A stretch of DNA of 64,000 bases from Runella sp. MFBS21 (GTDB lineage Bacteria; Bacteroidota; Bacteroidia; Cytophagales; Spirosomataceae), in contig NZ_JARNTW010000001.1 in the NCBI RefSeq assembly GCF_029433105.1, positions 434,001-498,000 of the forward strand, in the 5' to 3' direction. Shown one piece after another: positions 1-64,000 of the stretch. The notes under the pieces are model-generated. The model ran no database searches, had not been told where the DNA came from, and saw nothing but the letters and a program-made list of their open reading frames with translations. The translations under genes and the position numbers were made by a program. Numbering within the stretch: position 1 is the first letter of the stretch; each line of letters opens with the position of its first letter.

Positions 1-330
1 GTTGGTAGTAGCACTCAATTTGTGGCGAACTATAGCGGCATTACCTGACATGGTGATTTTTTGGTCAGTAATATCTATAGCCACAAAGTCAGATTCACCG
101 CTTACGATTGCTCTTACAAACTCGGCTTTGTCTTCTATCTTGCCATTGGAGTGGGCATAGTCAAGAGCATCAGCGGCGATGTTTTCCAAGGCCGCTTTGT
201 CGGCATCAACAAGGGCTTTGCGAAGAGTTTCGACAGCGGCGGCTACGGCAGCTTCTTCTTTTGACTGGGCAAATGCACTAAAGGCCGAAAGCTGAATCGC
301 AAACAAAAAAATCAATACCTTTTTCATCAT
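1..330 (-). CDS. DUF4440 / SnoaL-like secreted protein (3' end missing)
   Basis: The reverse strand reads MMKKVLIFLF then a hydrophobic stretch ending SAFAQ, a typical Sec signal peptide, followed by an acidic, alanine-rich helix and the pattern AALENIAADALDYAHSNGKI. This is the usual opening of DUF4440 (NTF2/SnoaL-like fold) proteins, small alpha+beta barrels of mostly unknown role. The frame stays open to the window edge, so 110 codons are seen and the C-terminus is missing. Two ATGs stand in tandem at 330 and 327. It starts 9 bp after the stop of the hexuronate transporter, so it is probably the last visible gene of the uronate operon. Family assignment is by pattern. A role in uronate use is inferred only from position. 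Confidence 0.7.
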   Translation of the reverse strand, partial: MMKKVLIFLFAIQLSAFSAFAQSKEEAAVAAAVETLRKALVDADKAALENIAADALDYAHSNGKIEDKAEFVRAIVSGESDFVAIDITDQKITMSGNAAIVRHKLSATTN

Positions 331-339
331 TTATTGAGA

Positions 340-1641
340 TTATAGGTCAACTTGTTTCATCTTAGGTACTAAGAGGTGCATGATAAACCATGCCAATACA
401 TAAGCTGCTCCGCAAACAAAAAACATGATATAATAAGCCGTTTCAATTTGGTTGATAGAACGATAGTATACAAACATATTTTTTTGTACCAAAGCCGACA
501 ATAAAATACCGCCTAATGCACCAAACATCCCGCCGATACCCGTTACAGACGCAGTGGTGTATTTGGGAAACATATCAGAAACGGTAGTGAAAATATTAGC
601 ACTCCAAGCTTGGTGAGCCGCTGCTGCAAACCCAATTACGCATACGGCAAGCCACATGTTGACTCCACCAAGAATCTGTGCAAAAACAATAGGCGAAACA
701 CATAAGGCATAGATAAGCATGGAGGTTTTGCGGGCTCTAAACACTGGCCAGCCAATTTTGATGAGATACATGGGAAGATACCCACCCGCTACACTACCAA
801 AAGTAGATAAAGTATAAACAAGCGCTACTGGTATGGCGATTTCGGTACCAGATAGCTTATATTGGCTCTGCAAGAAATCGGGCAACCAAAATAGGTAAAA
901 CCACCAAATAGGGTCAGTGAGAAGTTTGCCTAAAGCAAAGGCCCAAGTTTGTTTGAAACTCAACAATTTGAACCACGATACTTGAGGTTTGTTTACGTCG
1001 TTTTTGTCGGCTTCTACTTCGGCTGCATCAGAGTGAATGTAGTCGTATTCAGCTTTTGAAAGTTTGGGACTTTTGGCGGGGGTTTCATAAAACATAAGCC
1101 ATAGCACTAGCCATATAAAACCCAACATACCAGTAATAATAAAGGCCCATTGCCAGCCCATTTCGGCGGCAATGAAGGGAACCGAAAGCGGAGCAACGAT
1201 TGCCCCAAAGTTAGTACCAGAATTGAAAATCCCCGTGGCGAAAGCACGTTCTTTTTTAGGAAACCACTCTGCTACTGTTTTGATAGCGGCAGGAAAATTT
1301 CCAGCTTCGGTGATTCCTAAGGCTGAGCGAACTACCGCAAAACCAAACACTGAACTTACTAATGCGTGCGCTACCGCTGCCACACTCCATAAAGTAGTGG
1401 CTACAGCATAGCCAATTTTGGTGCCTAGTTTATCGACCAATCGACCAGCTCCCAGCATCCCGAAAGCATAAAAAAGTTTAAAAGCGATTTCGATGTTAGC
1501 ATAGTCGGCATCATTCCAATTAAGCTCTTCTGATAAAGTAGATTTTAGAAGGCTAATTACCTGCCGGTCGAGGTAGTTGATGGTGGTTGCAAAAAAAACT
1601 AGACCGCAAATAGTCCAGCGATAGTTCCCTATTTTTTCCAT
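340..1641 (-). CDS. exuT: MFS hexuronate transporter (ExuT-like, ACS family)
   Basis: This 433-residue protein has about 12 hydrophobic segments, so it is an inner-membrane major facilitator permease. The N-terminal pattern TTINYLDRQVIS, GRLVDKLGTK in the loop after TM2, and GITEAGNFPAAIK are typical of the anion:cation symporter family that includes ExuT and GudP. By family it should import galacturonate or glucuronate with protons. It lies 24 bp downstream of eda and shares the operon with the isomerase, reductase, kinase and aldolase that consume hexuronates, which supports the substrate. The exact sugar acid cannot be read from sequence. Length is normal for the family. Confidence 0.85.
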   Translation of the reverse strand: MEKIGNYRWTICGLVFFATTINYLDRQVISLLKSTLSEELNWNDADYANIEIAFKLFYAFGMLGAGRLVDKLGTKIGYAVATTLWSVAAVAHALVSSVFGFAVVRSALGITEAGNFPAAIKTVAEWFPKKERAFATGIFNSGTNFGAIVAPLSVPFIAAEMGWQWAFIITGMLGFIWLVLWLMFYETPAKSPKLSKAEYDYIHSDAAEVEADKNDVNKPQVSWFKLLSFKQTWAFALGKLLTDPIWWFYLFWLPDFLQSQYKLSGTEIAIPVALVYTLSTFGSVAGGYLPMYLIKIGWPVFRARKTSMLIYALCVSPIVFAQILGGVNMWLAVCVIGFAAAAHQAWSANIFTTVSDMFPKYTTASVTGIGGMFGALGGILLSALVQKNMFVYYRSINQIETAYYIMFFVCGAAYVLAWFIMHLLVPKMKQVDL

Positions 1642-1665
1642 GTAAGATAAGGTGTTTGGCTACAG

Positions 1666-2334
1666 CTAGGTAGTAGCAAGGGTTTGGTAATAACTAATTA
1701 AAGAACTTATTGTGTGGGTGATTTCTTCAAATTGACCTGTTTCCACCACTGCTTTAGGAAATAATTGCGAGCCTATCCCGACAGCGGTTACCCCTGCACT
1801 AAACCATTCTTTGAGGCTTTGGGGAGTAGGTTCTACGCCGCCTGTCACCATTACTTTTACATGAGGCATTGGGCCTTTAAGGGCTTTGATATAACCTGAC
1901 CCTACGACGTTGCCCGGAAATACTTTTACTATCTCAGCTCCTAAAAGCGTGGCATTATATATTTCTGTGACGGTCATAGCGCCTGGCATCCATGCAAGTT
2001 GGTGTGCGTTACAGACTTCGGCTACATCAGCCGATGTTACGGGCTGAACGATAAAGTCTGTTCCGAGGGCGATAAACTCTTCGGCTTGGGCTGCATTGAA
2101 AATAGTCCCAATACCTAAAGCCATATCAGGGTAATTTGTACTGATAAATTCCCGCAATACTTTAAAAACTTCTTTGGCATTTTGGCCACGATTGGTAAAT
2201 TCAAATGCCCTAATCCCCCCTTCATAGCAAGCCTTAATGATTTGACAAGTGAGATTGGGGTCGGCATTATAAAACACGGGGACAATAGGTGCCGCAGCCA
2301 ATGTTTGATAGACGATATGAGGGGCTAGTGCCAT
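1666..2334 (-). CDS. eda: KDPG/KHG aldolase
   Basis: A cytosolic class I aldolase of 222 residues that splits 2-keto-3-deoxy-6-phosphogluconate into pyruvate and glyceraldehyde 3-phosphate. The Schiff-base lysine is K137 in IVKVFPGN. E45 in FEFTNRG matches the catalytic glutamate of E. coli Eda, and VTGGV (163-167) forms the phosphate-binding loop. It follows kdgK by 22 bp and precedes the transporter by 24 bp, so this is the terminal step of the encoded uronate pathway. Length is within the family range. A KDPGal aldolase (DgoA-like) is the alternative, but the neighbouring kdgK, uxaB and uxaC favour KDPG. Confidence 0.9.
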   Translation of the reverse strand: MALAPHIVYQTLAAAPIVPVFYNADPNLTCQIIKACYEGGIRAFEFTNRGQNAKEVFKVLREFISTNYPDMALGIGTIFNAAQAEEFIALGTDFIVQPVTSADVAEVCNAHQLAWMPGAMTVTEIYNATLLGAEIVKVFPGNVVGSGYIKALKGPMPHVKVMVTGGVEPTPQSLKEWFSAGVTAVGIGSQLFPKAVVETGQFEEITHTISSLISYYQTLATT

Positions 2335-2356
2335 ATAATTTTAAGGTGGATTAAAA

Positions 2357-3406
2357 CTAACTTAGAATGCCTTGGAGGGTGTGATGAATATCTTCGACTG
2401 TTTGCTGAGTAGCATCCCCATATTCTTGAAGTTTGCCAAAAGCGGCTGCCGCTGCAAAATCAATAAGGTCTTGGGGAGTATGATTTTGGCTTAATCCATA
2501 GATAAGCCCTCCCATAAAACAATCACCACTACCCACTTTATCTACTACTTTGACGGTTTTGAATTCGGGCGAAACGTACTGTTGCCCGTCTTTATAGAGG
2601 GTAGTATAATATTGAATTCCTGCATCAAAAGCATCGAATCGGAAAGTGTGAGCTACTGATTTGCATTTGGGGTAAGCTGCTTGGATAGCTTGGGCCGTGT
2701 CAATGCTGTGTGCCAAATACCTTTCGCGAGAGTGAGCTTGTTCTACAGTTTTGTCGAGGGGAATCCCAAGTAGCGTGTTGGCTGCCCAGATATTGCCCAT
2801 GATTACGTCACAATATTGAGCCAAGGCGGGCATTATTTCTACGGGATTTTTGCCATATTTCCACAATTTTGCCCGATAATTAAGGTCAACAGAAATGGTA
2901 AGTCCCTTGCGTGATGCTGCTTCTAGCGCCTCTTGACAAGCATCGGCCACTTCTTGATTGAGGGCAGGACTAATAGCGCTAAAATGAAACCACGAACAGC
3001 CTTCTAACACTTCATCCCAATTTACTTTGCTTACGGCTAATTCTGAAAAGGAAGAAAACGCACGGTCGTAGATGACACCTTCATTTTTGAGGTCAGCGCC
3101 CTGAGGAAGATAATAACCCCCAATGCGATTTCCAAAATGACGTATGCCAGTAGTATCAATTCCTTTGTTTTCGAGATAAGTTTTGATTTCAGTAGACAAC
3201 TGATTTTCGGGCAAAACAGTACTATACCTGACGGGGATGTGCCAGTTGGCAAGCGCATTGGCCACGTTGAGTTCGGCACCTCCTACAAAAACGGGCATTT
3301 GGCTTGTTTTTATCCATTCACCGTTGAGTTGGGGCGAAAATCTTAGTAGAAGTTCTCCAAAACAGCAAATCAAAGTAGCACTATGGTTTTCTTGTGAAGT
3401 AGACAT
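2357..3406 (-). CDS. kdgK: 2-keto-3-deoxygluconate kinase (PfkB family)
   Basis: A 349-residue ribokinase-fold sugar kinase. It has the N-terminal substrate-binding GGAELNVA (42-49) and the C-terminal PfkB signature DKVGSGDCFMGG, with catalytic base D295 and the GSGD anion hole. By family and operon context it phosphorylates 2-keto-3-deoxygluconate to KDPG with ATP, feeding Eda. A region of about 30 residues between 218 and 250 (containing SRERYLAHSID) lengthens it relative to E. coli KdgK. The start ATG at 3406 lies only 11 bp after a perfect 12-bp inverted repeat that separates it from uxaC, so its translation may be tuned by that hairpin. PfkB substrate choice cannot be proven from sequence. 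Confidence 0.88.
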   Translation of the reverse strand: MSTSQENHSATLICCFGELLLRFSPQLNGEWIKTSQMPVFVGGAELNVANALANWHIPVRYSTVLPENQLSTEIKTYLENKGIDTTGIRHFGNRIGGYYLPQGADLKNEGVIYDRAFSSFSELAVSKVNWDEVLEGCSWFHFSAISPALNQEVADACQEALEAASRKGLTISVDLNYRAKLWKYGKNPVEIMPALAQYCDVIMGNIWAANTLLGIPLDKTVEQAHSRERYLAHSIDTAQAIQAAYPKCKSVAHTFRFDAFDAGIQYYTTLYKDGQQYVSPEFKTVKVVDKVGSGDCFMGGLIYGLSQNHTPQDLIDFAAAAAFGKLQEYGDATQQTVEDIHHTLQGILS

Positions 3407-3417
3407 ATTATTTGAAA

Positions 3418-3449
3418 ATGCAGATAGCCAATAGAAAGGCTATCTGCAT
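3418..3449 (-). promoter_or_regulatory. Perfect 12-bp stem-loop between uxaC and kdgK
   Basis: The arms ATGCAGATAGCC (3418-3429) and GGCTATCTGCAT (3438-3449) are exactly complementary around an 8-nt loop. In the minus-strand transcript the stem is followed by TTTTC and then, 11 nt downstream, by the kdgK start codon. It could be an attenuator or leaky terminator, a 3'-end stabiliser for the upstream mRNA, or a translational modulator. The U run is short, so a full terminator is doubtful. Confidence 0.6.
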
Positions 3450-3472
3450 TATATAAAGACCAGGAAATTCCT

Positions 3473-4882
3473 TTAAAAGCCAAAATATTGTTTGGCGTTA
3501 TTGTAGCAAATGTTTTGCACGATTTGACCAATCCATTCGGTATCATTGGGTAACTCGCCATTTTCAATATCATTGCCAAGCATATTGCACAAGATTCTTC
3601 TGAAATACTCATGACGAGGAAAAGACAAGAAAGAACGAGAGTCGGTAAGCATCCCTACAAAACGGCTCAGTAAGCCCATGTTTGACAAGGCGTTCATTTG
3701 CTTTTCCATACCATCTTTTTGATCCAAAAACCACCATCCTGATCCAAATTGGATTTTGCCCGCTACAGATCCGTCGTTGAAGTTGCCAATCATGGTTGCA
3801 ATCACTTCATTGTCGGCAGGATTGAGGTTGTAGATGATTGTTTTAGAAAGTTGGTCATATTCGTCTAATTTACCCAAAAACTTAGACAAAGCTTGTGCTT
3901 GCGACCAATCCCCCATTGAATCCCATCCAGTATCAGGCCCAAGGAGGCGTAAAGCGCGGGCATTGTTGTTGCGCAAGGCTCCAAGGTGGAATTGTTGAGT
4001 CCAGCCAAGTTCATGGTACATGGTGCCTAAAAAGTGTAAAATGGCGGATTGGTACACGAGAGCCTCTGTAGTACTGAGCGACTGCCCAGCTAGTACTTTT
4101 TGAAATGCGCTATCGGCGGCTTCAAGCGTAAAATCAGCAGCATAAATATGCTCTAAACCGTGGTCAGAAAGAAGACAGCCAAGGCTCGCAAAAAAATCAG
4201 CACGCGCACGTAGCGCCTTTGTAAGGTCATCAAAACGTTGGATTTCAAAACCTACAAGAGCGGCAAGCTTTTGAATATAAGTAGTAAAGTTGGGATTGGT
4301 GATAAGAATAAACTTATCGGGACGGAAAGCGGGGCGCATTTGGATTTCAAAAGAACCTTCAGCTTTCAATTGTTGATGATACTCCAGCGAGTCGAGCGGG
4401 TCGTCGGTAGTACATACTACCTCTACGTTCATTTTTCTCAGCAGATTACGTACCGAAAAATCAGGCGTGCGTAATTTCTCCGAACACTCGTCATATATCT
4501 TACGGGCAGTTTTAGGGCTGAGTATATCCTGTACATCAAAATAACGTTGCAATTCTAAGTGTGTCCAATGATAAAGAGGATTGCGTAAAGTGTATGGAAC
4601 GGTCTCAGCCCATTTTTCAAACTTCTCATAATCACTCGCATCTCCCGTACAATACTGCTCGTTGATACCATTGGTACGCATAGCTCTCCATTTATAGTGG
4701 TCGCCATAAAGCCAAATCTGCGTTAAGTTTTCAAAGGTCTTATCGGCCACAATTTGGTCAGGGGGTAAGTGGTTATGATAATCGATGATGGGCATTTGTT
4801 TGGCAAACTCATGGTAAAGTGTACGTGCAGCTTCAGTTTGCAACAAAAAATCTTCATCCAAAAACGTTTTGGTCACCAGCAT
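3473..4882 (-). CDS. uxaC: Uronate isomerase
   Basis: A 469-residue TIM-barrel enzyme of the amidohydrolase superfamily that interconverts D-galacturonate with D-tagaturonate and D-glucuronate with D-fructuronate in the cytosol. The opening (TRTLYHEFAKQMPIIDYHNHLPP, split here as TLYHEFAKQM and PIIDYHNHLPP) gives the metal-site H36-x-H38. Other UxaC hallmarks are DHYKWRAMRTNG, CTTDDPLDSLEYH and AIFG-like residues near the end (NICYNNAKQYFGF). Length matches E. coli UxaC (470). It lies 18 bp after uxaB and 66 bp before kdgK. It is the first committed step after import, and both hexuronates are possible substrates. Confidence 0.95.
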   Translation of the reverse strand: MLVTKTFLDEDFLLQTEAARTLYHEFAKQMPIIDYHNHLPPDQIVADKTFENLTQIWLYGDHYKWRAMRTNGINEQYCTGDASDYEKFEKWAETVPYTLRNPLYHWTHLELQRYFDVQDILSPKTARKIYDECSEKLRTPDFSVRNLLRKMNVEVVCTTDDPLDSLEYHQQLKAEGSFEIQMRPAFRPDKFILITNPNFTTYIQKLAALVGFEIQRFDDLTKALRARADFFASLGCLLSDHGLEHIYAADFTLEAADSAFQKVLAGQSLSTTEALVYQSAILHFLGTMYHELGWTQQFHLGALRNNNARALRLLGPDTGWDSMGDWSQAQALSKFLGKLDEYDQLSKTIIYNLNPADNEVIATMIGNFNDGSVAGKIQFGSGWWFLDQKDGMEKQMNALSNMGLLSRFVGMLTDSRSFLSFPRHEYFRRILCNMLGNDIENGELPNDTEWIGQIVQNICYNNAKQYFGF

Positions 4883-4900
4883 GGTATTATTGAAATAGTT

Positions 4901-6448
4901 TTAGATTGTAGCATTGATTTCAGGAATTGAGATGCTATTTCTTAAGAAAAAGGCATCAAGTGTAGGTTTTACCCCATGTGTCAGCATATTTTCTAAATTT
5001 TCTGTCACAGTCTGAGCAAAACCCGCGAGTAAAGTAAGGTCAGTATCCCATAGATTTTTGTCTTGTAAAACAGATTCTACAAGCTGTGAAGGGTTTAGTT
5101 CTTGCCATTTATGATAAAAATACTCGGCTTTTTCGTCTTGGATAGGATATAGTACTCCGTCTCTTTCTCCAAAATATACGAAGCCTTCTCTTACTACAGG
5201 CTTCATAAATTGTAAATAGGCCGCAAACCCCAAAGAAAAATAAGCAGGAACACACTCAAAAATTTTGTAATAATTGAGGAGGGTTGCCACGTTACGCATC
5301 TTCATTTTTGAAGTATAATTGAGCGTAATACTAAGCCATTGGTGATTGAGATGAGGATTGCGGAACCGATCCAGTACTTGCATCCCAAAGCGTTGGGGAC
5401 GTTTTGAATCCATCGGATAAGGGATGGCTAATCCAAGCTCTGAATTCATTAAGTTGCCCATAAAAGCCGACATATTATCGTCTTGCATGGCACTGATTAC
5501 ATTGTCAAAACCTGCTAAATAGGCCAAACCACAGCTCAAAGTATGCGTACCATTGAGGAGACGCAATTTGAGTTCTCGAAACAAGTTAATGTCAGGTTCT
5601 ACAAAAATGCCTTCATCGGCTTGGGCAAAAGATAATATTTTTTTGACGTCATCATTACCTTCAATAGCCCACAATCGAAACACCTCACTCATTGTCAAGA
5701 GTTTGTCGTGATACCCTAACTCTTTCGTAATGGCCTCATAACTAGGAGCGTCTGGTTTGCCGGGTACTATTCTGTCTACTAATGAATTACAAAAGTGGTT
5801 AGCATTTTCGAGCCAATCCAAAAAGCTGGAATCAAGACCATTACGGTGGGCCAGTTCGATGACAATGGCTTCGAGTTTAGTGGCGTTGTCGGAGATAAGT
5901 TCAGTGGGTACAATCACCAATCCAGATTCTTGACTCCCGCCAAATGCTTTGAAGCGAGCATATAAAAAAGCAAGTAGTTTGCCTGGGAAGGAGCTGGGAG
6001 GCGACTGAGAAATATCGTCTTGTACCAACTGAATGCCTACTTCGGTGGTATTAGAAATCACAATCTGAAGGTCGGGTTTTTGGGCGCAGTCCAAAATGCT
6101 TTGCCATTGCGACTTGGCCGACAAAACCCGACTGATCGCCGAACAAATGATGTTTTCTTCGATGTTTTGCCCTAATTCTACCCCACGTACACAAAGTGTA
6201 TAAAGGCCATCTTGTTCATCAAAAGCGCCCGAATCTCCCGAATCAGTTGATTTCACAACCACAATACGACCATTGAAAATACCTTGCCGATTGGCCTTAT
6301 CGATGAGATAATCGGGCAGTCCTCTTAGTAGTACGCCCGTGCCAAATTGGAGCACTTTTTCAGGTAGTTGTAAAAGGCTATCCTCAGGAACCGAAACGGA
6401 AGGGTTGTCGCGCAGATGGGCTAATTTATTAATAGATAGATTTTTCAT
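4901..6448 (-). CDS. uxaB: Tagaturonate reductase (altronate oxidoreductase)
   Basis: A 515-residue NAD-dependent polyol dehydrogenase (mannitol dehydrogenase superfamily). The Rossmann entry VLQFGTGVLLRGLPDYLID and the block ISNTTEVGI resemble E. coli UxaB (FGEGNFLRAF, SNTTEAGI). The catalytic pattern K294-x4-N299-x2-H302 lies in LKLRLLNGTHTL. FRNPHLNHQWLSI is a further UxaB-type block. It reduces tagaturonate to altronate. The next enzyme, altronate dehydratase UxaA, is not found in this window. The gene starts 9 bp after the GH105 gene and precedes uxaC by 18 bp, consistent with tight coexpression. Confusion with fructuronate reductase UxuB is possible, but the sequence blocks fit UxaB better. 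Confidence 0.9.
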   Translation of the reverse strand: MKNLSINKLAHLRDNPSVSVPEDSLLQLPEKVLQFGTGVLLRGLPDYLIDKANRQGIFNGRIVVVKSTDSGDSGAFDEQDGLYTLCVRGVELGQNIEENIICSAISRVLSAKSQWQSILDCAQKPDLQIVISNTTEVGIQLVQDDISQSPPSSFPGKLLAFLYARFKAFGGSQESGLVIVPTELISDNATKLEAIVIELAHRNGLDSSFLDWLENANHFCNSLVDRIVPGKPDAPSYEAITKELGYHDKLLTMSEVFRLWAIEGNDDVKKILSFAQADEGIFVEPDINLFRELKLRLLNGTHTLSCGLAYLAGFDNVISAMQDDNMSAFMGNLMNSELGLAIPYPMDSKRPQRFGMQVLDRFRNPHLNHQWLSITLNYTSKMKMRNVATLLNYYKIFECVPAYFSLGFAAYLQFMKPVVREGFVYFGERDGVLYPIQDEKAEYFYHKWQELNPSQLVESVLQDKNLWDTDLTLLAGFAQTVTENLENMLTHGVKPTLDAFFLRNSISIPEINATI

Positions 6449-6457
6449 AATTGCATT

Positions 6458-8371
6458 TTATTTCTGGGGAGAGATTAGCCATCTTGCCAAATCTTTAGCG
6501 GCGGAGAAGTTTTCATAAATCAATGGAATACGGCGGCCATCAGTGTATTCATTATAGAGCCAAGGGTCGCCTACGGCAAATACGCGTCCTTTGCCCACTT
6601 GTGCAATACTCACGATCACATCACCTTGGTGAGTCAAGATAGGTTGAGCAGGTGCTTTCAACTCCAACGGAGCTAGTTCTTTAATATAAACCGCTTTGGT
6701 ATTTTTGAAGACGGGATTGTTGGGATTGATGTCAATTCTTCCTTGTTGCCATTGCGTACCTTGAACCATATTTACATTTTTCGGTAAAAACTGTATGCCA
6801 AATTCTTTGGCTAGCAAATTGAAGTTTTTGTGTTCGCAGTTGGCGGTATCATTGGCCATCAGTACAAGTGTCCCACCTGCTTTTACCCAATCCGTAATCA
6901 CTTTAATATCGGTGTTTTGAATAAAATTGGGATTTGGAGTTTCTTTCTTAGTATCGGGGTCAACGATGATATAAACATTGACATCTTTGAGGTTTTGTGC
7001 AGTAGGAGCGGCTTTGATAGCCGTAGTTTTAGCCCCAAAATCACGAAATATAGTTCCCCAAAACCAAAAACCGGGGTGCTGACGGTCTTCCCAAGTATAG
7101 TGGAATTGTTCTTCTTTACCGTTAAAATCTTTTCTAAACTCACGGTTAAAGTAATAATCTGTCGCCACTATTTTGCCTTGACCGAGGGTATTTTCGGCGG
7201 CGGTTTCTATTTCTACACTTGCAAAAATAAACGGCCCTACGCCTTTGAGGTCGTTTTTACGGATGGGTTCGCTCAAGTAATATTCATAAGTCCCGTCTCG
7301 GTAAGGAGTGCCACCAAGCCCGCCTACGCTCACTGTTTTGTTGAGGCTAATGGTACCATTGGGTTCTTCTTCCACAAATTCTTTCAAAATCCCTGCATAT
7401 CCTTTTTGGGCGGCAGTTAAATAATTTTTGGGGAGATAGCCCATCCGTACTCCCTTTGCCAAGGCATACACAAACATACAAGAAGCAGAGGCCTCAAAGT
7501 AATTTCCTACACGCGTGCCTTGAGTGGTCATTTGATACCACACGCCCGATTTGGGGTCTTGGTATTTTACCAAAGCAGGAGCGAGGCGTTGGAGGTATTT
7601 GATAAGATTGGCACGTTGAGGGTGATCTTGAGGAAAATAATCAAGCACATCTACCAAAGCCATAGCATACCAGCCAATGGCTCTGCTCCAAAAATGAGGT
7701 GAGCGGCCTGTTTTGGGGTCAGCCCATTTTTGGGATTTGCTTTCATCATAAGCATGATACACGAGCCCCGTTTTTTCGTCAACAGCGTACTTTTCGATAA
7801 GCGTAAATTGCTTCGCGATATCATTGAAGTGCTCAGGGTGATTGAAAATAAGGCTATACTCTGCCGAAAAAGGCTCTGCCATAAAAAGCCCATCAAGCCA
7901 CATCTGATAAGGGTAGCGTTTTTTGTGCCAATACCCCCCTTCATTGGTTTTGGGTTGATTTTCTAATTGTTTCCAAAGGAGGTCGGCGGCTTTTCGGTAT
8001 TTTTCCTTGTCAGGCTGGGTTTGTTGATAAAGCATTAGCAAAGCCCTACCTGTGGGGATATTGTCGAGGTTAAAATCCTCATATTTATAAGAGCGAATGC
8101 TTCCGTCTTTTTGGATATAACGGTCGATGTCTTTTCTGATGTATTCAAAATACTTACTATCGCTAGTACGTACCCATACTTTTTCGAGGGCTTTTAGCAC
8201 TAGCCCCTGTTCATAATCCCAGCCAGCAGGTTTGTTTTCTTTGACCGTGATGGAATCTTTATGCCAAGTCATAAAAGACTCTGCCATTCTGATAGAATAA
8301 GGTTTTTTTTGGGCAAAAACCAAATGGCTAATGCCTAAAAAGAATAAAAAATAGAGAGGAACGCGCATCAT
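6458..8371 (-). CDS. Secreted GH105 unsaturated uronyl hydrolase with C-terminal DUF4350-like domain
   Basis: A 637-residue protein with a signal peptide (ISHLVFAQ|KK). Residues about 28-425 form an (alpha/alpha)6 barrel of family GH105 (YteR type): GWDYEQGLVLKAL, MWLDGLFMAEPF with catalytic-type D160, and SRAIGWYAMALVD. The family hydrates the C4-C5 double bond left by polysaccharide lyases and releases a 4-deoxy uronate from rhamnogalacturonan-like oligosaccharides. Residues about 480-635 look like a class I glutamine amidotransferase-like DUF4350 module (VYIIVDPDTKKE, VKAGGTLVLMANDTA, GKGRVFAVGDPWLYNEY), an extra domain absent from B. subtilis YteR. It sits between kdgF and uxaB, so its product feeds the same pathway. 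GH88 is the closest alternative. Confidence 0.88.
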   Translation of the reverse strand: MMRVPLYFLFFLGISHLVFAQKKPYSIRMAESFMTWHKDSITVKENKPAGWDYEQGLVLKALEKVWVRTSDSKYFEYIRKDIDRYIQKDGSIRSYKYEDFNLDNIPTGRALLMLYQQTQPDKEKYRKAADLLWKQLENQPKTNEGGYWHKKRYPYQMWLDGLFMAEPFSAEYSLIFNHPEHFNDIAKQFTLIEKYAVDEKTGLVYHAYDESKSQKWADPKTGRSPHFWSRAIGWYAMALVDVLDYFPQDHPQRANLIKYLQRLAPALVKYQDPKSGVWYQMTTQGTRVGNYFEASASCMFVYALAKGVRMGYLPKNYLTAAQKGYAGILKEFVEEEPNGTISLNKTVSVGGLGGTPYRDGTYEYYLSEPIRKNDLKGVGPFIFASVEIETAAENTLGQGKIVATDYYFNREFRKDFNGKEEQFHYTWEDRQHPGFWFWGTIFRDFGAKTTAIKAAPTAQNLKDVNVYIIVDPDTKKETPNPNFIQNTDIKVITDWVKAGGTLVLMANDTANCEHKNFNLLAKEFGIQFLPKNVNMVQGTQWQQGRIDINPNNPVFKNTKAVYIKELAPLELKAPAQPILTHQGDVIVSIAQVGKGRVFAVGDPWLYNEYTDGRRIPLIYENFSAAKDLARWLISPQK

Positions 8372-8443
8372 AATTGAAGGTTACTTTTGCAGCTAATATT
8401 AAATGATTGTATTGAGATAGCTCTCCTGTACCGTTGGGTGCTA

Positions 8444-8797
8444 TTACAAGAAGTCTTCTCGGAGTGGATTGAAAACATCTATCAAAACTCCTTCTTCTAA
8501 GCATACCGCTCCATGTAATACGTCGGATGGGACAAAATACACGTCACCTTCTTTCAATACTTTACTTTCAGCCCCGATACTTACTTCAAAAGCCCCGCTT
8601 GCCACGTAGCTGATTTGAAGGTGGGGATGTTTGTGAGTAGCCCCGATACCTCCTTTTTTAAAGGCCACCTTGACCAGCATCAACTCTTGCGTGTAAGACA
8701 TGATTTTGCGCTGGATTTTATCATCGATAATTTCCCAAGGTATGTCTTCGTCGGCTACCAAAATTTTTTCAAACGATAGATGATTCGAGGCTTTCAA
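8444..8797 (-). CDS. kdgF: KdgF-like cupin (unsaturated uronate linearisation)
   Basis: A single-domain cupin of 117 residues with no signal peptide. Cupin motif 1 contains THKHPHLQ (H55, H57, Q61) and motif 2 PSDVLHGAV (H95), the metal-ligand pattern of KdgF. KdgF proteins speed conversion of unsaturated galacturonate or mannuronate monomers to the linear ketouronate (DKI precursor). It is the first gene of the operon and immediately precedes the GH105 enzyme, whose product is its expected substrate. The enzymes that would follow DKI (KduI, KduD) are not in this window. Length and motif order match the family. Confidence 0.85.
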   Translation of the reverse strand: MKASNHLSFEKILVADEDIPWEIIDDKIQRKIMSYTQELMLVKVAFKKGGIGATHKHPHLQISYVASGAFEVSIGAESKVLKEGDVYFVPSDVLHGAVCLEEGVLIDVFNPLREDFL

Positions 8798-8821
8798 AAT
8801 TGTATTTTTTTATTAGACAAT

Positions 8822-8870
8822 AGATAAACTACTTATTTTTATTCTTAACAATGATACAATAAGTTTATCT
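8822..8870. promoter_or_regulatory. Dispersed 9-bp inverted repeat in the kdgF leader
   Basis: AGATAAACT (8822-8830) and AGTTTATCT (8862-8870) are exact reverse complements separated by 31 bp, just upstream of the kdgF start. This may be a second protein-binding site or a leader hairpin. AT-richness makes chance occurrence possible. No clear TAnnTTTG box was found for the operon here. Confidence 0.3.
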
Positions 8871-8912
8871 TTATTTTATTTACACACCAAAGAAAAGGAG
8901 GGATATTTTTAT

Positions 8913-8936
8913 GCAATCGTTATCGGTAACGTTTGC
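8913..8936. promoter_or_regulatory. LacI-family operator palindrome upstream of the uronate operon
   Basis: The left arm GCAATCGTTA and right arm TAACGTTTGC flank a TCGG centre. Nine of ten arm positions are complementary, which gives a 24-bp even palindrome with the central CG-containing inner half-sites typical of LacI-family operators. It lies 116 bp upstream of kdgF and 193 bp upstream of the divergent AEC transporter, so it could control both. No LacI-family gene is in the window, so the regulator is elsewhere. Confidence 0.65.
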
Positions 8937-9082
8937 AAAATTGTACTTAATGTAAAATAGATTGTAAAGAATCAAGAAATGGTATAAGTGACCATAATTA
9001 GGAAATAGAATAGAAAGAAGGATTAGAAAACAAAAAAATTAGACTTTTCAAAGTTTTTTCGATAGCATCAAATCCACTTTAT

Positions 9083-9090
9083 TACTTTTG
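9083..9090 (+). promoter_or_regulatory. Bacteroidota -7 element TACTTTTG for the AEC gene
   Basis: An exact TAnnTTTG match, 39 bp before the ATG at 9129. A run TTTTTTCG about 22 bp upstream is only a weak -33 element. It faces away from the uronate operon, making 8798-9128 a divergent promoter region. Confidence 0.5.
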
Positions 9091-9128
9091 TATCTCCCAG
9101 TGTATACCCACGTTTTCAGTTACTTCTA

Positions 9129-10049
9129 ATGAATCAAACCAACAGCGTGTTTTTGATTACCCTTGGTATTGCCACTATGGGTTTTTTAATCAAAAAATTT
9201 GATTTTGTATCGGAAAAAGACGGCAAATCTATTTCTAAGTTTTTGATGCATACTACTTTTCCTGCGCTGATGATTGTCAGTATGCTCAGGATAGATTTCA
9301 AACCCACGCTTTTTTTGATACCCTTGTTATGCATATCCTTGGGGTGTATCATGACTTTGATTGCGTGGTTTTTGTTTGCCAATTATTCCAACCAAACCCG
9401 TGGCGTATTGACGATGGCTTGTGGAGGGCTCAATGTGGGACTTTTTGCTTTTCCAATCATTGAGGGAATTTGGGGCCGCGAAGGACTAGTATATGTCGCG
9501 ATGTTTGACATCGGCAATACTATCATTACGTTTGGGTTGGTATATTCGGTAGGAAGCTACTTTGCCGTGCGAGAAGAAGGAAAGGTAAATTACAAAAAAG
9601 TTTTGGGTAAAGTGATTCAACTTCCACCCTTACAGGCAATGTTTATTGGTCTTACTATCAATGCATTGGAGATTGAATTGCCAGTGGTAGCGTATGATTT
9701 TTTGGATGTATTGGCCAAGGCCAACAAACCTCTCGTGCTACTTTTGATGGGTATTTATATGAGTTTTGAATTAGAAAAAAGTCAAGTATTAGCGGTAGCA
9801 AAGGTATTAGCGATTCGCTATGCTTGTGGTATTGTGGGAGTGATATTGTTGTATGTATTTTGGCCTGAACCATCCTTGGCTCGGAATGTGCTCATTGTAT
9901 GCGTGGTACTCCCTATCGGTATGACAATCCTTCCTTTTGCGGATGAACTCAATTATGATTCGCGCATTGCGGGGGTATTGGTCAACATTTCTTTGTTGAT
10001 AAGTTTCTTGCTGATGTGGGGCTTGGTCGTAGGTCTTAAATTGGCTTAA
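9129..10049 (+). CDS. AEC-family permease
   Basis: A 306-residue integral membrane protein with about ten hydrophobic segments and the AEC (auxin efflux carrier, Mem_trans) layout of two five-helix halves. The motif GGLNVGLFAFPIIEGIWG in the first half and CVVLPIGMTILPFADELN near the end match the conserved broken-helix regions. Family members move organic anions such as malate or auxin-like acids, usually outward. It is transcribed divergently from the uronate operon across a shared operator, so a role with sugar acids or their products is plausible but unproven. It converges on the radical SAM gene with only 2 bp between stop codons. Confidence 0.8.
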   Translation: MNQTNSVFLITLGIATMGFLIKKFDFVSEKDGKSISKFLMHTTFPALMIVSMLRIDFKPTLFLIPLLCISLGCIMTLIAWFLFANYSNQTRGVLTMACGGLNVGLFAFPIIEGIWGREGLVYVAMFDIGNTIITFGLVYSVGSYFAVREEGKVNYKKVLGKVIQLPPLQAMFIGLTINALEIELPVVAYDFLDVLAKANKPLVLLLMGIYMSFELEKSQVLAVAKVLAIRYACGIVGVILLYVFWPEPSLARNVLIVCVVLPIGMTILPFADELNYDSRIAGVLVNISLLISFLLMWGLVVGLKLA

Positions 10050-10051
10050 TG

Positions 10052-12262
10052 TTACAAAATCAATAACCCATTTTGGCGTAGTTGTTTCCAAATCTCAGCA
10101 TGGGTAAAGGCTTGGAAGTCACCTAAATGAGTGTTCTCAAAATCGCTTTGAAGTTGGGCATAAGAAAATGGTTTCTCAAATTCACTAACAGTAATGAGAG
10201 GGAAAATACGCATCCAAAAATCGGCCAAAGAAGCAGGCATTTCAATGGTTAGGTTTTGCTTTTTTTGATAAAAATAGAGCGCAGCCATTGTTATTTTCTT
10301 TTTTCCAACTTTAGCTTCAAAGTATTCGATAGTGGGTACTTTGCCCAACCAAATCACAAATGCATTTTTTCTAATAAGCTCCTCGTTTTCGTGGATTTGT
10401 TTTTGGATATAATTAGACGGAATACTAGTGAGCGGAACTTTGGCTTCAAACCATTTGGATAGCGGTACTTCAAAACCTACTCCGTGCATGTAATTGAACA
10501 ATGATTTCCGAAGTCCTTCGCTGTAAAAGTCGTGATTGGTGCCTTTGGGGTCGTCGTGATAGAGGTCGTTGTCGGCAAAGCCCCCAAAATCAGGGCCAAT
10601 ACGTTGAACATCAAAAGCTTCGGGAGCCAGCCCTACGGGACTATGTGAGGTCATAGCAAAGCGGTGCCAAAAGCCTGATTGCAACACGCCATTTTCAAAA
10701 AGCTGCCGCACCATTTCTAGGGAATCGATAGTTTCTTGAGCAGTTTGGGTCGGGAAGCCGTACATCAAATACGCATGAACCATAATACCCGCCTGTGTAA
10801 AGCCATCGGCTACGCGGGCTACTTGTCCTACGGTCACGCCTTTTTTCATAAGAGCTAGAAGTCGGTCAGAGGCTACTTCTAGTCCGCCTGACATGGCAAT
10901 ACAGCCCGAGGCTTTGAGCAACAAGGACAAATCGTGCGTGAAGTTTTTTTCAAAACGGATATTGGTCCACCATACCACCGTGAGTTTTCTACGGATGATT
11001 TCAATCGCCAAATCCCTTAGTAACGCTGGTGGCGCAGCTTCATCCACAAAATGAAAACCATTTTGTTTGGTTTGACGGATGATTTCCTCAATTCGATCGC
11101 ATAAAAGAGCGGCTGTAAGCGGCTCATAGTTTTTGATATAATCAAGCGATATATCGCAAAAAGAGCATTTTCCCCAATAGCAACCGTGTGCCAGTGTAAG
11201 CTTGTTCCAACGCCCATCACTCCACAAGCGATGCATGGGATTGACGATTTCGATTACTGACAGATAATCCATCAAAAGTAAATCACCGTAGTCGGGGGTG
11301 CCAGTTTCGCGCTGCGCGATGTCTTTTTCGACGGCTCCATTATGATATACGACCTTTCCCTCTACCCGCGAATACACCCGCTTCAGGGATTCAATAGGGC
11401 GTTTTTGTTCAAAAAAAGCCAACAGCGAACGAAGCGGGGCTTCGCCATCGTCTAGGCATACAAAGTCGAGATAGTCAAACAATCGTGGTTCGGAAAGAGA
11501 GCGCAGCTCAGTATTACAAAATCCGCCTCCCATTACGATTTGGATAGCAGAATAATGACGCTTGAGGTATTGTCCACATTTCAAAGCTCCAAAAAGATTT
11601 CCCGGAAAAGGAACTGTCAAACACACAACTGTGGGCTGAAAGACTTCAATCTTTTGATGCAGAATTTGACAAAGTAAGGTCGTAATAAATGTATCAGGTG
11701 CTTCGAGAGAGTGGTGGAGTTCATCAAAATGCGTAGCGGTACGGCCAAGGCGCTCGGCATAGCGACTAAAGCCAAAGTGGGGGTCGATAGCTTCTTGGAT
11801 AAAATCACCCAAATCTTCCAGATAGAGCGTAGCCAAGTGTCGCGCCTTGTCTTGGGTTCCCATCGTACCAAAAGCCCATTCCAAATCTTCTACTTCCTGA
11901 AAACGAGAAGCTTCGGGCAAATAAGTACGGTCGCAGATGCTGTGAGCAAGGGTTGGGTTTTTGTTTTGTAAAAAAAGAATAACAGGCTCAATGGTATCGA
12001 TATACTCTTGGCGAAGGCTATAAATACGGTAGGCGTTTTCGGATAATTCGATGTCGTCCTCGGCTTGGTCAAGGGCTTTGAAAAGGTCATGAAGACCTTT
12101 GGTAGAGAAAAGTGCTAAAATAACCTCAATTCCCAAATCCGCTTGCTGAGAAGAAACCCCCAATGTATTAAGAAACCCCTTGATATAGGCCGTAGCGGGA
12201 TAGGGGGTGTTGAGTTGCGTAAAAGGAGGAGTAACTAGTAAAAGTTTGGATGGGGAAGTCAT
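10052..12262 (-). CDS. B12-binding radical SAM protein, unknown function
   Basis: A 736-residue cytosolic protein. The first 290 or so residues contain a cobalamin-binding-like Rossmann region (LLLVTPPFTQLNTPYPATAYIKG, then VVCLTVPFPGNLFGALKCG and IVMGGGFCNTEL). The radical SAM core follows, with cysteines C361, C366 and C369 in CYWGKCSFC. The first spacing is four residues rather than the canonical three. GGLEVASDRLLALMKKGVT and AYLMYGFPTQTAQETIDS are typical elp3-like core blocks. The B12-type subset usually performs methylations or rearrangements, but no substrate can be named. Transcription heads into the uronate region and converges with the AEC permease. A strong hairpin separates it from the upstream gene. 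Confidence 0.75.
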   Translation of the reverse strand: MTSPSKLLLVTPPFTQLNTPYPATAYIKGFLNTLGVSSQQADLGIEVILALFSTKGLHDLFKALDQAEDDIELSENAYRIYSLRQEYIDTIEPVILFLQNKNPTLAHSICDRTYLPEASRFQEVEDLEWAFGTMGTQDKARHLATLYLEDLGDFIQEAIDPHFGFSRYAERLGRTATHFDELHHSLEAPDTFITTLLCQILHQKIEVFQPTVVCLTVPFPGNLFGALKCGQYLKRHYSAIQIVMGGGFCNTELRSLSEPRLFDYLDFVCLDDGEAPLRSLLAFFEQKRPIESLKRVYSRVEGKVVYHNGAVEKDIAQRETGTPDYGDLLLMDYLSVIEIVNPMHRLWSDGRWNKLTLAHGCYWGKCSFCDISLDYIKNYEPLTAALLCDRIEEIIRQTKQNGFHFVDEAAPPALLRDLAIEIIRRKLTVVWWTNIRFEKNFTHDLSLLLKASGCIAMSGGLEVASDRLLALMKKGVTVGQVARVADGFTQAGIMVHAYLMYGFPTQTAQETIDSLEMVRQLFENGVLQSGFWHRFAMTSHSPVGLAPEAFDVQRIGPDFGGFADNDLYHDDPKGTNHDFYSEGLRKSLFNYMHGVGFEVPLSKWFEAKVPLTSIPSNYIQKQIHENEELIRKNAFVIWLGKVPTIEYFEAKVGKKKITMAALYFYQKKQNLTIEMPASLADFWMRIFPLITVSEFEKPFSYAQLQSDFENTHLGDFQAFTHAEIWKQLRQNGLLIL

Positions 12263-12290
12263 AGGTAAAAGCGCAAAGTCAAAATTAGTG

Positions 12291-12329
12291 AACCTTGCCG
12301 ACGTTCAAAACGTCGGCAAGGTTTTTTTT
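12291..12329. terminator. Perfect 15-bp hairpin between PNGase-like and radical SAM genes
   Basis: The arms AACCTTGCCGACGTT (12291-12305) and AACGTCGGCAAGGTT (12309-12323) are exact complements with a 3-nt loop. A T run (to 12329) follows on the plus strand and overlaps the stop codon of the minus-strand gene at 12328. The best-formed U tract faces plus, opposite to both neighbouring genes, although the stem itself works in either direction. It may be a terminator or one copy of a dispersed palindromic repeat. Confidence 0.65.
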
Positions 12330-14007
12330 ACCATTCACCAATCAAAGTACCTGATACATTCCAAGCACTGAAACTGCCGCCTTCTGGAAGGCCCTGCGGA
12401 ATCTGTACTTGTAAGGTATGCTTGCCAGCGGGTAGGTTGCCAAGCTCTACCCAAATAGGATTGGTGACTGTACCAGGGCACCAATTGGAACGACTCAAAT
12501 CTGAAGAAGAGAGACCATTGCCAAAATTGCCAGAGGCAGGATTGACCAAACGATAGCTGCCGCAGTCGGCGCGCCAAGGGGTAATCGTGAATATTTGCTT
12601 TCCATCCACCAAAATGGTATTAGGTTTGGGTACAAATTCATCTCCATTGCCCCAGCCGCCGTGACCCGTGGTAGTATAGCGAAGCTTGAGGTTTTTGATA
12701 CCTTGGGGTACTTCAAAAGTTACTTGCAGCCCTTTGTCGTTGTTAAACATAGTCCCGTACTCTTGCCCAGCCATTTCCATGACATTGGTGGTATTGAAAA
12801 GAGGCATCACCCAGTCTTCCTTTTGGGTAGAAGGGCGCTCATTGGGATGCACCGAAAACCGCATACTTACTTTATGCCCTCCTTTGTCGTAGTTGCCAAT
12901 AAAAGCGGCTATCCATACTTCTTGGCCATTGTAAGCAGGTAGCAAATCGCTCACATCTTGACGATAATAAGTGGAATCGGCCCAAGTTTTGTTTTTGAGT
13001 TGTAAATAGTTGTATTGCCTTACACCAAAGGGCGTAAAGAATCGCATCAATTCCAAAACAGGCAGATAGTCAGCGGTTTGAATTACTCCTTGGTATTGCT
13101 TACCATTGCCATTTTCATATACTGGAACTTCCTTGATTGATTTTTGAAGCGCATCCAAAAAAGAAATTTTACTTTGGGTCGGAATCAAAAATACCGACCC
13201 TGTGCGGTCGTAAGCGTCACCATTGGAGTATTGTGAAAGTTCCAAAAATACATTGGAGGCAAGTCCTACTTTGGGAAATTTTACTTTTTTGGCAATGACT
13301 GTTCCGTGCGCAAATCGGAAGACTTCGCTAGGGGCATGGGCCGAATCCGAGAAATTAATGGTTTGGTTTTGGAAAACAGGAATTTGGATAAACCTACTTT
13401 TCCAAAGTTCGTCTTTGTAAGTAAGCTCATCTACGAGCGGCGGCGTGGGCTTGGGTAGTTGATTTTTGGCCGCCCAAGTTGTATTTTTTTCGATTTTTAC
13501 GGCTTCTGTTTCACTATTTCCATTCCGTACCATTTTCAAAACCAAGCCTATGGTTTGACCCAAAGCCGAGGGGGCACCTTTTACTTTGAGTTCATTGGTA
13601 TACCAAAGGTCGATGCGGTTGGAGTTGACGACGGTGGTGGCTTTCTTGCACAAATAGCCCAAAATAGTTTGGGTGTCGGGCAGAAATTCGATTTTTTGTT
13701 CTCCTAAAGTCTTGGTGTTTTGGGTCATCAAGACTTTATCATTTCCCAAAAAAGCGATTTGATAAAGGCTGTTGTCGCTACGGTCGGTAAAACTTACCTC
13801 ATAGGGTGTCTTTGCTTCTCCTTTGAGGATTTTTTCCGAAAAAACACTCGTGCCCGTTGCCGAAGCCAATACAATGATTGGGTCTTGGTTGGGCGGGGTT
13901 TTGCCGTTGTTTTTACGTAAATAAGTAATTTGGAACACATCCTTGGTTTGCGCCAAACCGTCGAGTGCTAAGAGGCTCACAAGGAGTAGCTTGACAAAAT
14001 ATTTCAT
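12328..14007 (-). CDS. PNGase F-like peptide-N-glycosidase with GLPGLI-like N-terminal domain
   Basis: A 559-residue secreted protein with signal peptide LLALDGLAQ|TK. Residues about 100-165 carry GLPGLI-family features (TQTILGYLCKKATT, LWYTNEL, GQTIGLVLKM). Residues about 220-559 resemble the two eight-stranded domains of flavobacterial PNGase F. GDAYDRTGSVFLI aligns with CDEWDRYANVYV, so D267 corresponds to catalytic D60. TTGHGGWGNGDEF and ILVDG align with the GWGH...CAEWC block, so E457 is a candidate for E206. SNWCPGT matches GWCPG. The enzyme would release intact N-glycans from asparagine. It is the last gene of an operon with fucosidases, aspartylglucosaminidase, GH18 and GH125 enzymes, which supports this. 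Alignment is by eye, and activity is inferred. Confidence 0.8.
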   Translation of the reverse strand: MKYFVKLLLVSLLALDGLAQTKDVFQITYLRKNNGKTPPNQDPIIVLASATGTSVFSEKILKGEAKTPYEVSFTDRSDNSLYQIAFLGNDKVLMTQNTKTLGEQKIEFLPDTQTILGYLCKKATTVVNSNRIDLWYTNELKVKGAPSALGQTIGLVLKMVRNGNSETEAVKIEKNTTWAAKNQLPKPTPPLVDELTYKDELWKSRFIQIPVFQNQTINFSDSAHAPSEVFRFAHGTVIAKKVKFPKVGLASNVFLELSQYSNGDAYDRTGSVFLIPTQSKISFLDALQKSIKEVPVYENGNGKQYQGVIQTADYLPVLELMRFFTPFGVRQYNYLQLKNKTWADSTYYRQDVSDLLPAYNGQEVWIAAFIGNYDKGGHKVSMRFSVHPNERPSTQKEDWVMPLFNTTNVMEMAGQEYGTMFNNDKGLQVTFEVPQGIKNLKLRYTTTGHGGWGNGDEFVPKPNTILVDGKQIFTITPWRADCGSYRLVNPASGNFGNGLSSSDLSRSNWCPGTVTNPIWVELGNLPAGKHTLQVQIPQGLPEGGSFSAWNVSGTLIGEW

Positions 14008-14069
14008 GGATAATCAATTTTTTTATGGCAGGATAAACGACTAAGAAATCTGATTTTTGGCACCTATCA

Positions 14070-15038
14070 CTATTTCGCTTTCTGGCCTCTTTTGATGGCT
14101 TGAAGAAGCGAAAAGTCATCGTTGGTATCGCAAGCGATTTCCCAAATCATAACACCCCCACATCCACGTTCTTTGGCGAGTTTGGTTTTGAGCTCGATAG
14201 TATGAATTCCGTTATAAAATGCCCCCATCCAATAGTCATCATAAGGGCTTGCACCGTCTTTGAGGAGAGATTTGTAGTCGGGTCCGTAGTTACCCATGCC
14301 TTTTTTAGAATAAAAAGGCAAGCCTAAGAGGGTTTTGTGGGCAGGAATACTACGCTCTTTTGTCCAATAGTCTAAGCTTTTGATAGCCAGCGAATAGGGC
14401 GAGTGCGCACGGACATAGTTAGGGCCATAATCATCATCGTAGGCCATGAGGTTAATCCAGTCCATTTTGTCGAGGGCTTCTTTTTTCATACCGTAGCCTT
14501 TTTTGCCATAAGAAATCACGGCGGCTGTTAGTTTTTTTCCTTGGGCGTGAAGGGCATCGCCTAGTTCATTGACAAGAGCTACGTAGTGGTCGGCCGAAGG
14601 TGTATCTTCATCGGGATATTCCCAGTCGAGATCCACGCCATCGACTTGGTAGTTTTTGACAAACGCCATGACATTTTTGACAAAAGTATGACGCCCTTCG
14701 GCGCGTTCGGCCATTTTATGAAAGCGAGTGTCGTCGCCGCCACCGTCGCCAATGCCCCAGCCGCCAATAGAAATAAACACCTCTTTTTTGTGTTGATGCA
14801 TGTATTTAACGAGCTTGTGTAATGCCTCTGGGTTACCAAGTGGCATGAGTGTATCTCCTGTTTTGGCCGGAATCGCAAACGAAAAATTGATATGGGTCAA
14901 CACATCAACGGGGATTTTTTCGGGCGGGATGCTTGGTACATAATACCCTACAACTTTGAAGTCTTTGGGTTTGGTTTGGGCAACTACTTCTAAGCACAGC
15001 AAAGTCAGCAAAGCAGCGAAAATGGATTTGGTGTTCAT
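14070..15038 (-). CDS. GH18 family glycosidase (chitinase or endo-beta-N-acetylglucosaminidase)
   Basis: A 322-residue secreted TIM-barrel enzyme with signal peptide ending LEVVAQ. The GH18 active-site signature DGVDLDWE places D133, D136, D138 and acid catalyst E140. SIGGW (90-94) is the second barrel motif, and MAYDDD and VMIWEIACD are the later conserved strands. Retaining GH18 enzymes use the substrate N-acetyl group and cleave beta-1,4 GlcNAc links, either in chitin or in the chitobiose core of N-glycans. The setting next to PNGase F-like, fucosidase and aspartylglucosaminidase genes favours an endo-glycosidase on N-glycans, but chitinase activity cannot be excluded. It lies 25 bp after the SGNH gene. 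Confidence 0.85.
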   Translation of the reverse strand: MNTKSIFAALLTLLCLEVVAQTKPKDFKVVGYYVPSIPPEKIPVDVLTHINFSFAIPAKTGDTLMPLGNPEALHKLVKYMHQHKKEVFISIGGWGIGDGGGDDTRFHKMAERAEGRHTFVKNVMAFVKNYQVDGVDLDWEYPDEDTPSADHYVALVNELGDALHAQGKKLTAAVISYGKKGYGMKKEALDKMDWINLMAYDDDYGPNYVRAHSPYSLAIKSLDYWTKERSIPAHKTLLGLPFYSKKGMGNYGPDYKSLLKDGASPYDDYWMGAFYNGIHTIELKTKLAKERGCGGVMIWEIACDTNDDFSLLQAIKRGQKAK

Positions 15039-15063
15039 CTTAAAATGAGGGGTTAGTTATGTA

Positions 15064-16824
15064 TTATTTTTTCAAAATGGTGGCAAGATTTTTTCCTAAA
15101 GCTTCGTACCCATTGGCATTGGGATGTAGGCCATCGGAGAAGAGTTTTTCATCGATTTTGCCCGAAGGCAGTAAAAGCGTTTTTCCAATATCCGCGAAAC
15201 CGATTTTCAACGATTTGGACAGCGCATCTATACCTTTGTTGAGGGTGGCTACCCTGAATTCTTGCTCGCGGCGTGGATAAATCCCCAACAAGATAACCTT
15301 GGCCGAAGGCTGTTTTTTTTGAACAGTCTCTACGAGCAAACGAAGTCCTTCAATTATTTCTTGGTCGGTGTTGAGGTGTAAATTGTTGGTGCCAATGTTG
15401 ATAACAATCTTTTCAGGGGAGATGTCGTCAAGTTCATCATGCTCTACGCGCCACAGCACATTTTCGACTCTATCCCAGCCAAAACCAAAATTTCGTACTT
15501 GAAGAGGCTCAAGGTATTTTTGCCATGAGTCAGCTCCTTTGATACGATTGTTGAGAGGCTTTCCACCCCAGTTGTGGGTGATTGAATTGCCAAGAAATAC
15601 GACTTTGGTAGGTTCAGTTTGGCTGAGGCTGAGGATTTCTTGGTGCCGTTGTTCCCAATTATAGCTACCCGGTTCACGATTCTGACGAATAGGGATTTGG
15701 GTTTTGAGCGTCCCAACGGGGGCTTTCAGAATCTCCCTAAGCTTTTTTTCGTAAGCATTGGCATAGTTCATCATACCTATATCGTTGGGGTGAGTGCCAT
15801 CTACCATACCTTCATGGTCAATGTTGATTTCGGAAATAGGCAGCAGATAAAGATTAGAAATACCCTCTGCGGTAAGTTGAGCAAAGGTTTCACGGAGGTA
15901 TTGGTTGGCATCTTCAAAAAGAGGTTGTCGATGAGGTATCAAATATCCTTCGGTATATCCGTCGTGTTCGGTAAGCAAAATAGGCGTAGAAGGATGCTTA
16001 GCACGAATGCTTTTTACCGATTCGGCGATTCTTTTTTGTAACTCTTTTTTGTCCACAATAGGACTGATGAGATTGGGTAAACAATCCAACACAAATACCT
16101 TGGCGTCGATTTCATTGATAAGGTCAATTACTTCTTTTTCCAGACGGCCATTGCCTGAGAAGCCCAAATTGATGACCGTACGGTCAAGTTTGCGTGATAA
16201 GATATTAGTCCAAGCCATACCAGGGCGCGTGGCGCAGGCTCCTTGCGCAATAGAAGTGCCATAGACCACAATCGGTTTTTCGGGGCGTTGAGGCAGTACA
16301 TTGAAAATGCTTCCTTCTGGTACTCCAATTTCCAAATCTCTGACACTATTGTACAAAGGCAAAAACAAACGATACTCACGGCCTAGTTTGTGGTAATTGT
16401 CGTTGGGGAGAAGTTGCGAAAAACTATACTGAACCGTATCTTTAAAACTATATTTTCCGGCTGCCCAGTGCCATTTGCCGTCGCTATCAATACCATACAA
16501 ATCTACCCCACTTACGCCGGTAGAAGGCATGTGAGGCATATTATAGGGACCTGTGACTTTGTATCTTACCACGATTTGGGAGGCATTGCTCACAAAAAGA
16601 ATCGAAAGGCCGGCGCTGTTGCGTGAAAGATTCCAAACGGCTTTTCGAACGAGGGCTTCGGCGCGGGGCGGAAAGCGTTGGATTGTATCACGCATTTCGT
16701 CAGACCAGGCCTGCCCATCAATGATGGGCACTTTGCTATCTGATGGCTTCCACCAAGTAAAATTGCTTTGAGCCAAGCTAAAAGAAGCCCAAAAGCACAG
16801 TACTGCCGTAATTAGGTTTTTCAT
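15064..16824 (-). CDS. Tandem double-SGNH hydrolase with GxDLY N-terminal domain
   Basis: A 586-residue secreted protein (signal LAQ|SN) with three parts. Residues 20-175 form a jelly-roll-like domain with SGVDLYGID, the GxDLY marker. Residues 183-365 are a first SGNH hydrolase with S191 in VVYGTSIAQG, GFSGNG and DGTH (342-345). Residues 405-586 are a second SGNH domain with S414 in VFLGNSITHNW, GTNN (478-481) and DGLHPN (564-569). Both appear to keep Ser and Asp-His. Such enzymes remove acetyl or other ester groups from glycans, so this could clear O-acetyl groups that block the neighbouring glycosidases. Two active catalytic units in one chain is less common. It lies 43 bp after a fucosidase gene. 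Confidence 0.85.
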   Translation of the reverse strand: MKNLITAVLCFWASFSLAQSNFTWWKPSDSKVPIIDGQAWSDEMRDTIQRFPPRAEALVRKAVWNLSRNSAGLSILFVSNASQIVVRYKVTGPYNMPHMPSTGVSGVDLYGIDSDGKWHWAAGKYSFKDTVQYSFSQLLPNDNYHKLGREYRLFLPLYNSVRDLEIGVPEGSIFNVLPQRPEKPIVVYGTSIAQGACATRPGMAWTNILSRKLDRTVINLGFSGNGRLEKEVIDLINEIDAKVFVLDCLPNLISPIVDKKELQKRIAESVKSIRAKHPSTPILLTEHDGYTEGYLIPHRQPLFEDANQYLRETFAQLTAEGISNLYLLPISEINIDHEGMVDGTHPNDIGMMNYANAYEKKLREILKAPVGTLKTQIPIRQNREPGSYNWEQRHQEILSLSQTEPTKVVFLGNSITHNWGGKPLNNRIKGADSWQKYLEPLQVRNFGFGWDRVENVLWRVEHDELDDISPEKIVINIGTNNLHLNTDQEIIEGLRLLVETVQKKQPSAKVILLGIYPRREQEFRVATLNKGIDALSKSLKIGFADIGKTLLLPSGKIDEKLFSDGLHPNANGYEALGKNLATILKK

Positions 16825-16867
16825 TGTGAGGAAAGGGTCAGGAATAAAAAGTAAAATCGCTTATAAA

Positions 16868-18229
16868 CTATTTAATTTCATAGGTCCAGGCGTATTGACA
16901 AGGAATCGTATTGGGCGTGACGGCGGGTGCCGTAATTCGTAATACATTGCCTTTGTAAGAAAACTTAACCTCACCTTTGAAACCTAATAGATTTACTTTG
17001 GAAGGTTTGGGAACATTTTCGATGACGATTTCATCTTTCCACTGACGGCTGATGGCATACAATGCATTAGCCTTTTTGGTAAAAAATACCTGTGACTCTT
17101 TGGTATATTTGGGGGCTTTGTCCCATTTACGTGTTTCGTAGATAGCTTCGCCGTTTACTTTGAGCCAGGTTCCTATTTCATGCAATCGCTGCTGCATAAT
17201 CACCGGAATACGCCCATCAGCAGTAGGGCCGATGTTGAGCAATAAATTTCCGCCTCGGGCTACGATATCAATGAGCTGATGTACCAACTGTTCGCCTGTT
17301 TGGTAGCTATCTAGGTTTTCGTTGCGATTGTAGCCAAAAGACTCTCCCATGCCTCTACATTCTTCCCACGGCCGTACAAATCCTTGTACTTCTTTGTTGT
17401 CGGTACCACCGTGGCCATACTCTGAGGTCATAAAGCTGCCATGTTGACTTTTGGTATCGCTGCCCCAACGGTCGTTGACGACGATACTATTTTTGACGGG
17501 AGAGTCGTTGAAAAGCCATGCCAAAAACTCTTCGCTGCGCCATGTTTTGGCGGGATGATCCCATTCGCCATCAGTCCACAAAATATCAGGCTGATAGCGA
17601 CTCACTAAGTCTTTCATCTGCGGAATCATCCGCTCGTTTACGTATTGGTTCACATTGGATTTATAAACAGGATTGAACCATTCATAAAGGGAATAATAAT
17701 ATCCCATTCGTAAATTGCGAGCTTTGACGGCCTTCGACAAATCGCCCGCTAAATCTCGGTGAGGACCTACATCGACGGCGTTCCAGTTCCATGATTCCGG
17801 GCTAGGCCACATGGTAAACCCCTCGTGATGCTTTGATGTTAAAACCACGTACTTAGCTCCTGCTTGCTCAAATATCTTAGCCCAATCTTCAGGGTTAAAC
17901 AACTCTGCTTTGAAATCCTGAACAAAGTCTTGGTAACTTCGATTGCCGTAGTTTTTTTTATGAAATTCAACAAACTCTGGGTGAATCTTGAGATTGGGAG
18001 CAAAAAGCCGTTGCCAATACCATTCGGCATAGCCACTTCCAAAACCGTCGGCGTTGGATTTGGTGGCCCAAGCCGGTACTGAATATACCCCCCAGTGAAT
18101 AAATATCCCAAATTTAGCATCTTCAAACCACGCAGGAGTAGGACGTTTGTCGAGGCTTTGCCAGTTGGGCTGGTATTGGGCAATGGCAATTTGGGAAAGG
18201 AAAAAAAGAAAAAAAAGCGATTTTTTCAT
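16868..18229 (-). CDS. Alpha-L-fucosidase, GH29
   Basis: A 453-residue secreted enzyme (signal IAIAQ|YQ). GH29 hallmarks are FGIFIHWGVYSVPAW (40-54), YVVLTSKHHEGFTMW (127-141) and PDILWTDGEWDH with candidate nucleophile D220. These are followed by NLLLNIGPTADGRIP and a C-terminal beta-sandwich. The enzyme removes alpha-L-fucose with retention. HWGVYSVPAW and the HHEGF triplet fit the broad-specificity GH29-A type, but linkage preference is not readable. It sits between the aspartylglucosaminidase (85 bp upstream, with a stem-loop) and the SGNH gene (43 bp). In this locus core alpha-1,6 or plant-type alpha-1,3 fucose on N-glycans are sensible targets. Confidence 0.93.
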   Translation of the reverse strand: MKKSLFFLFFLSQIAIAQYQPNWQSLDKRPTPAWFEDAKFGIFIHWGVYSVPAWATKSNADGFGSGYAEWYWQRLFAPNLKIHPEFVEFHKKNYGNRSYQDFVQDFKAELFNPEDWAKIFEQAGAKYVVLTSKHHEGFTMWPSPESWNWNAVDVGPHRDLAGDLSKAVKARNLRMGYYYSLYEWFNPVYKSNVNQYVNERMIPQMKDLVSRYQPDILWTDGEWDHPAKTWRSEEFLAWLFNDSPVKNSIVVNDRWGSDTKSQHGSFMTSEYGHGGTDNKEVQGFVRPWEECRGMGESFGYNRNENLDSYQTGEQLVHQLIDIVARGGNLLLNIGPTADGRIPVIMQQRLHEIGTWLKVNGEAIYETRKWDKAPKYTKESQVFFTKKANALYAISRQWKDEIVIENVPKPSKVNLLGFKGEVKFSYKGNVLRITAPAVTPNTIPCQYAWTYEIK

Positions 18230-18241
18230 GAGACATTAAAG

Positions 18242-18309
18242 AAAAAACGCTAGTGCAGTTCCAAGACTTTGGCATGATTTATAACCAACTGTTAGGCAGC
18301 ACTAGCGTT
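18242..18309 (-). terminator. Long stem-loop with U tract after the aspartylglucosaminidase gene
   Basis: The arms AACGCTAGTGC (18246-18256) and GCACTAGCGTT (18299-18309) are exact complements. The enclosed 42 nt can form an inner CAGTT/AACTG stem. On the minus strand the outer stem is followed by six T. It begins 6 bp after the stop codon and ends 13 bp before the next start, so it acts as an intra-operon terminator, an attenuator, or a structured spacer. Confidence 0.6.
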
Positions 18310-18314
18310 GAAAA

Positions 18315-19364
18315 TTATCCTTTTGGGAAATAGCTTTTTGCCATAAATACTTTACCACCGTCATCCGTTGAAGTGACCGAATAGTTGAAACCGTGGTGGA
18401 TGGAGTAGGCTCCATATTCACCTTGTTTGTTGATGGCAATAAACCCTACCTGAAAATCTTTGGCTTTGGCAGGATTGATTTTGATAATACGCTCAACAGC
18501 GATTTTACAAGCCTCTTCGGGGCTTTTGCCCATGCGCATCATTTCTACAATCAAAAATGCCCCCGCTACTCGAAGTACTTCTTCGCCTTGTCCTGAGCCA
18601 GTAGCAGCCCCTACTTCATTGTCTACATAGAGTCCCGCACCGATGATAGGAGAATCTCCTACACGGCCTCGCATTTTGAATCCCATACCGCTTGTAGTAC
18701 AGGCTCCCGAGAGATTGCCCGCTGCGTCCATTGCAATGGTTCCCATGGTATCGTGATTGGGAGTACCGTCGTCAAAAAAGTTGGGAGCAAAAGGCCCTCC
18801 TTTGGTTTTTTGGCCTTTTGACTGTTGTTGTTCAATATTGATAACAGGCTTATATTCTGATTTTTTAAGCCAATTTTTATAGGTTTTTTCCGCATCGGTC
18901 GAAAGCTTTCCTGACTCTTTTTGGAAACCACTTGCCAGCGCAAACTGAAGTGCCCCTTCGCCTACTAATTGTACGTGAGGAGTATTTTCCATTACCTTGC
19001 GAGCCACCGAAATAGGATGTTTGATGAACTCCAAGGCCATCACTGAACCGCAATTGAACTTATCGTCCATGATACTAGCATCTAAAGTGACTTTGCCATC
19101 GCGGTCGGGATTTCCGCCAAGTCCCACACAGCAATTGATAGTATCTTCAATCGACCTTGCTCCGGCTTCTACAGCATCGAGAGCATATCCGTTGGGTTGT
19201 TTTAAGACTTTCCATGCTACGGCATTCACAGGCAAGCCACTGTCCCAAGTAGAGACCACGATGGGCTTGGTGACTGCTACGGTCTTTTTAGAAAAAGCTT
19301 TGCCGATTGAAAGCAATGGCAAACTTAAAGCTGACCAGCGAATGAAATTTCTTCTCGATTGCAT
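18315..19364 (-). CDS. N4-(beta-N-acetylglucosaminyl)-L-asparaginase (aspartylglucosaminidase)
   Basis: A 349-residue Ntn-hydrolase with a twin-arginine leader (QSRRNFIRWSALSLP). The self-cleavage site is HD|TMGTIAMD: T206 becomes the N-terminal nucleophile of the beta chain. The downstream blocks GACTTSGMGFKMRGRVGDSP and GAGLYVDNEVGAATGSGQGE closely resemble flavobacterial and human aspartylglucosaminidase, not plain isoaspartyl peptidase. The enzyme hydrolyses the GlcNAc-Asn linkage left after a glycoprotein has been digested, the last step of N-glycoprotein breakdown. It is flanked by two fucosidases. Its substrate must lack core fucose, which fits that pairing. Export through Tat to the periplasm is inferred from the RR motif. 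Confidence 0.93.
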   Translation of the reverse strand: MQSRRNFIRWSALSLPLLSIGKAFSKKTVAVTKPIVVSTWDSGLPVNAVAWKVLKQPNGYALDAVEAGARSIEDTINCCVGLGGNPDRDGKVTLDASIMDDKFNCGSVMALEFIKHPISVARKVMENTPHVQLVGEGALQFALASGFQKESGKLSTDAEKTYKNWLKKSEYKPVINIEQQQSKGQKTKGGPFAPNFFDDGTPNHDTMGTIAMDAAGNLSGACTTSGMGFKMRGRVGDSPIIGAGLYVDNEVGAATGSGQGEEVLRVAGAFLIVEMMRMGKSPEEACKIAVERIIKINPAKAKDFQVGFIAINKQGEYGAYSIHHGFNYSVTSTDDGGKVFMAKSYFPKG

Positions 19365-19413
19365 TTTAGAAAATGGTTTAGAAAGTTGAGTTGTTAGTAT
19401 TGTTGAGGCTTTT

Positions 19414-20850
19414 TTATTTCGTGATTTTGAAGACCCACGCGTAGCTATTAGGTATCTTTTTTGCCAATTTTTCGGGGATTTCTACTACCACTTTGCCATT
19501 TTTGATAGACCATTTAAGGGTTTCCTTTTGGCCTAACAACGAAATTTTGGCAGTCTTACTCAAGTTCAAATTAGCGATTTCAAGATGAGAAGGAATCGTC
19601 TCGTTTTCGTCGGCACAATAAAAAGCGTAGGTCGTATTGTCATCTTTGTGAGTAAATACCATTTTGCCTTGTTTTCCTAGCTGATTGTCGCCACGGGTTT
19701 CATAAATCGCTTCGTTGTTGATTTGCATCCATTTCCCGATTTCTTCCAGGCGTTGATAGGCTTCTGGGTGAAAATCTCCTTCGGGACTTGGAGCGATGTT
19801 GAGTAATAAATTTCCGTTTTTCGATACTATATCGGCCAAGATATGGATTAATTTTCGGGCTGACTTGTAGTTTTCTTTTGGAATATAACTCCATGAGTCG
19901 CCCATTGTCATGCAGGTTTCCCACGGAATAGGCATGTAGTGGTCTGGAATTTGATGCTCGGGTGTTACATAGTTTTCAAACTCTCCACTCACGGTTCTGT
20001 CTACTACCAAAAGCCCCGGCTGATGTCCACGGGCCATTTTAGCAATGCGACCCATGTCAATGTCTTGGTCAAAAGGAATTGATTTTTGCCAAGAAATAGT
20101 CGTATCTATTGAGCTAAAAGGACGCACCCAGCCGCCGTCTAGCCACAAGATGTCCATCTTGCCATAGTCGCTCATGAGTTCCTCAATTTGGTTGTAGGTG
20201 AAGTTTTTGAAACTTTCCCATTTTTGAGGATATTTCTTTGGATGGTATGAAGGATTGCGGTCTTTTGGGGGAAAATAAGACCACCAATAATCGTTGGTAT
20301 TCCAGTCGGGTTTGGAGAAATACGCCCCAATCATAAAGCCTTCTTTGCGAAAAGCTCCAAATACTTCTTTGGCGACATTGCTGCGAGCGTTGCTTCCGAA
20401 GGGAGATTTGGTGATTTTATAATCGGTATATTTTGAATCAAACATACAGAAGCCGTCGTGGTGTTTCGTAGTAAAAACCACATATTTCATACCCGCATTT
20501 TTGGCGGCACTTGCCCATTTTTCGGGGGCAAATTGGGTGGGATTAAAGGTGTTTTTGAGATTTTCGTAGGCTTTTTTGTATTCGTACCAATTGTCTTTGT
20601 AAGGGCCACGGCGCTCGCACCAGCCTTCGTCTTCGGGGCAGAGGCTCCAGCTTTCTACAATTCCCCACTGACTATAAACACCCCAGTGCATCAACAGCCC
20701 AAATTTTACATTTTGCCATTGATTCAGCTTAGTCTTTACTTGGGGGTCAGACGGGACTATATACTTATCGTGGTTTTGCTCAGAATGTTGTTGAGCAAAA
20801 AGAGAATAACTTAGAAGAATGGTCAATAAAGTGTAGGCGTACTTTCTCAT
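19414..20850 (-). CDS. Alpha-L-fucosidase, GH29 (second copy, divergent)
   Basis: A 478-residue secreted enzyme (signal YSLFAQ|QH). GH29 features are KFGLLMHWGVYSQWG, YVVFTTKHHDGFCMFDS, YGKMDILWLDGGW with candidate nucleophile D238, and NLLLNIAPSPEGDF. It differs clearly from the 16868-18229 enzyme, with a Cys-containing insertion (SLCPEDEGWCERRG) near the active-site entrance, so the two probably handle different fucosyl linkages. It shares the operon with the aspartylglucosaminidase 49 bp downstream and a GNAT gene 57 bp upstream. Release of fucose from N-glycans is inferred from the locus. Confidence 0.92.
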   Translation of the reverse strand: MRKYAYTLLTILLSYSLFAQQHSEQNHDKYIVPSDPQVKTKLNQWQNVKFGLLMHWGVYSQWGIVESWSLCPEDEGWCERRGPYKDNWYEYKKAYENLKNTFNPTQFAPEKWASAAKNAGMKYVVFTTKHHDGFCMFDSKYTDYKITKSPFGSNARSNVAKEVFGAFRKEGFMIGAYFSKPDWNTNDYWWSYFPPKDRNPSYHPKKYPQKWESFKNFTYNQIEELMSDYGKMDILWLDGGWVRPFSSIDTTISWQKSIPFDQDIDMGRIAKMARGHQPGLLVVDRTVSGEFENYVTPEHQIPDHYMPIPWETCMTMGDSWSYIPKENYKSARKLIHILADIVSKNGNLLLNIAPSPEGDFHPEAYQRLEEIGKWMQINNEAIYETRGDNQLGKQGKMVFTHKDDNTTYAFYCADENETIPSHLEIANLNLSKTAKISLLGQKETLKWSIKNGKVVVEIPEKLAKKIPNSYAWVFKITK

Positions 20851-20907
20851 TATTTAGGTTGATTGTGATGCTAATTAGGTGTCATTGGTGGCTTCTAAGA
20901 AAATCCT

Positions 20908-21384
20908 TTATAATCTCAGTTCCATTTCGTCGGTTGTGAGCCGAAAACCAAATTTTTCATAAATGGGTTGGCCATCAGAAGTTGCATGTAGCGAGATTCG
21001 TTGGTAGCCGCGTTGTTTTGTCTCTTCAAGGATGTACTCAAATATTCGTTTACCTATGCCTCTTCCACGCCACTCGGGAAGTGTATAAATATTAAGGATA
21101 TAGGCAATTTTTCCATCTTGGAGAGTATAACCTGGCACGATCTGAAAAAAACAAAGGCCACTCGTTGCTATAATCTGGCCATCAACTTCGGCTAGCCAAG
21201 CCACAAAGGTGTCGTTGGCTATGTTTTCCTTAAAGTAATTTTTTAGAGAAGTGTGCAGCGTTTCGTCATCGATTTGGCGAGTTTCTAAAGGCTGTATTTC
21301 TTTTAGGAAGGCTGTACGTAGACGTATCAGGGCGTCGATGTCGTCAGGGGTGGCTTTTCGAAAAGTGGTTTCTTGCAAGTTCAT
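20908..21384 (-). CDS. GNAT-family N-acetyltransferase
   Basis: A 158-residue cytosolic acetyltransferase. Motif A, LPEWRGRGIGKRIFEYIL (about 101-118), carries the RGxGxG/A acetyl-CoA pyrophosphate loop. The preceding strand AYILNIYTL and the C-terminal PIYEKFGF are also standard GNAT elements. The acceptor is unknown. It lies between the GH125 gene (60 bp) and a fucosidase gene (57 bp) on the same strand. It could be a passenger, or it could modify an amino sugar or amino acid from glycoprotein breakdown, but nothing in the sequence decides this. Confidence 0.85.
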   Translation of the reverse strand: MNLQETTFRKATPDDIDALIRLRTAFLKEIQPLETRQIDDETLHTSLKNYFKENIANDTFVAWLAEVDGQIIATSGLCFFQIVPGYTLQDGKIAYILNIYTLPEWRGRGIGKRIFEYILEETKQRGYQRISLHATSDGQPIYEKFGFRLTTDEMELRL

Positions 21385-21444
21385 TTTCTAAATCAGCAAA
21401 AGATATTGCCAAATATTAGTTGGATAAGTCTTGGAAGCTCTTTC

Positions 21445-22869
21445 TTACAATTGTTGTTTTAAAATGTGAGGTCTTTCGCGTTCGATTTTGAGCAAAAGTT
21501 CGCCAAACAAGGTATTGGCCCAAGCAAACCATTTACGGGTAAACTGACTTGCATTGTCTTTATCGAAAGATTCGTGCATGAAACCCGTTCCAGCATGGGT
21601 ATTTTTAAGGAAACGCAACTGCGCCAAAATCTCAGTATCGTTGGTTGATGTCATCGCTCGCATGATGATACTCATCGGCCAAATCTGATTCACAAGCGTG
21701 TGTGGACTGCCAATGCCCTCGGCAGCTTTTCCTTTGAAAAAATAAGGGTTAGAGTCGCTCAGAATGAATTTGCGGGTATTCTGGTAGATTTTATCATTAA
21801 GATTGACCGCCCCAAGGTAAGGTAAGCTCAATAAATTGGGGACATTGGCATCATCTTGAAAAAGACAATTCCCGAATCCATCCACTTCCATGGCGTAGAT
21901 AGGGCCAAACTGTGCATGATTGATGATGGCATGTTTCTTAATGGCTTGCTCAACCTCAGTAGCAAAAGCACGACATTCGTTGGCAAATGTTATGTTTTTA
22001 TAAACTTTGTCCGCGATTTCGGCCATTTGGCGAAATGATACCACGGCAAACAAATTAGAAGGAATCAAAAAGGGGTACTGAGTGGCGTCATCTGATGGTC
22101 TGAAGATACTGTGAATCAGTCCATTGGGTTTAGTATTGTTGCCATAACCATTGCCGGGTACAGTGTCAGTAGACCAAGACGTCGTGCGACCAAAACGATA
22201 TTTCCCACGGTTTTTAAAACGCTGTTGTTCGCGGCAGGTTTCGATGATAAGCTGTGCAGCTTTCAGCCACTTATCATCAAAAACGCTTGTATCTTGGGCA
22301 GTTTTCCAATAATGATATGCCAATCGAACCGTATAGCAAAGTGAATCAAGCTCCCACTTACGTTCATGTAGTTCAGGCTTCATATCGGTATGGTCTTTGA
22401 GCCATTCGCTGTGGCCTGGGCCATCGTTGAAAGCATTGGCATAAGGGTCAATCAATATACATTCAGTTTGGCGATTGACAACCCCCGCAATCAACTGCTT
22501 TAGCTTTTCATCTTTAGTAATGAGAGGTAAATACGGCCATACTTGCGCGGTGCTATCGCGAAGCCACATCGCATGAATATCTCCCGTAATCACAAAAGTA
22601 TCGGGGCGACCTTCCTTGAGTTTGAAATGAACTGTAGTATCGAGGGTATTGGGAAAACAGTTTTCAAACAACCACGCCATTTCCGTATCCTTTATACTGC
22701 CCTTCATACGTTCGATAGTAGCTTCTATTGCTGGGCTATTAAACTTACGTTGGGAGGAGGGAACCCGCACTTGTGGAAAATCGCTAGCAAAAGCTGGAGA
22801 TTTGACCAGAAATCCCATACTTACCAATGATGATGTTTGAAGAAATTGACGGCGGTTAAGTGGTTTCAT
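21445..22869 (-). CDS. GH125 exo-alpha-mannosidase with Tat signal
   Basis: A 474-residue enzyme if translation starts at 22869 with MKPLNRRQFLQTSS, a clear twin-arginine leader. The frame is open 159 bp further upstream, but that stretch is AT-rich and reads as an implausible hydrophobic extension. The block HAMWLRDSTAQVWPYLPL is the hallmark of GH125 metal-independent exo-acting alpha-1,6-mannosidases, and RFGRTTSWSTDT, IFRPSDDATQYPF and FMHESFDKDN are further family blocks. It would trim alpha-mannose from N-glycan cores (B. thetaiotaomicron BT3781 is a characterised relative). It is the first gene of the probable N-glycan operon. Candidate -7 box: TAGATTTG at 23026-23033 on the minus strand, weakly supported. 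Confidence 0.9.
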   Translation of the reverse strand: MKPLNRRQFLQTSSLVSMGFLVKSPAFASDFPQVRVPSSQRKFNSPAIEATIERMKGSIKDTEMAWLFENCFPNTLDTTVHFKLKEGRPDTFVITGDIHAMWLRDSTAQVWPYLPLITKDEKLKQLIAGVVNRQTECILIDPYANAFNDGPGHSEWLKDHTDMKPELHERKWELDSLCYTVRLAYHYWKTAQDTSVFDDKWLKAAQLIIETCREQQRFKNRGKYRFGRTTSWSTDTVPGNGYGNNTKPNGLIHSIFRPSDDATQYPFLIPSNLFAVVSFRQMAEIADKVYKNITFANECRAFATEVEQAIKKHAIINHAQFGPIYAMEVDGFGNCLFQDDANVPNLLSLPYLGAVNLNDKIYQNTRKFILSDSNPYFFKGKAAEGIGSPHTLVNQIWPMSIIMRAMTSTNDTEILAQLRFLKNTHAGTGFMHESFDKDNASQFTRKWFAWANTLFGELLLKIERERPHILKQQL

Positions 22870-23092
22870 GAAGTTAAGAAAGGTTCGATAAGAGCGAAAT
22901 AGTGCAAATAGACATATTCTACTTGTAAAAATGATATAAAAAACTTGATATTCAAAAAATATTTTAAAATATAGGTGCTTGAAAAGAAAAAAATTAACAA
23001 AGTATTTTAAAGTAATATGTAGAAACAAATCTACATCCCTAAATTTAGTGATAACCTATGTAAAGAAGGACTTATCAGAGATAAATGTATTG

Positions 23093-23130
23093 AAAAAAGT
23101 AAAGGCGCCACCTGCTAGGTAAGCGCCTTT
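23093..23130 (-). terminator. Rho-independent terminator of the 23151-24164 gene
   Basis: On the minus strand the stem AAAGGCGC pairs with GCGCCTTT (23123-23130 and 23101-23108). An inner ACCT/AGGT stem closes an AGC loop, and the sequence continues ACTTTTTT. It isolates the upstream gene from the GH125 operon. Confidence 0.85.
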
Positions 23131-23150
23131 ATTCTTATTTGAGGGGAGGA

Positions 23151-24164
23151 CTATTTGACTTCAATCGTAATACTTGCGTCTTTTTGTGGTTTGCACTGCC
23201 AATCGCCTTGACACCTCACAAAATAAGTAGTAGTAGTTTCGGGATAAAACCGACGTTCGTTTCGGGCAGAGTAACTAAAACGTTGTAGCAATATCTTATC
23301 GCCTCCTGGAGACTGAGCAAACCATTCTAAAGGTCCTTGTGAGCCATTAACTACGGGACATCCTTCGAAGTACAACAGCGCCTCTTCTCCTTTGTTAATG
23401 GTAGTTTTAGCGGCAGTTAGCGTTGGTATAGGTACGTTGCAAGTGCTACATTCTTTTTCGCGGACTACAATATATTGTACATCGGGCGCAAAATCAGATG
23501 CTTTAAAGAAATAACGTGAAGACCAACTTCCCGACGAAGCATTTTCTAAGACGATTCGGGTGTTGTCGAAAGCTTGCGTACTAGACAAGCTTACTTCTGA
23601 GCATTTGACTTGGTCGAGCTGTAATGAGTAGCCTTTACGGAGTGCTACTTTATATTGTCGGTTGCTGATGATGTTTACGTAGCTAGAATCTTCTTTGACC
23701 GTAATTTCGTAAGGAAAAGGCTGTAAAGTGTCGGCGAAAGGAAGGTCTCGGTCTACGTCGTCGCGGTAGTTGATGTCCGTAAATCGAATAGCTGCTCGGG
23801 GGGCGTTTCGATCAACGGTAGTACCCTTGGGACCTTCCCATATGATGCGAAACTTACGAGAGATGACGTTTTTATACTCATATGGGCGTTTTACTAATTC
23901 GCAAGGATTGGTGATTCCGCCTCTATAAAACACCCCGTACACCAATGTCGAATAATAAAGACTATCTTTAGGGTTGAAGAATCCGCGTTCTAGGTTAGTT
24001 TCTTCGCTCAGACTGAGGGGCGTTTCGGATTCACATTGGCCTACTGTCGCGTCTATTTTTTCGGCACTGTGTTTTTTCTCTGTTGAAAGAAATTGCTTTT
24101 CGCAGCTCACCAATCCAACCAAACCAATCAGTATTACTGCTTGTATCCACTGTTTCATGCTCAC
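23151..24164 (-). CDS. Hypothetical lipoprotein
   Basis: A 337-residue protein with a lipoprotein signal peptide and lipobox GLVSC (C21). The start may be M1 or M3. The body is beta-rich and has paired cysteines. The last 90 or so residues (INKGEEALLYFEGC..., PLEWFAQSPGG, TTTYFVRCQG) look like an Ig-like domain of the kind found in Bacteroidota surface proteins with a GC...W...G...Y.C pattern. I do not recognise the family. It is monocistronic, with a TATATTTG box (24185-24192) 20 bp before the start and a strong terminator after it. It is probably on the outer or inner membrane facing the periplasm. Confidence 0.7.
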   Translation of the reverse strand: MSMKQWIQAVILIGLVGLVSCEKQFLSTEKKHSAEKIDATVGQCESETPLSLSEETNLERGFFNPKDSLYYSTLVYGVFYRGGITNPCELVKRPYEYKNVISRKFRIIWEGPKGTTVDRNAPRAAIRFTDINYRDDVDRDLPFADTLQPFPYEITVKEDSSYVNIISNRQYKVALRKGYSLQLDQVKCSEVSLSSTQAFDNTRIVLENASSGSWSSRYFFKASDFAPDVQYIVVREKECSTCNVPIPTLTAAKTTINKGEEALLYFEGCPVVNGSQGPLEWFAQSPGGDKILLQRFSYSARNERRFYPETTTTYFVRCQGDWQCKPQKDASITIEVK

Positions 24165-24184
24165 TTCTATAAAAATGGTTTTTA

Positions 24185-24192
24185 CAAATATA
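24185..24192 (-). promoter_or_regulatory. -7 element TATATTTG for the 23151-24164 lipoprotein gene
   Basis: An exact TAnnTTTG match on the minus strand, 20 bp before the start codon. No exact TTTG -33 box stands at the expected distance. Confidence 0.4.
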
Positions 24193-24296
24193 CGGTGAAT
24201 CTTTATAAAACGTTTTCGCTATCTTGAATCTTCTCTTGAGCCAAAACTTTAATGGATGTTATTTAAGACGAAAAGCAGCAGTGCAAAAATTTTATG

Positions 24297-24304
24297 TATA
24301 TTTG
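24297..24304 (+). promoter_or_regulatory. -7 element TATATTTG for the 24416-25084 gene
   Basis: An exact TAnnTTTG match, 111 bp before the ATG, facing plus. With the minus-strand box at 24185 it makes 24165-24415 a divergent promoter region. No -33 TTTG was found. Confidence 0.4.
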
Positions 24305-24415
24305 ATTAAAAAAATCCAAGTCAATCTCAATAGTATTCCAAAAAAGCCTCAGTAATGAGACTGTAGGCTAAGATAAGCGTTAGTTTTTCATCGTTAAAAC
24401 TTAATTTTTCAAGAA

Positions 24416-25084
24416 ATGAAATGGGCATACAACCTCCAACAAAAATTTAAAATAGCCCTCTTATTGAGCGTTGTTTTTATTTCTTTGTTTATCAAAAATA
24501 TGATTGATAAGCACAATATTACCACCTTGGGGGAAACTTTTTCATCAGTGTATGAAGACCGTTTACTGGCCGAGAGTTATATTTATAAGTTTTCGGCTCA
24601 TCTTTATCAAAAGAAAATTCTTATCAATGAATGCTCCTCTAATGCTGATATTGCTCAGTATAAGAGTATGCTGAAGTTTCATGATAATGCGATTGAGAAA
24701 TTGATTCAGGATTTTGGACAAACCAAGCTGACCCAACAAGAAGCCCTTGTTTTTTCAAAATTTAAAAAAACACTTCAAGAAAACCGCCGTTTGGAGGATA
24801 CGCATTTGTATCAGGTTGATTATGAAACCCATATCAAAGAGGTAAGGTCTGTCTTGAACAAGTCCTTCTTGGCGACTTCTAATCAACTGAATGAACTCTC
24901 AAATATCCAGCTCTTAGAAGGCGAGAAACTGAATCAGACCTCGAAAAAAATCGTGGTAGGTTCTGCGACTGAAAATACGTTTGAGCTTTCCCTATTGATT
25001 ATTATCGGTGTTTTGGTGCATGTTTTGATTTTTACTTCAAATGCCTCCTTGCCCAAAAAACCACAAAACTCCTCTTTAAATTAG
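24416..25084 (+). CDS. Stand-alone MCP-type four-helix-bundle membrane protein
   Basis: A 222-residue protein with two membrane segments (about 12-27 and 192-208) enclosing a helical periplasmic region of about 165 residues. The layout and the opening helix resemble the 4HB_MCP sensor domain of chemoreceptors (PF12729), with YEDRLLAESYIYKFSAHLYQ typical of the first long helix. No HAMP, signalling, kinase or cyclase domain follows, so it could only sense or scaffold with a partner. Such truncated forms occur in Bacteroidota, but their role is unknown. It converges on the VCBS lipoprotein gene with 10 bp between stops. Confidence 0.65.
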   Translation: MKWAYNLQQKFKIALLLSVVFISLFIKNMIDKHNITTLGETFSSVYEDRLLAESYIYKFSAHLYQKKILINECSSNADIAQYKSMLKFHDNAIEKLIQDFGQTKLTQQEALVFSKFKKTLQENRRLEDTHLYQVDYETHIKEVRSVLNKSFLATSNQLNELSNIQLLEGEKLNQTSKKIVVGSATENTFELSLLIIIGVLVHVLIFTSNASLPKKPQNSSLN

Positions 25085-25094
25085 ACGTCTATTA

Positions 25095-28000
25095 TTAACG
25101 GTTCTCAAACACTTGAACCTTGTCCTTGTTTTTTGCTAGAATAAGGCGGAGTTTTCCGTGGCTACTTTTTAGCTTACTCATTTGGCGTACTTGACCTTTG
25201 ACCCTAAATCCTGACTGAGCGGGCCCAACAACTTCAAATGTGAGCGAATTATCTTTGTTTTTTTTCCTCCCACGAAGTACTAAGCCTTCATTTCCGTCGT
25301 ATCGACCTAGTTCGGGAAGAACATCAAAAAAATTGCCAGCCAGTAAAATATCAAGCTGCTGGTCGTGGTCATAATCTAAAGTAGTAATCCCGAAAATGGG
25401 CGAAAACTGTGCGGGCATTGGTAATATTTGTATCGCAAAGTTGCCTTTGCCGTTGTTGATAAGTAAGACACTATTAGTCTGATAAACTATTTTTTTCTGA
25501 ACACCTTGCATCTGTTCGCTCGTAAAAACTTCCTCAATGGTTTTGCCCCCATAATCTTGAAAACGGACAAATCTTTTCTTGATATCTGGCAAAACTTTTT
25601 GCAAATCAGACTTTAGCACCATAGGGTACGTTTTGCCGTCAGGATTATAGCAAGTAATGATTTGCTCAATACTTCCATTACGGTCAAAGTCATTGACATA
25701 CAGCTCAGCGGGTTGGTTTTCTGAGGCGTGTAGTTTTGAATTTTTGCCTAGATTGCCCACAATAAAATCAGTGTCTCCATCTTGATCTATGTCGGTGGCA
25801 TGGAGTCTATTCCACCATCCTTCCGACATGGGGAGTGTCTGACGGATGGATTCTGGAAAAGAACCTTTCTGATTTTTTAAAATACTAATAGGCATCCAAT
25901 CTCCTACAATAATTAGTTCAGGAAAATTATCCTTGTCTAAATCTTCAAAATAAGCATCCGTCACCATCCCAAGGTGGCTATCGGGAAGAAGGCTTGAAGT
26001 TACGTCTTTGAAAGAAGGTTCACCACGTAAATTCTTGCCCTCGTTTCGTAGTAAATAGCTACGAGGGTTGAGTCCATATTGGCCAGAAATCATTCGGGTA
26101 CCTACAAACAAATCTATGTCGCCATCATGGTCAAAATCAGCCGCCGCTACACAGGAACCATTTTCAAAAACAGACGGTAAAGCCCCTTGCGCAAGAGTAA
26201 AGTTGCCTTTGCCATCATTGATATATAGTAAATCCGCTAAAGATTCCTGACCAGTAGGAAGTTCATTACCTCCCGTCACTACGTACAAATCGAGGTCTTT
26301 GTCTCCGTCGGCGTCAAAAAATAAAGCGGCAGTTTCGTCAGCTGGAGAGGGCACTGAAAATGTATTGACCGAACCCTTGACAAACTTACCTTGTGAGGTT
26401 TGGATAAACAATCCTCTTGGCTGTCCGGCTCCGCCACCGATGTAAGTATCATCAAGGCCATCGCCATTGACATCTCCTACTGCCAATGCCGGCCCTTGGG
26501 TAGAATACATCTGTTTGAGCAATCCATCGCGATTATAGTCTACAAAGTTGTTTTCTTGGTGCACAAAGTCAAGCCCCGAAGCTGTCGTTATGTCTCGGAA
26601 GGGCGTTGTAATAGATTTAGGATAAGTAGGTTTCCAAATACTTTGGGCGTCGCTATAACTAAGCGTTATGTCAGTGTCGGATTTGATACTTTTTAGAGTT
26701 TGAGTACGGTCATCAGGCCATATTATTTTCAAAGAGTCGATCAGTGGCTGGTTGCCTAATCCAAACACCATCGTGAGGTCACTCGAAGACTGAAACCCAC
26801 GACTGGGCATTTGCTGGAGGTATTGTGTTTTTTCTTTTTGGAAAATGTATACTTTGGCCCCAATACCACTAAGGTTTTTTGGGCTTCCTTTAAGTTTAAC
26901 CCTCAAAAAATGGGGCTTGAGTTTTTCGATGGTATTGTTTTTTAAAATACTTAGTTCACTATTGTTGTTATTGATTACCAAATCCAAATCACCATCATTG
27001 TCTAAATCCCCATAAGCGGCTCCATTAGAAAAACTAGGCTCACTCAAACCCCACAAATCTGTTTTGTTCTCAAATTGAAGATCCCCTTTGTTGCGGAAAG
27101 CAAAATTAGGAATGGGGGTAGTAGAAATCATATCAACAAACTTATGATAGTCAAACTGCATCTTTTGCTCAATCATCGCTTGGATATTTCTTTTATCTGA
27201 CAAAAAGGCTACGTAATCTTGGTCAGTTAAGTTTTTTACAATGCCGTTGGCAATAAACAAATCTTTGAGGCCGTCGTTGTCCATGTCAAAAATAAGAGCT
27301 CCCCAGCTCCAGTCCGTGGCGTGTACACCCGCCAATTGCCCCACTTCTGTAAAAGACGGCGCGGAGATAGAAGGAGAAAACGGTACATCGACACCTTGGT
27401 TGAGATGAAGCATATTGCGCATATATTGATGCCAGTAGCCTTGTTTTTCTTTGAATTGGGTGAGTTCATAGCCCTCAAAAACAGAGGTCGTTTTGAGCCG
27501 CTTGTCATCACTTGGCAGCATATCGGTGACGAAAATATCAAGCAACCCATCATTGTTAATATCCGCAATATCAGCTCCCATCGAAGATAGGCTAATATGT
27601 GGCATACTTTCTTCAAGGGTTTCTTTGAAGGTGCCATCGCGTTGATTGATATAAAGATAATCGCGCTCATAAAAATCATTAGAAACATAAATATCAGGCC
27701 AATTATCTTCGTTGACATCGCCGACAGTAATCCCTAATCCAAATGCAATCAAACTTCCATAGATCCCGGCTTCAGCCGATACATCAGTAAAGATGGGTGA
27801 AGCCTTATTGGAGCTTGGTTTGCTCATTGAGTCAGCTTTGCCGTTATTATTTTTGACTTGAATGGTTTCGTTCCTAAAGAGCTTATGTCCACCCATAGGG
27901 TCGCGGTCTTGTCGGAAATTTTGATATTGTAATTTGTCTACAGGAATGAAGCTATTGTTGAGGAGATACATATCTAAATCTCCGTCTCTGTCATAGTCAA

Positions 28001-28580
28001 AAAAAGCGGCATGGGTCGAAAACCCACCGTCTGCTAAGCCGTATTCAGTGGCTTTGTCTATAAATTTAGGAATTCCATGGGCATCTAATCCTTGATTGAT
28101 AAACAGCTCATTGCCTCGATTATCGTCTTTGACATTTCCGGCGTTGCAGACATAAATATCCATAAGCCCATCGCCATTTACATCGGCAAAAGTGGCGCCT
28201 GTGGACCATGCTTTGGTTCCACCTACCCCTGCTATAGACGAAACGTCTTCAAATTGCCAGCGTTCAGATGCATTTTTGCCTTTGTTAAGGTAGAGGTGAT
28301 TTTGTTCGAAATTGGATGTCACGTATATATCCGCCCATCCGTCGTTGTTGACGTCGCAGATAGCTACCCCCCCCCCATTATAGAAATTTCGGTAATTAAA
28401 AATATTTAATTCCTTTTTATCCAGTAACTGATTTACAAAAGTCACTCCTGTTTGGGAAGAGGGTAATGATTCAAAGAGAGTGTCTTCAGGTAAATGTTTA
28501 CAACTAAGGAGCAACATTACGAAGGCAATAATCAAATAATATTTATGAGAGGCGGAGTGTAGCATTCGATGACACGACAT
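25095..28580 (-). CDS. Large VCBS/FG-GAP and ASPIC-UnbV repeat lipoprotein (paralogue 1)
   Basis: A 1161-residue protein with lipobox MLLLSC (C27). It contains many calcium-loop FG-GAP repeats such as GDVNEDNWPDIYVS, ADINNDGLLDIFVTD and GDLDNDGDLDLVIN. An ASPIC/UnbV module at about 555-630 (LSGIGAKVYIF, MPSRGFQSS, IDSLKIIWPD) joins two predicted beta-propeller halves, and the second half opens with ASGLDFVHQENNF. It belongs to the CRTAC1-like group. It is an exposed lipoprotein near a SusC/SusD pair and divergent from it. It could bind glycan or protein at the surface, but no activity is known. Codons 69-72 are a run of ten G, a possible slippage site. Alternative start: M6. Confidence 0.85.
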   Translation of the reverse strand: MSCHRMLHSASHKYYLIIAFVMLLLSCKHLPEDTLFESLPSSQTGVTFVNQLLDKKELNIFNYRNFYNGGGVAICDVNNDGWADIYVTSNFEQNHLYLNKGKNASERWQFEDVSSIAGVGGTKAWSTGATFADVNGDGLMDIYVCNAGNVKDDNRGNELFINQGLDAHGIPKFIDKATEYGLADGGFSTHAAFFDYDRDGDLDMYLLNNSFIPVDKLQYQNFRQDRDPMGGHKLFRNETIQVKNNNGKADSMSKPSSNKASPIFTDVSAEAGIYGSLIAFGLGITVGDVNEDNWPDIYVSNDFYERDYLYINQRDGTFKETLEESMPHISLSSMGADIADINNDGLLDIFVTDMLPSDDKRLKTTSVFEGYELTQFKEKQGYWHQYMRNMLHLNQGVDVPFSPSISAPSFTEVGQLAGVHATDWSWGALIFDMDNDGLKDLFIANGIVKNLTDQDYVAFLSDKRNIQAMIEQKMQFDYHKFVDMISTTPIPNFAFRNKGDLQFENKTDLWGLSEPSFSNGAAYGDLDNDGDLDLVINNNNSELSILKNNTIEKLKPHFLRVKLKGSPKNLSGIGAKVYIFQKEKTQYLQQMPSRGFQSSSDLTMVFGLGNQPLIDSLKIIWPDDRTQTLKSIKSDTDITLSYSDAQSIWKPTYPKSITTPFRDITTASGLDFVHQENNFVDYNRDGLLKQMYSTQGPALAVGDVNGDGLDDTYIGGGAGQPRGLFIQTSQGKFVKGSVNTFSVPSPADETAALFFDADGDKDLDLYVVTGGNELPTGQESLADLLYINDGKGNFTLAQGALPSVFENGSCVAAADFDHDGDIDLFVGTRMISGQYGLNPRSYLLRNEGKNLRGEPSFKDVTSSLLPDSHLGMVTDAYFEDLDKDNFPELIIVGDWMPISILKNQKGSFPESIRQTLPMSEGWWNRLHATDIDQDGDTDFIVGNLGKNSKLHASENQPAELYVNDFDRNGSIEQIITCYNPDGKTYPMVLKSDLQKVLPDIKKRFVRFQDYGGKTIEEVFTSEQMQGVQKKIVYQTNSVLLINNGKGNFAIQILPMPAQFSPIFGITTLDYDHDQQLDILLAGNFFDVLPELGRYDGNEGLVLRGRKKNKDNSLTFEVVGPAQSGFRVKGQVRQMSKLKSSHGKLRLILAKNKDKVQVFENR
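28367..28376 (-). repeat. 10-base poly-G tract inside the coding sequence
   Basis: Ten C on the plus strand encode Gly69-Gly71 and the first base of Val72 in the large lipoprotein. The same NFYNGGGV or NGSGV motif in the two paralogues (about 34393 and 44122) uses mixed glycine or serine codons without a homopolymer. A one-base slip here would truncate the protein soon after the signal peptide. Confidence 0.8.
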
Positions 28581-28664
28581 TGGACAACAATTTATTTCAT
28601 TATCAGAATCTTAAATGTCTTTTAACGACAACGTTTATAGACTCCGTTGGTATTCTTAATCTTC

Positions 28665-28672
28665 CAAAAATA
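28665..28672 (-). promoter_or_regulatory. Possible -7 element TATTTTTG for VCBS paralogue 1
   Basis: It matches TAnnTTTG on the minus strand, 84 bp before the start at 28580. No TTTG lies at the usual -33 distance (the nearest is 11 bp away), so support is weak. Confidence 0.3.
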
Positions 28673-28836
28673 GCTCTATTAGACAAAGTAGAAGCTTCTT
28701 TTGAGGTTTGAAACAAAGATACTCTTAAAATAATTAAACCGTAAATACTAGAAAATGCTTTGGGTTATTATAAACAGATAATCTGACGATTCTAAGATTA
28801 ATTGGCAATATTTCTGAATAAACTCTTTGAAAATTA

Positions 28837-28869
28837 TTTGCACTGTCTTTATATATTTTTGTAGCTTTG
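28837..28869 (+). promoter_or_regulatory. SusCD promoter (TTTG, 21 bp, TAGCTTTG)
   Basis: TTTG at 28837-28840 and TAGCTTTG at 28862-28869 are separated by 21 bp, the classic Bacteroidota -33/-7 arrangement. Transcription would start near 28876, giving a leader of about 100 nt before the SusC start. The rest of the 393-bp divergent spacer (28581-28973) is AT-rich and shows no other strong element. Confidence 0.7.
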
Positions 28870-28973
28870 CCTGCTAGAAGTAATTCTTTAGTCAAAATAA
28901 TCCTATTTTTAAAATATTTGATTAAAGGAAGAGGTCTATTTGTAATTATTTTATTAATCACTTAAAATTACCT

Positions 28974-31900
28974 ATGATGAACAACGCTTACCAGCTAAGT
29001 CGTCCTAAAAAAATGGGACGACAAATAGCAGCTATTCTTTCTGCTGCTTTGATGGTTGTGGGATTGCACTTCGGTGTTCAAGCTCAAGAAAAAATGATTA
29101 CGGGTACTGTTAAAGGTGCGGATGGCACAGGCCTTCCGGGGGTAACTGTGCAAGTAAAAGGGACAAACAAAGGAACACAAACTGAGGTCACTGGTGAATA
29201 CAAAATCAGTGCAGCACCAAATTCTACTTTAGTCTTTTCCTTTGTAGGTATGAATACTGAAGAGATTCAGATTGGTGACAAGACCGTCGTCAATGTAACG
29301 ATGAGCGATGATACCAAAGCGCTTCAAGAAGTAGTGGTAGTGGGATATGGTACCGTAAAGAAAAAAGATGCAACGGGAGCCGTAAATGCTATTGGTACTA
29401 AAGACTTCCAAAAGGGAGTGGTAGTATCGCCAGAGCAATTGATGCAAGGACGTGTAGCAGGGGTTCAAATCACTCAGTCGAGTGGTGAGCCAGGTGGTGG
29501 TATCAACGTACGTATTCGTGGTACATCTTCTGTATTTGGTGGCAACAACCCCTTGTTTGTAATTGACGGAGTGCCTTTGGCTGGTGACAATACCTCATCA
29601 GATGCAAGTGCTTCAGGAGTAGGCCGTCAGGCTGCTAAAAACCCCTTAAACTTCTTAAACCCTGATGAAATTGCAAGCATCGACATCCTTAAGGATGCAT
29701 CTGCAACAGCTATCTATGGTTCTCGCGGTGCCAATGGAGTAGTCTTGATTACGACTAAAAAAGGTAAAGGTAAAGGAACATTGGAGTATGGGTATTCGCT
29801 GGGAATGAGCAATATCACTAAGAGATACGATTTGCTTTCAGCGGCTGAATTCCGTGCCGCAGGGGGGCAAGATCAAGGTGGTAGTACCGACTGGCAAAAC
29901 GAATTGTTCAGAACAGGTTATACCAATCAGCACAACTTAGCTTATGGAGGAGGAGATGCGAGTGGAAATTACCGCTTTACGCTTGGTTTTTTAAACCAAC
30001 AAGGTATCATCAAAGAGTCTGATATTAAGCGTTATAGTATTGGATTTAATGGTTCTAAGAAATTTATTCAAGATCGATTGACCATTTCAAGCAATATCAA
30101 TATTGCTAACAACCAAGATGCTAACGTGCCTGTATCAGAAAATATCGGTTTTACAGGAGATTTGCTGGGCAATATTTTGAAAGCGAACCCAACGCGTTCT
30201 ATTTACAATACCGATGGTACATTTACTCAACCAGGTGTAACTGAACCCAACCCATTGGCATTCATTGTTTTATCGCAAGATAACACCAATTCACTTCGTG
30301 CTTTAGGTAATATCAACGCTGAATTACAAATTTATAAAGACTTGAAATTTAAAACTGTGGTTGGTTTTGACAAGTCTTTCTCTTCACGCAAAGCGGCTTA
30401 TTCGAGAGATTTGGTAATTGAAGGTAACGGTGGTATTGGTAGAGCATATGTGGGAGATATTGAAACTGACAACAAATTGTGGGAAAACTACTTTACATAT
30501 GATAAAGAAATAAATGGTATTTCCATAAATGGATTGTTAGGGTATTCTTATCAAAGCTTTAGCCGTTCAACTAAAAATATCTCAGCGGCTAATTTCCGTA
30601 CTTCAGATTTGAATTTGATGCTCAATAACCTTGCTTCTGCAAATGCTGGTAAGTTTGGTAGCAATGTGATCAATAACTCAAGCTCAGAAACTGATGAACT
30701 CCAGTCTTATTTTGGACGTGTAAACGTAGGTATTAAAGATAAGTATTTGTTGACTGCTACATTGCGTGCTGATGGCTCAACCAAATTTGGGGGCAACAAC
30801 AAATATGGGTACTTCCCGTCGTTTGCAGCTAAGTGGAAAATCATGAACGAAAGCTTTGCACCAAAAACTCTTTTTGATGATTTGGCACTTCGTGTAGGTT
30901 ATGGTTTGACTGGTAACCAATCAATCCCTCACAATTTGTATGACCGTCGTGACCGCTATAGTGGCTGGGGAATCAACCAAGGTGCTGATAACATCGAAGG
31001 GGGTGGTTTGAATGCCGTAGCTTTCAACAACCCTAACTTGAAATGGGAAACCACTTCTTCTATCAATATCGGTTTGGATTTTGCTATCTTGAAAAACCGT
31101 ATCTCTGGTACTATCGACTTTTATCAGAAAAACACAAGAGATTTATTGTTTTACGTAGTTTCGGCACAGCCTGCACCTACTCCATTTACATGGAAAAACT
31201 TGGATACCGATATTGAGAACCGTGGAGTAGAAATTTCCTTGACTGGAGCGGTAGTTGATCAAAAAGATTTTGGTTGGGAAGTATTATTAAATGCAGGTTT
31301 CAACAAAAACTTAGTTAAAAACCTTAATGGGGTATTTGATACTGGTGAAATCAACGGACAAGGTCTTACAGGAGCTTTTGCACAACGTATCGCAGCTGGT
31401 CAACCTTTGTTTGCTTATTTCTTGCGTGAGTTTGGTGGGTACGACGAAAATGGTAACTCTCTCTATCCTAATGGTGACTTCCAACAATTCTTGAATGGCA
31501 AAAGCCCACTACCTACTGCTACTGGTGGTTTGACCAACAATTTCCGTTATAAGAATTTTGATTTGAGCTTGTTTTTCAATGGTGTATTTGGTAATTATCT
31601 TTACTCTAATACCGAAAACGCCTTCTTTACCAAAGGTTCTTTCGCCAATGGTCGTAACGTAACCAAAGATGTAGTATCAAGCAAAGAAGGTCCACTCAAT
31701 GCTCCTGATGTTTCGACTCGTTTCTTACAAAAAGGCGATTTTGTTCGTTTGCAAAACTTGAATTTGAGCTATCGTTTCCCACTTCAAAGCAAAACGATTT
31801 CAAATCTTCGCGTATTCTTGACAGGCCAAAACCTAATGACTTTCACTAAGTATACAGGTCAAGACCCTGAAGTAAGTACCAACAAGTCTATCAATGGTAT

Positions 31901-31976
31901 TCCTTCGTTTGGTATTGACTATACGGCGTATCCAAGAGCAAGAACTTGGACGATTGGTGCTAATATTTCTTTCTAA
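28974..31976 (+). CDS. SusC/RagA-family TonB-linked outer membrane transporter
   Basis: A 1000-residue protein. It has a signal peptide ending about VQAQ38 and a carboxypeptidase-regulatory-like beta-sandwich (about 42-112, ITGTVKGADGTGLPGVTVQVKGT). A TonB box follows (ALQEVVVVGYGT, 117-127), then a plug domain (RIRGTSSVFGGNNPLFVIDGVPL, split as RIRGTSSVFGG and NPLFVIDGVP; IDILKDASATAIYGSRGANG). The C-terminal barrel ends in YPRARTWTIGANISF. It pairs with the SusD gene 26 bp downstream to import oligosaccharides or peptides with energy from TonB. It has its own promoter. The substrate is unknown. The nearest glycosidase downstream is GH31, and the N-glycan operon lies about 6 kb away on the other strand. 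Confidence 0.95.
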   Translation: MMNNAYQLSRPKKMGRQIAAILSAALMVVGLHFGVQAQEKMITGTVKGADGTGLPGVTVQVKGTNKGTQTEVTGEYKISAAPNSTLVFSFVGMNTEEIQIGDKTVVNVTMSDDTKALQEVVVVGYGTVKKKDATGAVNAIGTKDFQKGVVVSPEQLMQGRVAGVQITQSSGEPGGGINVRIRGTSSVFGGNNPLFVIDGVPLAGDNTSSDASASGVGRQAAKNPLNFLNPDEIASIDILKDASATAIYGSRGANGVVLITTKKGKGKGTLEYGYSLGMSNITKRYDLLSAAEFRAAGGQDQGGSTDWQNELFRTGYTNQHNLAYGGGDASGNYRFTLGFLNQQGIIKESDIKRYSIGFNGSKKFIQDRLTISSNINIANNQDANVPVSENIGFTGDLLGNILKANPTRSIYNTDGTFTQPGVTEPNPLAFIVLSQDNTNSLRALGNINAELQIYKDLKFKTVVGFDKSFSSRKAAYSRDLVIEGNGGIGRAYVGDIETDNKLWENYFTYDKEINGISINGLLGYSYQSFSRSTKNISAANFRTSDLNLMLNNLASANAGKFGSNVINNSSSETDELQSYFGRVNVGIKDKYLLTATLRADGSTKFGGNNKYGYFPSFAAKWKIMNESFAPKTLFDDLALRVGYGLTGNQSIPHNLYDRRDRYSGWGINQGADNIEGGGLNAVAFNNPNLKWETTSSINIGLDFAILKNRISGTIDFYQKNTRDLLFYVVSAQPAPTPFTWKNLDTDIENRGVEISLTGAVVDQKDFGWEVLLNAGFNKNLVKNLNGVFDTGEINGQGLTGAFAQRIAAGQPLFAYFLREFGGYDENGNSLYPNGDFQQFLNGKSPLPTATGGLTNNFRYKNFDLSLFFNGVFGNYLYSNTENAFFTKGSFANGRNVTKDVVSSKEGPLNAPDVSTRFLQKGDFVRLQNLNLSYRFPLQSKTISNLRVFLTGQNLMTFTKYTGQDPEVSTNKSINGIPSFGIDYTAYPRARTWTIGANISF

Positions 31977-32002
31977 GAAACACTTAAACACACATTGGAA
32001 CT

Positions 32003-33496
32003 ATGAAATCTAATCAATATATAGTAGGAATTTTGATAGCAGGATTTAGCCTGGCTACCATAACTTCTTGTACCGACTTAGTAAATACCGAAAAAGATTC
32101 GATTGTTCGTCCTAATACCGACGGAAAACCCGTAGCAGGAGATGCTACAGCCTTGTTGGAGTCTGCCTATAAAGATTTGGGAGCTTATACCGACCAAGCT
32201 AACATGTATGCCTTGGGCATGCACACTTCTGCCGAAATGATTCCTCCTACTCGGGGTGTGGACTGGGGTGACAATGGAGTATGGCGTACGCTAGACCAAC
32301 ATACATGGGACGCTACTCACCAACAAGTACGTGATGCATGGAATAACCTAAACTCTCGCGTTTTTAAAACTACCGAGATTTTGGCTGGAAATGCTACTCC
32401 CGCCCAAAAAGCAGAAGCTCAATTCTTACGTGCATTTAATATGTACAATGTTATGGACTTGTATGGACAAGTTCCACTTAGAGAGTTTAGTCAAGGGGTG
32501 GATGAGCTGCCACGCGTCATGACTCGCTCTGAGGCTTTTGATTTTATCGTAAAAGATTTAGAAGAAGCTCTTCCTAATTTAGCTAAAGTTGGGCCTTCTC
32601 CTAACAATGGTGTCGCTAATAAAGCTGCCGCTAATTTCTTGTTGGCCAAATTGTATTTGAACAAAGCCGTTTATAAATCAGCTAAACCAGAAGGACCTTA
32701 TACTTTTGAAAAAGCTGATATGGATAAGGTAATCACCTATGTAAATGCCATTACTGCTGACGGTTATAAATTTGATACCGACTATTTTAATGCATTTTCG
32801 GCTACAGCCAATGGTGAAACTATCTTGGTGTCGTTGGAAGGAACAGCACAAAACCGCTGGTTTATGACGCTTCACTACAATCAAAACCCTTCAGGTTGGA
32901 ATGGTTTTACTACCCTAGCTGACTTCTACGACAAATTCGAGAAAGATGATCCACGGATTGGTAAACCCGCAAAAGGCGACGGTACTGAGTTTTCAGGAAT
33001 TGGTCTTGGATTCTTAATCGGAAAGCAAATCGATGATAAAGGCAAAGACCTTATCGATACTCGTACCCAAAAAGTATTGTCGTTTACACGCGATGTGCCC
33101 TTGGCTGGTGCTGCTACCGACAAAGGTATCCGGGTTATCAAATACCACCCTGCCAATGCTAGCAAGTACATCTTGATGCGCTATGCTGAGGCAATTATGA
33201 TGAAAGCAGAAGCCGAACTTAGAGGTGGTAATACTGCGGCGGCGCTCGCTACTGTGAATGCTTTGAGAACAGCTCGTAAAGCTAAAACTATCGCATCTTT
33301 AACTACCGATGGATTGTTTGACGAAATCGGTCGCGAGCTTTATTGGGAAGGTGGTAAACGTACAGTAGAAATTCGCTTTGGTAAATTTACTACTGGTGCA
33401 GGAGCTGACAACAAAGAAGCTTATACGGTATTGTTCCCGATCCCTTCTATTGCCCTTGTTTCGAATCCAAATTTGAAACAAAACCCAGGGTATTAA
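32003..33496 (+). CDS. SusD/RagB-family surface lipoprotein
   Basis: A 497-residue lipoprotein (lipobox TITSC, C23) that forms the ligand-binding lid of the SusC channel. It has the helical TPR-rich core with AQFLRAFNMYNVMDLYGQVPL and LLAKLYLNKAVY, and the C-terminal SusD block ILMRYAEAIMMKAEAELRGG followed by RELYWEGGKRTVEIRFGKF. Length is typical. It is followed by a strong bidirectional terminator, so susC and susD form a two-gene transcript separate from the genes after it. Confidence 0.95.
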   Translation: MKSNQYIVGILIAGFSLATITSCTDLVNTEKDSIVRPNTDGKPVAGDATALLESAYKDLGAYTDQANMYALGMHTSAEMIPPTRGVDWGDNGVWRTLDQHTWDATHQQVRDAWNNLNSRVFKTTEILAGNATPAQKAEAQFLRAFNMYNVMDLYGQVPLREFSQGVDELPRVMTRSEAFDFIVKDLEEALPNLAKVGPSPNNGVANKAAANFLLAKLYLNKAVYKSAKPEGPYTFEKADMDKVITYVNAITADGYKFDTDYFNAFSATANGETILVSLEGTAQNRWFMTLHYNQNPSGWNGFTTLADFYDKFEKDDPRIGKPAKGDGTEFSGIGLGFLIGKQIDDKGKDLIDTRTQKVLSFTRDVPLAGAATDKGIRVIKYHPANASKYILMRYAEAIMMKAEAELRGGNTAAALATVNALRTARKAKTIASLTTDGLFDEIGRELYWEGGKRTVEIRFGKFTTGAGADNKEAYTVLFPIPSIALVSNPNLKQNPGY

Positions 33497-33518
33497 GCTG
33501 CATTTTTAAGTAATATTC

Positions 33519-33556
33519 AAAACAAAAATGCTCGAACCTTCGAGCATTTTTGTTTT
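33519..33556. terminator. Strong symmetric terminator after SusD
   Basis: The arms of 18 bp (33519-33536 and 33539-33556) are perfectly complementary around CC. The core is TGCTCGAA/TTCGAGCA, with flanking A and T runs that make it usable in both directions. A reading frame entering it from the gene downstream (start 33528) is not real coding. Confidence 0.9.
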
Positions 33557-33590
33557 AAGACGCTACACCTTATTCCACAGTATTAGACCT

Positions 33591-34175
33591 ATGATGAAAA
33601 ACTTTATGCGCAGTTTATTGCTTTCCGTTTTTTTGAGTGCTGCGCTTCTTTCTTGTCATTCTTCGCATCGAGCCGATGAGATATACCAAACCCTCAAAGA
33701 TGGCCAAACTAAAATAGAAGTTTTGATTGATGGAACTCCTTTTTATCCCCAAACAAGTATCTTTAAAGGAGAGATACATATATTTGATAATTTGTTTAGA
33801 ATCAATATGTTTGATCAGTTTGAGGGCAATGTAGTAGTGGCTTTTGGAGGAGACAAATGGTATGAAAACAAGCCACTCAAAAAACAAGTCTTTAGAGATA
33901 ATCAGGTGGCGGCAAGTGTGATGATTGGACGATTGATAGATAAACAAAAAATGAAAGGAGAGGGCTACCTCATGACCGAAGGCGAAATCAGGGTAGAAAC
34001 CCTTTCAGATGAAAAACTGGTGATGTATATCGACGGAAAAGTAGGTAAATACAACATGCAATATACCCCTGAAAAGTGGAGCCAAGTCAAGTGCATTGTC
34101 GTAGCTCGAAAGCCTAAGATTATCCTACAAGGGGTGTCTAAACAACAGGTATATTTTACCGAAAAAGAAAACTGA
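33591..34175 (+). CDS. Hypothetical small lipoprotein
   Basis: A 194-residue protein starting at MMKNFMRSLLLS (ATG 33591 or 33594). An upstream in-frame start at 33528 would fall inside the terminator stem and is rejected. Lipobox ALLSC gives a lipidated Cys. The remainder is beta-rich (IHIFDNLFRINMFDQFEGNVVVAFGGDKW) and ends in a lysine-rich tail. No family is recognised. It lies between the SusD terminator and VCBS paralogue 2 (18 bp apart), so it probably starts the transcript that continues through the second receptor. Its role is presumably in the envelope. Confidence 0.75.
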   Translation: MMKNFMRSLLLSVFLSAALLSCHSSHRADEIYQTLKDGQTKIEVLIDGTPFYPQTSIFKGEIHIFDNLFRINMFDQFEGNVVVAFGGDKWYENKPLKKQVFRDNQVAASVMIGRLIDKQKMKGEGYLMTEGEIRVETLSDEKLVMYIDGKVGKYNMQYTPEKWSQVKCIVVARKPKIILQGVSKQQVYFTEKEN

Positions 34176-34193
34176 AAAATCAACCATTCTAAA

Positions 34194-37100
34194 TTGATAA
34201 TCTTTGTGAATCAAGGTTTTAAAAATAAAGCTGTTTACTTTTTTTGTTTGGTAATAGGCTTACAAGCTTGTTCTTTAAAAAAAGAAGCACCTGTTTTTGA
34301 GAAGGTCGAAAATTCGGGAATTGATTTTGAAAACAAAGTCGTCAATACCGCCGATTTTAACATCTTCAATTATCGCAATTTTTATAATGGAGGAGGCGTA
34401 GGCGTAGGTGATATCAACAACGATGGCCTGCCCGATGTATTCATGACCTCCAACATGGGAGCCAATAAACTCTACTTGAATAAAGGCAATTTCCAGTTTG
34501 AAGATATTTCCACCAAAGCAGGTATTGAAAACTCAGGACATTGGAACACGGGCGTGGTGATGGTCGATATCAATCACGATGGCCTTCTGGATATTTATGT
34601 GTGTAATGCGGGCATTGACAAAAGATTTAAAAAGCAAGGAAATGCCCTATTTATCAATAATGGGAATCTGACCTTTACCAATAAAGCGGCAGAATACGGC
34701 CTTGATGAAGATGGCTATACAACCCATGCTGCCTTCTTCGATTATGATTTGGACGGTGATTTGGATTGTTATATCCTTAACAATAGCTTTATCCCGGTCA
34801 ATACTCTCAACTATGACAACAATCGCACGCTTCGGGCAAAAGATTGGCCAGTCAAAGATTTTCTTAAAGGGGGAGGTGACAAACTATTAAGAAATGATAA
34901 TAATAAGTTTGTAGATGTGAGCGAGGAGGCTGGAATTTATGGAAGCTTGATTGGATTTGGATTGGGCGTCACAGTGGGGGATGTCAACAATGATGGTTAT
35001 CCTGATATTTATATTTCAAACGATTTTTTTGAGAAAGATTATCTCTACATCAATCAACGCAACGGGACTTTTAGCGAAGAAAGCGAACAACGACTCGGCC
35101 ACACAAGTCTGGCCTCAATGGGTGCTGATATGGCTGATATCAACAATGACGGATATTCAGAAATCTTCACCACTGACATGCTTCCACGGGATGAGGTGCG
35201 TCTCAAAAGTACCACTTCCTTTGAAAATCATTATGTGTTTAAACTGAAGCAGAAAAAAGGCTTTTCCAATCAGTTTATGCAAAATGCGCTTCAGCTCAAC
35301 AATCAAGACGGTACTTATAGTGAAATCGGCTGTTTGAGTGGAGTAGAGGCGAGTGATTGGAGTTGGGGGGCATTGATGTTTGACGCTGACAACGACGCCC
35401 AAACCGATATTTATGTATGTAATGGCATTTACCATGATGTGATTGACCAAGATTTTATCGATTTTTTTGCGAATGAAGTGGCGCAAAAAATGGTGTTATC
35501 GGGCGAAAAGAAAAGCTTTGAAGCTATCTTAACTAACATGCCTTCGCGGCCTATTGCCAACAACTTTTTTCATAACAAAGGCGGCTTGAGATTTGAAGAA
35601 ATTGGCGAAAAGTTTGGGTTTGATACTCCTTCCTTTTCAAATGGAGCTGCTTATGCCGACTTAGACAATGACGGTGACCTTGATTTGATTGTCAATAATG
35701 TAAATCAAAAAGCCTTTGTGTATCGCAACAATACAGAAAAAATCCCCAATCGTCATTTTGCTAAATTCATTCTGAAGGGAGACGAAAAAAATCCCCGCAG
35801 TATTGGAGCAGAAGTTAAAATATTTGCCGACAAGCAAGTCTTGAGTCGATATATCATGCCTTCAAGGGGGTTTCAGTCCAGTACCGAATATCCCATTACG
35901 GTAGGTTTAGGAGCAATTACAAAAATTGATTCAGTATGGATAAAATGGCCTAATGGGAAGGTCACAGTAGCGACTGCACTGGGAGTGGACAGAACCCATA
36001 ACTTCTCAATCAAAGACGCATCAACGAGGACTTTGTCTTTTGATTTAACAAAACCGACCATTTTGGCAGAAACAAAATGGCCTTTTGAGGCTCATAAAGA
36101 GAATGACTACGAGGATTTTTACGAAGAAAAAAACATCCCTGTCAAACTTTCTACTGAGGGCCCCAAAGCTGCGGTGGGAGACGTAAACGGGGATGGGAAA
36201 GATGATATTTATATTTGTGGGGCTAGTCAGCAGGCAGGGCAACTTTATCTCCAAACGGCCACCTCATTTGTCAAATCTCCGCAAAAGGTGTTTGAAGACT
36301 TTATCTATTTAGAGGATACTGAAGCTGTGTTTTTTGATGCTGACCAAGATGGTGATTTGGATTTGTATGTGGGTACGGGTGGCAACGAATTTCCGGCCAA
36401 TGATAGGGGACTTCAAGACCGGCTTTACCTCAACGATGGCAAAGGTAATTTTACTTACAAAGAAAAAGCCTTGCCTTTCAATGGCATGAATACTTCGGTC
36501 GTAGCCCCACATGATTACGATGGCGATGGCGATATAGACCTTTTTGTGGGGAGTCGTAGCGTAGCTAAGCAATATGGCCTCAACCCACCGAGCTATATTT
36601 TCCAAAACAATGGAGACGGTACTTTTAAGAGTGTTTTACCCAAAGAAATTCAAGAAATAGGAATGGTAAGAGATGCTGCTTGGCAAGACCTCGATGGCGA
36701 TAACAAAAAAGAACTTATAGTGGTAGGAGACTGGATGGCGCCTTTGATTTTAACTTATAAGAATGGACAGTTCCAAAAGCTGACCACTGGCCTCGAATCT
36801 CTAAGTGGTTTTTGGGGAAGGGTAGAGGCGGTAGATATTGACAATGACAATGATATGGATTTAGTCTTGGGGAATATGGGTGATAATTTTATGCTTCAAG
36901 CCAGTGCTGATAAGCCTATCAAGCTATGGGTGAGTGATTTTGACAACAACGGACTGATAGACAAAATCATGACCAAAACAGTGGATGGCAAAGATTCACC
37001 GGTGTTTTTGAAACGTGAAATGATGGAGCAATTTCCCATTCTCAAAAAAGAAAGCCTCAAACACGCGGAGTATGCTACACGTACGCTCAAGGACTTTTTT

Positions 37101-37529
37101 AAAGAAGATGTTTTAGCCAAAAGCCTTGTCAAAGAAGTCAATTATCAAAAATCTTCTGTAGCGATCAATGATGGAAAAGGGCACTTTTCAATCATTGAAC
37201 TTCCGGTGGAAGCGCAATTTTCGTGTATCAATGCATCTTACTGTACAGATTTGAATGGCGATGGCCTCAAAGACATCATTATCGGAGGCAACAATCATAA
37301 TTTTATTCCACAGTTTTCGAGATTGGATGCTAGCAAAGGAAAAATACTCATAAACAAAGGTAAAGGAGTGTTCGGGGCTATTTCAGACAAAGACAGTGGG
37401 TTGAGAATGGATGGTCAAACAAAGCAGATATTGCCGATTACCATCCAAGGGCAAAAGAGTGTCATATGTTTGATTAACAATACAGTACCGAAAGTATTTA
37501 GGGTAGCAGAGAAACCAAAAAATCTATGA
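34194..37529 (+). CDS. Large VCBS/FG-GAP and ASPIC-UnbV repeat lipoprotein (paralogue 2)
   Basis: A 1111-residue protein from a TTG start at 34194. A GTG at 34206 is equally possible, and no ATG precedes the lipobox VIGLQAC. It has the same plan as the two paralogues: NIFNYRNFYNGGGVGVGDINNDG opening repeats (in two pieces), repeated DxDxDG loops such as ADLDNDGDLDLIVN, an ASPIC/UnbV segment at about 520-600 (RSIGAEVKIFADKQ, MPSRGFQSS, IDSVWIKWPNG), and a second propeller half with AVGDVNGDGKDDIYICG. Probably a calcium-stabilised surface protein. Its stop overlaps the GH31 start by 4 bp (ATGA), implying translational coupling with a secreted glycosidase. Function unknown. Confidence 0.85.
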   Translation: MIIFVNQGFKNKAVYFFCLVIGLQACSLKKEAPVFEKVENSGIDFENKVVNTADFNIFNYRNFYNGGGVGVGDINNDGLPDVFMTSNMGANKLYLNKGNFQFEDISTKAGIENSGHWNTGVVMVDINHDGLLDIYVCNAGIDKRFKKQGNALFINNGNLTFTNKAAEYGLDEDGYTTHAAFFDYDLDGDLDCYILNNSFIPVNTLNYDNNRTLRAKDWPVKDFLKGGGDKLLRNDNNKFVDVSEEAGIYGSLIGFGLGVTVGDVNNDGYPDIYISNDFFEKDYLYINQRNGTFSEESEQRLGHTSLASMGADMADINNDGYSEIFTTDMLPRDEVRLKSTTSFENHYVFKLKQKKGFSNQFMQNALQLNNQDGTYSEIGCLSGVEASDWSWGALMFDADNDAQTDIYVCNGIYHDVIDQDFIDFFANEVAQKMVLSGEKKSFEAILTNMPSRPIANNFFHNKGGLRFEEIGEKFGFDTPSFSNGAAYADLDNDGDLDLIVNNVNQKAFVYRNNTEKIPNRHFAKFILKGDEKNPRSIGAEVKIFADKQVLSRYIMPSRGFQSSTEYPITVGLGAITKIDSVWIKWPNGKVTVATALGVDRTHNFSIKDASTRTLSFDLTKPTILAETKWPFEAHKENDYEDFYEEKNIPVKLSTEGPKAAVGDVNGDGKDDIYICGASQQAGQLYLQTATSFVKSPQKVFEDFIYLEDTEAVFFDADQDGDLDLYVGTGGNEFPANDRGLQDRLYLNDGKGNFTYKEKALPFNGMNTSVVAPHDYDGDGDIDLFVGSRSVAKQYGLNPPSYIFQNNGDGTFKSVLPKEIQEIGMVRDAAWQDLDGDNKKELIVVGDWMAPLILTYKNGQFQKLTTGLESLSGFWGRVEAVDIDNDNDMDLVLGNMGDNFMLQASADKPIKLWVSDFDNNGLIDKIMTKTVDGKDSPVFLKREMMEQFPILKKESLKHAEYATRTLKDFFKEDVLAKSLVKEVNYQKSSVAINDGKGHFSIIELPVEAQFSCINASYCTDLNGDGLKDIIIGGNNHNFIPQFSRLDASKGKILINKGKGVFGAISDKDSGLRMDGQTKQILPITIQGQKSVICLINNTVPKVFRVAEKPKNL

Positions 37530-40276
37530 GGTATCACTACAGGGGCATAGGGTTGATGATTCTGCTTGGGTTGTTGACGCATAGTCTATTTTCTCAAAAT
37601 GCAGGTGATTTTGTGAGTTTTCGGAAGAATGCCACTGATTTGCGCATTAGCGGAACCAAAGGCGACATCTTGATTCAGGGATTTTCGAGTTCAATTTTCA
37701 AAGTCCAGTGGCTTTCTACCAACGAAAATTCGGTAGATACTTCTGCCTCGGTGATTTTAAAACCCGAAAGTTTTACTTATTCTGTTGTCGAAAGTGCTAC
37801 CGCGTTAGAAATAAGCTCAACAGAGTGTAGTATTGAAATTACGAAAAAGCCCCTATCGGTATCTTTAAAGTCTAACGGACGTACTAAAATTCAACAGTAT
37901 AACTTTAGAACCGTACCAGATTCGGTATACTTAGATTTCAAAATCAACCCTGCCGATGTTTTTCATGGTTCGGGGGGGCGTATTTCGGAAGTTGATTTGA
38001 ACCGCAAAGTACTGGAGTTCAAAAATGCGTATCGCCCTAGTTATTTTGAAGATATTTATGGCTATACGACTCAGTTGTCCCAAAGTTTCAATGTGCCGTT
38101 TATTGTATCCTCTCACCAGTATGGATTGCTCCTTGATAGCAATTTGCCCGGCAATATGCGAATGTACATTGGAGCATTGGATTCTACCCAAATCCACGTG
38201 GAAGCACAAAGCCAAGGTAAGTGGGCATATTATTTTATCAATGGTGATTCCAACGATGAAATTCTGGCGCATTATACCTTGCTCACAGGAAGGCAGCCAT
38301 TGGTGCCACGCTGGGCTTTAGGGTATTTGCAATCAAAGTTTGGCTACAAGACGGAGGCCGAAGCCAAAGAAGTAGTCAACAAGTTACAGGCCCAAGGGTT
38401 TCCGATTGATGCCCTGATTTTGGACTTGTATTGGTATGGAGATGGCACTACAATGGGTAATTTTGACTGGAACTCTGCGGCTTTTCCCAATCCTACCCAA
38501 ATGATGAAAGATTGGGCGGCCAAAGGCGTAAAGACTATATTGATAAGTGACCCTTATATCACCACCAAATCCAAAAACTTTCGATTGGCGGATTCGCTGA
38601 GTTATCTCACAAAAAATACCAACAATCAGACCGCAACCGTAGACATGTGGAATGGCACGGTCGGGCTATTGGATGTGTTTAAATCTCAAACTCAACAATG
38701 GCTGTGGACACAGTATAAGCGACTTACTAACCAAGGTGTTTCGGGCTGGTGGTGTGATAAAATCGAACCTGAGGAGCATCCTTCCAATTTTGTGCATGTC
38801 AACGGAAGTGCACCTCAGGTGCATAATCTATATGCGCTTACATGGGCGCAAAACCTGTATGAAAATTATCGGCGTGATTTCCCTGAGCAGAGAGTGTTTA
38901 ATTTGATTAGGTCTGGTTGGGCGGGGTCGCAGCGATATGGAGCTTTGCCGTGGAGTGGAGATGTGATGAGATATTGGGCGGGATTGAAGCTGCAAATCCC
39001 GATGATGATTCATTCAGGATTTTCGGGATTGGCCTACATGCACTCCGACATCGGCGGTTTTGAGACTGGCCCCGACAAAAGAGAAAAAGATGAAGAAATG
39101 GATATGCGTTGGTTTCAGTTTGGGACCTTCTCGCCTATCATGCGAGCGCATGGGCTGAGGTCAAGTACGGAGCCATATAATCTTTCTCAACCTTTTTATG
39201 ATATTGTCAGACGGCATATCAAGCTCCGATATGAGTTGTTGCCTTATACCTATAGTTTGGCTTACCAAAACAGTACCACAGGGCGGCCACTATGCCTGTC
39301 GATGGATTATTTTGAATTGACAAACACCAACAAAAATATCACAGATCAGTATTTTTTTGGAGAAAATTTGCTCGTTGCACCTATTTTGCTGCACGGGATG
39401 TTGGTGCGAAAAGTAGTATTGCCCAAAGGAAAATGGTTTAATTTTTGGACCAATCAACTGCACAATGGCGACGCTAATCTTTTTGAAAAAGTGACCAACG
39501 AAAATATCCCTGTTTATGCCAAGGCAGGAAGCTTTATTCCGTTGGCATCTTCGGCTAAGTCTTCTACTGACTCTTATATTTCGGATAGCCTTACAGTCAA
39601 ATTTTTTCAGGATGTATCGGTAAGAAACTCTTCCTTTACAATGTTTCATGACGACGGGAAAAATCCTAATTCGTTGAAAGATAATCAAATAGAGCTTATT
39701 GACTTTGTGGGAAAAACCGTGACCGATACCGTACAAGTACAAATCAGGCGTCGCCAAAAATTTGATAAAAGCTTGACTATAAGAGCGATAACGTTGGAGC
39801 TTGAAAACATTACTTCTTTTCCCAAAGCCGTAATACTCAATGGGCAAACGATTCCGGTTGTTTTTCAAGCAAATTTATTCACTAAAAACAATCAAGCCTT
39901 TTACAACACCACTTCAGCGCAATTGTTGGTTCGTTTTGGATGGCAGTGCGATTCTCCCGCTCAAATCACGGTCATTCGAGATGGCTTGTCGGTTTTGACA
40001 TCCGTGGAGCCTACCGAAGACTGGAAGATATACCCCAACCCGATCAGACAAGGCCAAAAAGTAACTTTAGATTTTGTAGTAAATACGTCTGCTGAATATG
40101 AGCTTGAGCTAGTCAATACCGCTGGAATGGTAGTGAATAGACTTCGACTAGGGCCACTTCAGAAAGACACTCACGTGGTATATCCTTTAGATGTACCCAC
40201 GCTGAAAGGCACAGTAGTACTAAGATTGAAAAACAACTTAGGACAAGCAACAAGTAAAAAATTAGTGATAGAATAA
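37526..40276 (+). CDS. GH31 glycosidase exported by type IX secretion
   Basis: A 916-residue protein with an N-terminal signal (LLTHSLFSQ|NA), an N-terminal beta domain, the GH31 barrel and a C-terminal sorting domain. WWCDKIEPE carries the likely nucleophile D411, and RSGWAGSQRYGALPWSGD the likely acid/base D479. HSDIGGF and FGTFSPIMRAHG are conserved GH31 blocks. Residues about 835-916, starting DWKIYPNPIRQGQ, are a T9SS type A sorting domain, so it is secreted or cell-attached. Specificity (alpha-glucosidase, alpha-xylosidase or another) is open. WWCDKIEPE is closer to the WWxDxxEPD form than to the DMNE form. It is coupled to VCBS paralogue 2 upstream and lies 9 bp before DUF4249. Confidence 0.92.
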   Translation: MRYHYRGIGLMILLGLLTHSLFSQNAGDFVSFRKNATDLRISGTKGDILIQGFSSSIFKVQWLSTNENSVDTSASVILKPESFTYSVVESATALEISSTECSIEITKKPLSVSLKSNGRTKIQQYNFRTVPDSVYLDFKINPADVFHGSGGRISEVDLNRKVLEFKNAYRPSYFEDIYGYTTQLSQSFNVPFIVSSHQYGLLLDSNLPGNMRMYIGALDSTQIHVEAQSQGKWAYYFINGDSNDEILAHYTLLTGRQPLVPRWALGYLQSKFGYKTEAEAKEVVNKLQAQGFPIDALILDLYWYGDGTTMGNFDWNSAAFPNPTQMMKDWAAKGVKTILISDPYITTKSKNFRLADSLSYLTKNTNNQTATVDMWNGTVGLLDVFKSQTQQWLWTQYKRLTNQGVSGWWCDKIEPEEHPSNFVHVNGSAPQVHNLYALTWAQNLYENYRRDFPEQRVFNLIRSGWAGSQRYGALPWSGDVMRYWAGLKLQIPMMIHSGFSGLAYMHSDIGGFETGPDKREKDEEMDMRWFQFGTFSPIMRAHGLRSSTEPYNLSQPFYDIVRRHIKLRYELLPYTYSLAYQNSTTGRPLCLSMDYFELTNTNKNITDQYFFGENLLVAPILLHGMLVRKVVLPKGKWFNFWTNQLHNGDANLFEKVTNENIPVYAKAGSFIPLASSAKSSTDSYISDSLTVKFFQDVSVRNSSFTMFHDDGKNPNSLKDNQIELIDFVGKTVTDTVQVQIRRRQKFDKSLTIRAITLELENITSFPKAVILNGQTIPVVFQANLFTKNNQAFYNTTSAQLLVRFGWQCDSPAQITVIRDGLSVLTSVEPTEDWKIYPNPIRQGQKVTLDFVVNTSAEYELELVNTAGMVVNRLRLGPLQKDTHVVYPLDVPTLKGTVVLRLKNNLGQATSKKLVIE

Positions 40277-40285
40277 AAACTGCCT

Positions 40286-41488
40286 ATGAAATCTCTGATA
40301 AAGCTTTTGATGTGGAGTGGATTGCTAGGCGCTATTGCTTGGGGATGTGTAGATAATTTTCAGGTCAACATCACCACTTCCAAAGGGTACTTGTTGGTAG
40401 AAGGCACGCTTACCGATTTGAACGAACCCCAGTATATAAGTATATTCAGAACTCCCGAAGATACCCAGTTTAAAAGCTCAGATTTTACTTCTTCTATCAA
40501 TCTTGACCGTCAAAAAGCGGTGCCTATTACACAAGCCCAAGTAAAGCTAATTGTAAACAATAAAGATGAGATAGTGATGCAAGAAACCCTAGCGGGCTAT
40601 TATTACCTACCGTCTTCTTTTAAGGCACAAGTAGGAAATACGTATCAGCTTTGGTTTAAGACTACGGACGGGATTACGTACGAGTCGTCAGTTGAATCCA
40701 TGAATCCAGTGGCAGGTATCAAAGACATGCGAGAGGAGTTTAATTCGGTAGGTATCAAAAGGTCGCTAACGAGTAGCGAAAGAATCGCAACAAATGATAT
40801 TTATATAGACTTCGATGATACGCCTAACTCCAAAAATTTTTATCGGTGGAGATGGGTGAATTGGGAAATACAGCGCGTATGTGAGACTTGTCGTCAGGGG
40901 CGGTATTATATTTATGAAGATGAATCAGGCGAAACAGGAGGCTGCTATCGAGACCTTACACTTCAATCAAACGATCTATTCGATTATTACTGTGGTAACC
41001 GTTGTTGGGATATTTTTTATAGCCCTGATATCAACATTTTGGCGGATGTATACACCGACGGTCAACCTCAAAAAAATCGTCTAGTAGCGCAGATACCTCT
41101 TCGACAGTCAAACCCTACTTTGGTGAGTGTGCAGCAGATGTCATTGTCGCCCAATGCTTTCAGATACCTTAAACTCTTACAAGACCAATCTATCAATACA
41201 GGTACTTTGGCCGATACACCTCCTGCGCCTATCAGGGGAAATATTAAAAATAGTAAGAATGAAGAAGAGTTGATTTTGGGATATTTTTCGGCATCGTCGG
41301 TATCCGAACAAAGATTGATGATGAATCGGCGTAATACCACGGGAGGCACGCTTAATGGTTTGTTTGCATTTTTCAACAATCGCCTCCCTCTGTTGGAAGA
41401 TGCCTCCAACGAACGTCCTGACATTCCGTTGGGTATTTGTAAAAATAGCCTTACCCGAACCTCTATTCCCCCTTTTGGTTGGCGATGA
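40286..41488 (+). CDS. DUF4249 lipoprotein
   Basis: A 400-residue lipoprotein (lipobox IAWGC, C21). The sequence KGYLLVEGTLTDLNEPQYISIFRT is the standard DUF4249 opening, a beta-sandwich family that is nearly always encoded beside a TonB-dependent receptor. Six cysteines cluster in the central part (VCETCRQGRYY, GGCYRD, YCGNRCWD), suggesting disulfides. It starts 9 bp after GH31, and its stop overlaps the receptor start by 4 bp. By genomic association it is an accessory protein of that receptor. The ligand is unknown. Confidence 0.88.
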   Translation: MKSLIKLLMWSGLLGAIAWGCVDNFQVNITTSKGYLLVEGTLTDLNEPQYISIFRTPEDTQFKSSDFTSSINLDRQKAVPITQAQVKLIVNNKDEIVMQETLAGYYYLPSSFKAQVGNTYQLWFKTTDGITYESSVESMNPVAGIKDMREEFNSVGIKRSLTSSERIATNDIYIDFDDTPNSKNFYRWRWVNWEIQRVCETCRQGRYYIYEDESGETGGCYRDLTLQSNDLFDYYCGNRCWDIFYSPDINILADVYTDGQPQKNRLVAQIPLRQSNPTLVSVQQMSLSPNAFRYLKLLQDQSINTGTLADTPPAPIRGNIKNSKNEEELILGYFSASSVSEQRLMMNRRNTTGGTLNGLFAFFNNRLPLLEDASNERPDIPLGICKNSLTRTSIPPFGWR

Positions 41489-43878
41489 AAACAAGATTTT
41501 TACTTTTGATGATAATGCTTCTAGGAAGTTTAGAAATCATAGCTCAGAGCTATCTTATTAGTGGGATTGTGCGTGATTCCCTGACCAATGCTCCCCTAGA
41601 AGGTGCCACGATTGTGATGGATAGAAACAAAAAACTATACGCTACCCGCAGCGATGCAGAAGGTAAGTTTTCGATCAATGCAGGAAGTGGCAATCACGTT
41701 CTTTCGATTCGATATGTAGGATATGTACCTTTTTCCAAATACATCCCTTCTTTAAAAGGAAACTTGAAGATAGAAATAGTACTTTCTAAAGTAGAGCATC
41801 AGTTAGAACAAGTAGTGATTACTACCAAGGGATTTGACCAAACCGTGCGACAGCCAATTTTGGGCGTAAATCAGCTCAATATGAAAACGTTCCAAAAATT
41901 GCCGGCGGCTTTTGGGGAAGTCGATTTGTTGAGGGGCATTCAGATGCTTCCGGGCGTGACAAGCGTGGGCGAAGCTTCCAATGGAGTCAATATCAGAGGC
42001 GGAACTACCGACCAAAATCTCATCTTGCTCGACGATACGCCTATTTTTAATCCTACGCATATGTTTGGGTTGTTTTCGGTATTTCCTCCCGATGCCGTAG
42101 CAGGGCTGGATTTATACAAAGGAAATGTACCTGGAAGGTATGGAGGCAGAGCTGCTTCGGTGATGGATATAGCTTTAAAAAACCCCAATCTCGAAACATG
42201 GAAGGGCAAAGGAGGTATCAGTGTTGTATCCAATCGCTTTATGTTGGATGCGCCCATTGTCAAAGGAAAACTAGGTGTATATGCGGCTGGAAGAGGGGCA
42301 TTCAATGATTTTTTGCTTCCTATCGCATCCGAACGTCTCAAAGGTATCAAAGCCAAATTTGGAGAGGGTGTTTTGAAAGCGTTTTGGAAAGTAAATCAGC
42401 GTAATACCATAACCGCAATGGCCTACAAAAGTTACGATTTGTTCAAAACTGATTTACTACCAAGTTTGCCCAATGTAATAGGTGTGACGACATTTTATGA
42501 ACACCAAACCACCAACGCGATGGCGCGGTGGCTACACGTGATTTCGCCCAAACTTGACATTCAGACCACGGCTGTATACGCGCATTATACGCCCACTATT
42601 TCTACCCTCGAAAAAGATACCGACAATCCCGTTCGTTTGGAATCGTCTATTGTGCAAAAACAACTAAAATCTAATTTGAATTGGCAGTCTGACAACCATA
42701 AAATAGAGTCAGGAATTGTTTTTACAAATTATACCATAGCTCCCGGTACCCTTCAACCCAATCAGAGCGAAAGCGTAAAGTACGTGACCACCCCTACCGA
42801 ATACGCCAACGAATGGGCTTGGTACGCAGACGAAGAATTTAGCTATTCCAAAAAATGGGCTTTTTCGTTGGGATTGCGTTATTCGCTGTTTATGGCTTTG
42901 GGACCCAACGATTATCGGAATTATGAAGCAGGAGAGCCCCGTGACGACTTTTCGGTCGTTGATACAGTGGCGGTGGCTAAAGGAAAAGCCCTCAAAACCT
43001 ATGGTGGGCTAGAGCCACGGCTAGGTATACGATACACTATCACCGACAAAATCTCTTTGAAATTTGGGTATAATTTGATGCGACAATATGTACAGATTAT
43101 TTCCAATACTACCACGCCTATTCCAACATCTCGCTGGAAAACAAGCGACCGAAACATCAAGCCACAAATAAGCAATTTGGCGTCGGCGGGGTATTATCAA
43201 TCTTTCAATAAAGACATTTATGAAGTCTCGTTGGAGGGGTATTATAGATATACCCAAAACATGGTCGATTATAAACCAGGCGCTGATTTTTTACTTCAAA
43301 AGTACCCCGAAACCCAAATTGTACAAGGCGTAAGTAAGGCGTATGGGGTAGAACTGATGCTGACCAAAAAGAAAGGCAAACTAACGGGTTGGGCCAATTA
43401 TACGTATTCTCGTACCTTCAATCGTACTTATGATGGCATCGCGCCTATCGAACGTGTCAACAATGGGAATTGGTATGCTGCCAATTACGACCGGCCTCAT
43501 ACGTTCAACACTTCCATTGATATTTTTGTGGACGACCACAATTCTTTCAGTTTTACTTTTATGTACAGCAAAGGCCGACCTTATACGGAGCCCGTGGGTT
43601 TTGTAAATTATCTCAACAATTACTTCCCCTTTTATGAAGCTCGCAACAACCGACGCGTTCCAGATTATCATCGGCTAGATTTTGCGTGGAATATTTACAA
43701 TCCACGCATGAAAGATAGACGTTTTAAGGGACACTGGGCATTTACGGCCTACAACTTGTATGCTCGTAAAAATGTCTATTCGGTCTTTTTTAAGACCGAA
43801 AATGGCACGAGTGTAGCCCAAAAACTCCAAATATTTGCCGCACCGATTGTAAGCCTAGCTTATAATTTTGAGTTTTAA
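41485..43878 (+). CDS. TonB-dependent outer membrane receptor (DUF4249 partner)
   Basis: A 797-residue receptor starting at ATG 41485, coupled to DUF4249 by an ATGA overlap. A TTG six bases earlier is in frame but unnecessary. It has a signal peptide (LEIIAQ|SY), a carboxypeptidase-regulatory-like domain (about 24-107), a plug (FGEVDLLRGIQMLPGVTSVG, then GVNIRGGTTDQNLILLDD) and a barrel ending SLAYNFEF. It is shorter than SusC and lacks a SusD partner, so it belongs to the receptor type that pairs with DUF4249. The substrate is unknown. The gene is framed by the GH31 enzyme and VCBS paralogue 3. Confidence 0.92.
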   Translation: MKTRFLLLMIMLLGSLEIIAQSYLISGIVRDSLTNAPLEGATIVMDRNKKLYATRSDAEGKFSINAGSGNHVLSIRYVGYVPFSKYIPSLKGNLKIEIVLSKVEHQLEQVVITTKGFDQTVRQPILGVNQLNMKTFQKLPAAFGEVDLLRGIQMLPGVTSVGEASNGVNIRGGTTDQNLILLDDTPIFNPTHMFGLFSVFPPDAVAGLDLYKGNVPGRYGGRAASVMDIALKNPNLETWKGKGGISVVSNRFMLDAPIVKGKLGVYAAGRGAFNDFLLPIASERLKGIKAKFGEGVLKAFWKVNQRNTITAMAYKSYDLFKTDLLPSLPNVIGVTTFYEHQTTNAMARWLHVISPKLDIQTTAVYAHYTPTISTLEKDTDNPVRLESSIVQKQLKSNLNWQSDNHKIESGIVFTNYTIAPGTLQPNQSESVKYVTTPTEYANEWAWYADEEFSYSKKWAFSLGLRYSLFMALGPNDYRNYEAGEPRDDFSVVDTVAVAKGKALKTYGGLEPRLGIRYTITDKISLKFGYNLMRQYVQIISNTTTPIPTSRWKTSDRNIKPQISNLASAGYYQSFNKDIYEVSLEGYYRYTQNMVDYKPGADFLLQKYPETQIVQGVSKAYGVELMLTKKKGKLTGWANYTYSRTFNRTYDGIAPIERVNNGNWYAANYDRPHTFNTSIDIFVDDHNSFSFTFMYSKGRPYTEPVGFVNYLNNYFPFYEARNNRRVPDYHRLDFAWNIYNPRMKDRRFKGHWAFTAYNLYARKNVYSVFFKTENGTSVAQKLQIFAAPIVSLAYNFEF

Positions 43879-43898
43879 AATCAAACAAATTAGAATCT

Positions 43899-43917
43899 TC
43901 AAACTTGCCTAGTTTGA
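43899..43917 (+). other. Small stem-loop between receptor and VCBS paralogue 3
   Basis: TCAAACT (43899-43905) and AGTTTGA (43911-43917) pair around a 5-nt loop in the 69-bp spacer. The following GTTTCGG lacks a long U run, so termination would be inefficient. Confidence 0.35.
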
Positions 43918-43947
43918 GTTTCGGAAGTTTTATAAATACTGTTTTTA

Positions 43948-46900
43948 ATGAAGTCTATTTATCTTTTTTTACTTTTTGCAGTATTGTTTTCTTGCCAAAA
44001 AGCCGAGAAAACAGTCCCTGCCTTTCGATTGCTAGAGGCTAGTCAAACGGGTATTGAGTTTTCAAATGATCTGAAGGCGACCAATGAGCTCAATATTTTT
44101 AACTATATGTATTTTTATAATGGAAGTGGCGTAGGCGCTGGCGACTTCAACAACGATGGGCTCATTGACCTTTGTTTTACGGGCAATCTCGCCCAAAATC
44201 GCCTTTATATCAACCGAGGAAAACTTAAGTTTGAGGATGTAACTCCCCAAACCAATATCAATACAGGAAAAGGATGGGCCAATGGAGTCTCGGTAGTGGA
44301 TATCAACCAAGACGGGAAACTGGATTTGTACATCAGTCAAGTAGGCGGTTTTCAGGGTTTTGATGGTAGAAATCTCCTTTTTGTCTGTAAAGAAATCACC
44401 AAGGAAGGCGTCCCTATTTATGAAGAAAAAGCCAAAGAATATGGGCTGGATTTGGTAGGATTTGGTACGCAAGCTGCCTTTTTTGATTATGATTTAGACG
44501 GAGATTTAGACTTTTTTCAACTCAATCATTCCGTTCATCAAAATGGCACTTTTGGATTCCGTTCGGTATTTCAGGGCAAAATGCATCCTACGGCAGGCGA
44601 TAAGTTTTTTAGGAATGATAGCCAATATTCTTCTGAAGGGCAGTTGGTTAAACCTATTTTTAAAGAGGTGACTTTGGAGGCGCGTATTGTAAGCGATGTG
44701 TTAGGATATGGACTGGGTGTAGGCGTAGGCGATGTCAATTTCGACGGCTATCCAGATATGTATATTGGTAATGATTTTCATGAAAATGACTATCTCTATA
44801 TCAATCAGCAAAATGGGCAGTTTAAAGAAGATTTGGAAAACCAAATAATGCACACAAGCCAATTTTCGATGGGAATTGATATTGGAGATATCAACAATGA
44901 CATCCTGCCCGAAATCATTTCTCTGGATATGTTGCCCTCCGATAAAGAAATCTTGAAACGGTCGGAAGGGGAAGACTCTTACAATATTTTCAAATATAAA
45001 ATACGGCAAGGCTACAATCACCAATTTGCCAGAAACAATCTACAGCTCAATTTAGGGCCATTGTCGGCTCAAAAAAACGCCCAAGGGGCTTTTTCAGAAA
45101 TTGGGATGTATGCCGGAGTACACGCCACCGACTGGTCGTGGGCACCTCTTTTTATGGACTTTGACAACGACGGCCGCAAAGATTTGTTTATCTCAAACGG
45201 TATTCCTAAGCGTATGAATGACATTGATTACATACAATTTGTATCAAACGAAAACATTCAAGCCAAAATGAACAAGGGGGAATTTACGGAAGATGACCCT
45301 TCGGTAGTGGAGATTTTGCCCGAAATCAAATTACCTAATAAGTTTTATCTCAATACTCCAACCCTACAATTTCAGGATTGGCAAAATCGAATTGTTAATG
45401 ACAAACCTTCCTTTTCAAATGGGGCTGTGTACGCTGATTTGGACAACGACGGTGACCTAGAAGTCATTACCAACAACATCAACGACAAAGCCTTTATCTA
45501 TGAAAACTTGGCCAATGAATATGCTCCCACTCATCAATCTTTGACGCTACATTTGAAGGGTTCTTCCACTAATCGCAATGCTATTGGAGCTAAGTGTTTG
45601 GTATTTAAGGGTAAGGAAATACTCTCTTACGAAAAATTTCCAGTAAGAGGGTTTCAGGCAAGTATGGAAGTACCTTTGACGGTGGGCCTTGGCAACAAAG
45701 CCGAGGTTGATTCTATTTATGTGATTTGGCCTGACAAACGTTTTCAAAAAATAGACCCTAAAAATTTGCCTAGCTCCATTACTCTCACTTATCAAGTTAC
45801 GCTACCCGTATTTGATTATGCAGCTTTTGTACCAAAGATGATTCGTAGCGTAGCCGTAGAAGATGTGACAGAGGCGGCGGGGTTGGATTTTGTACATCAA
45901 GAAAACAACTTCAATGAATTTGACCGTGAAGCTCTTATACCGCATTTGGCTTCTTCGGAAGGCCCTGCTTTGGCGCTCGGCGATATCAATCATGACGGTC
46001 TTGAAGATGTGTTTTTGGGAAATGCCCGCGACGGGGTTAGCAAGGTATATCTTCAAAATTCCAAGGGTAAATTTGTGTATTTAAAACAACCCGAAATCGC
46101 CAAAGATAGTGCTTACGAAGATGTCGATGCGGTGTTTGCGGATGTCAACGCTGACTCGCATCTCGACTTGATAGTAGCAAGCGGTGGAAATGAATTTTTT
46201 GGTAACTCCGAGTATCTCCAACCGCGCGTTTATCTCAATGACGGCAAAGGGAATTTTGCCCGAAAAAAAGACGCTTTTACCGACTTGTTTGTGACGGCCT
46301 CTACCGTAAGGGCTTTTGATTTCAATGCTGATGGTAAGATAGACTTGTTTATTGGAGGACGATCTATTCCGAAGGCTTATGGTGAGAGTCCTCGTTCGTA
46401 TTTGCTCCAAAATGACGGCTCGGGCAAATTTGTGGACGTGACTGAAAAAATAGCCCCCGACTTGAAAAATATCGGGATGGTAAAAAATGTAGAGTTGGTG
46501 GATATTGACGGTAATAAAGATACGGATTTGGTGCTGTCTATAGAATGGCAGGGGATATGTGTAATGGAAAATAAAAAGGGGGCATTTACCAAAAAAATGC
46601 TTACTGAAGCCAAAGGTTGGTGGAATTTTACACTCACGCACGATTTTGACGGAGATGGGGACTTAGATATACTGGCAGGGAATTTGGGATTAAATAGCCG
46701 TCTCAAAGCCACAGTAGAGGAGCCCGTAAAACTGTATGTGGGAGATATTGATAAGAATGAAAGAGTAGACCAAATTCTGACTTATTTTCTCAACGGAAAA
46801 GAGACCCTTTTTGCCAATAAAATGGAAACCGACAAGCAATTTCCGTTTATCAAAAAACAATACATTCATGCCAAAGATTTTGCGCAAGCAAGTGTAGAAG

Positions 46901-47316
46901 CGCTTTTTGGGAGAGATAAGTTAGAGAAAATGAAAACCCTAACTGCGACAGAGTTTACCAATTGTATTTTGCTGAATGATGGTAAAGGTAACTTTACCCT
47001 AAAACCGCTGCCTATCAAAGCACAGTGGACTACTTTTCGGGCGGGGCAAATCATCGATGTCAATGGTGACAAACTCCCTGATGTGCTCATTGCAGGCAAT
47101 TTTTATGACAACAACATCCAAATGGGACGTTATGATGCAGATTATGGAACCGTACTGGTCAACCAAGGTCAAGGAGAGTTTGAGGTCAGGCCTTTGAGTA
47201 CCTGGGTAAAAGGGCAAGTAAGGCATATCGCTACGGTCAAAAGAGCGGTAGGTCAGCCTCTACTAATACTCGCCAAAAACAACGATAAAGCCCAAGTGAT
47301 TACCTTAAAGAAATGA
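43948..47316 (+). CDS. Large VCBS/FG-GAP and ASPIC-UnbV repeat lipoprotein (paralogue 3)
   Basis: A 1122-residue lipoprotein (lipobox VLFSC, C16) built like paralogues 1 and 2. It opens with FNYMYFYNGSGVGAGDFNNDG and has repeated calcium loops (GDVNFDGYPDMYIGN, ADLDNDGDLEVITN). An ASPIC/UnbV part lies at about 530-605 (NAIGAKCLVFKG, VRGFQASMEV, VDSIYVIWPD), and a second half starts with AAGLDFVHQENNF. The NGSGV variant and several divergent loops show it is the most distant of the three. It ends the gene series begun at 33591. The next gene, a transaldolase, has its own promoter. No enzymatic motif was seen, and a binding or scaffolding role is a guess. Confidence 0.85.
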   Translation: MKSIYLFLLFAVLFSCQKAEKTVPAFRLLEASQTGIEFSNDLKATNELNIFNYMYFYNGSGVGAGDFNNDGLIDLCFTGNLAQNRLYINRGKLKFEDVTPQTNINTGKGWANGVSVVDINQDGKLDLYISQVGGFQGFDGRNLLFVCKEITKEGVPIYEEKAKEYGLDLVGFGTQAAFFDYDLDGDLDFFQLNHSVHQNGTFGFRSVFQGKMHPTAGDKFFRNDSQYSSEGQLVKPIFKEVTLEARIVSDVLGYGLGVGVGDVNFDGYPDMYIGNDFHENDYLYINQQNGQFKEDLENQIMHTSQFSMGIDIGDINNDILPEIISLDMLPSDKEILKRSEGEDSYNIFKYKIRQGYNHQFARNNLQLNLGPLSAQKNAQGAFSEIGMYAGVHATDWSWAPLFMDFDNDGRKDLFISNGIPKRMNDIDYIQFVSNENIQAKMNKGEFTEDDPSVVEILPEIKLPNKFYLNTPTLQFQDWQNRIVNDKPSFSNGAVYADLDNDGDLEVITNNINDKAFIYENLANEYAPTHQSLTLHLKGSSTNRNAIGAKCLVFKGKEILSYEKFPVRGFQASMEVPLTVGLGNKAEVDSIYVIWPDKRFQKIDPKNLPSSITLTYQVTLPVFDYAAFVPKMIRSVAVEDVTEAAGLDFVHQENNFNEFDREALIPHLASSEGPALALGDINHDGLEDVFLGNARDGVSKVYLQNSKGKFVYLKQPEIAKDSAYEDVDAVFADVNADSHLDLIVASGGNEFFGNSEYLQPRVYLNDGKGNFARKKDAFTDLFVTASTVRAFDFNADGKIDLFIGGRSIPKAYGESPRSYLLQNDGSGKFVDVTEKIAPDLKNIGMVKNVELVDIDGNKDTDLVLSIEWQGICVMENKKGAFTKKMLTEAKGWWNFTLTHDFDGDGDLDILAGNLGLNSRLKATVEEPVKLYVGDIDKNERVDQILTYFLNGKETLFANKMETDKQFPFIKKQYIHAKDFAQASVEALFGRDKLEKMKTLTATEFTNCILLNDGKGNFTLKPLPIKAQWTTFRAGQIIDVNGDKLPDVLIAGNFYDNNIQMGRYDADYGTVLVNQGQGEFEVRPLSTWVKGQVRHIATVKRAVGQPLLILAKNNDKAQVITLKK

Positions 47317-47399
47317 TAGATAAAAGGTCTTGACGAAACCCAAAGCATTGTTTATCTTCTTGTACACAAAAATATCTTTTTAGAAATAAACGGTTTAAC

Positions 47400-47407
47400 T
47401 ACTTTTG
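47400..47407 (+). promoter_or_regulatory. -7 element TACTTTTG for the transaldolase gene
   Basis: An exact TAnnTTTG match, 30 bp before the ATG at 47438. A CTTTTTAG run about 20 bp upstream is a poor -33 element. Confidence 0.5.
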
Positions 47408-47437
47408 CAAGTACAAAACCAAACAAAACTCACCAGA

Positions 47438-48094
47438 ATGAAATTTTTCATTGATACTGCCAACTTAAAAGAAATCCAAGAAGCCTACGAATTGGGCGTA
47501 CTCGACGGAGTTACTACCAATCCTTCGCTTATGGCCAAAGAAGGAATCACGGGCAAAGCCAAAATCATGGCTCATTATAAAGCTATTTGTGATATCGTAG
47601 ATGGAGATGTAAGTGCAGAGGTTATTTCGACCGAATTTGACGGAATGATCAAAGAGGCGGAGGAGTTGATTGAAATCGATGATAAAATCGTGGTCAAAGT
47701 CCCTATGATTAAAGATGGTGTCAAAGCCATCAAGCATTTGTCGGATCGTGGCATCAAAACCAACTGCACCTTGGTATTTTCGGCAGGGCAAGCCTTACTT
47801 GCGGCCAAAGCAGGTGCTACTTATGTCTCTCCTTTTATTGGTCGTTTGGACGATGTATCAATGGACGGAATGGATTTGATTGAGCAGATTGTTACTATTT
47901 ATCAAAACTACGGTTTTACTACCGAAGTATTGGCGGCATCTGTACGTCACCCTATTCACCTTCTCAAGTGCGCTGAGCTTGGTGCTGACGTGGTTACGTG
48001 TCCCCTCAGCGTGATTACATCGTTGCTCAAGCATCCTCTTACAGACCTTGGCTTAGAAAAATTCTTGGCCGACTACAAAAAAGGAAATCAATAA
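47438..48094 (+). CDS. tal: Small transaldolase (TalC type)
   Basis: A 218-residue TIM-barrel protein starting at [10 protein letters not shown] (ATG 47438). An in-frame TTG at 47405 overlaps the promoter and is rejected. Schiff-base K87 lies in IVVKVPM, and [13 protein letters not shown] is the N-terminal signature. The family includes both fructose-6-phosphate aldolase (FSA) and transaldolase. Here E61 (SAEVIS) and F133 (SPFIGR) occupy positions that are Gln and Tyr in E. coli FSA, which indicates transaldolase activity in the pentose phosphate pathway. Automatic pipelines often name such proteins fsa. A GC-rich terminator follows. Confidence 0.88.
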
Positions 48095-48107
48095 TCTAGT
48101 TTATAAA

Positions 48108-48150
48108 GCGAGCAATGTACCTTAGTGAAGGCGCATTGCTCGCCTTCTTT
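48108..48150 (+). terminator. Terminator of the transaldolase gene
   Basis: GCGAGCAATG (48108-48117) pairs exactly with CATTGCTCGC (48134-48143). An inner CTT/AAG pair and a CTTCTTT tail follow. An in-frame GTG at 48125 inside this stem cannot be the start of the next gene. Confidence 0.75.
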
Positions 48151-48166
48151 ATTGCCTATCAGAACT

Positions 48167-48853
48167 ATGACTGCTTTTTCATCGGACCCTATTATCCAAT
48201 TAGAAAACACGGATATTTACCAAAACGGTAACAAGCTTGTTTTGTCGGATGTCAATTTTGAAATCAACAAAGGCGATTTTGTGTTTTTGATTGGGCGAAC
48301 AGGTAGTGGTAAAAGCTCTCTTCTCAAAACCCTTTACGGTGATTTGTGGCTCGAATCAGGAAAAGGCAAAGTGGTAGGCTATGAATTACAGAAGCTAAAG
48401 CGGTCGGATGTTCCTTTTTTAAGACGTAAAATTGGGATTGTATTTCAAGATTTTCAGTTGTTTTTTGACCGTAATGTAGAAGAAAACTTAGAATTTGTAC
48501 TCCGTGCTACCGGCTGGACTGACAAAGCATCTATCAAAAATCGTATCTCCGAAGTACTAATGCAAGTCGGACTGGGAACGCTCCAGAAAAAAATGCCTCA
48601 TCAGCTCTCAGGTGGCGAGCAGCAACGAGTCGTGATTGCACGGGCTATGCTCAACGAACCGCAGATTTTGCTAGCCGATGAGCCTACCGGAAATCTAGAC
48701 CCCGAAGTAGGAGAGCAAATCATGCAAGTTTTCCAGGCTATCAACACTGCAGGCACCGCTATCTTGATGGCTACTCACAATTATGACTTTCTTAAGAAAT
48801 ATCCCGCTCGCGTCCTCAAATGTGAGGCGGGTGCCGTCACCGAAATAGCCTAA
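48167..48853 (+). CDS. ftsE: FtsE-like ABC transporter ATPase
   Basis: A 228-residue ATPase starting at [10 protein letters not shown] (ATG 48167). It has Walker [11 protein letters not shown]-loop [12 protein letters not shown] signature LSGGEQQR, Walker [13 protein letters not shown] and an H-loop in MATHNYDF. The DEPTGNLD pattern and size are those of FtsE/LolD-type ATPases. FtsE pairs with FtsX at the division site to activate septal wall hydrolases. No FtsX-like permease is adjacent, since a DEAD-box leader follows. FtsE is the best name because of the YGDL region and overall length, but a LolD or MacB-type ATPase is possible. Confidence 0.75.
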
Positions 48854-48931
48854 TACCTTTTGCAAATATTATTTTGCTAAGAAAAATACAAAATTTAACA
48901 TTCTCTTCATTCTTATTTCAAGAATTTGTCT

Positions 48932-48939
48932 TACTTTTG
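48932..48939 (+). promoter_or_regulatory. -7 element TACTTTTG for the DEAD-box helicase
   Basis: An exact TAnnTTTG match, 338 bp before the helicase start. It predicts an unusually long leader. No clear TTTG occurs at the -33 distance. Confidence 0.55.
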
Positions 48940-48945
48940 CATAAG

Positions 48946-49277
48946 TTTTTACTGCACGAACAAGCTCGTTCGTCTCTGCGATTTTTTGTGTCAGGGTACT
49001 TTTAAAAGTAGGCAGTTTGCAGTCAATAGTTACAGCACTGTTTTTGTATACGTCGTAGCTGTTTTCTAGTAGTGGCTCCCTGCAAACTCTCCTCTCTTCG
49101 TCGTCCTCAGAAATACACGCAGGCCTTCTGTAAATGTTTACAGAGACTCTTCGGGCTGCAGTGCTTTTTACGCGAGTATTGAGTAAGTCTTCAGTATTGG
49201 GAAAAAAGAAAGGCACTTTCTTCCCAGTTGTGGTGTACTCTTTGCTCACAACTAAATGCTCATTACTAATTTAAAAA
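48946..49277 (+). promoter_or_regulatory. Long structured 5' leader of the DEAD-box helicase mRNA
   Basis: About 330 nt of non-coding leader with several perfect stems: ACGAAC/GTTCGT (48956-48973), AGTTTGCAG/CTGCAAACT (49014-49022 with 49080-49088), CTGTAAA/TTTACAG (49128-49143) and AGTTGTG/CACAACT (49226-49253, near the start codon). A minus-strand open frame at 48869-49249 covers the same bases but has no family resemblance. DEAD-box helicase mRNAs in other bacteria often have long cold-responsive or autoregulatory leaders. Which mechanism applies here is inference. Confidence 0.6.
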
Positions 49278-51005
49278 ATGCAAGAAGAAAATTTGAATTT
49301 TCAATCACTTGGCTTGTCAGACGAAGCGCTGAAAGCAGTGACCGAAATGGGTTTTGAAAAACCCTCTCCTATCCAAGCGCAAGCGATTCCTCATTTGTTA
49401 CAAGGTCTTGATGTCATAGGCCAAGCTCAAACCGGAACCGGAAAAACAGCAGCGTTTGGTTTGCCAGCCTTGGAGTTGGTAGAAGTAGATGATAAACACA
49501 CGCAAGTACTTGTTTTATGTCCTACTCGTGAGTTGGCTGTTCAAGTAACAGACGAACTACGCCGTTTGTCCCAATTTAAAAAAGGCCTTAAAATCGAAAC
49601 AGTTTACGGTGGAGACTCTATCGAGCGTCAGATTCGGTCGTTGAGAGGAGGCGTTCAAATCGTAGTAGGTACTCCTGGACGTACCATGGACTTGATGGAG
49701 CGTCGTGCCCTAAAACTCGACAAAGTAAGCTACGTAGTACTTGATGAAGCCGACGAAATGCTCGACATGGGCTTCCGTGAAGATATTGAGAGTATTTTGG
49801 AAGATATTCCAGAAGAACGCCAAACGGTGTTGTTTTCGGCAACGATGTCAAAGCCTATCATGGCTATTACGCAGAAGTTTCAAAATGACCCTGTATTGGT
49901 AAAAGTAACGCGCAAAGAAGTTACGAATGAAAATATCGAACAGGTATGTTTTGAAGTAAAACAACGCGCTAAAAGCGAAGTAACTTGCCGCCTAATCGAC
50001 GCTTATGACCTCAAACAAGTCATTATTTTCTGTAATACTAAACGTAAAGTGGATGAGATTACGGAAGAGTTGATGGTAAGAGGCTATCAAGCAGAAGGGC
50101 TACACGGTGATTTACGTCAAGCGCAACGTAACAACGTGATGGCAAAATTTAGAGCCAATACTACCAATATCCTTGTCGCTACCGATGTAGCCGCTCGTGG
50201 TATTGATGTATCAGGGGTAGACGCCGTCATCAATTTTGATTTACCACTCGACGAAGAGTATTATGTACACCGTATTGGTCGTACAGGTCGTGCGGGTCGT
50301 ACAGGTAAAGCGTTGACTTTGGTAGCAAAAGATGAAAAATATCGTCTTCGCCAAATTGAGACTTATACCAAAGTACGTATTGAAAAAGGAGTGATTCCAA
50401 GCTTTGAAGATATCGTAGGCGTTCGGAAAGCTCGTTTTATTGAGCAAGTAGAACAGGCAGCTTCCGAAGGAGATTTGGAAATCTACAACGACATGCTTAC
50501 CATGTTGCATCATACTACTGGCTTGAGCACAGAGGTGATTGTGGCAGCCTTGGTCAAAATCAATATGGGTGTTCAGAAAAGCGAATTTTCTGATACTGAC
50601 TTGGCTTGGGAAGAAGAACGTAAGTTTGGTAAAGACCGAGGAGCTAGGGGTGAAGATAGAGGCGGGCGTTTTGGCAGAGACAGAGATGCTGGTCGTGGTA
50701 GTAACGACCGAGGAGGCCGTGGCGACCGCGATAGCCGTGGTGGCAATGACCGCGCAAGACGCAATGACCCCGGAATGGTTCGGTTGTTTGTAAGCGTGGG
50801 TCGTAAAGACCGCGTACAACCTCGCGACATCGTAGGGGCTATTGCTGGCGAAGCGGGTATCCCAGGGCGTGTTATTGGATCTATCGATATCTTTGATGCT
50901 TACTCGTTTGTGGATGTACCAGAGCGCGATGCCCGTAAAGTAGTAGAAGCCATGACTGGCAATACTATCAAAGGAAAAGTTGTAAATATTGAAGTGGCCC
51001 GATAA
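49278..51005 (+). CDS. DEAD-box ATP-dependent RNA helicase with DbpA-type RNA-binding domain
   Basis: A 575-residue cytosolic helicase (DeaD/CshA type). Motifs in order: Q motif KPSPIQAQAI (about 28-37), AQTGTGKT (50-57), PTRELA (82-87), TPGR (132-135), DEAD (156-159), SAT (187-189) and HRIGRTGRAGRTG (near 333-345). An RG/RD-rich flexible linker (about 452-497) leads to a DbpA-like RRM (about 503-575, VRLFVSVGRKDRVQPRDIVG). It unwinds short duplexes in ribosome assembly, mRNA decay or cold adaptation. The long structured leader suggests post-transcriptional control. Confidence 0.95.
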   Translation: MQEENLNFQSLGLSDEALKAVTEMGFEKPSPIQAQAIPHLLQGLDVIGQAQTGTGKTAAFGLPALELVEVDDKHTQVLVLCPTRELAVQVTDELRRLSQFKKGLKIETVYGGDSIERQIRSLRGGVQIVVGTPGRTMDLMERRALKLDKVSYVVLDEADEMLDMGFREDIESILEDIPEERQTVLFSATMSKPIMAITQKFQNDPVLVKVTRKEVTNENIEQVCFEVKQRAKSEVTCRLIDAYDLKQVIIFCNTKRKVDEITEELMVRGYQAEGLHGDLRQAQRNNVMAKFRANTTNILVATDVAARGIDVSGVDAVINFDLPLDEEYYVHRIGRTGRAGRTGKALTLVAKDEKYRLRQIETYTKVRIEKGVIPSFEDIVGVRKARFIEQVEQAASEGDLEIYNDMLTMLHHTTGLSTEVIVAALVKINMGVQKSEFSDTDLAWEEERKFGKDRGARGEDRGGRFGRDRDAGRGSNDRGGRGDRDSRGGNDRARRNDPGMVRLFVSVGRKDRVQPRDIVGAIAGEAGIPGRVIGSIDIFDAYSFVDVPERDARKVVEAMTGNTIKGKVVNIEVAR

Positions 51006-51031
51006 ACCTGTCGGATAAGACTTAAAAGCAG

Positions 51032-51081
51032 CAGTTCACAGCAAGCAGTATGGCGATATTGTTGGTTGTGAACTGTTTTGT
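51032..51081 (+). terminator. Terminator of the DEAD-box helicase gene
   Basis: CAGTTCACA (51032-51040) pairs exactly with TGTGAACTG (51067-51075) around a 26-nt loop, followed by TTTTGTTT. Confidence 0.65.
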
Positions 51082-51155
51082 TTCAAACTATTTAGGGTTA
51101 TCTTTGGTTAAACTACCGCGTACCCATTCGACTTTGCAAGAAAATTTAAGAAAAA

Positions 51156-53003
51156 ATGATGGTAGACAGACCCATAACAGATTGGTTGCCTTTGACAAAA
51201 AAAGAGGTAGAAAAACGAGGCTGGAATGACGTAGATGTGGTGCTTATATCGGGCGATGCCTACGTAGACCACCCAGCTTTCGGAACGGCGGTCATTGGGC
51301 GTATCATAGAGAGTGAAGGCTTTAAAGTGGCGATTGTGGCTCAGCCCAACTGGAAAGACGATTTAAGGGACTTTAAAAAGTTTGGTACACCTAAGTATTT
51401 CTTTGGCGTGACGGCCGGCTGCATGGATTCGATGGTAAACCACTATACAGCCAACAAACGTTTACGTTCCAACGACTCTTATACCCCCGGAGGAGAAGCT
51501 GGTTTTAGGCCCGATTATGCCACGACGGTTTATACCAATATTCTCAAACAACTATATCCTGAGGTGCCGGTATTGATTGGTGGTATTGAGGCTTCTTTGC
51601 GCCGAGTGACTCACTACGATTATTGGAAAGATCAGCTGATGCCATCGATTTTGGTGGACTCAAAAGCCGACCTTTTGGTATATGGAATGGGAGAGCAACC
51701 TTTGCGCGAAATACTGAGACGATTGAAAGAAGGGCAGACTTTCGCTGATTTGCAAGACATCAATCAAGTAGCCTATTTACAACCTTCTTCTGCCGAACTG
51801 CCCCGCTATAATGACTGGGAAACCGTGGAATTGTCGAGTCATGAAGTATGCTTGGCCGATAAAATCAAATATGCCGCAAACTTTAAGATTGTAGAAGTTG
51901 AATCCAATAAATGGCAAGCCAATCGTATTACGCAGCAGATTGGAGAGCAGCTATTGGTTATCAATCCTCCGTTCAAAATTATGGACGAGAAGGAAATGGA
52001 TGCTTCTTTCGATTTACCATATACGCGCTTGCCCCACCCCAAATACAAAAATCGGGGTACGATTCCGGCCTATGAAATGATTAAATTCTCTATCAATATG
52101 CACCGTGGGTGTTTTGGGGGATGTAGTTTTTGTACTATTTCGGCGCATCAGGGTAAGTTTATTGCCTCTCGTAGCGAAAAGTCAATCATGAAAGAGGTGG
52201 AAGAAGTGACAAAGCACCCTGAATTTAAAGGCTACATTTCGGATTTGGGAGGGCCTTCGGCCAATATGTACCGCATGAAGGGCAAAGACGAGTCGATTTG
52301 TGCGCGCTGTTCGAGCCCAAGTTGTATTCATCCAGTTATTTGTTCCAATTTGGATACTTCTCATAAGCCACTTACGGAGCTTTATCGCAAAGTAGATGCG
52401 CATCCTAAGGTCAAGAAAGCATTTGTGGGTTCAGGAGTTCGGTATGATTTGCTGGTAGATGATTTCAATAAAAACAACAAAGACGGCAATCATGACGAAT
52501 ACATGGAGCAGCTCATTACGCGGCATGTATCGGGGCGATTGAAAGTAGCACCTGAACATACTTCTGATGATACCCTCCGCGTGATGCGTAAGCCTTCGTT
52601 TAAGTATTTTAAGTTGTTTAAACAGAAATACGATAAAATACAGGACAAGCACAATCTCAATCAACCGTTGATTCCTTATTTTATCTCTTCGCATCCGGGA
52701 TGTGAGGAAGCTGATATGGCCAACCTCGCCGCCGAAACCAAAGATTTGGGTTTTCGTCTGGAGCAAGTGCAAGATTTTACACCTACTCCTATGACGGTGG
52801 CAGAGGTCATATACTATTCGGGAGTACATCCTTATACGTTAAAACCAGTGTATACGGCCAAAACACGGGAAGAAAAACAAAACCAAAATCGCTTTTTCTT
52901 TTGGTATAAACCCGAGTACAAGGATATGATAAGAAACCGCCTCAACAAACTCAAAAGGCCCGATTTGGCCAATCGTCTGTTGGGTAGTCCCAAGAAGAAG
53001 TAA
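51156..53003 (+). CDS. YgiQ-family radical SAM protein (UPF0313)
   Basis: A 615-residue protein with the canonical CxxxCxxC cluster motif C319-FGG-C323-SF-C326. The N-terminal DUF-type region has ISGDAYVDHPAFGTAVIGRI, and IGGIEASLRRVTHYDYW is a YgiQ hallmark. KVAPEHTSDDTLRVMRKPSF and PYFISSHPGCEE complete the core. A second cysteine group (CARCSSPSCIHPVIC) suggests an extra metal site. The family is widespread, and its substrate is unknown. Start: MMVDRPITDWLP, first of two ATGs. The stop codon lies in the bidirectional terminator shared with the convergent neighbour. Confidence 0.92.
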   Translation: MMVDRPITDWLPLTKKEVEKRGWNDVDVVLISGDAYVDHPAFGTAVIGRIIESEGFKVAIVAQPNWKDDLRDFKKFGTPKYFFGVTAGCMDSMVNHYTANKRLRSNDSYTPGGEAGFRPDYATTVYTNILKQLYPEVPVLIGGIEASLRRVTHYDYWKDQLMPSILVDSKADLLVYGMGEQPLREILRRLKEGQTFADLQDINQVAYLQPSSAELPRYNDWETVELSSHEVCLADKIKYAANFKIVEVESNKWQANRITQQIGEQLLVINPPFKIMDEKEMDASFDLPYTRLPHPKYKNRGTIPAYEMIKFSINMHRGCFGGCSFCTISAHQGKFIASRSEKSIMKEVEEVTKHPEFKGYISDLGGPSANMYRMKGKDESICARCSSPSCIHPVICSNLDTSHKPLTELYRKVDAHPKVKKAFVGSGVRYDLLVDDFNKNNKDGNHDEYMEQLITRHVSGRLKVAPEHTSDDTLRVMRKPSFKYFKLFKQKYDKIQDKHNLNQPLIPYFISSHPGCEEADMANLAAETKDLGFRLEQVQDFTPTPMTVAEVIYYSGVHPYTLKPVYTAKTREEKQNQNRFFFWYKPEYKDMIRNRLNKLKRPDLANRLLGSPKKK

Positions 53004-53037
53004 TAAAAAAAGAGGCTTTCGAGCCTCTTTTTTTATT
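53002..53037. terminator. Bidirectional UUCG-loop terminator
   Basis: 16-bp perfect arms (53002-53017 and 53022-53037) with AGAGGCT/AGCCTCT cores, a TTCG tetraloop, and seven A and seven T flanks. It serves the YgiQ gene (plus) and the DUF3857 gene (minus), and overlaps both stop codons. Confidence 0.95.
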
Positions 53038-54973
53038 ACTTCTTCTTCAACGAAATTACTTCACTATAAGCTTCATTGAGAGCAGCTACCATTTTGTTCC
53101 ATTCGGGAAAACTGGTTTTTTTGACCAATAACGTATTCAAATTAAGATGGCTACGTACAATGATTTGCCCATTTTTTTGTTCGTAACTAAGCTTAAAGCC
53201 AAAATCTGGATTCGAAAAACTAACGTTAGTGGGCAAATAAGACACCTCATACCCTTGAGGAATAGGGAGTGTCGTTATGGTTTCTTCGGCGTGCGTAAAC
53301 TCATGTTTCCAATCATTTTTACGATTGTCTTCTTGGCGTTTGTCAGCCCACGGGCGAGTAAGGTGGGGATTGATAAACAACTCTCCTGCGGCTTCTTGAA
53401 CATAATCAGGTACCCGAAAAGTATAATCAAATACCACCGGAACATCGCGTTGATTGAGTCCCAACACGGTTCTTTGCTCCAAAGTTGATTTGTTTGAGCC
53501 TCTGCTCAAAAGAGATTTATAATACTCATCTTTTTGGTTTTCTGACCGATATTGCACTGCCGATTTGACGGCGGTTTTCCAAAGTCCTTCAAATGAAAGC
53601 ATTCCTTTGCCTTTCAGGGTTTTACCGTCAATAGATAAAGTAATAGAGTCCCGTTTGAAGTTTTGTAGCGGTGTAGCAATCGGCACGGGGACAATTTCAT
53701 ATTTGTCTTCTGACGTCATAATGAGCGCCTCCTTGCCTTGAATATGAGAAGTAGGGAGGCCAAAGTCGATGCGATCGTCGGTAGCATCCAAAAACTTCCA
53801 CTCTCCTTTATATTTCACCGCCGCAATCATGTGATTGTCAACACTCATAGAAGGGTTTTCGGCATAGCGGTAGGGGATGTCGCGCGTGCCAATCCATACC
53901 AAATAAGACGGCACACCCGACAGATTGAGGAGTGTAGAAGTCAAGCTTGCCATGTCTTTGCAGTCACCGTAGCGTTTTTGACACACATCAGCGGCTTGGC
54001 GGGGTACAAATCCCCCGAGACCTTCTTCAAAAGCGATGTATTTTACATGGTCTTGCACCCAATAATACACTGATTTGATTTTATCTAGTTCACTTTTACC
54101 GCGCGTAAGGGAGTCGGCCAAGGCTTGTAATTGAGGGTTAGGCGTTTTGTTGAGGTCTTTGACCAAACTTTTGTAATAATTAAAGAGCTTTGGCACATTC
54201 CCAAGCACTTCTGTCGTCTGACCGTCGATAGTATAGCTTTCGATAAACAAAAATACCTGTGGGACGTAATGTCTGAGCGAAGGAGATTCGGTTTCGAGGG
54301 GTGAAGGTTTGATGTTTTGAGCTTTCCAAGAGTAAGTTGTCTTGCCATTTTGGGAGCTTTGCTTAAATACAATCCCCTTCATATCGCCGTAGGTTTTGTA
54401 TGAAACTTTGACTGACGACGGAAATGTGACCGAAAATTCGCTGTTGAGTACGGGTACGTAATTTCCAAAAATAAACCCCGTAAGCATATAAGGATTTTTG
54501 ATGCGTTCGCGATAAGACACACTCCCTATTCCTCCTTGTTTGGCGCCGGGGAAGGTGAATTTTTTGACTTGCATATCGTCAAAAAAAATCCCTCCGCCTG
54601 GACTAGGCCGTTCGGTTTTGAAGTTGGTGACGGGGGTACGTTTAAAGCCCGCCTTTTCGGGAATATAAGAAATAGCTTCTAAGTCTTTGATTTCTTGAAA
54701 AGCATCCGAGAAATAAATGCGTTCGTCGGCCCAAACGCTCGCTCGTTCATCCAAAAATACCCGGTCTTCTTGGTGTAAAACCTCAATTTGCAAGGCTTTA
54801 TCCAAGATTTCGATAGATACTTGTTCCGAACGATTGACATAAGCCATCTCTTCGTCTGGAAACTTAGCTTTCAACTGCGCAATATTTACCTTTGGCTGTG
54901 CCCATGATAAAGTAAACGAGAGAAAAAATAGGAAAAAGTAAGCTATTTTTTGGGTCGTTGAGGAATAATGCAT
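53036..54973 (-). CDS. DUF3857 and transglutaminase-like secreted protein
   Basis: A 645-residue protein with signal peptide LSWAQ|PK. The first 250 or so residues form the DUF3857 beta domain. Residues about 290-400 are a transglutaminase-like cysteine protease fold with an apparent triad of C338 (RYGDCKDMA), H381 (VDNHMIAAV) and D396 (FLDATDD). The C-terminal part resembles the DUF2569/DUF3858 beta domain. Bacteroidota carry many such proteins in the periplasm or on the surface. Activity (protease, transamidase or binding) is unknown. It converges on the YgiQ gene. No close functional neighbour is seen. Confidence 0.88.
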   Translation of the reverse strand: MHYSSTTQKIAYFFLFFLSFTLSWAQPKVNIAQLKAKFPDEEMAYVNRSEQVSIEILDKALQIEVLHQEDRVFLDERASVWADERIYFSDAFQEIKDLEAISYIPEKAGFKRTPVTNFKTERPSPGGGIFFDDMQVKKFTFPGAKQGGIGSVSYRERIKNPYMLTGFIFGNYVPVLNSEFSVTFPSSVKVSYKTYGDMKGIVFKQSSQNGKTTYSWKAQNIKPSPLETESPSLRHYVPQVFLFIESYTIDGQTTEVLGNVPKLFNYYKSLVKDLNKTPNPQLQALADSLTRGKSELDKIKSVYYWVQDHVKYIAFEEGLGGFVPRQAADVCQKRYGDCKDMASLTSTLLNLSGVPSYLVWIGTRDIPYRYAENPSMSVDNHMIAAVKYKGEWKFLDATDDRIDFGLPTSHIQGKEALIMTSEDKYEIVPVPIATPLQNFKRDSITLSIDGKTLKGKGMLSFEGLWKTAVKSAVQYRSENQKDEYYKSLLSRGSNKSTLEQRTVLGLNQRDVPVVFDYTFRVPDYVQEAAGELFINPHLTRPWADKRQEDNRKNDWKHEFTHAEETITTLPIPQGYEVSYLPTNVSFSNPDFGFKLSYEQKNGQIIVRSHLNLNTLLVKKTSFPEWNKMVAALNEAYSEVISLKKK

Positions 54974-55110
54974 ATTTCAAGAAATGATTAATGTGGCTCT
55001 AAAATAACGGAAGGTTGGCAAGAAAAGTTTTATTTTGTATTTCATCCTCTCACAAGACGAAACAATGAGGTATTTCTTTAATCAGGTTTTTTGAATTTAA
55101 AACAAAAATT

Positions 55111-55500
55111 ATGCAAAAAGCAGCGGATGATTTGATGGGTGCGTCGTCGGAAGTAGTACAAGGGTGCCTCAATACTCCCAATTTGCTCCGTGACTTAATC
55201 TTTCAATTAATAAAAGATTTTCAGACCGCACAAATACCCTTATCGTTGGATGCAGAAGTTGCTTATTCTTTTGAAGGGCTTTGTGAGCATCTGGCTCAAG
55301 TCATCGAACTGCATTTGGACAAAGGCGGTACTTTGAAAAACCTGCTCAACCGCGTTGATTTGACCGAAAAACAAATCAGAAAAATGATACCTAATCAACT
55401 CAACGCTCATCTGCGCTCTTTGGCTGAGCTTATCATCAAGCGTGAGTTACAAAAAGTAGTGATTCGGTATTGGTACCGGCAAGCTTCCGAAAATAGCTAG
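55111..55500 (+). CDS. Hypothetical small helical protein
   Basis: A 129-residue soluble, mostly helical protein without signal peptide or cysteine-rich motifs. It contains a leucine-rich helical segment (FEGLCEHLAQVIELHLDKGG) and a basic C-terminus (LIIKRELQKVVIRYWYRQ). I do not recognise the family. Its stop TAG and the stop of the convergent gene share the palindrome CTAG (55497-55500), so the coding regions overlap by 4 bp. Codon use and spacing look like a real gene. Confidence 0.65.
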   Translation: MQKAADDLMGASSEVVQGCLNTPNLLRDLIFQLIKDFQTAQIPLSLDAEVAYSFEGLCEHLAQVIELHLDKGGTLKNLLNRVDLTEKQIRKMIPNQLNAHLRSLAELIIKRELQKVVIRYWYRQASENS

Positions 55501-57545
55501 GGAGTAATACTACAATTGACAAAAGAGCTGGGATTCAGTGTTTTTTTCCAACCTTTGGTTCGTGCTTCTTTTCTTTGATTCATGAGTAAGCTTTGTTTGC
55601 TTGCTACGGGCAAATACCGCCGTGTAAGGTCGTTGGACGAACTTTCGACTAATTTCATTTTTACATTTTTCCAATTGAATTCCACAAAAGGGACAAATGC
55701 CTCTACCGTATTACGAAGATTAGAGTCATTATCATAGCGGTAAGCTGTCATATAAGTAGATTGGCCGTCAGGAGTCACTACAGTAGTATGGGTTTGGAGT
55801 CGATTGTTGCCGGAGAAGTTTTTAAACTCATACCTTTCGCCAGAGGAAATGGATTCATTTTGAGTGATTTGGGGTTGATGGATGAGCCAGTTGAATTTCC
55901 ATAAAATATCCGTCGCTTCGCAAGCTTCTACGATGAAGCCATTGTAAAGGGTATTTTCGTTTTTAAAGACATTTTCTCGATTCTCAAATTCTACAACTGT
56001 TCCTTTGTCTTGGGTAATGTTCTCAATTTTAGAGTTGCCCATGGCAAATTTGACGCCTGCGCCTTTTGCAATATGAAGGTGTTTGATGGTAAGGTCGGCA
56101 TTGAGAGGTTGAACATAGTTTTTCTTTGCCGGAATACGACACACAAACTTGCCCACTCGGTGTCTACCGTCGGGTACGTTAGGAAAACCGAAGTAATAGC
56201 CGTCACCATAAAATTTGAGGCGGACATCGGTTTCTATTTCATCAAAAACAGCCCCTGTAATGCCTTTATTGAGCCACAAGCCCGTCATGTCGTTGAGAGC
56301 AGCTTCGCTCATAAATACGGGATTGGTGTTTTGAATCAATAATTTTTTTATATAAAAACTACTTTTAGGCGATTTAAACGAAGTCCATGTATGTTTGGAA
56401 GCTACCCATGAGAGGTTTTTGTTCATCATCGTAGGATAGGCTTTGGCGTCGGAGATGCCAGGTTTACGTAGAGCGCCGTCTATTACGTAGTTGTCCACTC
56501 GTACATGATTGACAGCTTGGGTATAAAATACCAACGAACAAGGGAAACGAGCGTAGATATTTTTGATGTACAAGCTATCTTTTCGTTTATGCACCTCGGG
56601 GTCTACTTGGTTTTCGAAGGTAAAAGTATAGAAAGGCTTTTCGATAGGTGCGTCTCCCCAAAGTTCTTGGTCTTGCTGAGCGTAGAGAGAATCGATGATT
56701 ACGGCTCGATGTGCACCGCGTACATTTACGCCCCACACGGCGAAGTTTTCTTCTTGAATATTGAGACAGTTGAAGCCGTTGACTTCGCGGAAGGCTTTCA
56801 CTTGGATACGGTCGTAGCCTATGTCTTTGACTTGGTCGTGGGTATCGATATTGATGCCGCACATGGGCATATTTTTAAAAGTCAAAGAGCCAATGGTCAA
56901 TCTCGATGTAGGCTGATTAGTAGGAGAAATGATTTGTAAGAATGCCTGCCCCGCTTCATTTTTGGCGTTGGCGATTTTGAGGTTTTGGGTATTGCCATTG
57001 AGCAGTAGTGTGCCGCTCAATGTAAGTTCGGGAATGTCTTCAAGCTGAAGAATTTTGATTTGGTTTACGCCGTTTTGGGTTTGTAAAATTGTATTTTTAA
57101 AATCAAGTGTTAGCCGTTTGGGATTAAAGAGGTTTTTTGGGGTAATGATGAGCGGTTGGAGAAAATAAGTTTTGGCCCCGAAGTTAATCTTATCGCAAGC
57201 CATAAGTGCATACAAAAGCGCCTCATTGACACTGCTATCATTGTTGTTCATAAACCATTCTATCATTACTCCTTTGGAAGGATTATAGAGGCGTTTGTAG
57301 CGGCCTTTGACTTCGCGGCTCGAGCTTTCGAGAATAGTGCCGATATTGGGACTTGATTGGGTCTCCGTAGGGTCGTATCTCCAATCGCCTTGCTTCCCGG
57401 CATCCGTGATGCGATAGGTGGCATTAGGGGAGGGGTTTTTGAGGGTGACTAGTTGCCGTAAGGTGAGAGAACTAACTTGTGCTCCCCCCCTCAAAGACAT
57501 GCCTAACAGAAGAGCATACAAAATAAAAAAAGTCGATTTGTTCAT
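55497..57545 (-). CDS. Secreted protein with probable right-handed beta-helix fold, unknown activity
   Basis: A 682-residue protein with signal peptide (LRGGAQ|VS). The interior has regularly spaced beta-helix-like turns (LTLDFKNTILQTQNGVNQIKIL split as LTLDFKNTIL and NQIKILQLED; ELTLSGTLLLNGN; RLTIGSLTFKNMPMCGINID; RAVIIDSLYAQQD), as in pectin-lyase-fold proteins. No catalytic motif of a named polysaccharide lyase or GH28/GH110 family was found. It may bind or cleave a polysaccharide, but this is inference. It is monocistronic, with a TATTTTTG box 38 bp upstream. A 7-G run in the signal-peptide region (57484-57490) is noted. Confidence 0.7.
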   Translation of the reverse strand: MNKSTFFILYALLLGMSLRGGAQVSSLTLRQLVTLKNPSPNATYRITDAGKQGDWRYDPTETQSSPNIGTILESSSREVKGRYKRLYNPSKGVMIEWFMNNNDSSVNEALLYALMACDKINFGAKTYFLQPLIITPKNLFNPKRLTLDFKNTILQTQNGVNQIKILQLEDIPELTLSGTLLLNGNTQNLKIANAKNEAGQAFLQIISPTNQPTSRLTIGSLTFKNMPMCGINIDTHDQVKDIGYDRIQVKAFREVNGFNCLNIQEENFAVWGVNVRGAHRAVIIDSLYAQQDQELWGDAPIEKPFYTFTFENQVDPEVHKRKDSLYIKNIYARFPCSLVFYTQAVNHVRVDNYVIDGALRKPGISDAKAYPTMMNKNLSWVASKHTWTSFKSPKSSFYIKKLLIQNTNPVFMSEAALNDMTGLWLNKGITGAVFDEIETDVRLKFYGDGYYFGFPNVPDGRHRVGKFVCRIPAKKNYVQPLNADLTIKHLHIAKGAGVKFAMGNSKIENITQDKGTVVEFENRENVFKNENTLYNGFIVEACEATDILWKFNWLIHQPQITQNESISSGERYEFKNFSGNNRLQTHTTVVTPDGQSTYMTAYRYDNDSNLRNTVEAFVPFVEFNWKNVKMKLVESSSNDLTRRYLPVASKQSLLMNQRKEARTKGWKKTLNPSSFVNCSITP

Positions 57546-57583
57546 ATCATTAGGGTAGATTCACTGTTATTAACTCCCAAACT

Positions 57584-57591
57584 CAAAAATA
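57584..57591 (-). promoter_or_regulatory. -7 element TATTTTTG for the beta-helix gene
   Basis: A TAnnTTTG match on the minus strand, 38 bp before the start at 57545. No TTTG stands at the expected -33 spacing. Confidence 0.35.
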
Positions 57592-57862
57592 TTGTATAAA
57601 CCCAAAAACTATAGTGATGTGGGATATTTGTTGTGGTTTAGGGTTTTCCCGAATTGTGAATGGTAAGTAGCTACACTTTATGATTCAATGCCTGAAAGTA
57701 AAACCCAAGTCACTTAAAATGATGCTTAGTACTAGTGATTACATCAGATAAAAGTATATTTGTTTTTATTTGTCTTTTTTTGGAAAAGAAGAGTGCAAAA
57801 TATGTCAAAAATAGTTTGTTGTTTTTTTAGGTGATTTGGATAATGTTTTTTGCACAAATAAA

Positions 57863-57906
57863 ATGTAAATTGTTGGTAATTTATAAAAATTATCAACAAT
57901 TTACAT
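57863..57906. repeat. 44-bp near-perfect AT-rich inverted repeat
   Basis: The outer arms ATGTAAATTGTTG and CAACAATTTACAT are exact complements. After one G/T mismatch the stem continues for six more pairs around ATAA, giving 20-bp arms in total. No T run follows on either side. It stands alone in the 537-bp gene-free stretch 57546-58082, which is otherwise AT-rich and shows no other feature apart from the promoter box at 57584. A cruciform, an operator or a small RNA stem are options. Confidence 0.7.
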
Positions 57907-58082
57907 CTGAAGTTTTAGAAATAATGATTTTGTGCTTGTGGATAAATTTGTTTGTGGTTTTTTTTGGTAAATTTAAGGTATAATAAGAGTGAGTATTTTA
58001 AGAGATTAATAGAAGTAAATTAAATTTTTGTAATGAGAGAGAGGCTAGAAGAGCTATAATAGTTATGATAAAAAAATAAGTA

Positions 58083-58502
58083 ATGGCTGAAAATCAAAAA
58101 AAATATGGAATTGCATTTTGTGTCATCATGATTATAGTAATAGTTTATGATTTCTACTATAGAAATGAAGTATCAAAAAAAATGAAAGAATGCTCTAGAT
58201 ATACAATAGGGGAAATAAAGAGTGTTTATACATCAAGATGGATGACTCGAATAAAGTATCAGTTTCAAGCAAGACAAATTAGAGTCGAACACAATACTAC
58301 GGTAGGACGCTCAGAATCAGAGGATGGATGGTGGATAGATAAAGAGAAACTAAAGGAAAGGCGTTTGTTGATACAATACTATTGTAAAGAACCAAAAAGT
58401 ATACATAAAATCTTTTGGAGCATCAAAGTACCCGACACGCTTAGTTATGTTCCCTTTGAGGGCTGGAAAGAAATTCCTTATGATTTGGCTGAAAATAAAT
58501 AA
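58083..58502 (+). CDS. Hypothetical single-pass membrane protein
   Basis: A 139-residue protein with one N-terminal membrane helix (IAFCVIMIIVIVYDFYY, about 10-26) and a basic, aromatic-rich soluble part (SRWMTRIKYQFQ, VEHNTTVGRSESEDGWW). No family is recognised. It is AT-rich and has no close homology pattern to its neighbours, like the next two genes. Those are separated by 237 and 97 bp and could each be expressed alone. The 237-bp spacer after it (58503-58739) shows no feature I can support. Confidence 0.6.
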   Translation: MAENQKKYGIAFCVIMIIVIVYDFYYRNEVSKKMKECSRYTIGEIKSVYTSRWMTRIKYQFQARQIRVEHNTTVGRSESEDGWWIDKEKLKERRLLIQYYCKEPKSIHKIFWSIKVPDTLSYVPFEGWKEIPYDLAENK

Positions 58503-58739
58503 TGGATTGAACTTGGCAAGTTAATTCGCTAGGTTTAGTAATAAATAAATGCTATCGAAAGCCTGTCTCTTGAAAACTAGAGAAAAATAAAATTTTATAA
58601 AAAACAATAAAAACGCATCAACCAAGAGGAGTATTCTGGAATAATTGCCTAAGGGCTTGCTTTGTCTTTATATTAACCATAGACAGTGACACGAAATATG
58701 GGACACAAATTCAAAAACAATTAGATCAAATTATTAAAA

Positions 58740-59372
58740 ATGGAGACTACAAAAAAACACCCTAAGTATTATGAGGTTATAGCGAAAGGAGATGATTTAT
58801 TAGATCCGGTGGACTATCATCAATTGGTTAATCATCCTTCGTTCTGCGGGACTTGTGGCCAACCATTAGCAGGTATCAAGACGCTTCCAGATATTCAAAT
58901 AAAAGAAATGTATAAAAAACAATGTAGTATTTATTATATGAGTCATTTTAAAGGTGTACCTGTGTGGGCAATACATATAACTTTATTGGAAGAATTGGCA
59001 AAATTTGTGAAAGTAGAAGACTATTTGATGTTGGGTACTTTGCTTGATGCTCATCAAAATATTATTGAAACCTACCGTACTTTTCTGCCGCGTTATTATC
59101 TTTTTGTAAGAGGTAGTATATTTTTTGAGAAAACTTGTGAGGCATGCCATTCTTATATTTATAGCGACTACCGAGCTCCCTATTTGCCAAGAATAGTAAT
59201 AGGCTGCCCAATTCCCTTATTCGGAGTCAAAGGTGCTAGTCTCATGGTCAATACAGAAATAGGCTTGCATTTAAAAGCCCTCAAGCTACCTTGCCTAAGT
59301 GTCTCGTTTTTGAAAATCCAACAAGAACTTCCTCAAAACGCCCATGTACCACTTTATAAAACGTATTTCTGA
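58740..59372 (+). CDS. Hypothetical protein with two CxxC motifs
   Basis: A 210-residue soluble protein. CGTCGQPL (near 36-43) and CEACHSYIYSD (near 133-143) are two widely spaced CxxC pairs that could jointly bind zinc. This spacing recalls the double-CXXCG proteins that include the SitI6-type immunity family, but the resemblance is weak and no toxin gene is adjacent. No signal peptide. It lies in a short AT-rich run of orphan genes. Function unknown. Confidence 0.6.
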   Translation: METTKKHPKYYEVIAKGDDLLDPVDYHQLVNHPSFCGTCGQPLAGIKTLPDIQIKEMYKKQCSIYYMSHFKGVPVWAIHITLLEELAKFVKVEDYLMLGTLLDAHQNIIETYRTFLPRYYLFVRGSIFFEKTCEACHSYIYSDYRAPYLPRIVIGCPIPLFGVKGASLMVNTEIGLHLKALKLPCLSVSFLKIQQELPQNAHVPLYKTYF

Positions 59373-59469
59373 ATTAGTTACAGGCACATAGCTTGGTTAT
59401 GATTAACAAATAATATTGAAAATATCTCGAGAAGTAGCTTGTCAGGAAATTAGATAAAATATTGAACTT

Positions 59470-59922
59470 ATGAAACATTCATTCAGTGTATTTCTAATGT
59501 TGATTTTGGTGGCCTGCCAAACTAAAAAAAATAAGATTACCTTTTATATTGAAAATGGAAGTAGAGTAGATACTATAGTTAATATAAATGTATGGATTGA
59601 AGGACGGAAAGTTGTTGATACTAATTTTGTTTATTCTACTATTACCCCAAATTATGATACTTTTATTATTGAAGAACCTATGAAAGATAGTGTTCTGATT
59701 AGTGTAAGTACAAATACGGGAGCAAATAGACAATTTAAAATAAAGTTTGATAAAAATGCCTATGTTTTTCTTGCCTATGTACATGATTCAATAACAACAG
59801 AAAAACAGAGAAAGGTAATTGAACAAATGAAGAAAGAACTGAATGGATATGACCCCAGTGTGCTTTTGGAGAAGAAAGCTATTCGGGAAAAAGTTCAATA
59901 TACAGAACCCTTGTTGTATTAG
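59470..59922 (+). CDS. Hypothetical small lipoprotein
   Basis: A 150-residue protein with lipobox LILVAC (C16) and a beta-rich body (KITFYIENGSRVDTIVNINVWI), then a short helical lysine-rich tail. No family is recognised. AT-rich like its two predecessors. A bulged-stem terminator follows 111 bp downstream, so it probably ends a transcript. Membrane-anchored role only. Confidence 0.65.
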   Translation: MKHSFSVFLMLILVACQTKKNKITFYIENGSRVDTIVNINVWIEGRKVVDTNFVYSTITPNYDTFIIEEPMKDSVLISVSTNTGANRQFKIKFDKNAYVFLAYVHDSITTEKQRKVIEQMKKELNGYDPSVLLEKKAIREKVQYTEPLLY

Positions 59923-60032
59923 AAAAAATCTTTGCATTTTTCCTTAGAGAGTACTGAGCCAATTAAACAAAAATTTAGCTTTTGTCTAGAGTTCAAGATG
60001 GGCGGTAAGTTTAAGCGCCTCGTATAAAGAAG

Positions 60033-60066
60033 GTCCTAACCTCCACAGGGGTTGGACTTTTTTTTT
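60033..60066 (+). terminator. Terminator upstream of the hybrid sensor gene
   Basis: GTCC and AACCTC (60033-60043, with one bulged T) pair with GGGGTT and GGAC (60048-60057, allowing one T/G pair) around a CACA loop, followed by nine T. It probably ends transcription from the 59470 gene. Confidence 0.75.
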
Positions 60067-60145
60067 ATTTTACTTGACTTTTTTGTTATGAAATCTCTTC
60101 GACAAAAGTATCTTTTGTGTACTTTCGACCCGAAGAGAAACTCCA

Positions 60146-62875
60146 ATGCGACTACGATTACTATTTATTATCTTGATATGGATGGGTGGGGGATGTCAGT
60201 CTGCCAGCGAAAGGAAGACGTACAGCATTGGGTTTTCGCAATGCACGGGCGGCGATGAGTGGCGGCGGGCAATGCTCAACGACATGAATAGAGAGCTTGC
60301 GCTTTATCCCCATTTTAAATTGCTGTATAAAGATGCCGCCAATAGCACTTCCACGCAATTGACCCAAATCAGGGAGTTGGTGGCTCAAGGTATTGATTTA
60401 CTTATCATTTCTCCCAATGAGACTTCTCCCGTTTTGACCGAAGCAATTGATGCCGTTTTTCAAAGTGGTATTCCCGTGATTCTGCTCGACCGCAAAATCA
60501 CGTCAGATTCTTATAATTCATTCATTGGGGCCGACAACTTGGAGATTGGACGAATGGTGGGCGAAGCGATTCCCAATCTCCTTCAAAACAAAGGCAAAGT
60601 GGTAGAAGTCTGGGGACTTCGAAGCTCTTCGCCTGCCCAAGAGCGTCATAAAGGTTTGGTAGAAGGGCTTACAAAAAGCAAGGCCGTTGAGTTAATAGGT
60701 GAACTTGATGGCGAGTGGGAACAAGATACCGCTCGAAAAGCCGCTCAGGCTCACCTTGATTTGCTACGGCAGGCTGATTTGGTTTTTGCTCACAATGATG
60801 TCATGGCGCTGAGTGTACAACGTGTCTGCACAGAAGCAGGTATCAACCCTCTTCCTTTATTTGTTGGAATAGACGGTCTCCCCGGAGCAAAAAGCGGCCT
60901 TCAAGGATTGATGGAAGGAAAACTAACGGCGACTTTTTTGTATCCTACGGGGGGCGAAGAGGCGATTGAAGTAGCAGCTCAGATTTTGGCAGGTAAAGCA
61001 GCCAAGCGAGAGTATATCCTCAGCTCTATTCGGATTGACCACAGCAACATTAAGGCCATCAAAGCCCAAAGTGATAAGTTATTGCATCAACAGCAGGATA
61101 TTGAAAAATTAAACCAAAAAATCGGGCAATTGAATGACACCTACGCCACCCAAAAAAACGCTTTGTATGTGATTATTACCTGTTTGATATTGGCGGTATT
61201 GTTAGGGGTTTGGGCGCTGTATTTGGTAAGGGCAAAACAATTGTCCAACAAAAAACTGGAGTTGCAAAACCAACAAATCAACGAGCAAAAAAATAAAATA
61301 GAGGAGGTGTCGAACAAAGCACGGCAGGCTACGGAAGAAAAACTGCGCTTTTATTCTTACATTTCTCATGAGTTTCGTACTCCCCTGAGTTTGATTTTGA
61401 CGCCCGTCGAAGACCTCCTTAGTCAAAAAGCGATTTCGCAAAAAGACCTCAAAACGGGTCTGGTGTATATCCAAAAAAATGCTCATCGGCTATTAAGACT
61501 GGTGGATCAAATGCTCGACCTTCGCAAAACCGACGCTGGCAAACAACTCCTTCAGGCTTCTGAGCAAGATATTGTGTTGTTTTTGCGAGAAATCGTAGCT
61601 GATTTTCAACAGAAAGCTCAGAAGTCTAAAATTGACTTGCAATTTATCCCTTCCAGTAGCCGTGTGGCTTTGTGGTTTGAGCCCGAAAAACTCGATAAGG
61701 TGCTGTTCAATTTGCTTTCGAATGCTTTCAAATACACGCCTAGAGGAGGATATATCCACGTGACATTGCAAGAATCGCCCGACAAGGTGCAGATTATAGT
61801 CAAAGACAACGGAGAAGGAATGTCGGAAACAGAGAAGGAAAGGGCTTTTGATTTGTATTTTAGTGGACAAAAAAAATACAGCTTAGGTACTGGCTTAGGG
61901 CTGGCACTATCGCGGGAGTTTGTACACTTACACCACGGTGATATTGAAGTGGCATCGTCCAAAAATGAAGGGACAACCTTTACTATTACCTTACCCAAGG
62001 GAGACGCCCACTTAATGATTGATGAAAAGACCTCCCTTGAACCCACAGAACGTATCACTCCTATTTTCTTTGAAGATACAGACCTACTGTCGTCTCTGCC
62101 GCAGTCGGTGGGAGAGGGTTCAAATGAAAGTGCCACTATTTTGCTCATTGAAGACAATACAGACTTGAGCTATTACATAGTAAATAAACTCAATAAAATG
62201 GCGTCTATTTCGGCCTATACCAATGCAGAAGAAGGCTGGGAGGGGATTTTAGGGACAATTCCTGACTTGATTATTTGCGATGTGATGCTCCCCGGAATGG
62301 ATGGTTTTGAACTTACTCATCGTGTCAAAGAAGATTTCCGAACTTCGCATATTCCTGTATTGCTGTTGACGGCCAAAAGCCAAATAGATGCCCAAATAGA
62401 AGGTTCCAAAGCCGGTGCAGATGTGTACTTGACCAAGCCTTTCAATACGGTTCATCTTAGCGAAACCATCAAAACAATGCTTAACAATCGGGCCAAGGTT
62501 CAACGGAGATTTGGGTCAGAATATGTTTTTACGAGTGATAACAAAGCCGAAAAACGTTTTCTGAACGAACTAACGGCTCGTATTGAATCGCACATTTCGG
62601 ATGCGGCCTTTGGGGTCGAAAAATTGAGCACCGAAATGGGAATGTCTCGGGTACAACTTTACCGAAAAGTACAGGCATTATTACAAATGAATGTCAATGA
62701 CTATATCACCGAAATAAGAATCAATAAGGCCAAAACGCTACTGCGCGAAACCAACAAAAGTATCGCAGAAATTGCTTATGAAACTGGCTTCAACTCACCT
62801 GCTTATTTCACGACCCTCTTCCGCCAAAAACAAAATCAAACGCCCTCCGAATATCGAAAAGGAAATGGACTATGA
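60146..62875 (+). CDS. Hybrid two-component system sensor/regulator (periplasmic sugar-binding type)
   Basis: A 909-residue one-protein phosphorelay. The N-terminal signal has a lipobox-like GGGC17. Residues about 25-310 are a periplasmic type I sugar-binding domain (TYSIGFSQCTGGDEWRRAML, very like B. thetaiotaomicron BT1754, a fructose sensor). One membrane helix (339-361) and a coiled-coil linker lead to HisKA with H408 (YISHEFRTPLSL), HATPase with N-box NLLSNAFKY (522-530) and GTGLGLALS, REC with D712 (CDVMLPGMDG) and an AraC HTH (about 810-905). It senses a monosaccharide and activates a nearby sugar locus, probably including the MFS porter 276 bp downstream. The exact ligand is inferred. 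Confidence 0.93.
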   Translation: MRLRLLFIILIWMGGGCQSASERKTYSIGFSQCTGGDEWRRAMLNDMNRELALYPHFKLLYKDAANSTSTQLTQIRELVAQGIDLLIISPNETSPVLTEAIDAVFQSGIPVILLDRKITSDSYNSFIGADNLEIGRMVGEAIPNLLQNKGKVVEVWGLRSSSPAQERHKGLVEGLTKSKAVELIGELDGEWEQDTARKAAQAHLDLLRQADLVFAHNDVMALSVQRVCTEAGINPLPLFVGIDGLPGAKSGLQGLMEGKLTATFLYPTGGEEAIEVAAQILAGKAAKREYILSSIRIDHSNIKAIKAQSDKLLHQQQDIEKLNQKIGQLNDTYATQKNALYVIITCLILAVLLGVWALYLVRAKQLSNKKLELQNQQINEQKNKIEEVSNKARQATEEKLRFYSYISHEFRTPLSLILTPVEDLLSQKAISQKDLKTGLVYIQKNAHRLLRLVDQMLDLRKTDAGKQLLQASEQDIVLFLREIVADFQQKAQKSKIDLQFIPSSSRVALWFEPEKLDKVLFNLLSNAFKYTPRGGYIHVTLQESPDKVQIIVKDNGEGMSETEKERAFDLYFSGQKKYSLGTGLGLALSREFVHLHHGDIEVASSKNEGTTFTITLPKGDAHLMIDEKTSLEPTERITPIFFEDTDLLSSLPQSVGEGSNESATILLIEDNTDLSYYIVNKLNKMASISAYTNAEEGWEGILGTIPDLIICDVMLPGMDGFELTHRVKEDFRTSHIPVLLLTAKSQIDAQIEGSKAGADVYLTKPFNTVHLSETIKTMLNNRAKVQRRFGSEYVFTSDNKAEKRFLNELTARIESHISDAAFGVEKLSTEMGMSRVQLYRKVQALLQMNVNDYITEIRINKAKTLLRETNKSIAEIAYETGFNSPAYFTTLFRQKQNQTPSEYRKGNGL

Positions 62876-63081
62876 TTTCAATGAAAGGAATGCGTTAGCT
62901 GCCGTTTCTTAGCGTAATCATTAGGATAGAATCATGTACGATTTCTTAAAAACGATGTAACATTTTCTAAATACTTTTGTGGATATTTTTATTTAAAAGT
63001 CTGAAAGTCAATATTTTGTATATTTTTTTGAATTTATAAATATTTGAAAGAAAACCAAAATCTAATCTCCTAATACCCTTC

Positions 63082-63089
63082 TACTTTTG
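63082..63089 (+). promoter_or_regulatory. -7 element TACTTTTG for the MFS sugar porter
   Basis: An exact TAnnTTTG match, 62 bp before the ATG at 63152. Just downstream ATCGCA (63099-63104) and TGCGAT (63116-63121) form a 6-bp inverted repeat that could be an operator. No -33 TTTG at the usual distance. Confidence 0.45.
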
Positions 63090-63151
63090 ACTCATTCAAT
63101 CGCAGGGTTGACCATTGCGATGTAGAAACCAAACGCTAAATCTTTTATCGA

Positions 63152-64000
63152 ATGAGTCGTCAAAACAGTATCTTTTTTTGGTCTATCACGGCCGCGTTAG
63201 GTGGTTTTCTGTTCGGGTTTGATACCGCCGTAATTTCGGGAGTAGAACAAACACTCCAACAACTTTGGTCGCTTACTCCTTTCCAGCATGGCCTTACGGT
63301 ATCTATTGCGTTGATAGGGACCGTCATAGGCTCTTTTTTTGGGGGGATTCCCGCCGAGCGCCTTGGCCGTAAAAAGACCTTGTTTTGGATTGCAGTTTCT
63401 TATTTGCTTTCTGCTTTGGGCACCGCTTTGGCACATGAGTGGAGTTTGTTTTTAGTGTTTCGATTTTTGGGAGGCTTGGGGGTAGGTGCCTCTTCGGTAG
63501 CAGCTCCTATGTATATTACCGAAATCTCGCCTGCGCATTCGAGAGGTAAGATGGTAGCTCTTTTCCAGTTCAATGTGGTGTTTGGAATTCTGATTGCCTA
63601 TGTATCCAATTATTTTTTAAAAGATATACCTCAAGAGGCGTGGCGTTGGATGTTGGGTGTGCAGGCAATTCCGGCTTTGCTGTTTGTGATTACGGTTCTC
63701 AATATCCCCGAAAGTCCACGTTGGTTGGTATTGAAAAAGGGCAAGACTCAGGAGGCTTTGTCTATTCTTCAAATTATTGACCCCGCCACTGCCGAGCAAA
63801 CTTTGGTGCGTATTTCGGATGCTCAAAATGATACGATAGGTCGTACACCCAATTTGTTTTCGGGAAAATACAAAACCCCCGTTGTGTTGGCGGTACTGTT
63901 TGCGCTTTTCAATCAACTATCGGGCATCAATGCGATCATTTATTATGCGCCACGTATTTTTGAAATGACAGGCTTAGGCAAAGATTCGGCTTTATTGTCG
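63152..64000 (+). CDS. MFS sugar porter (3' end missing)
   Basis: The frame starting MSRQNSIFFW is open to the window edge (283 codons). It has the sugar-porter signatures GGFLFGFDTAVISG, GRKK after TM2, GGLGVGASSVAAPMYITEISP, PESPRWL after TM6 and NQLSGINAIIYYAPRIF in TM7. These define the XylE/GLUT-type symporter group, which imports hexoses or pentoses with protons. It follows the hybrid sensor on the same strand with its own probable promoter. In B. thetaiotaomicron a BT1754-type fructose sensor is encoded close to a monosaccharide permease, so fructose is a reasonable guess for the ligand. The C-terminal half is not in the window. Confidence 0.9.
   Translation, partial: MSRQNSIFFWSITAALGGFLFGFDTAVISGVEQTLQQLWSLTPFQHGLTVSIALIGTVIGSFFGGIPAERLGRKKTLFWIAVSYLLSALGTALAHEWSLFLVFRFLGGLGVGASSVAAPMYITEISPAHSRGKMVALFQFNVVFGILIAYVSNYFLKDIPQEAWRWMLGVQAIPALLFVITVLNIPESPRWLVLKKGKTQEALSILQIIDPATAEQTLVRISDAQNDTIGRTPNLFSGKYKTPVVLAVLFALFNQLSGINAIIYYAPRIFEMTGLGKDSALLS

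Follow-up and report, generated by a model that had tools for sequence, protein, structure and literature searches.

ASPIC/FG-GAP lipoproteins as candidate accessory components of SusCD importers in Runella and other Bacteroidota

Results

Three putative two-propeller lipoproteins

The window, the 64,000-nucleotide stretch of DNA analysed here, encodes three large ASPIC proteins that we consider, with moderate confidence, to be outer-membrane accessory lipoprotein subunits of a subset of SusCD importers. Their genes lie at 25095..28580 on the minus strand (1161 aa; a third lineage, divergent from susC), at 34194..37529 on the plus strand (1111 aa from a TTG start; the alpha paralogue) and at 43948..47316 on the plus strand (1122 aa; the beta paralogue). 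The 34194 protein has 1107 aa in the public prediction P0001, compared with 1111 aa as an open reading frame.

Each of the three open reading frames matches the Pfam family FG-GAP_3 (E 4.4e-66 or better) and carries one UnbV_ASPIC domain (PF07593) in mid-protein, with scores of 72.4, 58.5 and 42.7 bits against a curated cut-off of 23.4. A single pattern located 14 calcium-type motifs in each protein, seven on the N-terminal and seven on the C-terminal side of the ASPIC domain. The order of lipobox cysteine, seven motifs, ASPIC domain and seven motifs is therefore common to all three, and the seven motifs ahead of ASPIC conform in 3/3 proteins to the FG-GAP propeller expected there. The natural reading of this plan suggests two seven-bladed propellers. 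The N termini run to ...LLLSC-K, ...GLQAC-S and ...VLFSC-Q in the 25095, 34194 and 43948 proteins. The first-pass annotation had proposed both the shared two-propeller plus ASPIC plan and a lipobox signal in all three paralogues; the identical Pfam matches and the 7+7 motifs bear out the former, and the N-terminal reading together with the aligned family cysteine confirms the latter.

The best solved match of the family profile is PDB 9etn, cartilage acidic protein 1 (E 9.5e-25). An FG-GAP propeller followed by ASPIC is common to CRTAC1/ASPIC-UnbV proteins (PF07593) and to the window proteins, but the latter add a second set of seven motifs past ASPIC, indicative of another propeller, as well as a lipid anchor and a SusCD gene context. 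They are not of the single-propeller length of about 600 aa seen in 9etn; because of their length of about 1,100 aa and the seven further motifs past ASPIC, we assign them to a two-propeller subfamily. The family comprises at least 8,000 scored relatives, whose annotations include VCBS repeat-containing protein, CRTAC1 family protein, RNA-binding protein and enediyne biosynthesis protein E4.

A lipid-anchor cysteine is common in the family. The aligned column holds Cys in 284/316 members, 13 of the remainder being gaps, and the cysteine is invariant in a 57-member alignment. The aligned cysteine identifies the lipoprotein signal, while counts obtained by motif rules depend on the rule (239/315 or 191/316). 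Among the eight copies of this genome, one (L011) lacks the cysteine.

Neighbouring genes in the window

The 25095 gene is divergent from a gene for a SusC/RagA TonB-linked outer-membrane transporter (28974..31976, plus strand; TIGR04056, 683 bits against a cut-off of 368), which is followed by a SusD-family lipoprotein gene (32003..33496, plus strand; SusD_RagB, SusD-like_3 and others above cut-off). Between this SusD gene and the alpha gene lies a gene for a putative 215-aa lipoprotein without a Pfam match (33528..34175, plus strand), homologues of which hold the same slot in related loci; the cluster was found at 5 loci, in each directly 5' of a family gene. The alpha gene shares a 4-bp overlap with a gene for a GH31 glycosidase with a T9SS sorting tail (37526..40276, plus strand; PF01055, 296 bits; TIGR04183, 26.1 bits with a cut-off of 23). 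A DUF4249 gene (40286..41488, plus strand; PF14054, 120 bits) and an adjoining TonB-dependent receptor gene (41479..43878, plus strand; CarbopepD_reg_2 and Plug) separate GH31 from the beta gene. The divergent placement of 25095 agrees with the first-pass annotation, as does the T9SS-tailed GH31 gene next to 34194, which that annotation described as translationally coupled.

Two other features of the window were recorded. The 25095 gene is separated at its 3' end by 10 bp from a gene for a 222-aa protein (24416-25084) with the 4HB_MCP sensory module as its sole Pfam match. Further upstream, a minus-strand block encodes a PNGase F type N-glycanase and a GH125 alpha-mannosidase (12328-14007 and 21445-23028) along with a GDSL esterase and GH88; this block may be an N-glycan degradation set.

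Association with SusCD within the genome and in a phylum sample

The 7.88-Mb genome has 8 copies of UnbV_ASPIC, all within open frames of 1,112-1,171 aa. Identity to the 34194 protein is 39-45% for the other two window copies and the five further ones. Each of the five copies outside the window (L009-L013) lies in or beside a SusC-SusD pair, placing all 8 at SusCD loci. The copies form 6 loci, and SusD was found within 5 kb at 6/6. By comparison, the regions within 5 kb of one of 79 counted SusD genes (77 SusD-like_3 matches and 2 from our own scan) make up 9.7% of the genome, a figure that SusD types missed by the one Pfam model would raise. If the loci are independent, the chance of finding 6/6 near SusD is p about 1e-6.

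The first-pass annotation had read repeated placement beside outer-membrane uptake genes as a sign of a shared surface role, such as glycan capture, adhesion or shielding, to be checked by a neighbourhood survey, and a lack of enrichment in other genomes would have spoken against it. Such enrichment was seen in a sample of the phylum: SusC or SusD was present in the stretch at 68/99 loci of this phylum sample, and at 32/40 loci compared with 2/40 matched controls. In a second set, chosen by similarity as the best 80 of at least 595 confirmed stretches and hence biased to this subfamily, the count was 73/80. SusC and SusD were called with iterated profiles built from proteins of this genome, by which distant SusD may be missed. 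Controls, taken from the same contig 150-160 kb away, are available for 40 of the 59 loci for which they had been intended. The phylum sample consists of 99 stretches from 44 genomes, with about 5 candidates scored per genome, and a family match at E 0.001 occurs in 98/148 genomes, many of these matches being weak. It omits rows from the Runella genome itself and fragments (four G113 pieces, G127:C16 and G030:C1:3364143); a few other short pieces fall inside included stretches, and three stretch pairs overlap. A family reading frame of at least 900 aa is present in 98/99, 79/80 and 39/40 of the phylum-sample, similarity-chosen and matched stretches, and the counts keep all stretches.

The arrangement of the genes is also recurrent. 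Leaving tandem sisters aside, 111/165 copies in the similarity-chosen set (5 more at contig ends) and 65/136 copies in the phylum sample (2 more at contig ends) are immediately preceded by a same-strand SusD gene. Location directly after susD is thus the majority situation in the former and that of about half of the copies in the latter; in the window, the 215-aa gene intervenes. With A denoting a family gene, the common order is SusC-SusD-A-A or SusC-SusD-A-A-A, which recurs in many bacterial families, and a single family gene after SusD is also frequent in the phylum sample. The A-A gap has a median of -4 bp and is at most 100 bp in 105/110 cases, and the SusD-A gap is wider (median 102 bp; at most 100 bp in 48/98); because genes were taken as longest reading frames, starts are possibly too early and these gaps too small.

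Tree distances of SusC and A correlate at 0.46 over 120 loci, compared with a maximum of 0.22 in 300 permutations, though this correlation is confounded by organism descent. The nearest neighbours agree for 51/120 loci between the A and SusC trees and for 80/120 between SusC and SusD, and the tie of A to SusC is accordingly looser than that of SusD. Moreover, neither SusC nor SusD is present in the stretch at 31/99 phylum-sample loci, and SusC over the curated cut-off is absent from 4/12 genomes checked (G023, G101, G105 and G128). The function of the family therefore cannot wholly depend on SusCD. Among the matches listed from the open-access literature, we found no paper linking the ASPIC/FG-GAP/VCBS family to SusCD.

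Another protein of about 300 aa is repeatedly encoded close to family genes (L081:17910-18824, L021:8695-9615 and others); parts of it are GyrI-like or, with matches below cut-off, resemble polyketide cyclases. With its two clusters merged, it was present in 53/80 similarity-chosen and 8/99 phylum-sample stretches and in 0/40 controls.

An ordered pair of old paralogues

In a tree of 316 family members, most first-position copies separate from last-position copies. Tandem position requires 9 changes on this tree, compared with a mean of 45.9 and a minimum of 35 in 500 within-pair label swaps of the 68 tandem pairs, and the nearest tip from another locus has the same tandem position in 124/136 cases. 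The tandem copies are old, position-specific alpha and beta paralogues whose order has been kept.

The 34194 copy and the copies in the alpha slot of L014-L017 and L090 together make up a clade of six tips (support 1.0), and the next nearest tip is a first-of-two copy (L086). The 43948 copy falls in a 30-tip clade (support 0.971) in which 23 tips are second-of-two, with L014, L015, L016 and L090 as its nearest relatives. Alpha and beta are adjacent in the Dyadobacter loci L016 and L090. The GH31-DUF4249-TonB-receptor module lies between them in the window, in L014 (a Cytophagaceae MAG) and in L015 (Emticicia), and in L090 the same kinds of gene are found just downstream on the opposite strand. 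Most of the tandem-bearing loci examined have alpha and beta side by side, so that insertion of the module into an alpha-beta tandem would be the simpler history. The first-pass annotation had described 43948 as following a TonB receptor; its position is correctly given, but the arrangement is better read as a module lodged inside an old tandem. A separate recruitment of 43948 to a second transporter is disfavoured by the tree and the related loci, which make it the beta partner of 34194. Two apparent parallels were discarded: at L035, DUF4249 lies between a receptor and an MG2-like protein (a match below cut-off) and GH31 is missing, and the gene at L077 taken by size for GH31 is a GH32 with a T9SS tail.

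The nearest tip to the 25095 copy is L091 (0.94), and the copy is not placed beside alpha or beta copies. In four near relatives (L014, L015, L016 and L090) another gene of about 990 aa occupies the divergent slot, and L017 is rearranged. The tie of 25095 to its susC is the weakest of the three because near relatives have a different gene there.

Membrane face of the family

The published surface-export signal of Bacteroidota lipoproteins, as described in PMC5080379, is an acidic-rich stretch after the lipid cysteine. At the same set of loci, at least two acidic residues at positions +2 to +6 were found in 74/111 SusD proteins, as against 58/260 ASPIC-family members and 58/309 other lipoproteins, and the net charge past the cysteine was positive in 108/260, 7/111 and 87/309 of the family, SusD and other lipoproteins, respectively. 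The K-(D/E)2 signal of C. canimorsus was not enriched in the family either (20/260 versus 17/309 in other lipoproteins). The surface role claimed in the first-pass annotation is hence not supported by the sequences, because the SusD-type acidic signal is missing and the family resembles other lipoproteins. The missing signal is weak evidence, since it has been worked out in few species, and would favour a periplasmic face or another export route.

SusE/SusF and SGBPs are accessory lipoproteins of polysaccharide loci, encoded just after susD, and many ASPIC-family genes occupy the same place. It is conceivable, if rather doubtful, that the family members are surface glycan-binding proteins of this kind, with propellers holding polysaccharide for SusCD and the exported GH31. 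Besides the gene position after susD, the T9SS-tailed GH31 or GH32 beside some family copies and the sugar-related genes (GH65, GH37, GH13, LacI and SSF) near some loci would fit such a role, although GH13 and GH65 also occur in controls (3/40 and 1/40). The FG-GAP repeats are of the integrin kind, and FG-GAP is named among adhesion repeats in PMC2668756. Unlike SusE/SusF and SGBPs, however, the family does not have the export signal of the neighbouring SusD and often occurs as two or three ordered tandem paralogues. It is also present in genomes without SusC over cut-off. In the three window proteins, FG-GAP and ASPIC are the only Pfam matches over cut-off, with no CBM or SGBP domain.

Alternatively, the proteins might be periplasm-facing outer-membrane lipoproteins that receive SusC cargo or brace the SusC/TonB side, an explanation to which we give limited credence. 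The acidic signal would then be absent because the proteins were never flipped out, and the acidic content after the cysteine does equal that of other lipoproteins and differ from that of SusD. The small number of species behind the signal again makes its absence a poor guide, and we know of no periplasmic precedent of comparable size beside SusC.

A vanadium haloperoxidase as second partner

Besides SusC, SusD and the family itself, the commonest neighbour is a cluster of PAP2/vanadium-haloperoxidase proteins of about 447 aa, with 73/185 sequences, 59 of them at +1. The gene is present in 31/99 phylum-sample and 41/80 similarity-chosen stretches, and at 10/40 matched loci compared with 0/40 controls. 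In 66/179 loci it is the first or second gene downstream of the family, 10 of these 66 having no SusCD in the stretch, and where it follows a family gene the median gap is 3.5 bp. Two of these neighbours match PDB 4cit with 467 and 455 bits. Three active-site patterns, set from one 4cit alignment, are kept in 67/71 haloperoxidases of at least 380 aa, and the residues that we take to be vanadate ligands line up in that one alignment. A loose rule finds a lipobox-like cysteine in 58/73 complete haloperoxidases (L011:11617-12942 and 72 other loci).

These observations raise the question of whether the family mainly serves the haloperoxidase in envelope oxidant or halogen chemistry, with SusCD as a frequent companion. 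The downstream position, the control comparison and the conserved active-site patterns would all suit this idea. We nevertheless regard it as improbable: neither the window nor the surroundings of 7/8 genome copies contain the haloperoxidase gene, 85/179 loci have SusCD without a haloperoxidase next to the family gene, and 28/179 have neither. The likeness to a Zobellia-type iodoperoxidase (4cit/4usz) is a property of the partner gene, not of the family.

PDB 4usz is the Zobellia iodoperoxidase, and Arenibacter C-21 requires glucose, oxygen and calcium to take up iodine (PMC5064120). The Arenibacter loci L046 and L051 contain SusC, SusD, two family genes and haloperoxidase, LacI, GH65, HAD-family and symporter genes; a connection between these gene sets and the iodine uptake of C-21 is possible and is offered as a lead only. 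An excerpt of PMC9296495 shows no link of haloperoxidase to SusC.

GMC oxidoreductase and gluconate 2-dehydrogenase subunit 3 genes occur near the cassettes at L047, L059, L063, L093, L122 and L170, with the haloperoxidase at all of these except L170; they are a possible peroxide source. In one bacterial family, f23 (L106, L139, L144, L187 and L190), whose genomes encode few SusC above cut-off or none, the ASPIC gene adjoins that of the haloperoxidase. At L187, a gene for an LptG-like permease lies directly upstream.

Although SusCD loci are abundant in the genome (77 SusD-like_3 matches), clustering of these large paralogues by chance or hitch-hiking is rejected as very improbable by the 2/40 matched controls, by SusD at 6/6 loci against 9.7% of the genome and by an order that recurs across families.

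Discussion

We favour the interpretation that the three window proteins are accessory lipoprotein subunits of some SusCD importers. Each would comprise an N-terminal FG-GAP propeller with ASPIC, corresponding to the CRTAC1-like half, followed by a second propeller, and would be lipid-anchored at the outer membrane. Alpha and beta may cooperate at the SusCD complex in binding its cargo; in the window, this would perhaps be an alpha-linked sugar that the exported GH31 sets free. They might pass this cargo to or from the transporter, by analogy with BtuG and BtuB. BtuG of Bacteroides is a seven-bladed propeller lipoprotein that forms a surface lid on the TonB transporter BtuB, according to PMC10404256. 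The likeness is one of description, in that the genes of a propeller lipoprotein and of a TonB-dependent transporter occur together; in the ASPIC family, seven motifs per half only suggest seven blades. Unlike the BtuG system, the ASPIC family has SusD present and two motif sets.

More tentatively, a large class of SusCD importers across Bacteroidota could have the old, ordered alpha-beta pair as its third component, facing the periplasm or exported by another route and in many lineages coupled to a vanadium haloperoxidase at the envelope. If this is true, the pair would represent a new importer architecture and not another glycan-binding protein. Specific, testable predictions follow from the pairing of alpha with beta and from the link to the haloperoxidase. 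The recurrent SusCD neighbourhood suggests an overlooked accessory part of the importer, and this gene context gives a large protein family a testable role at SusCD importers, which are among the main nutrient gates of Bacteroidota.
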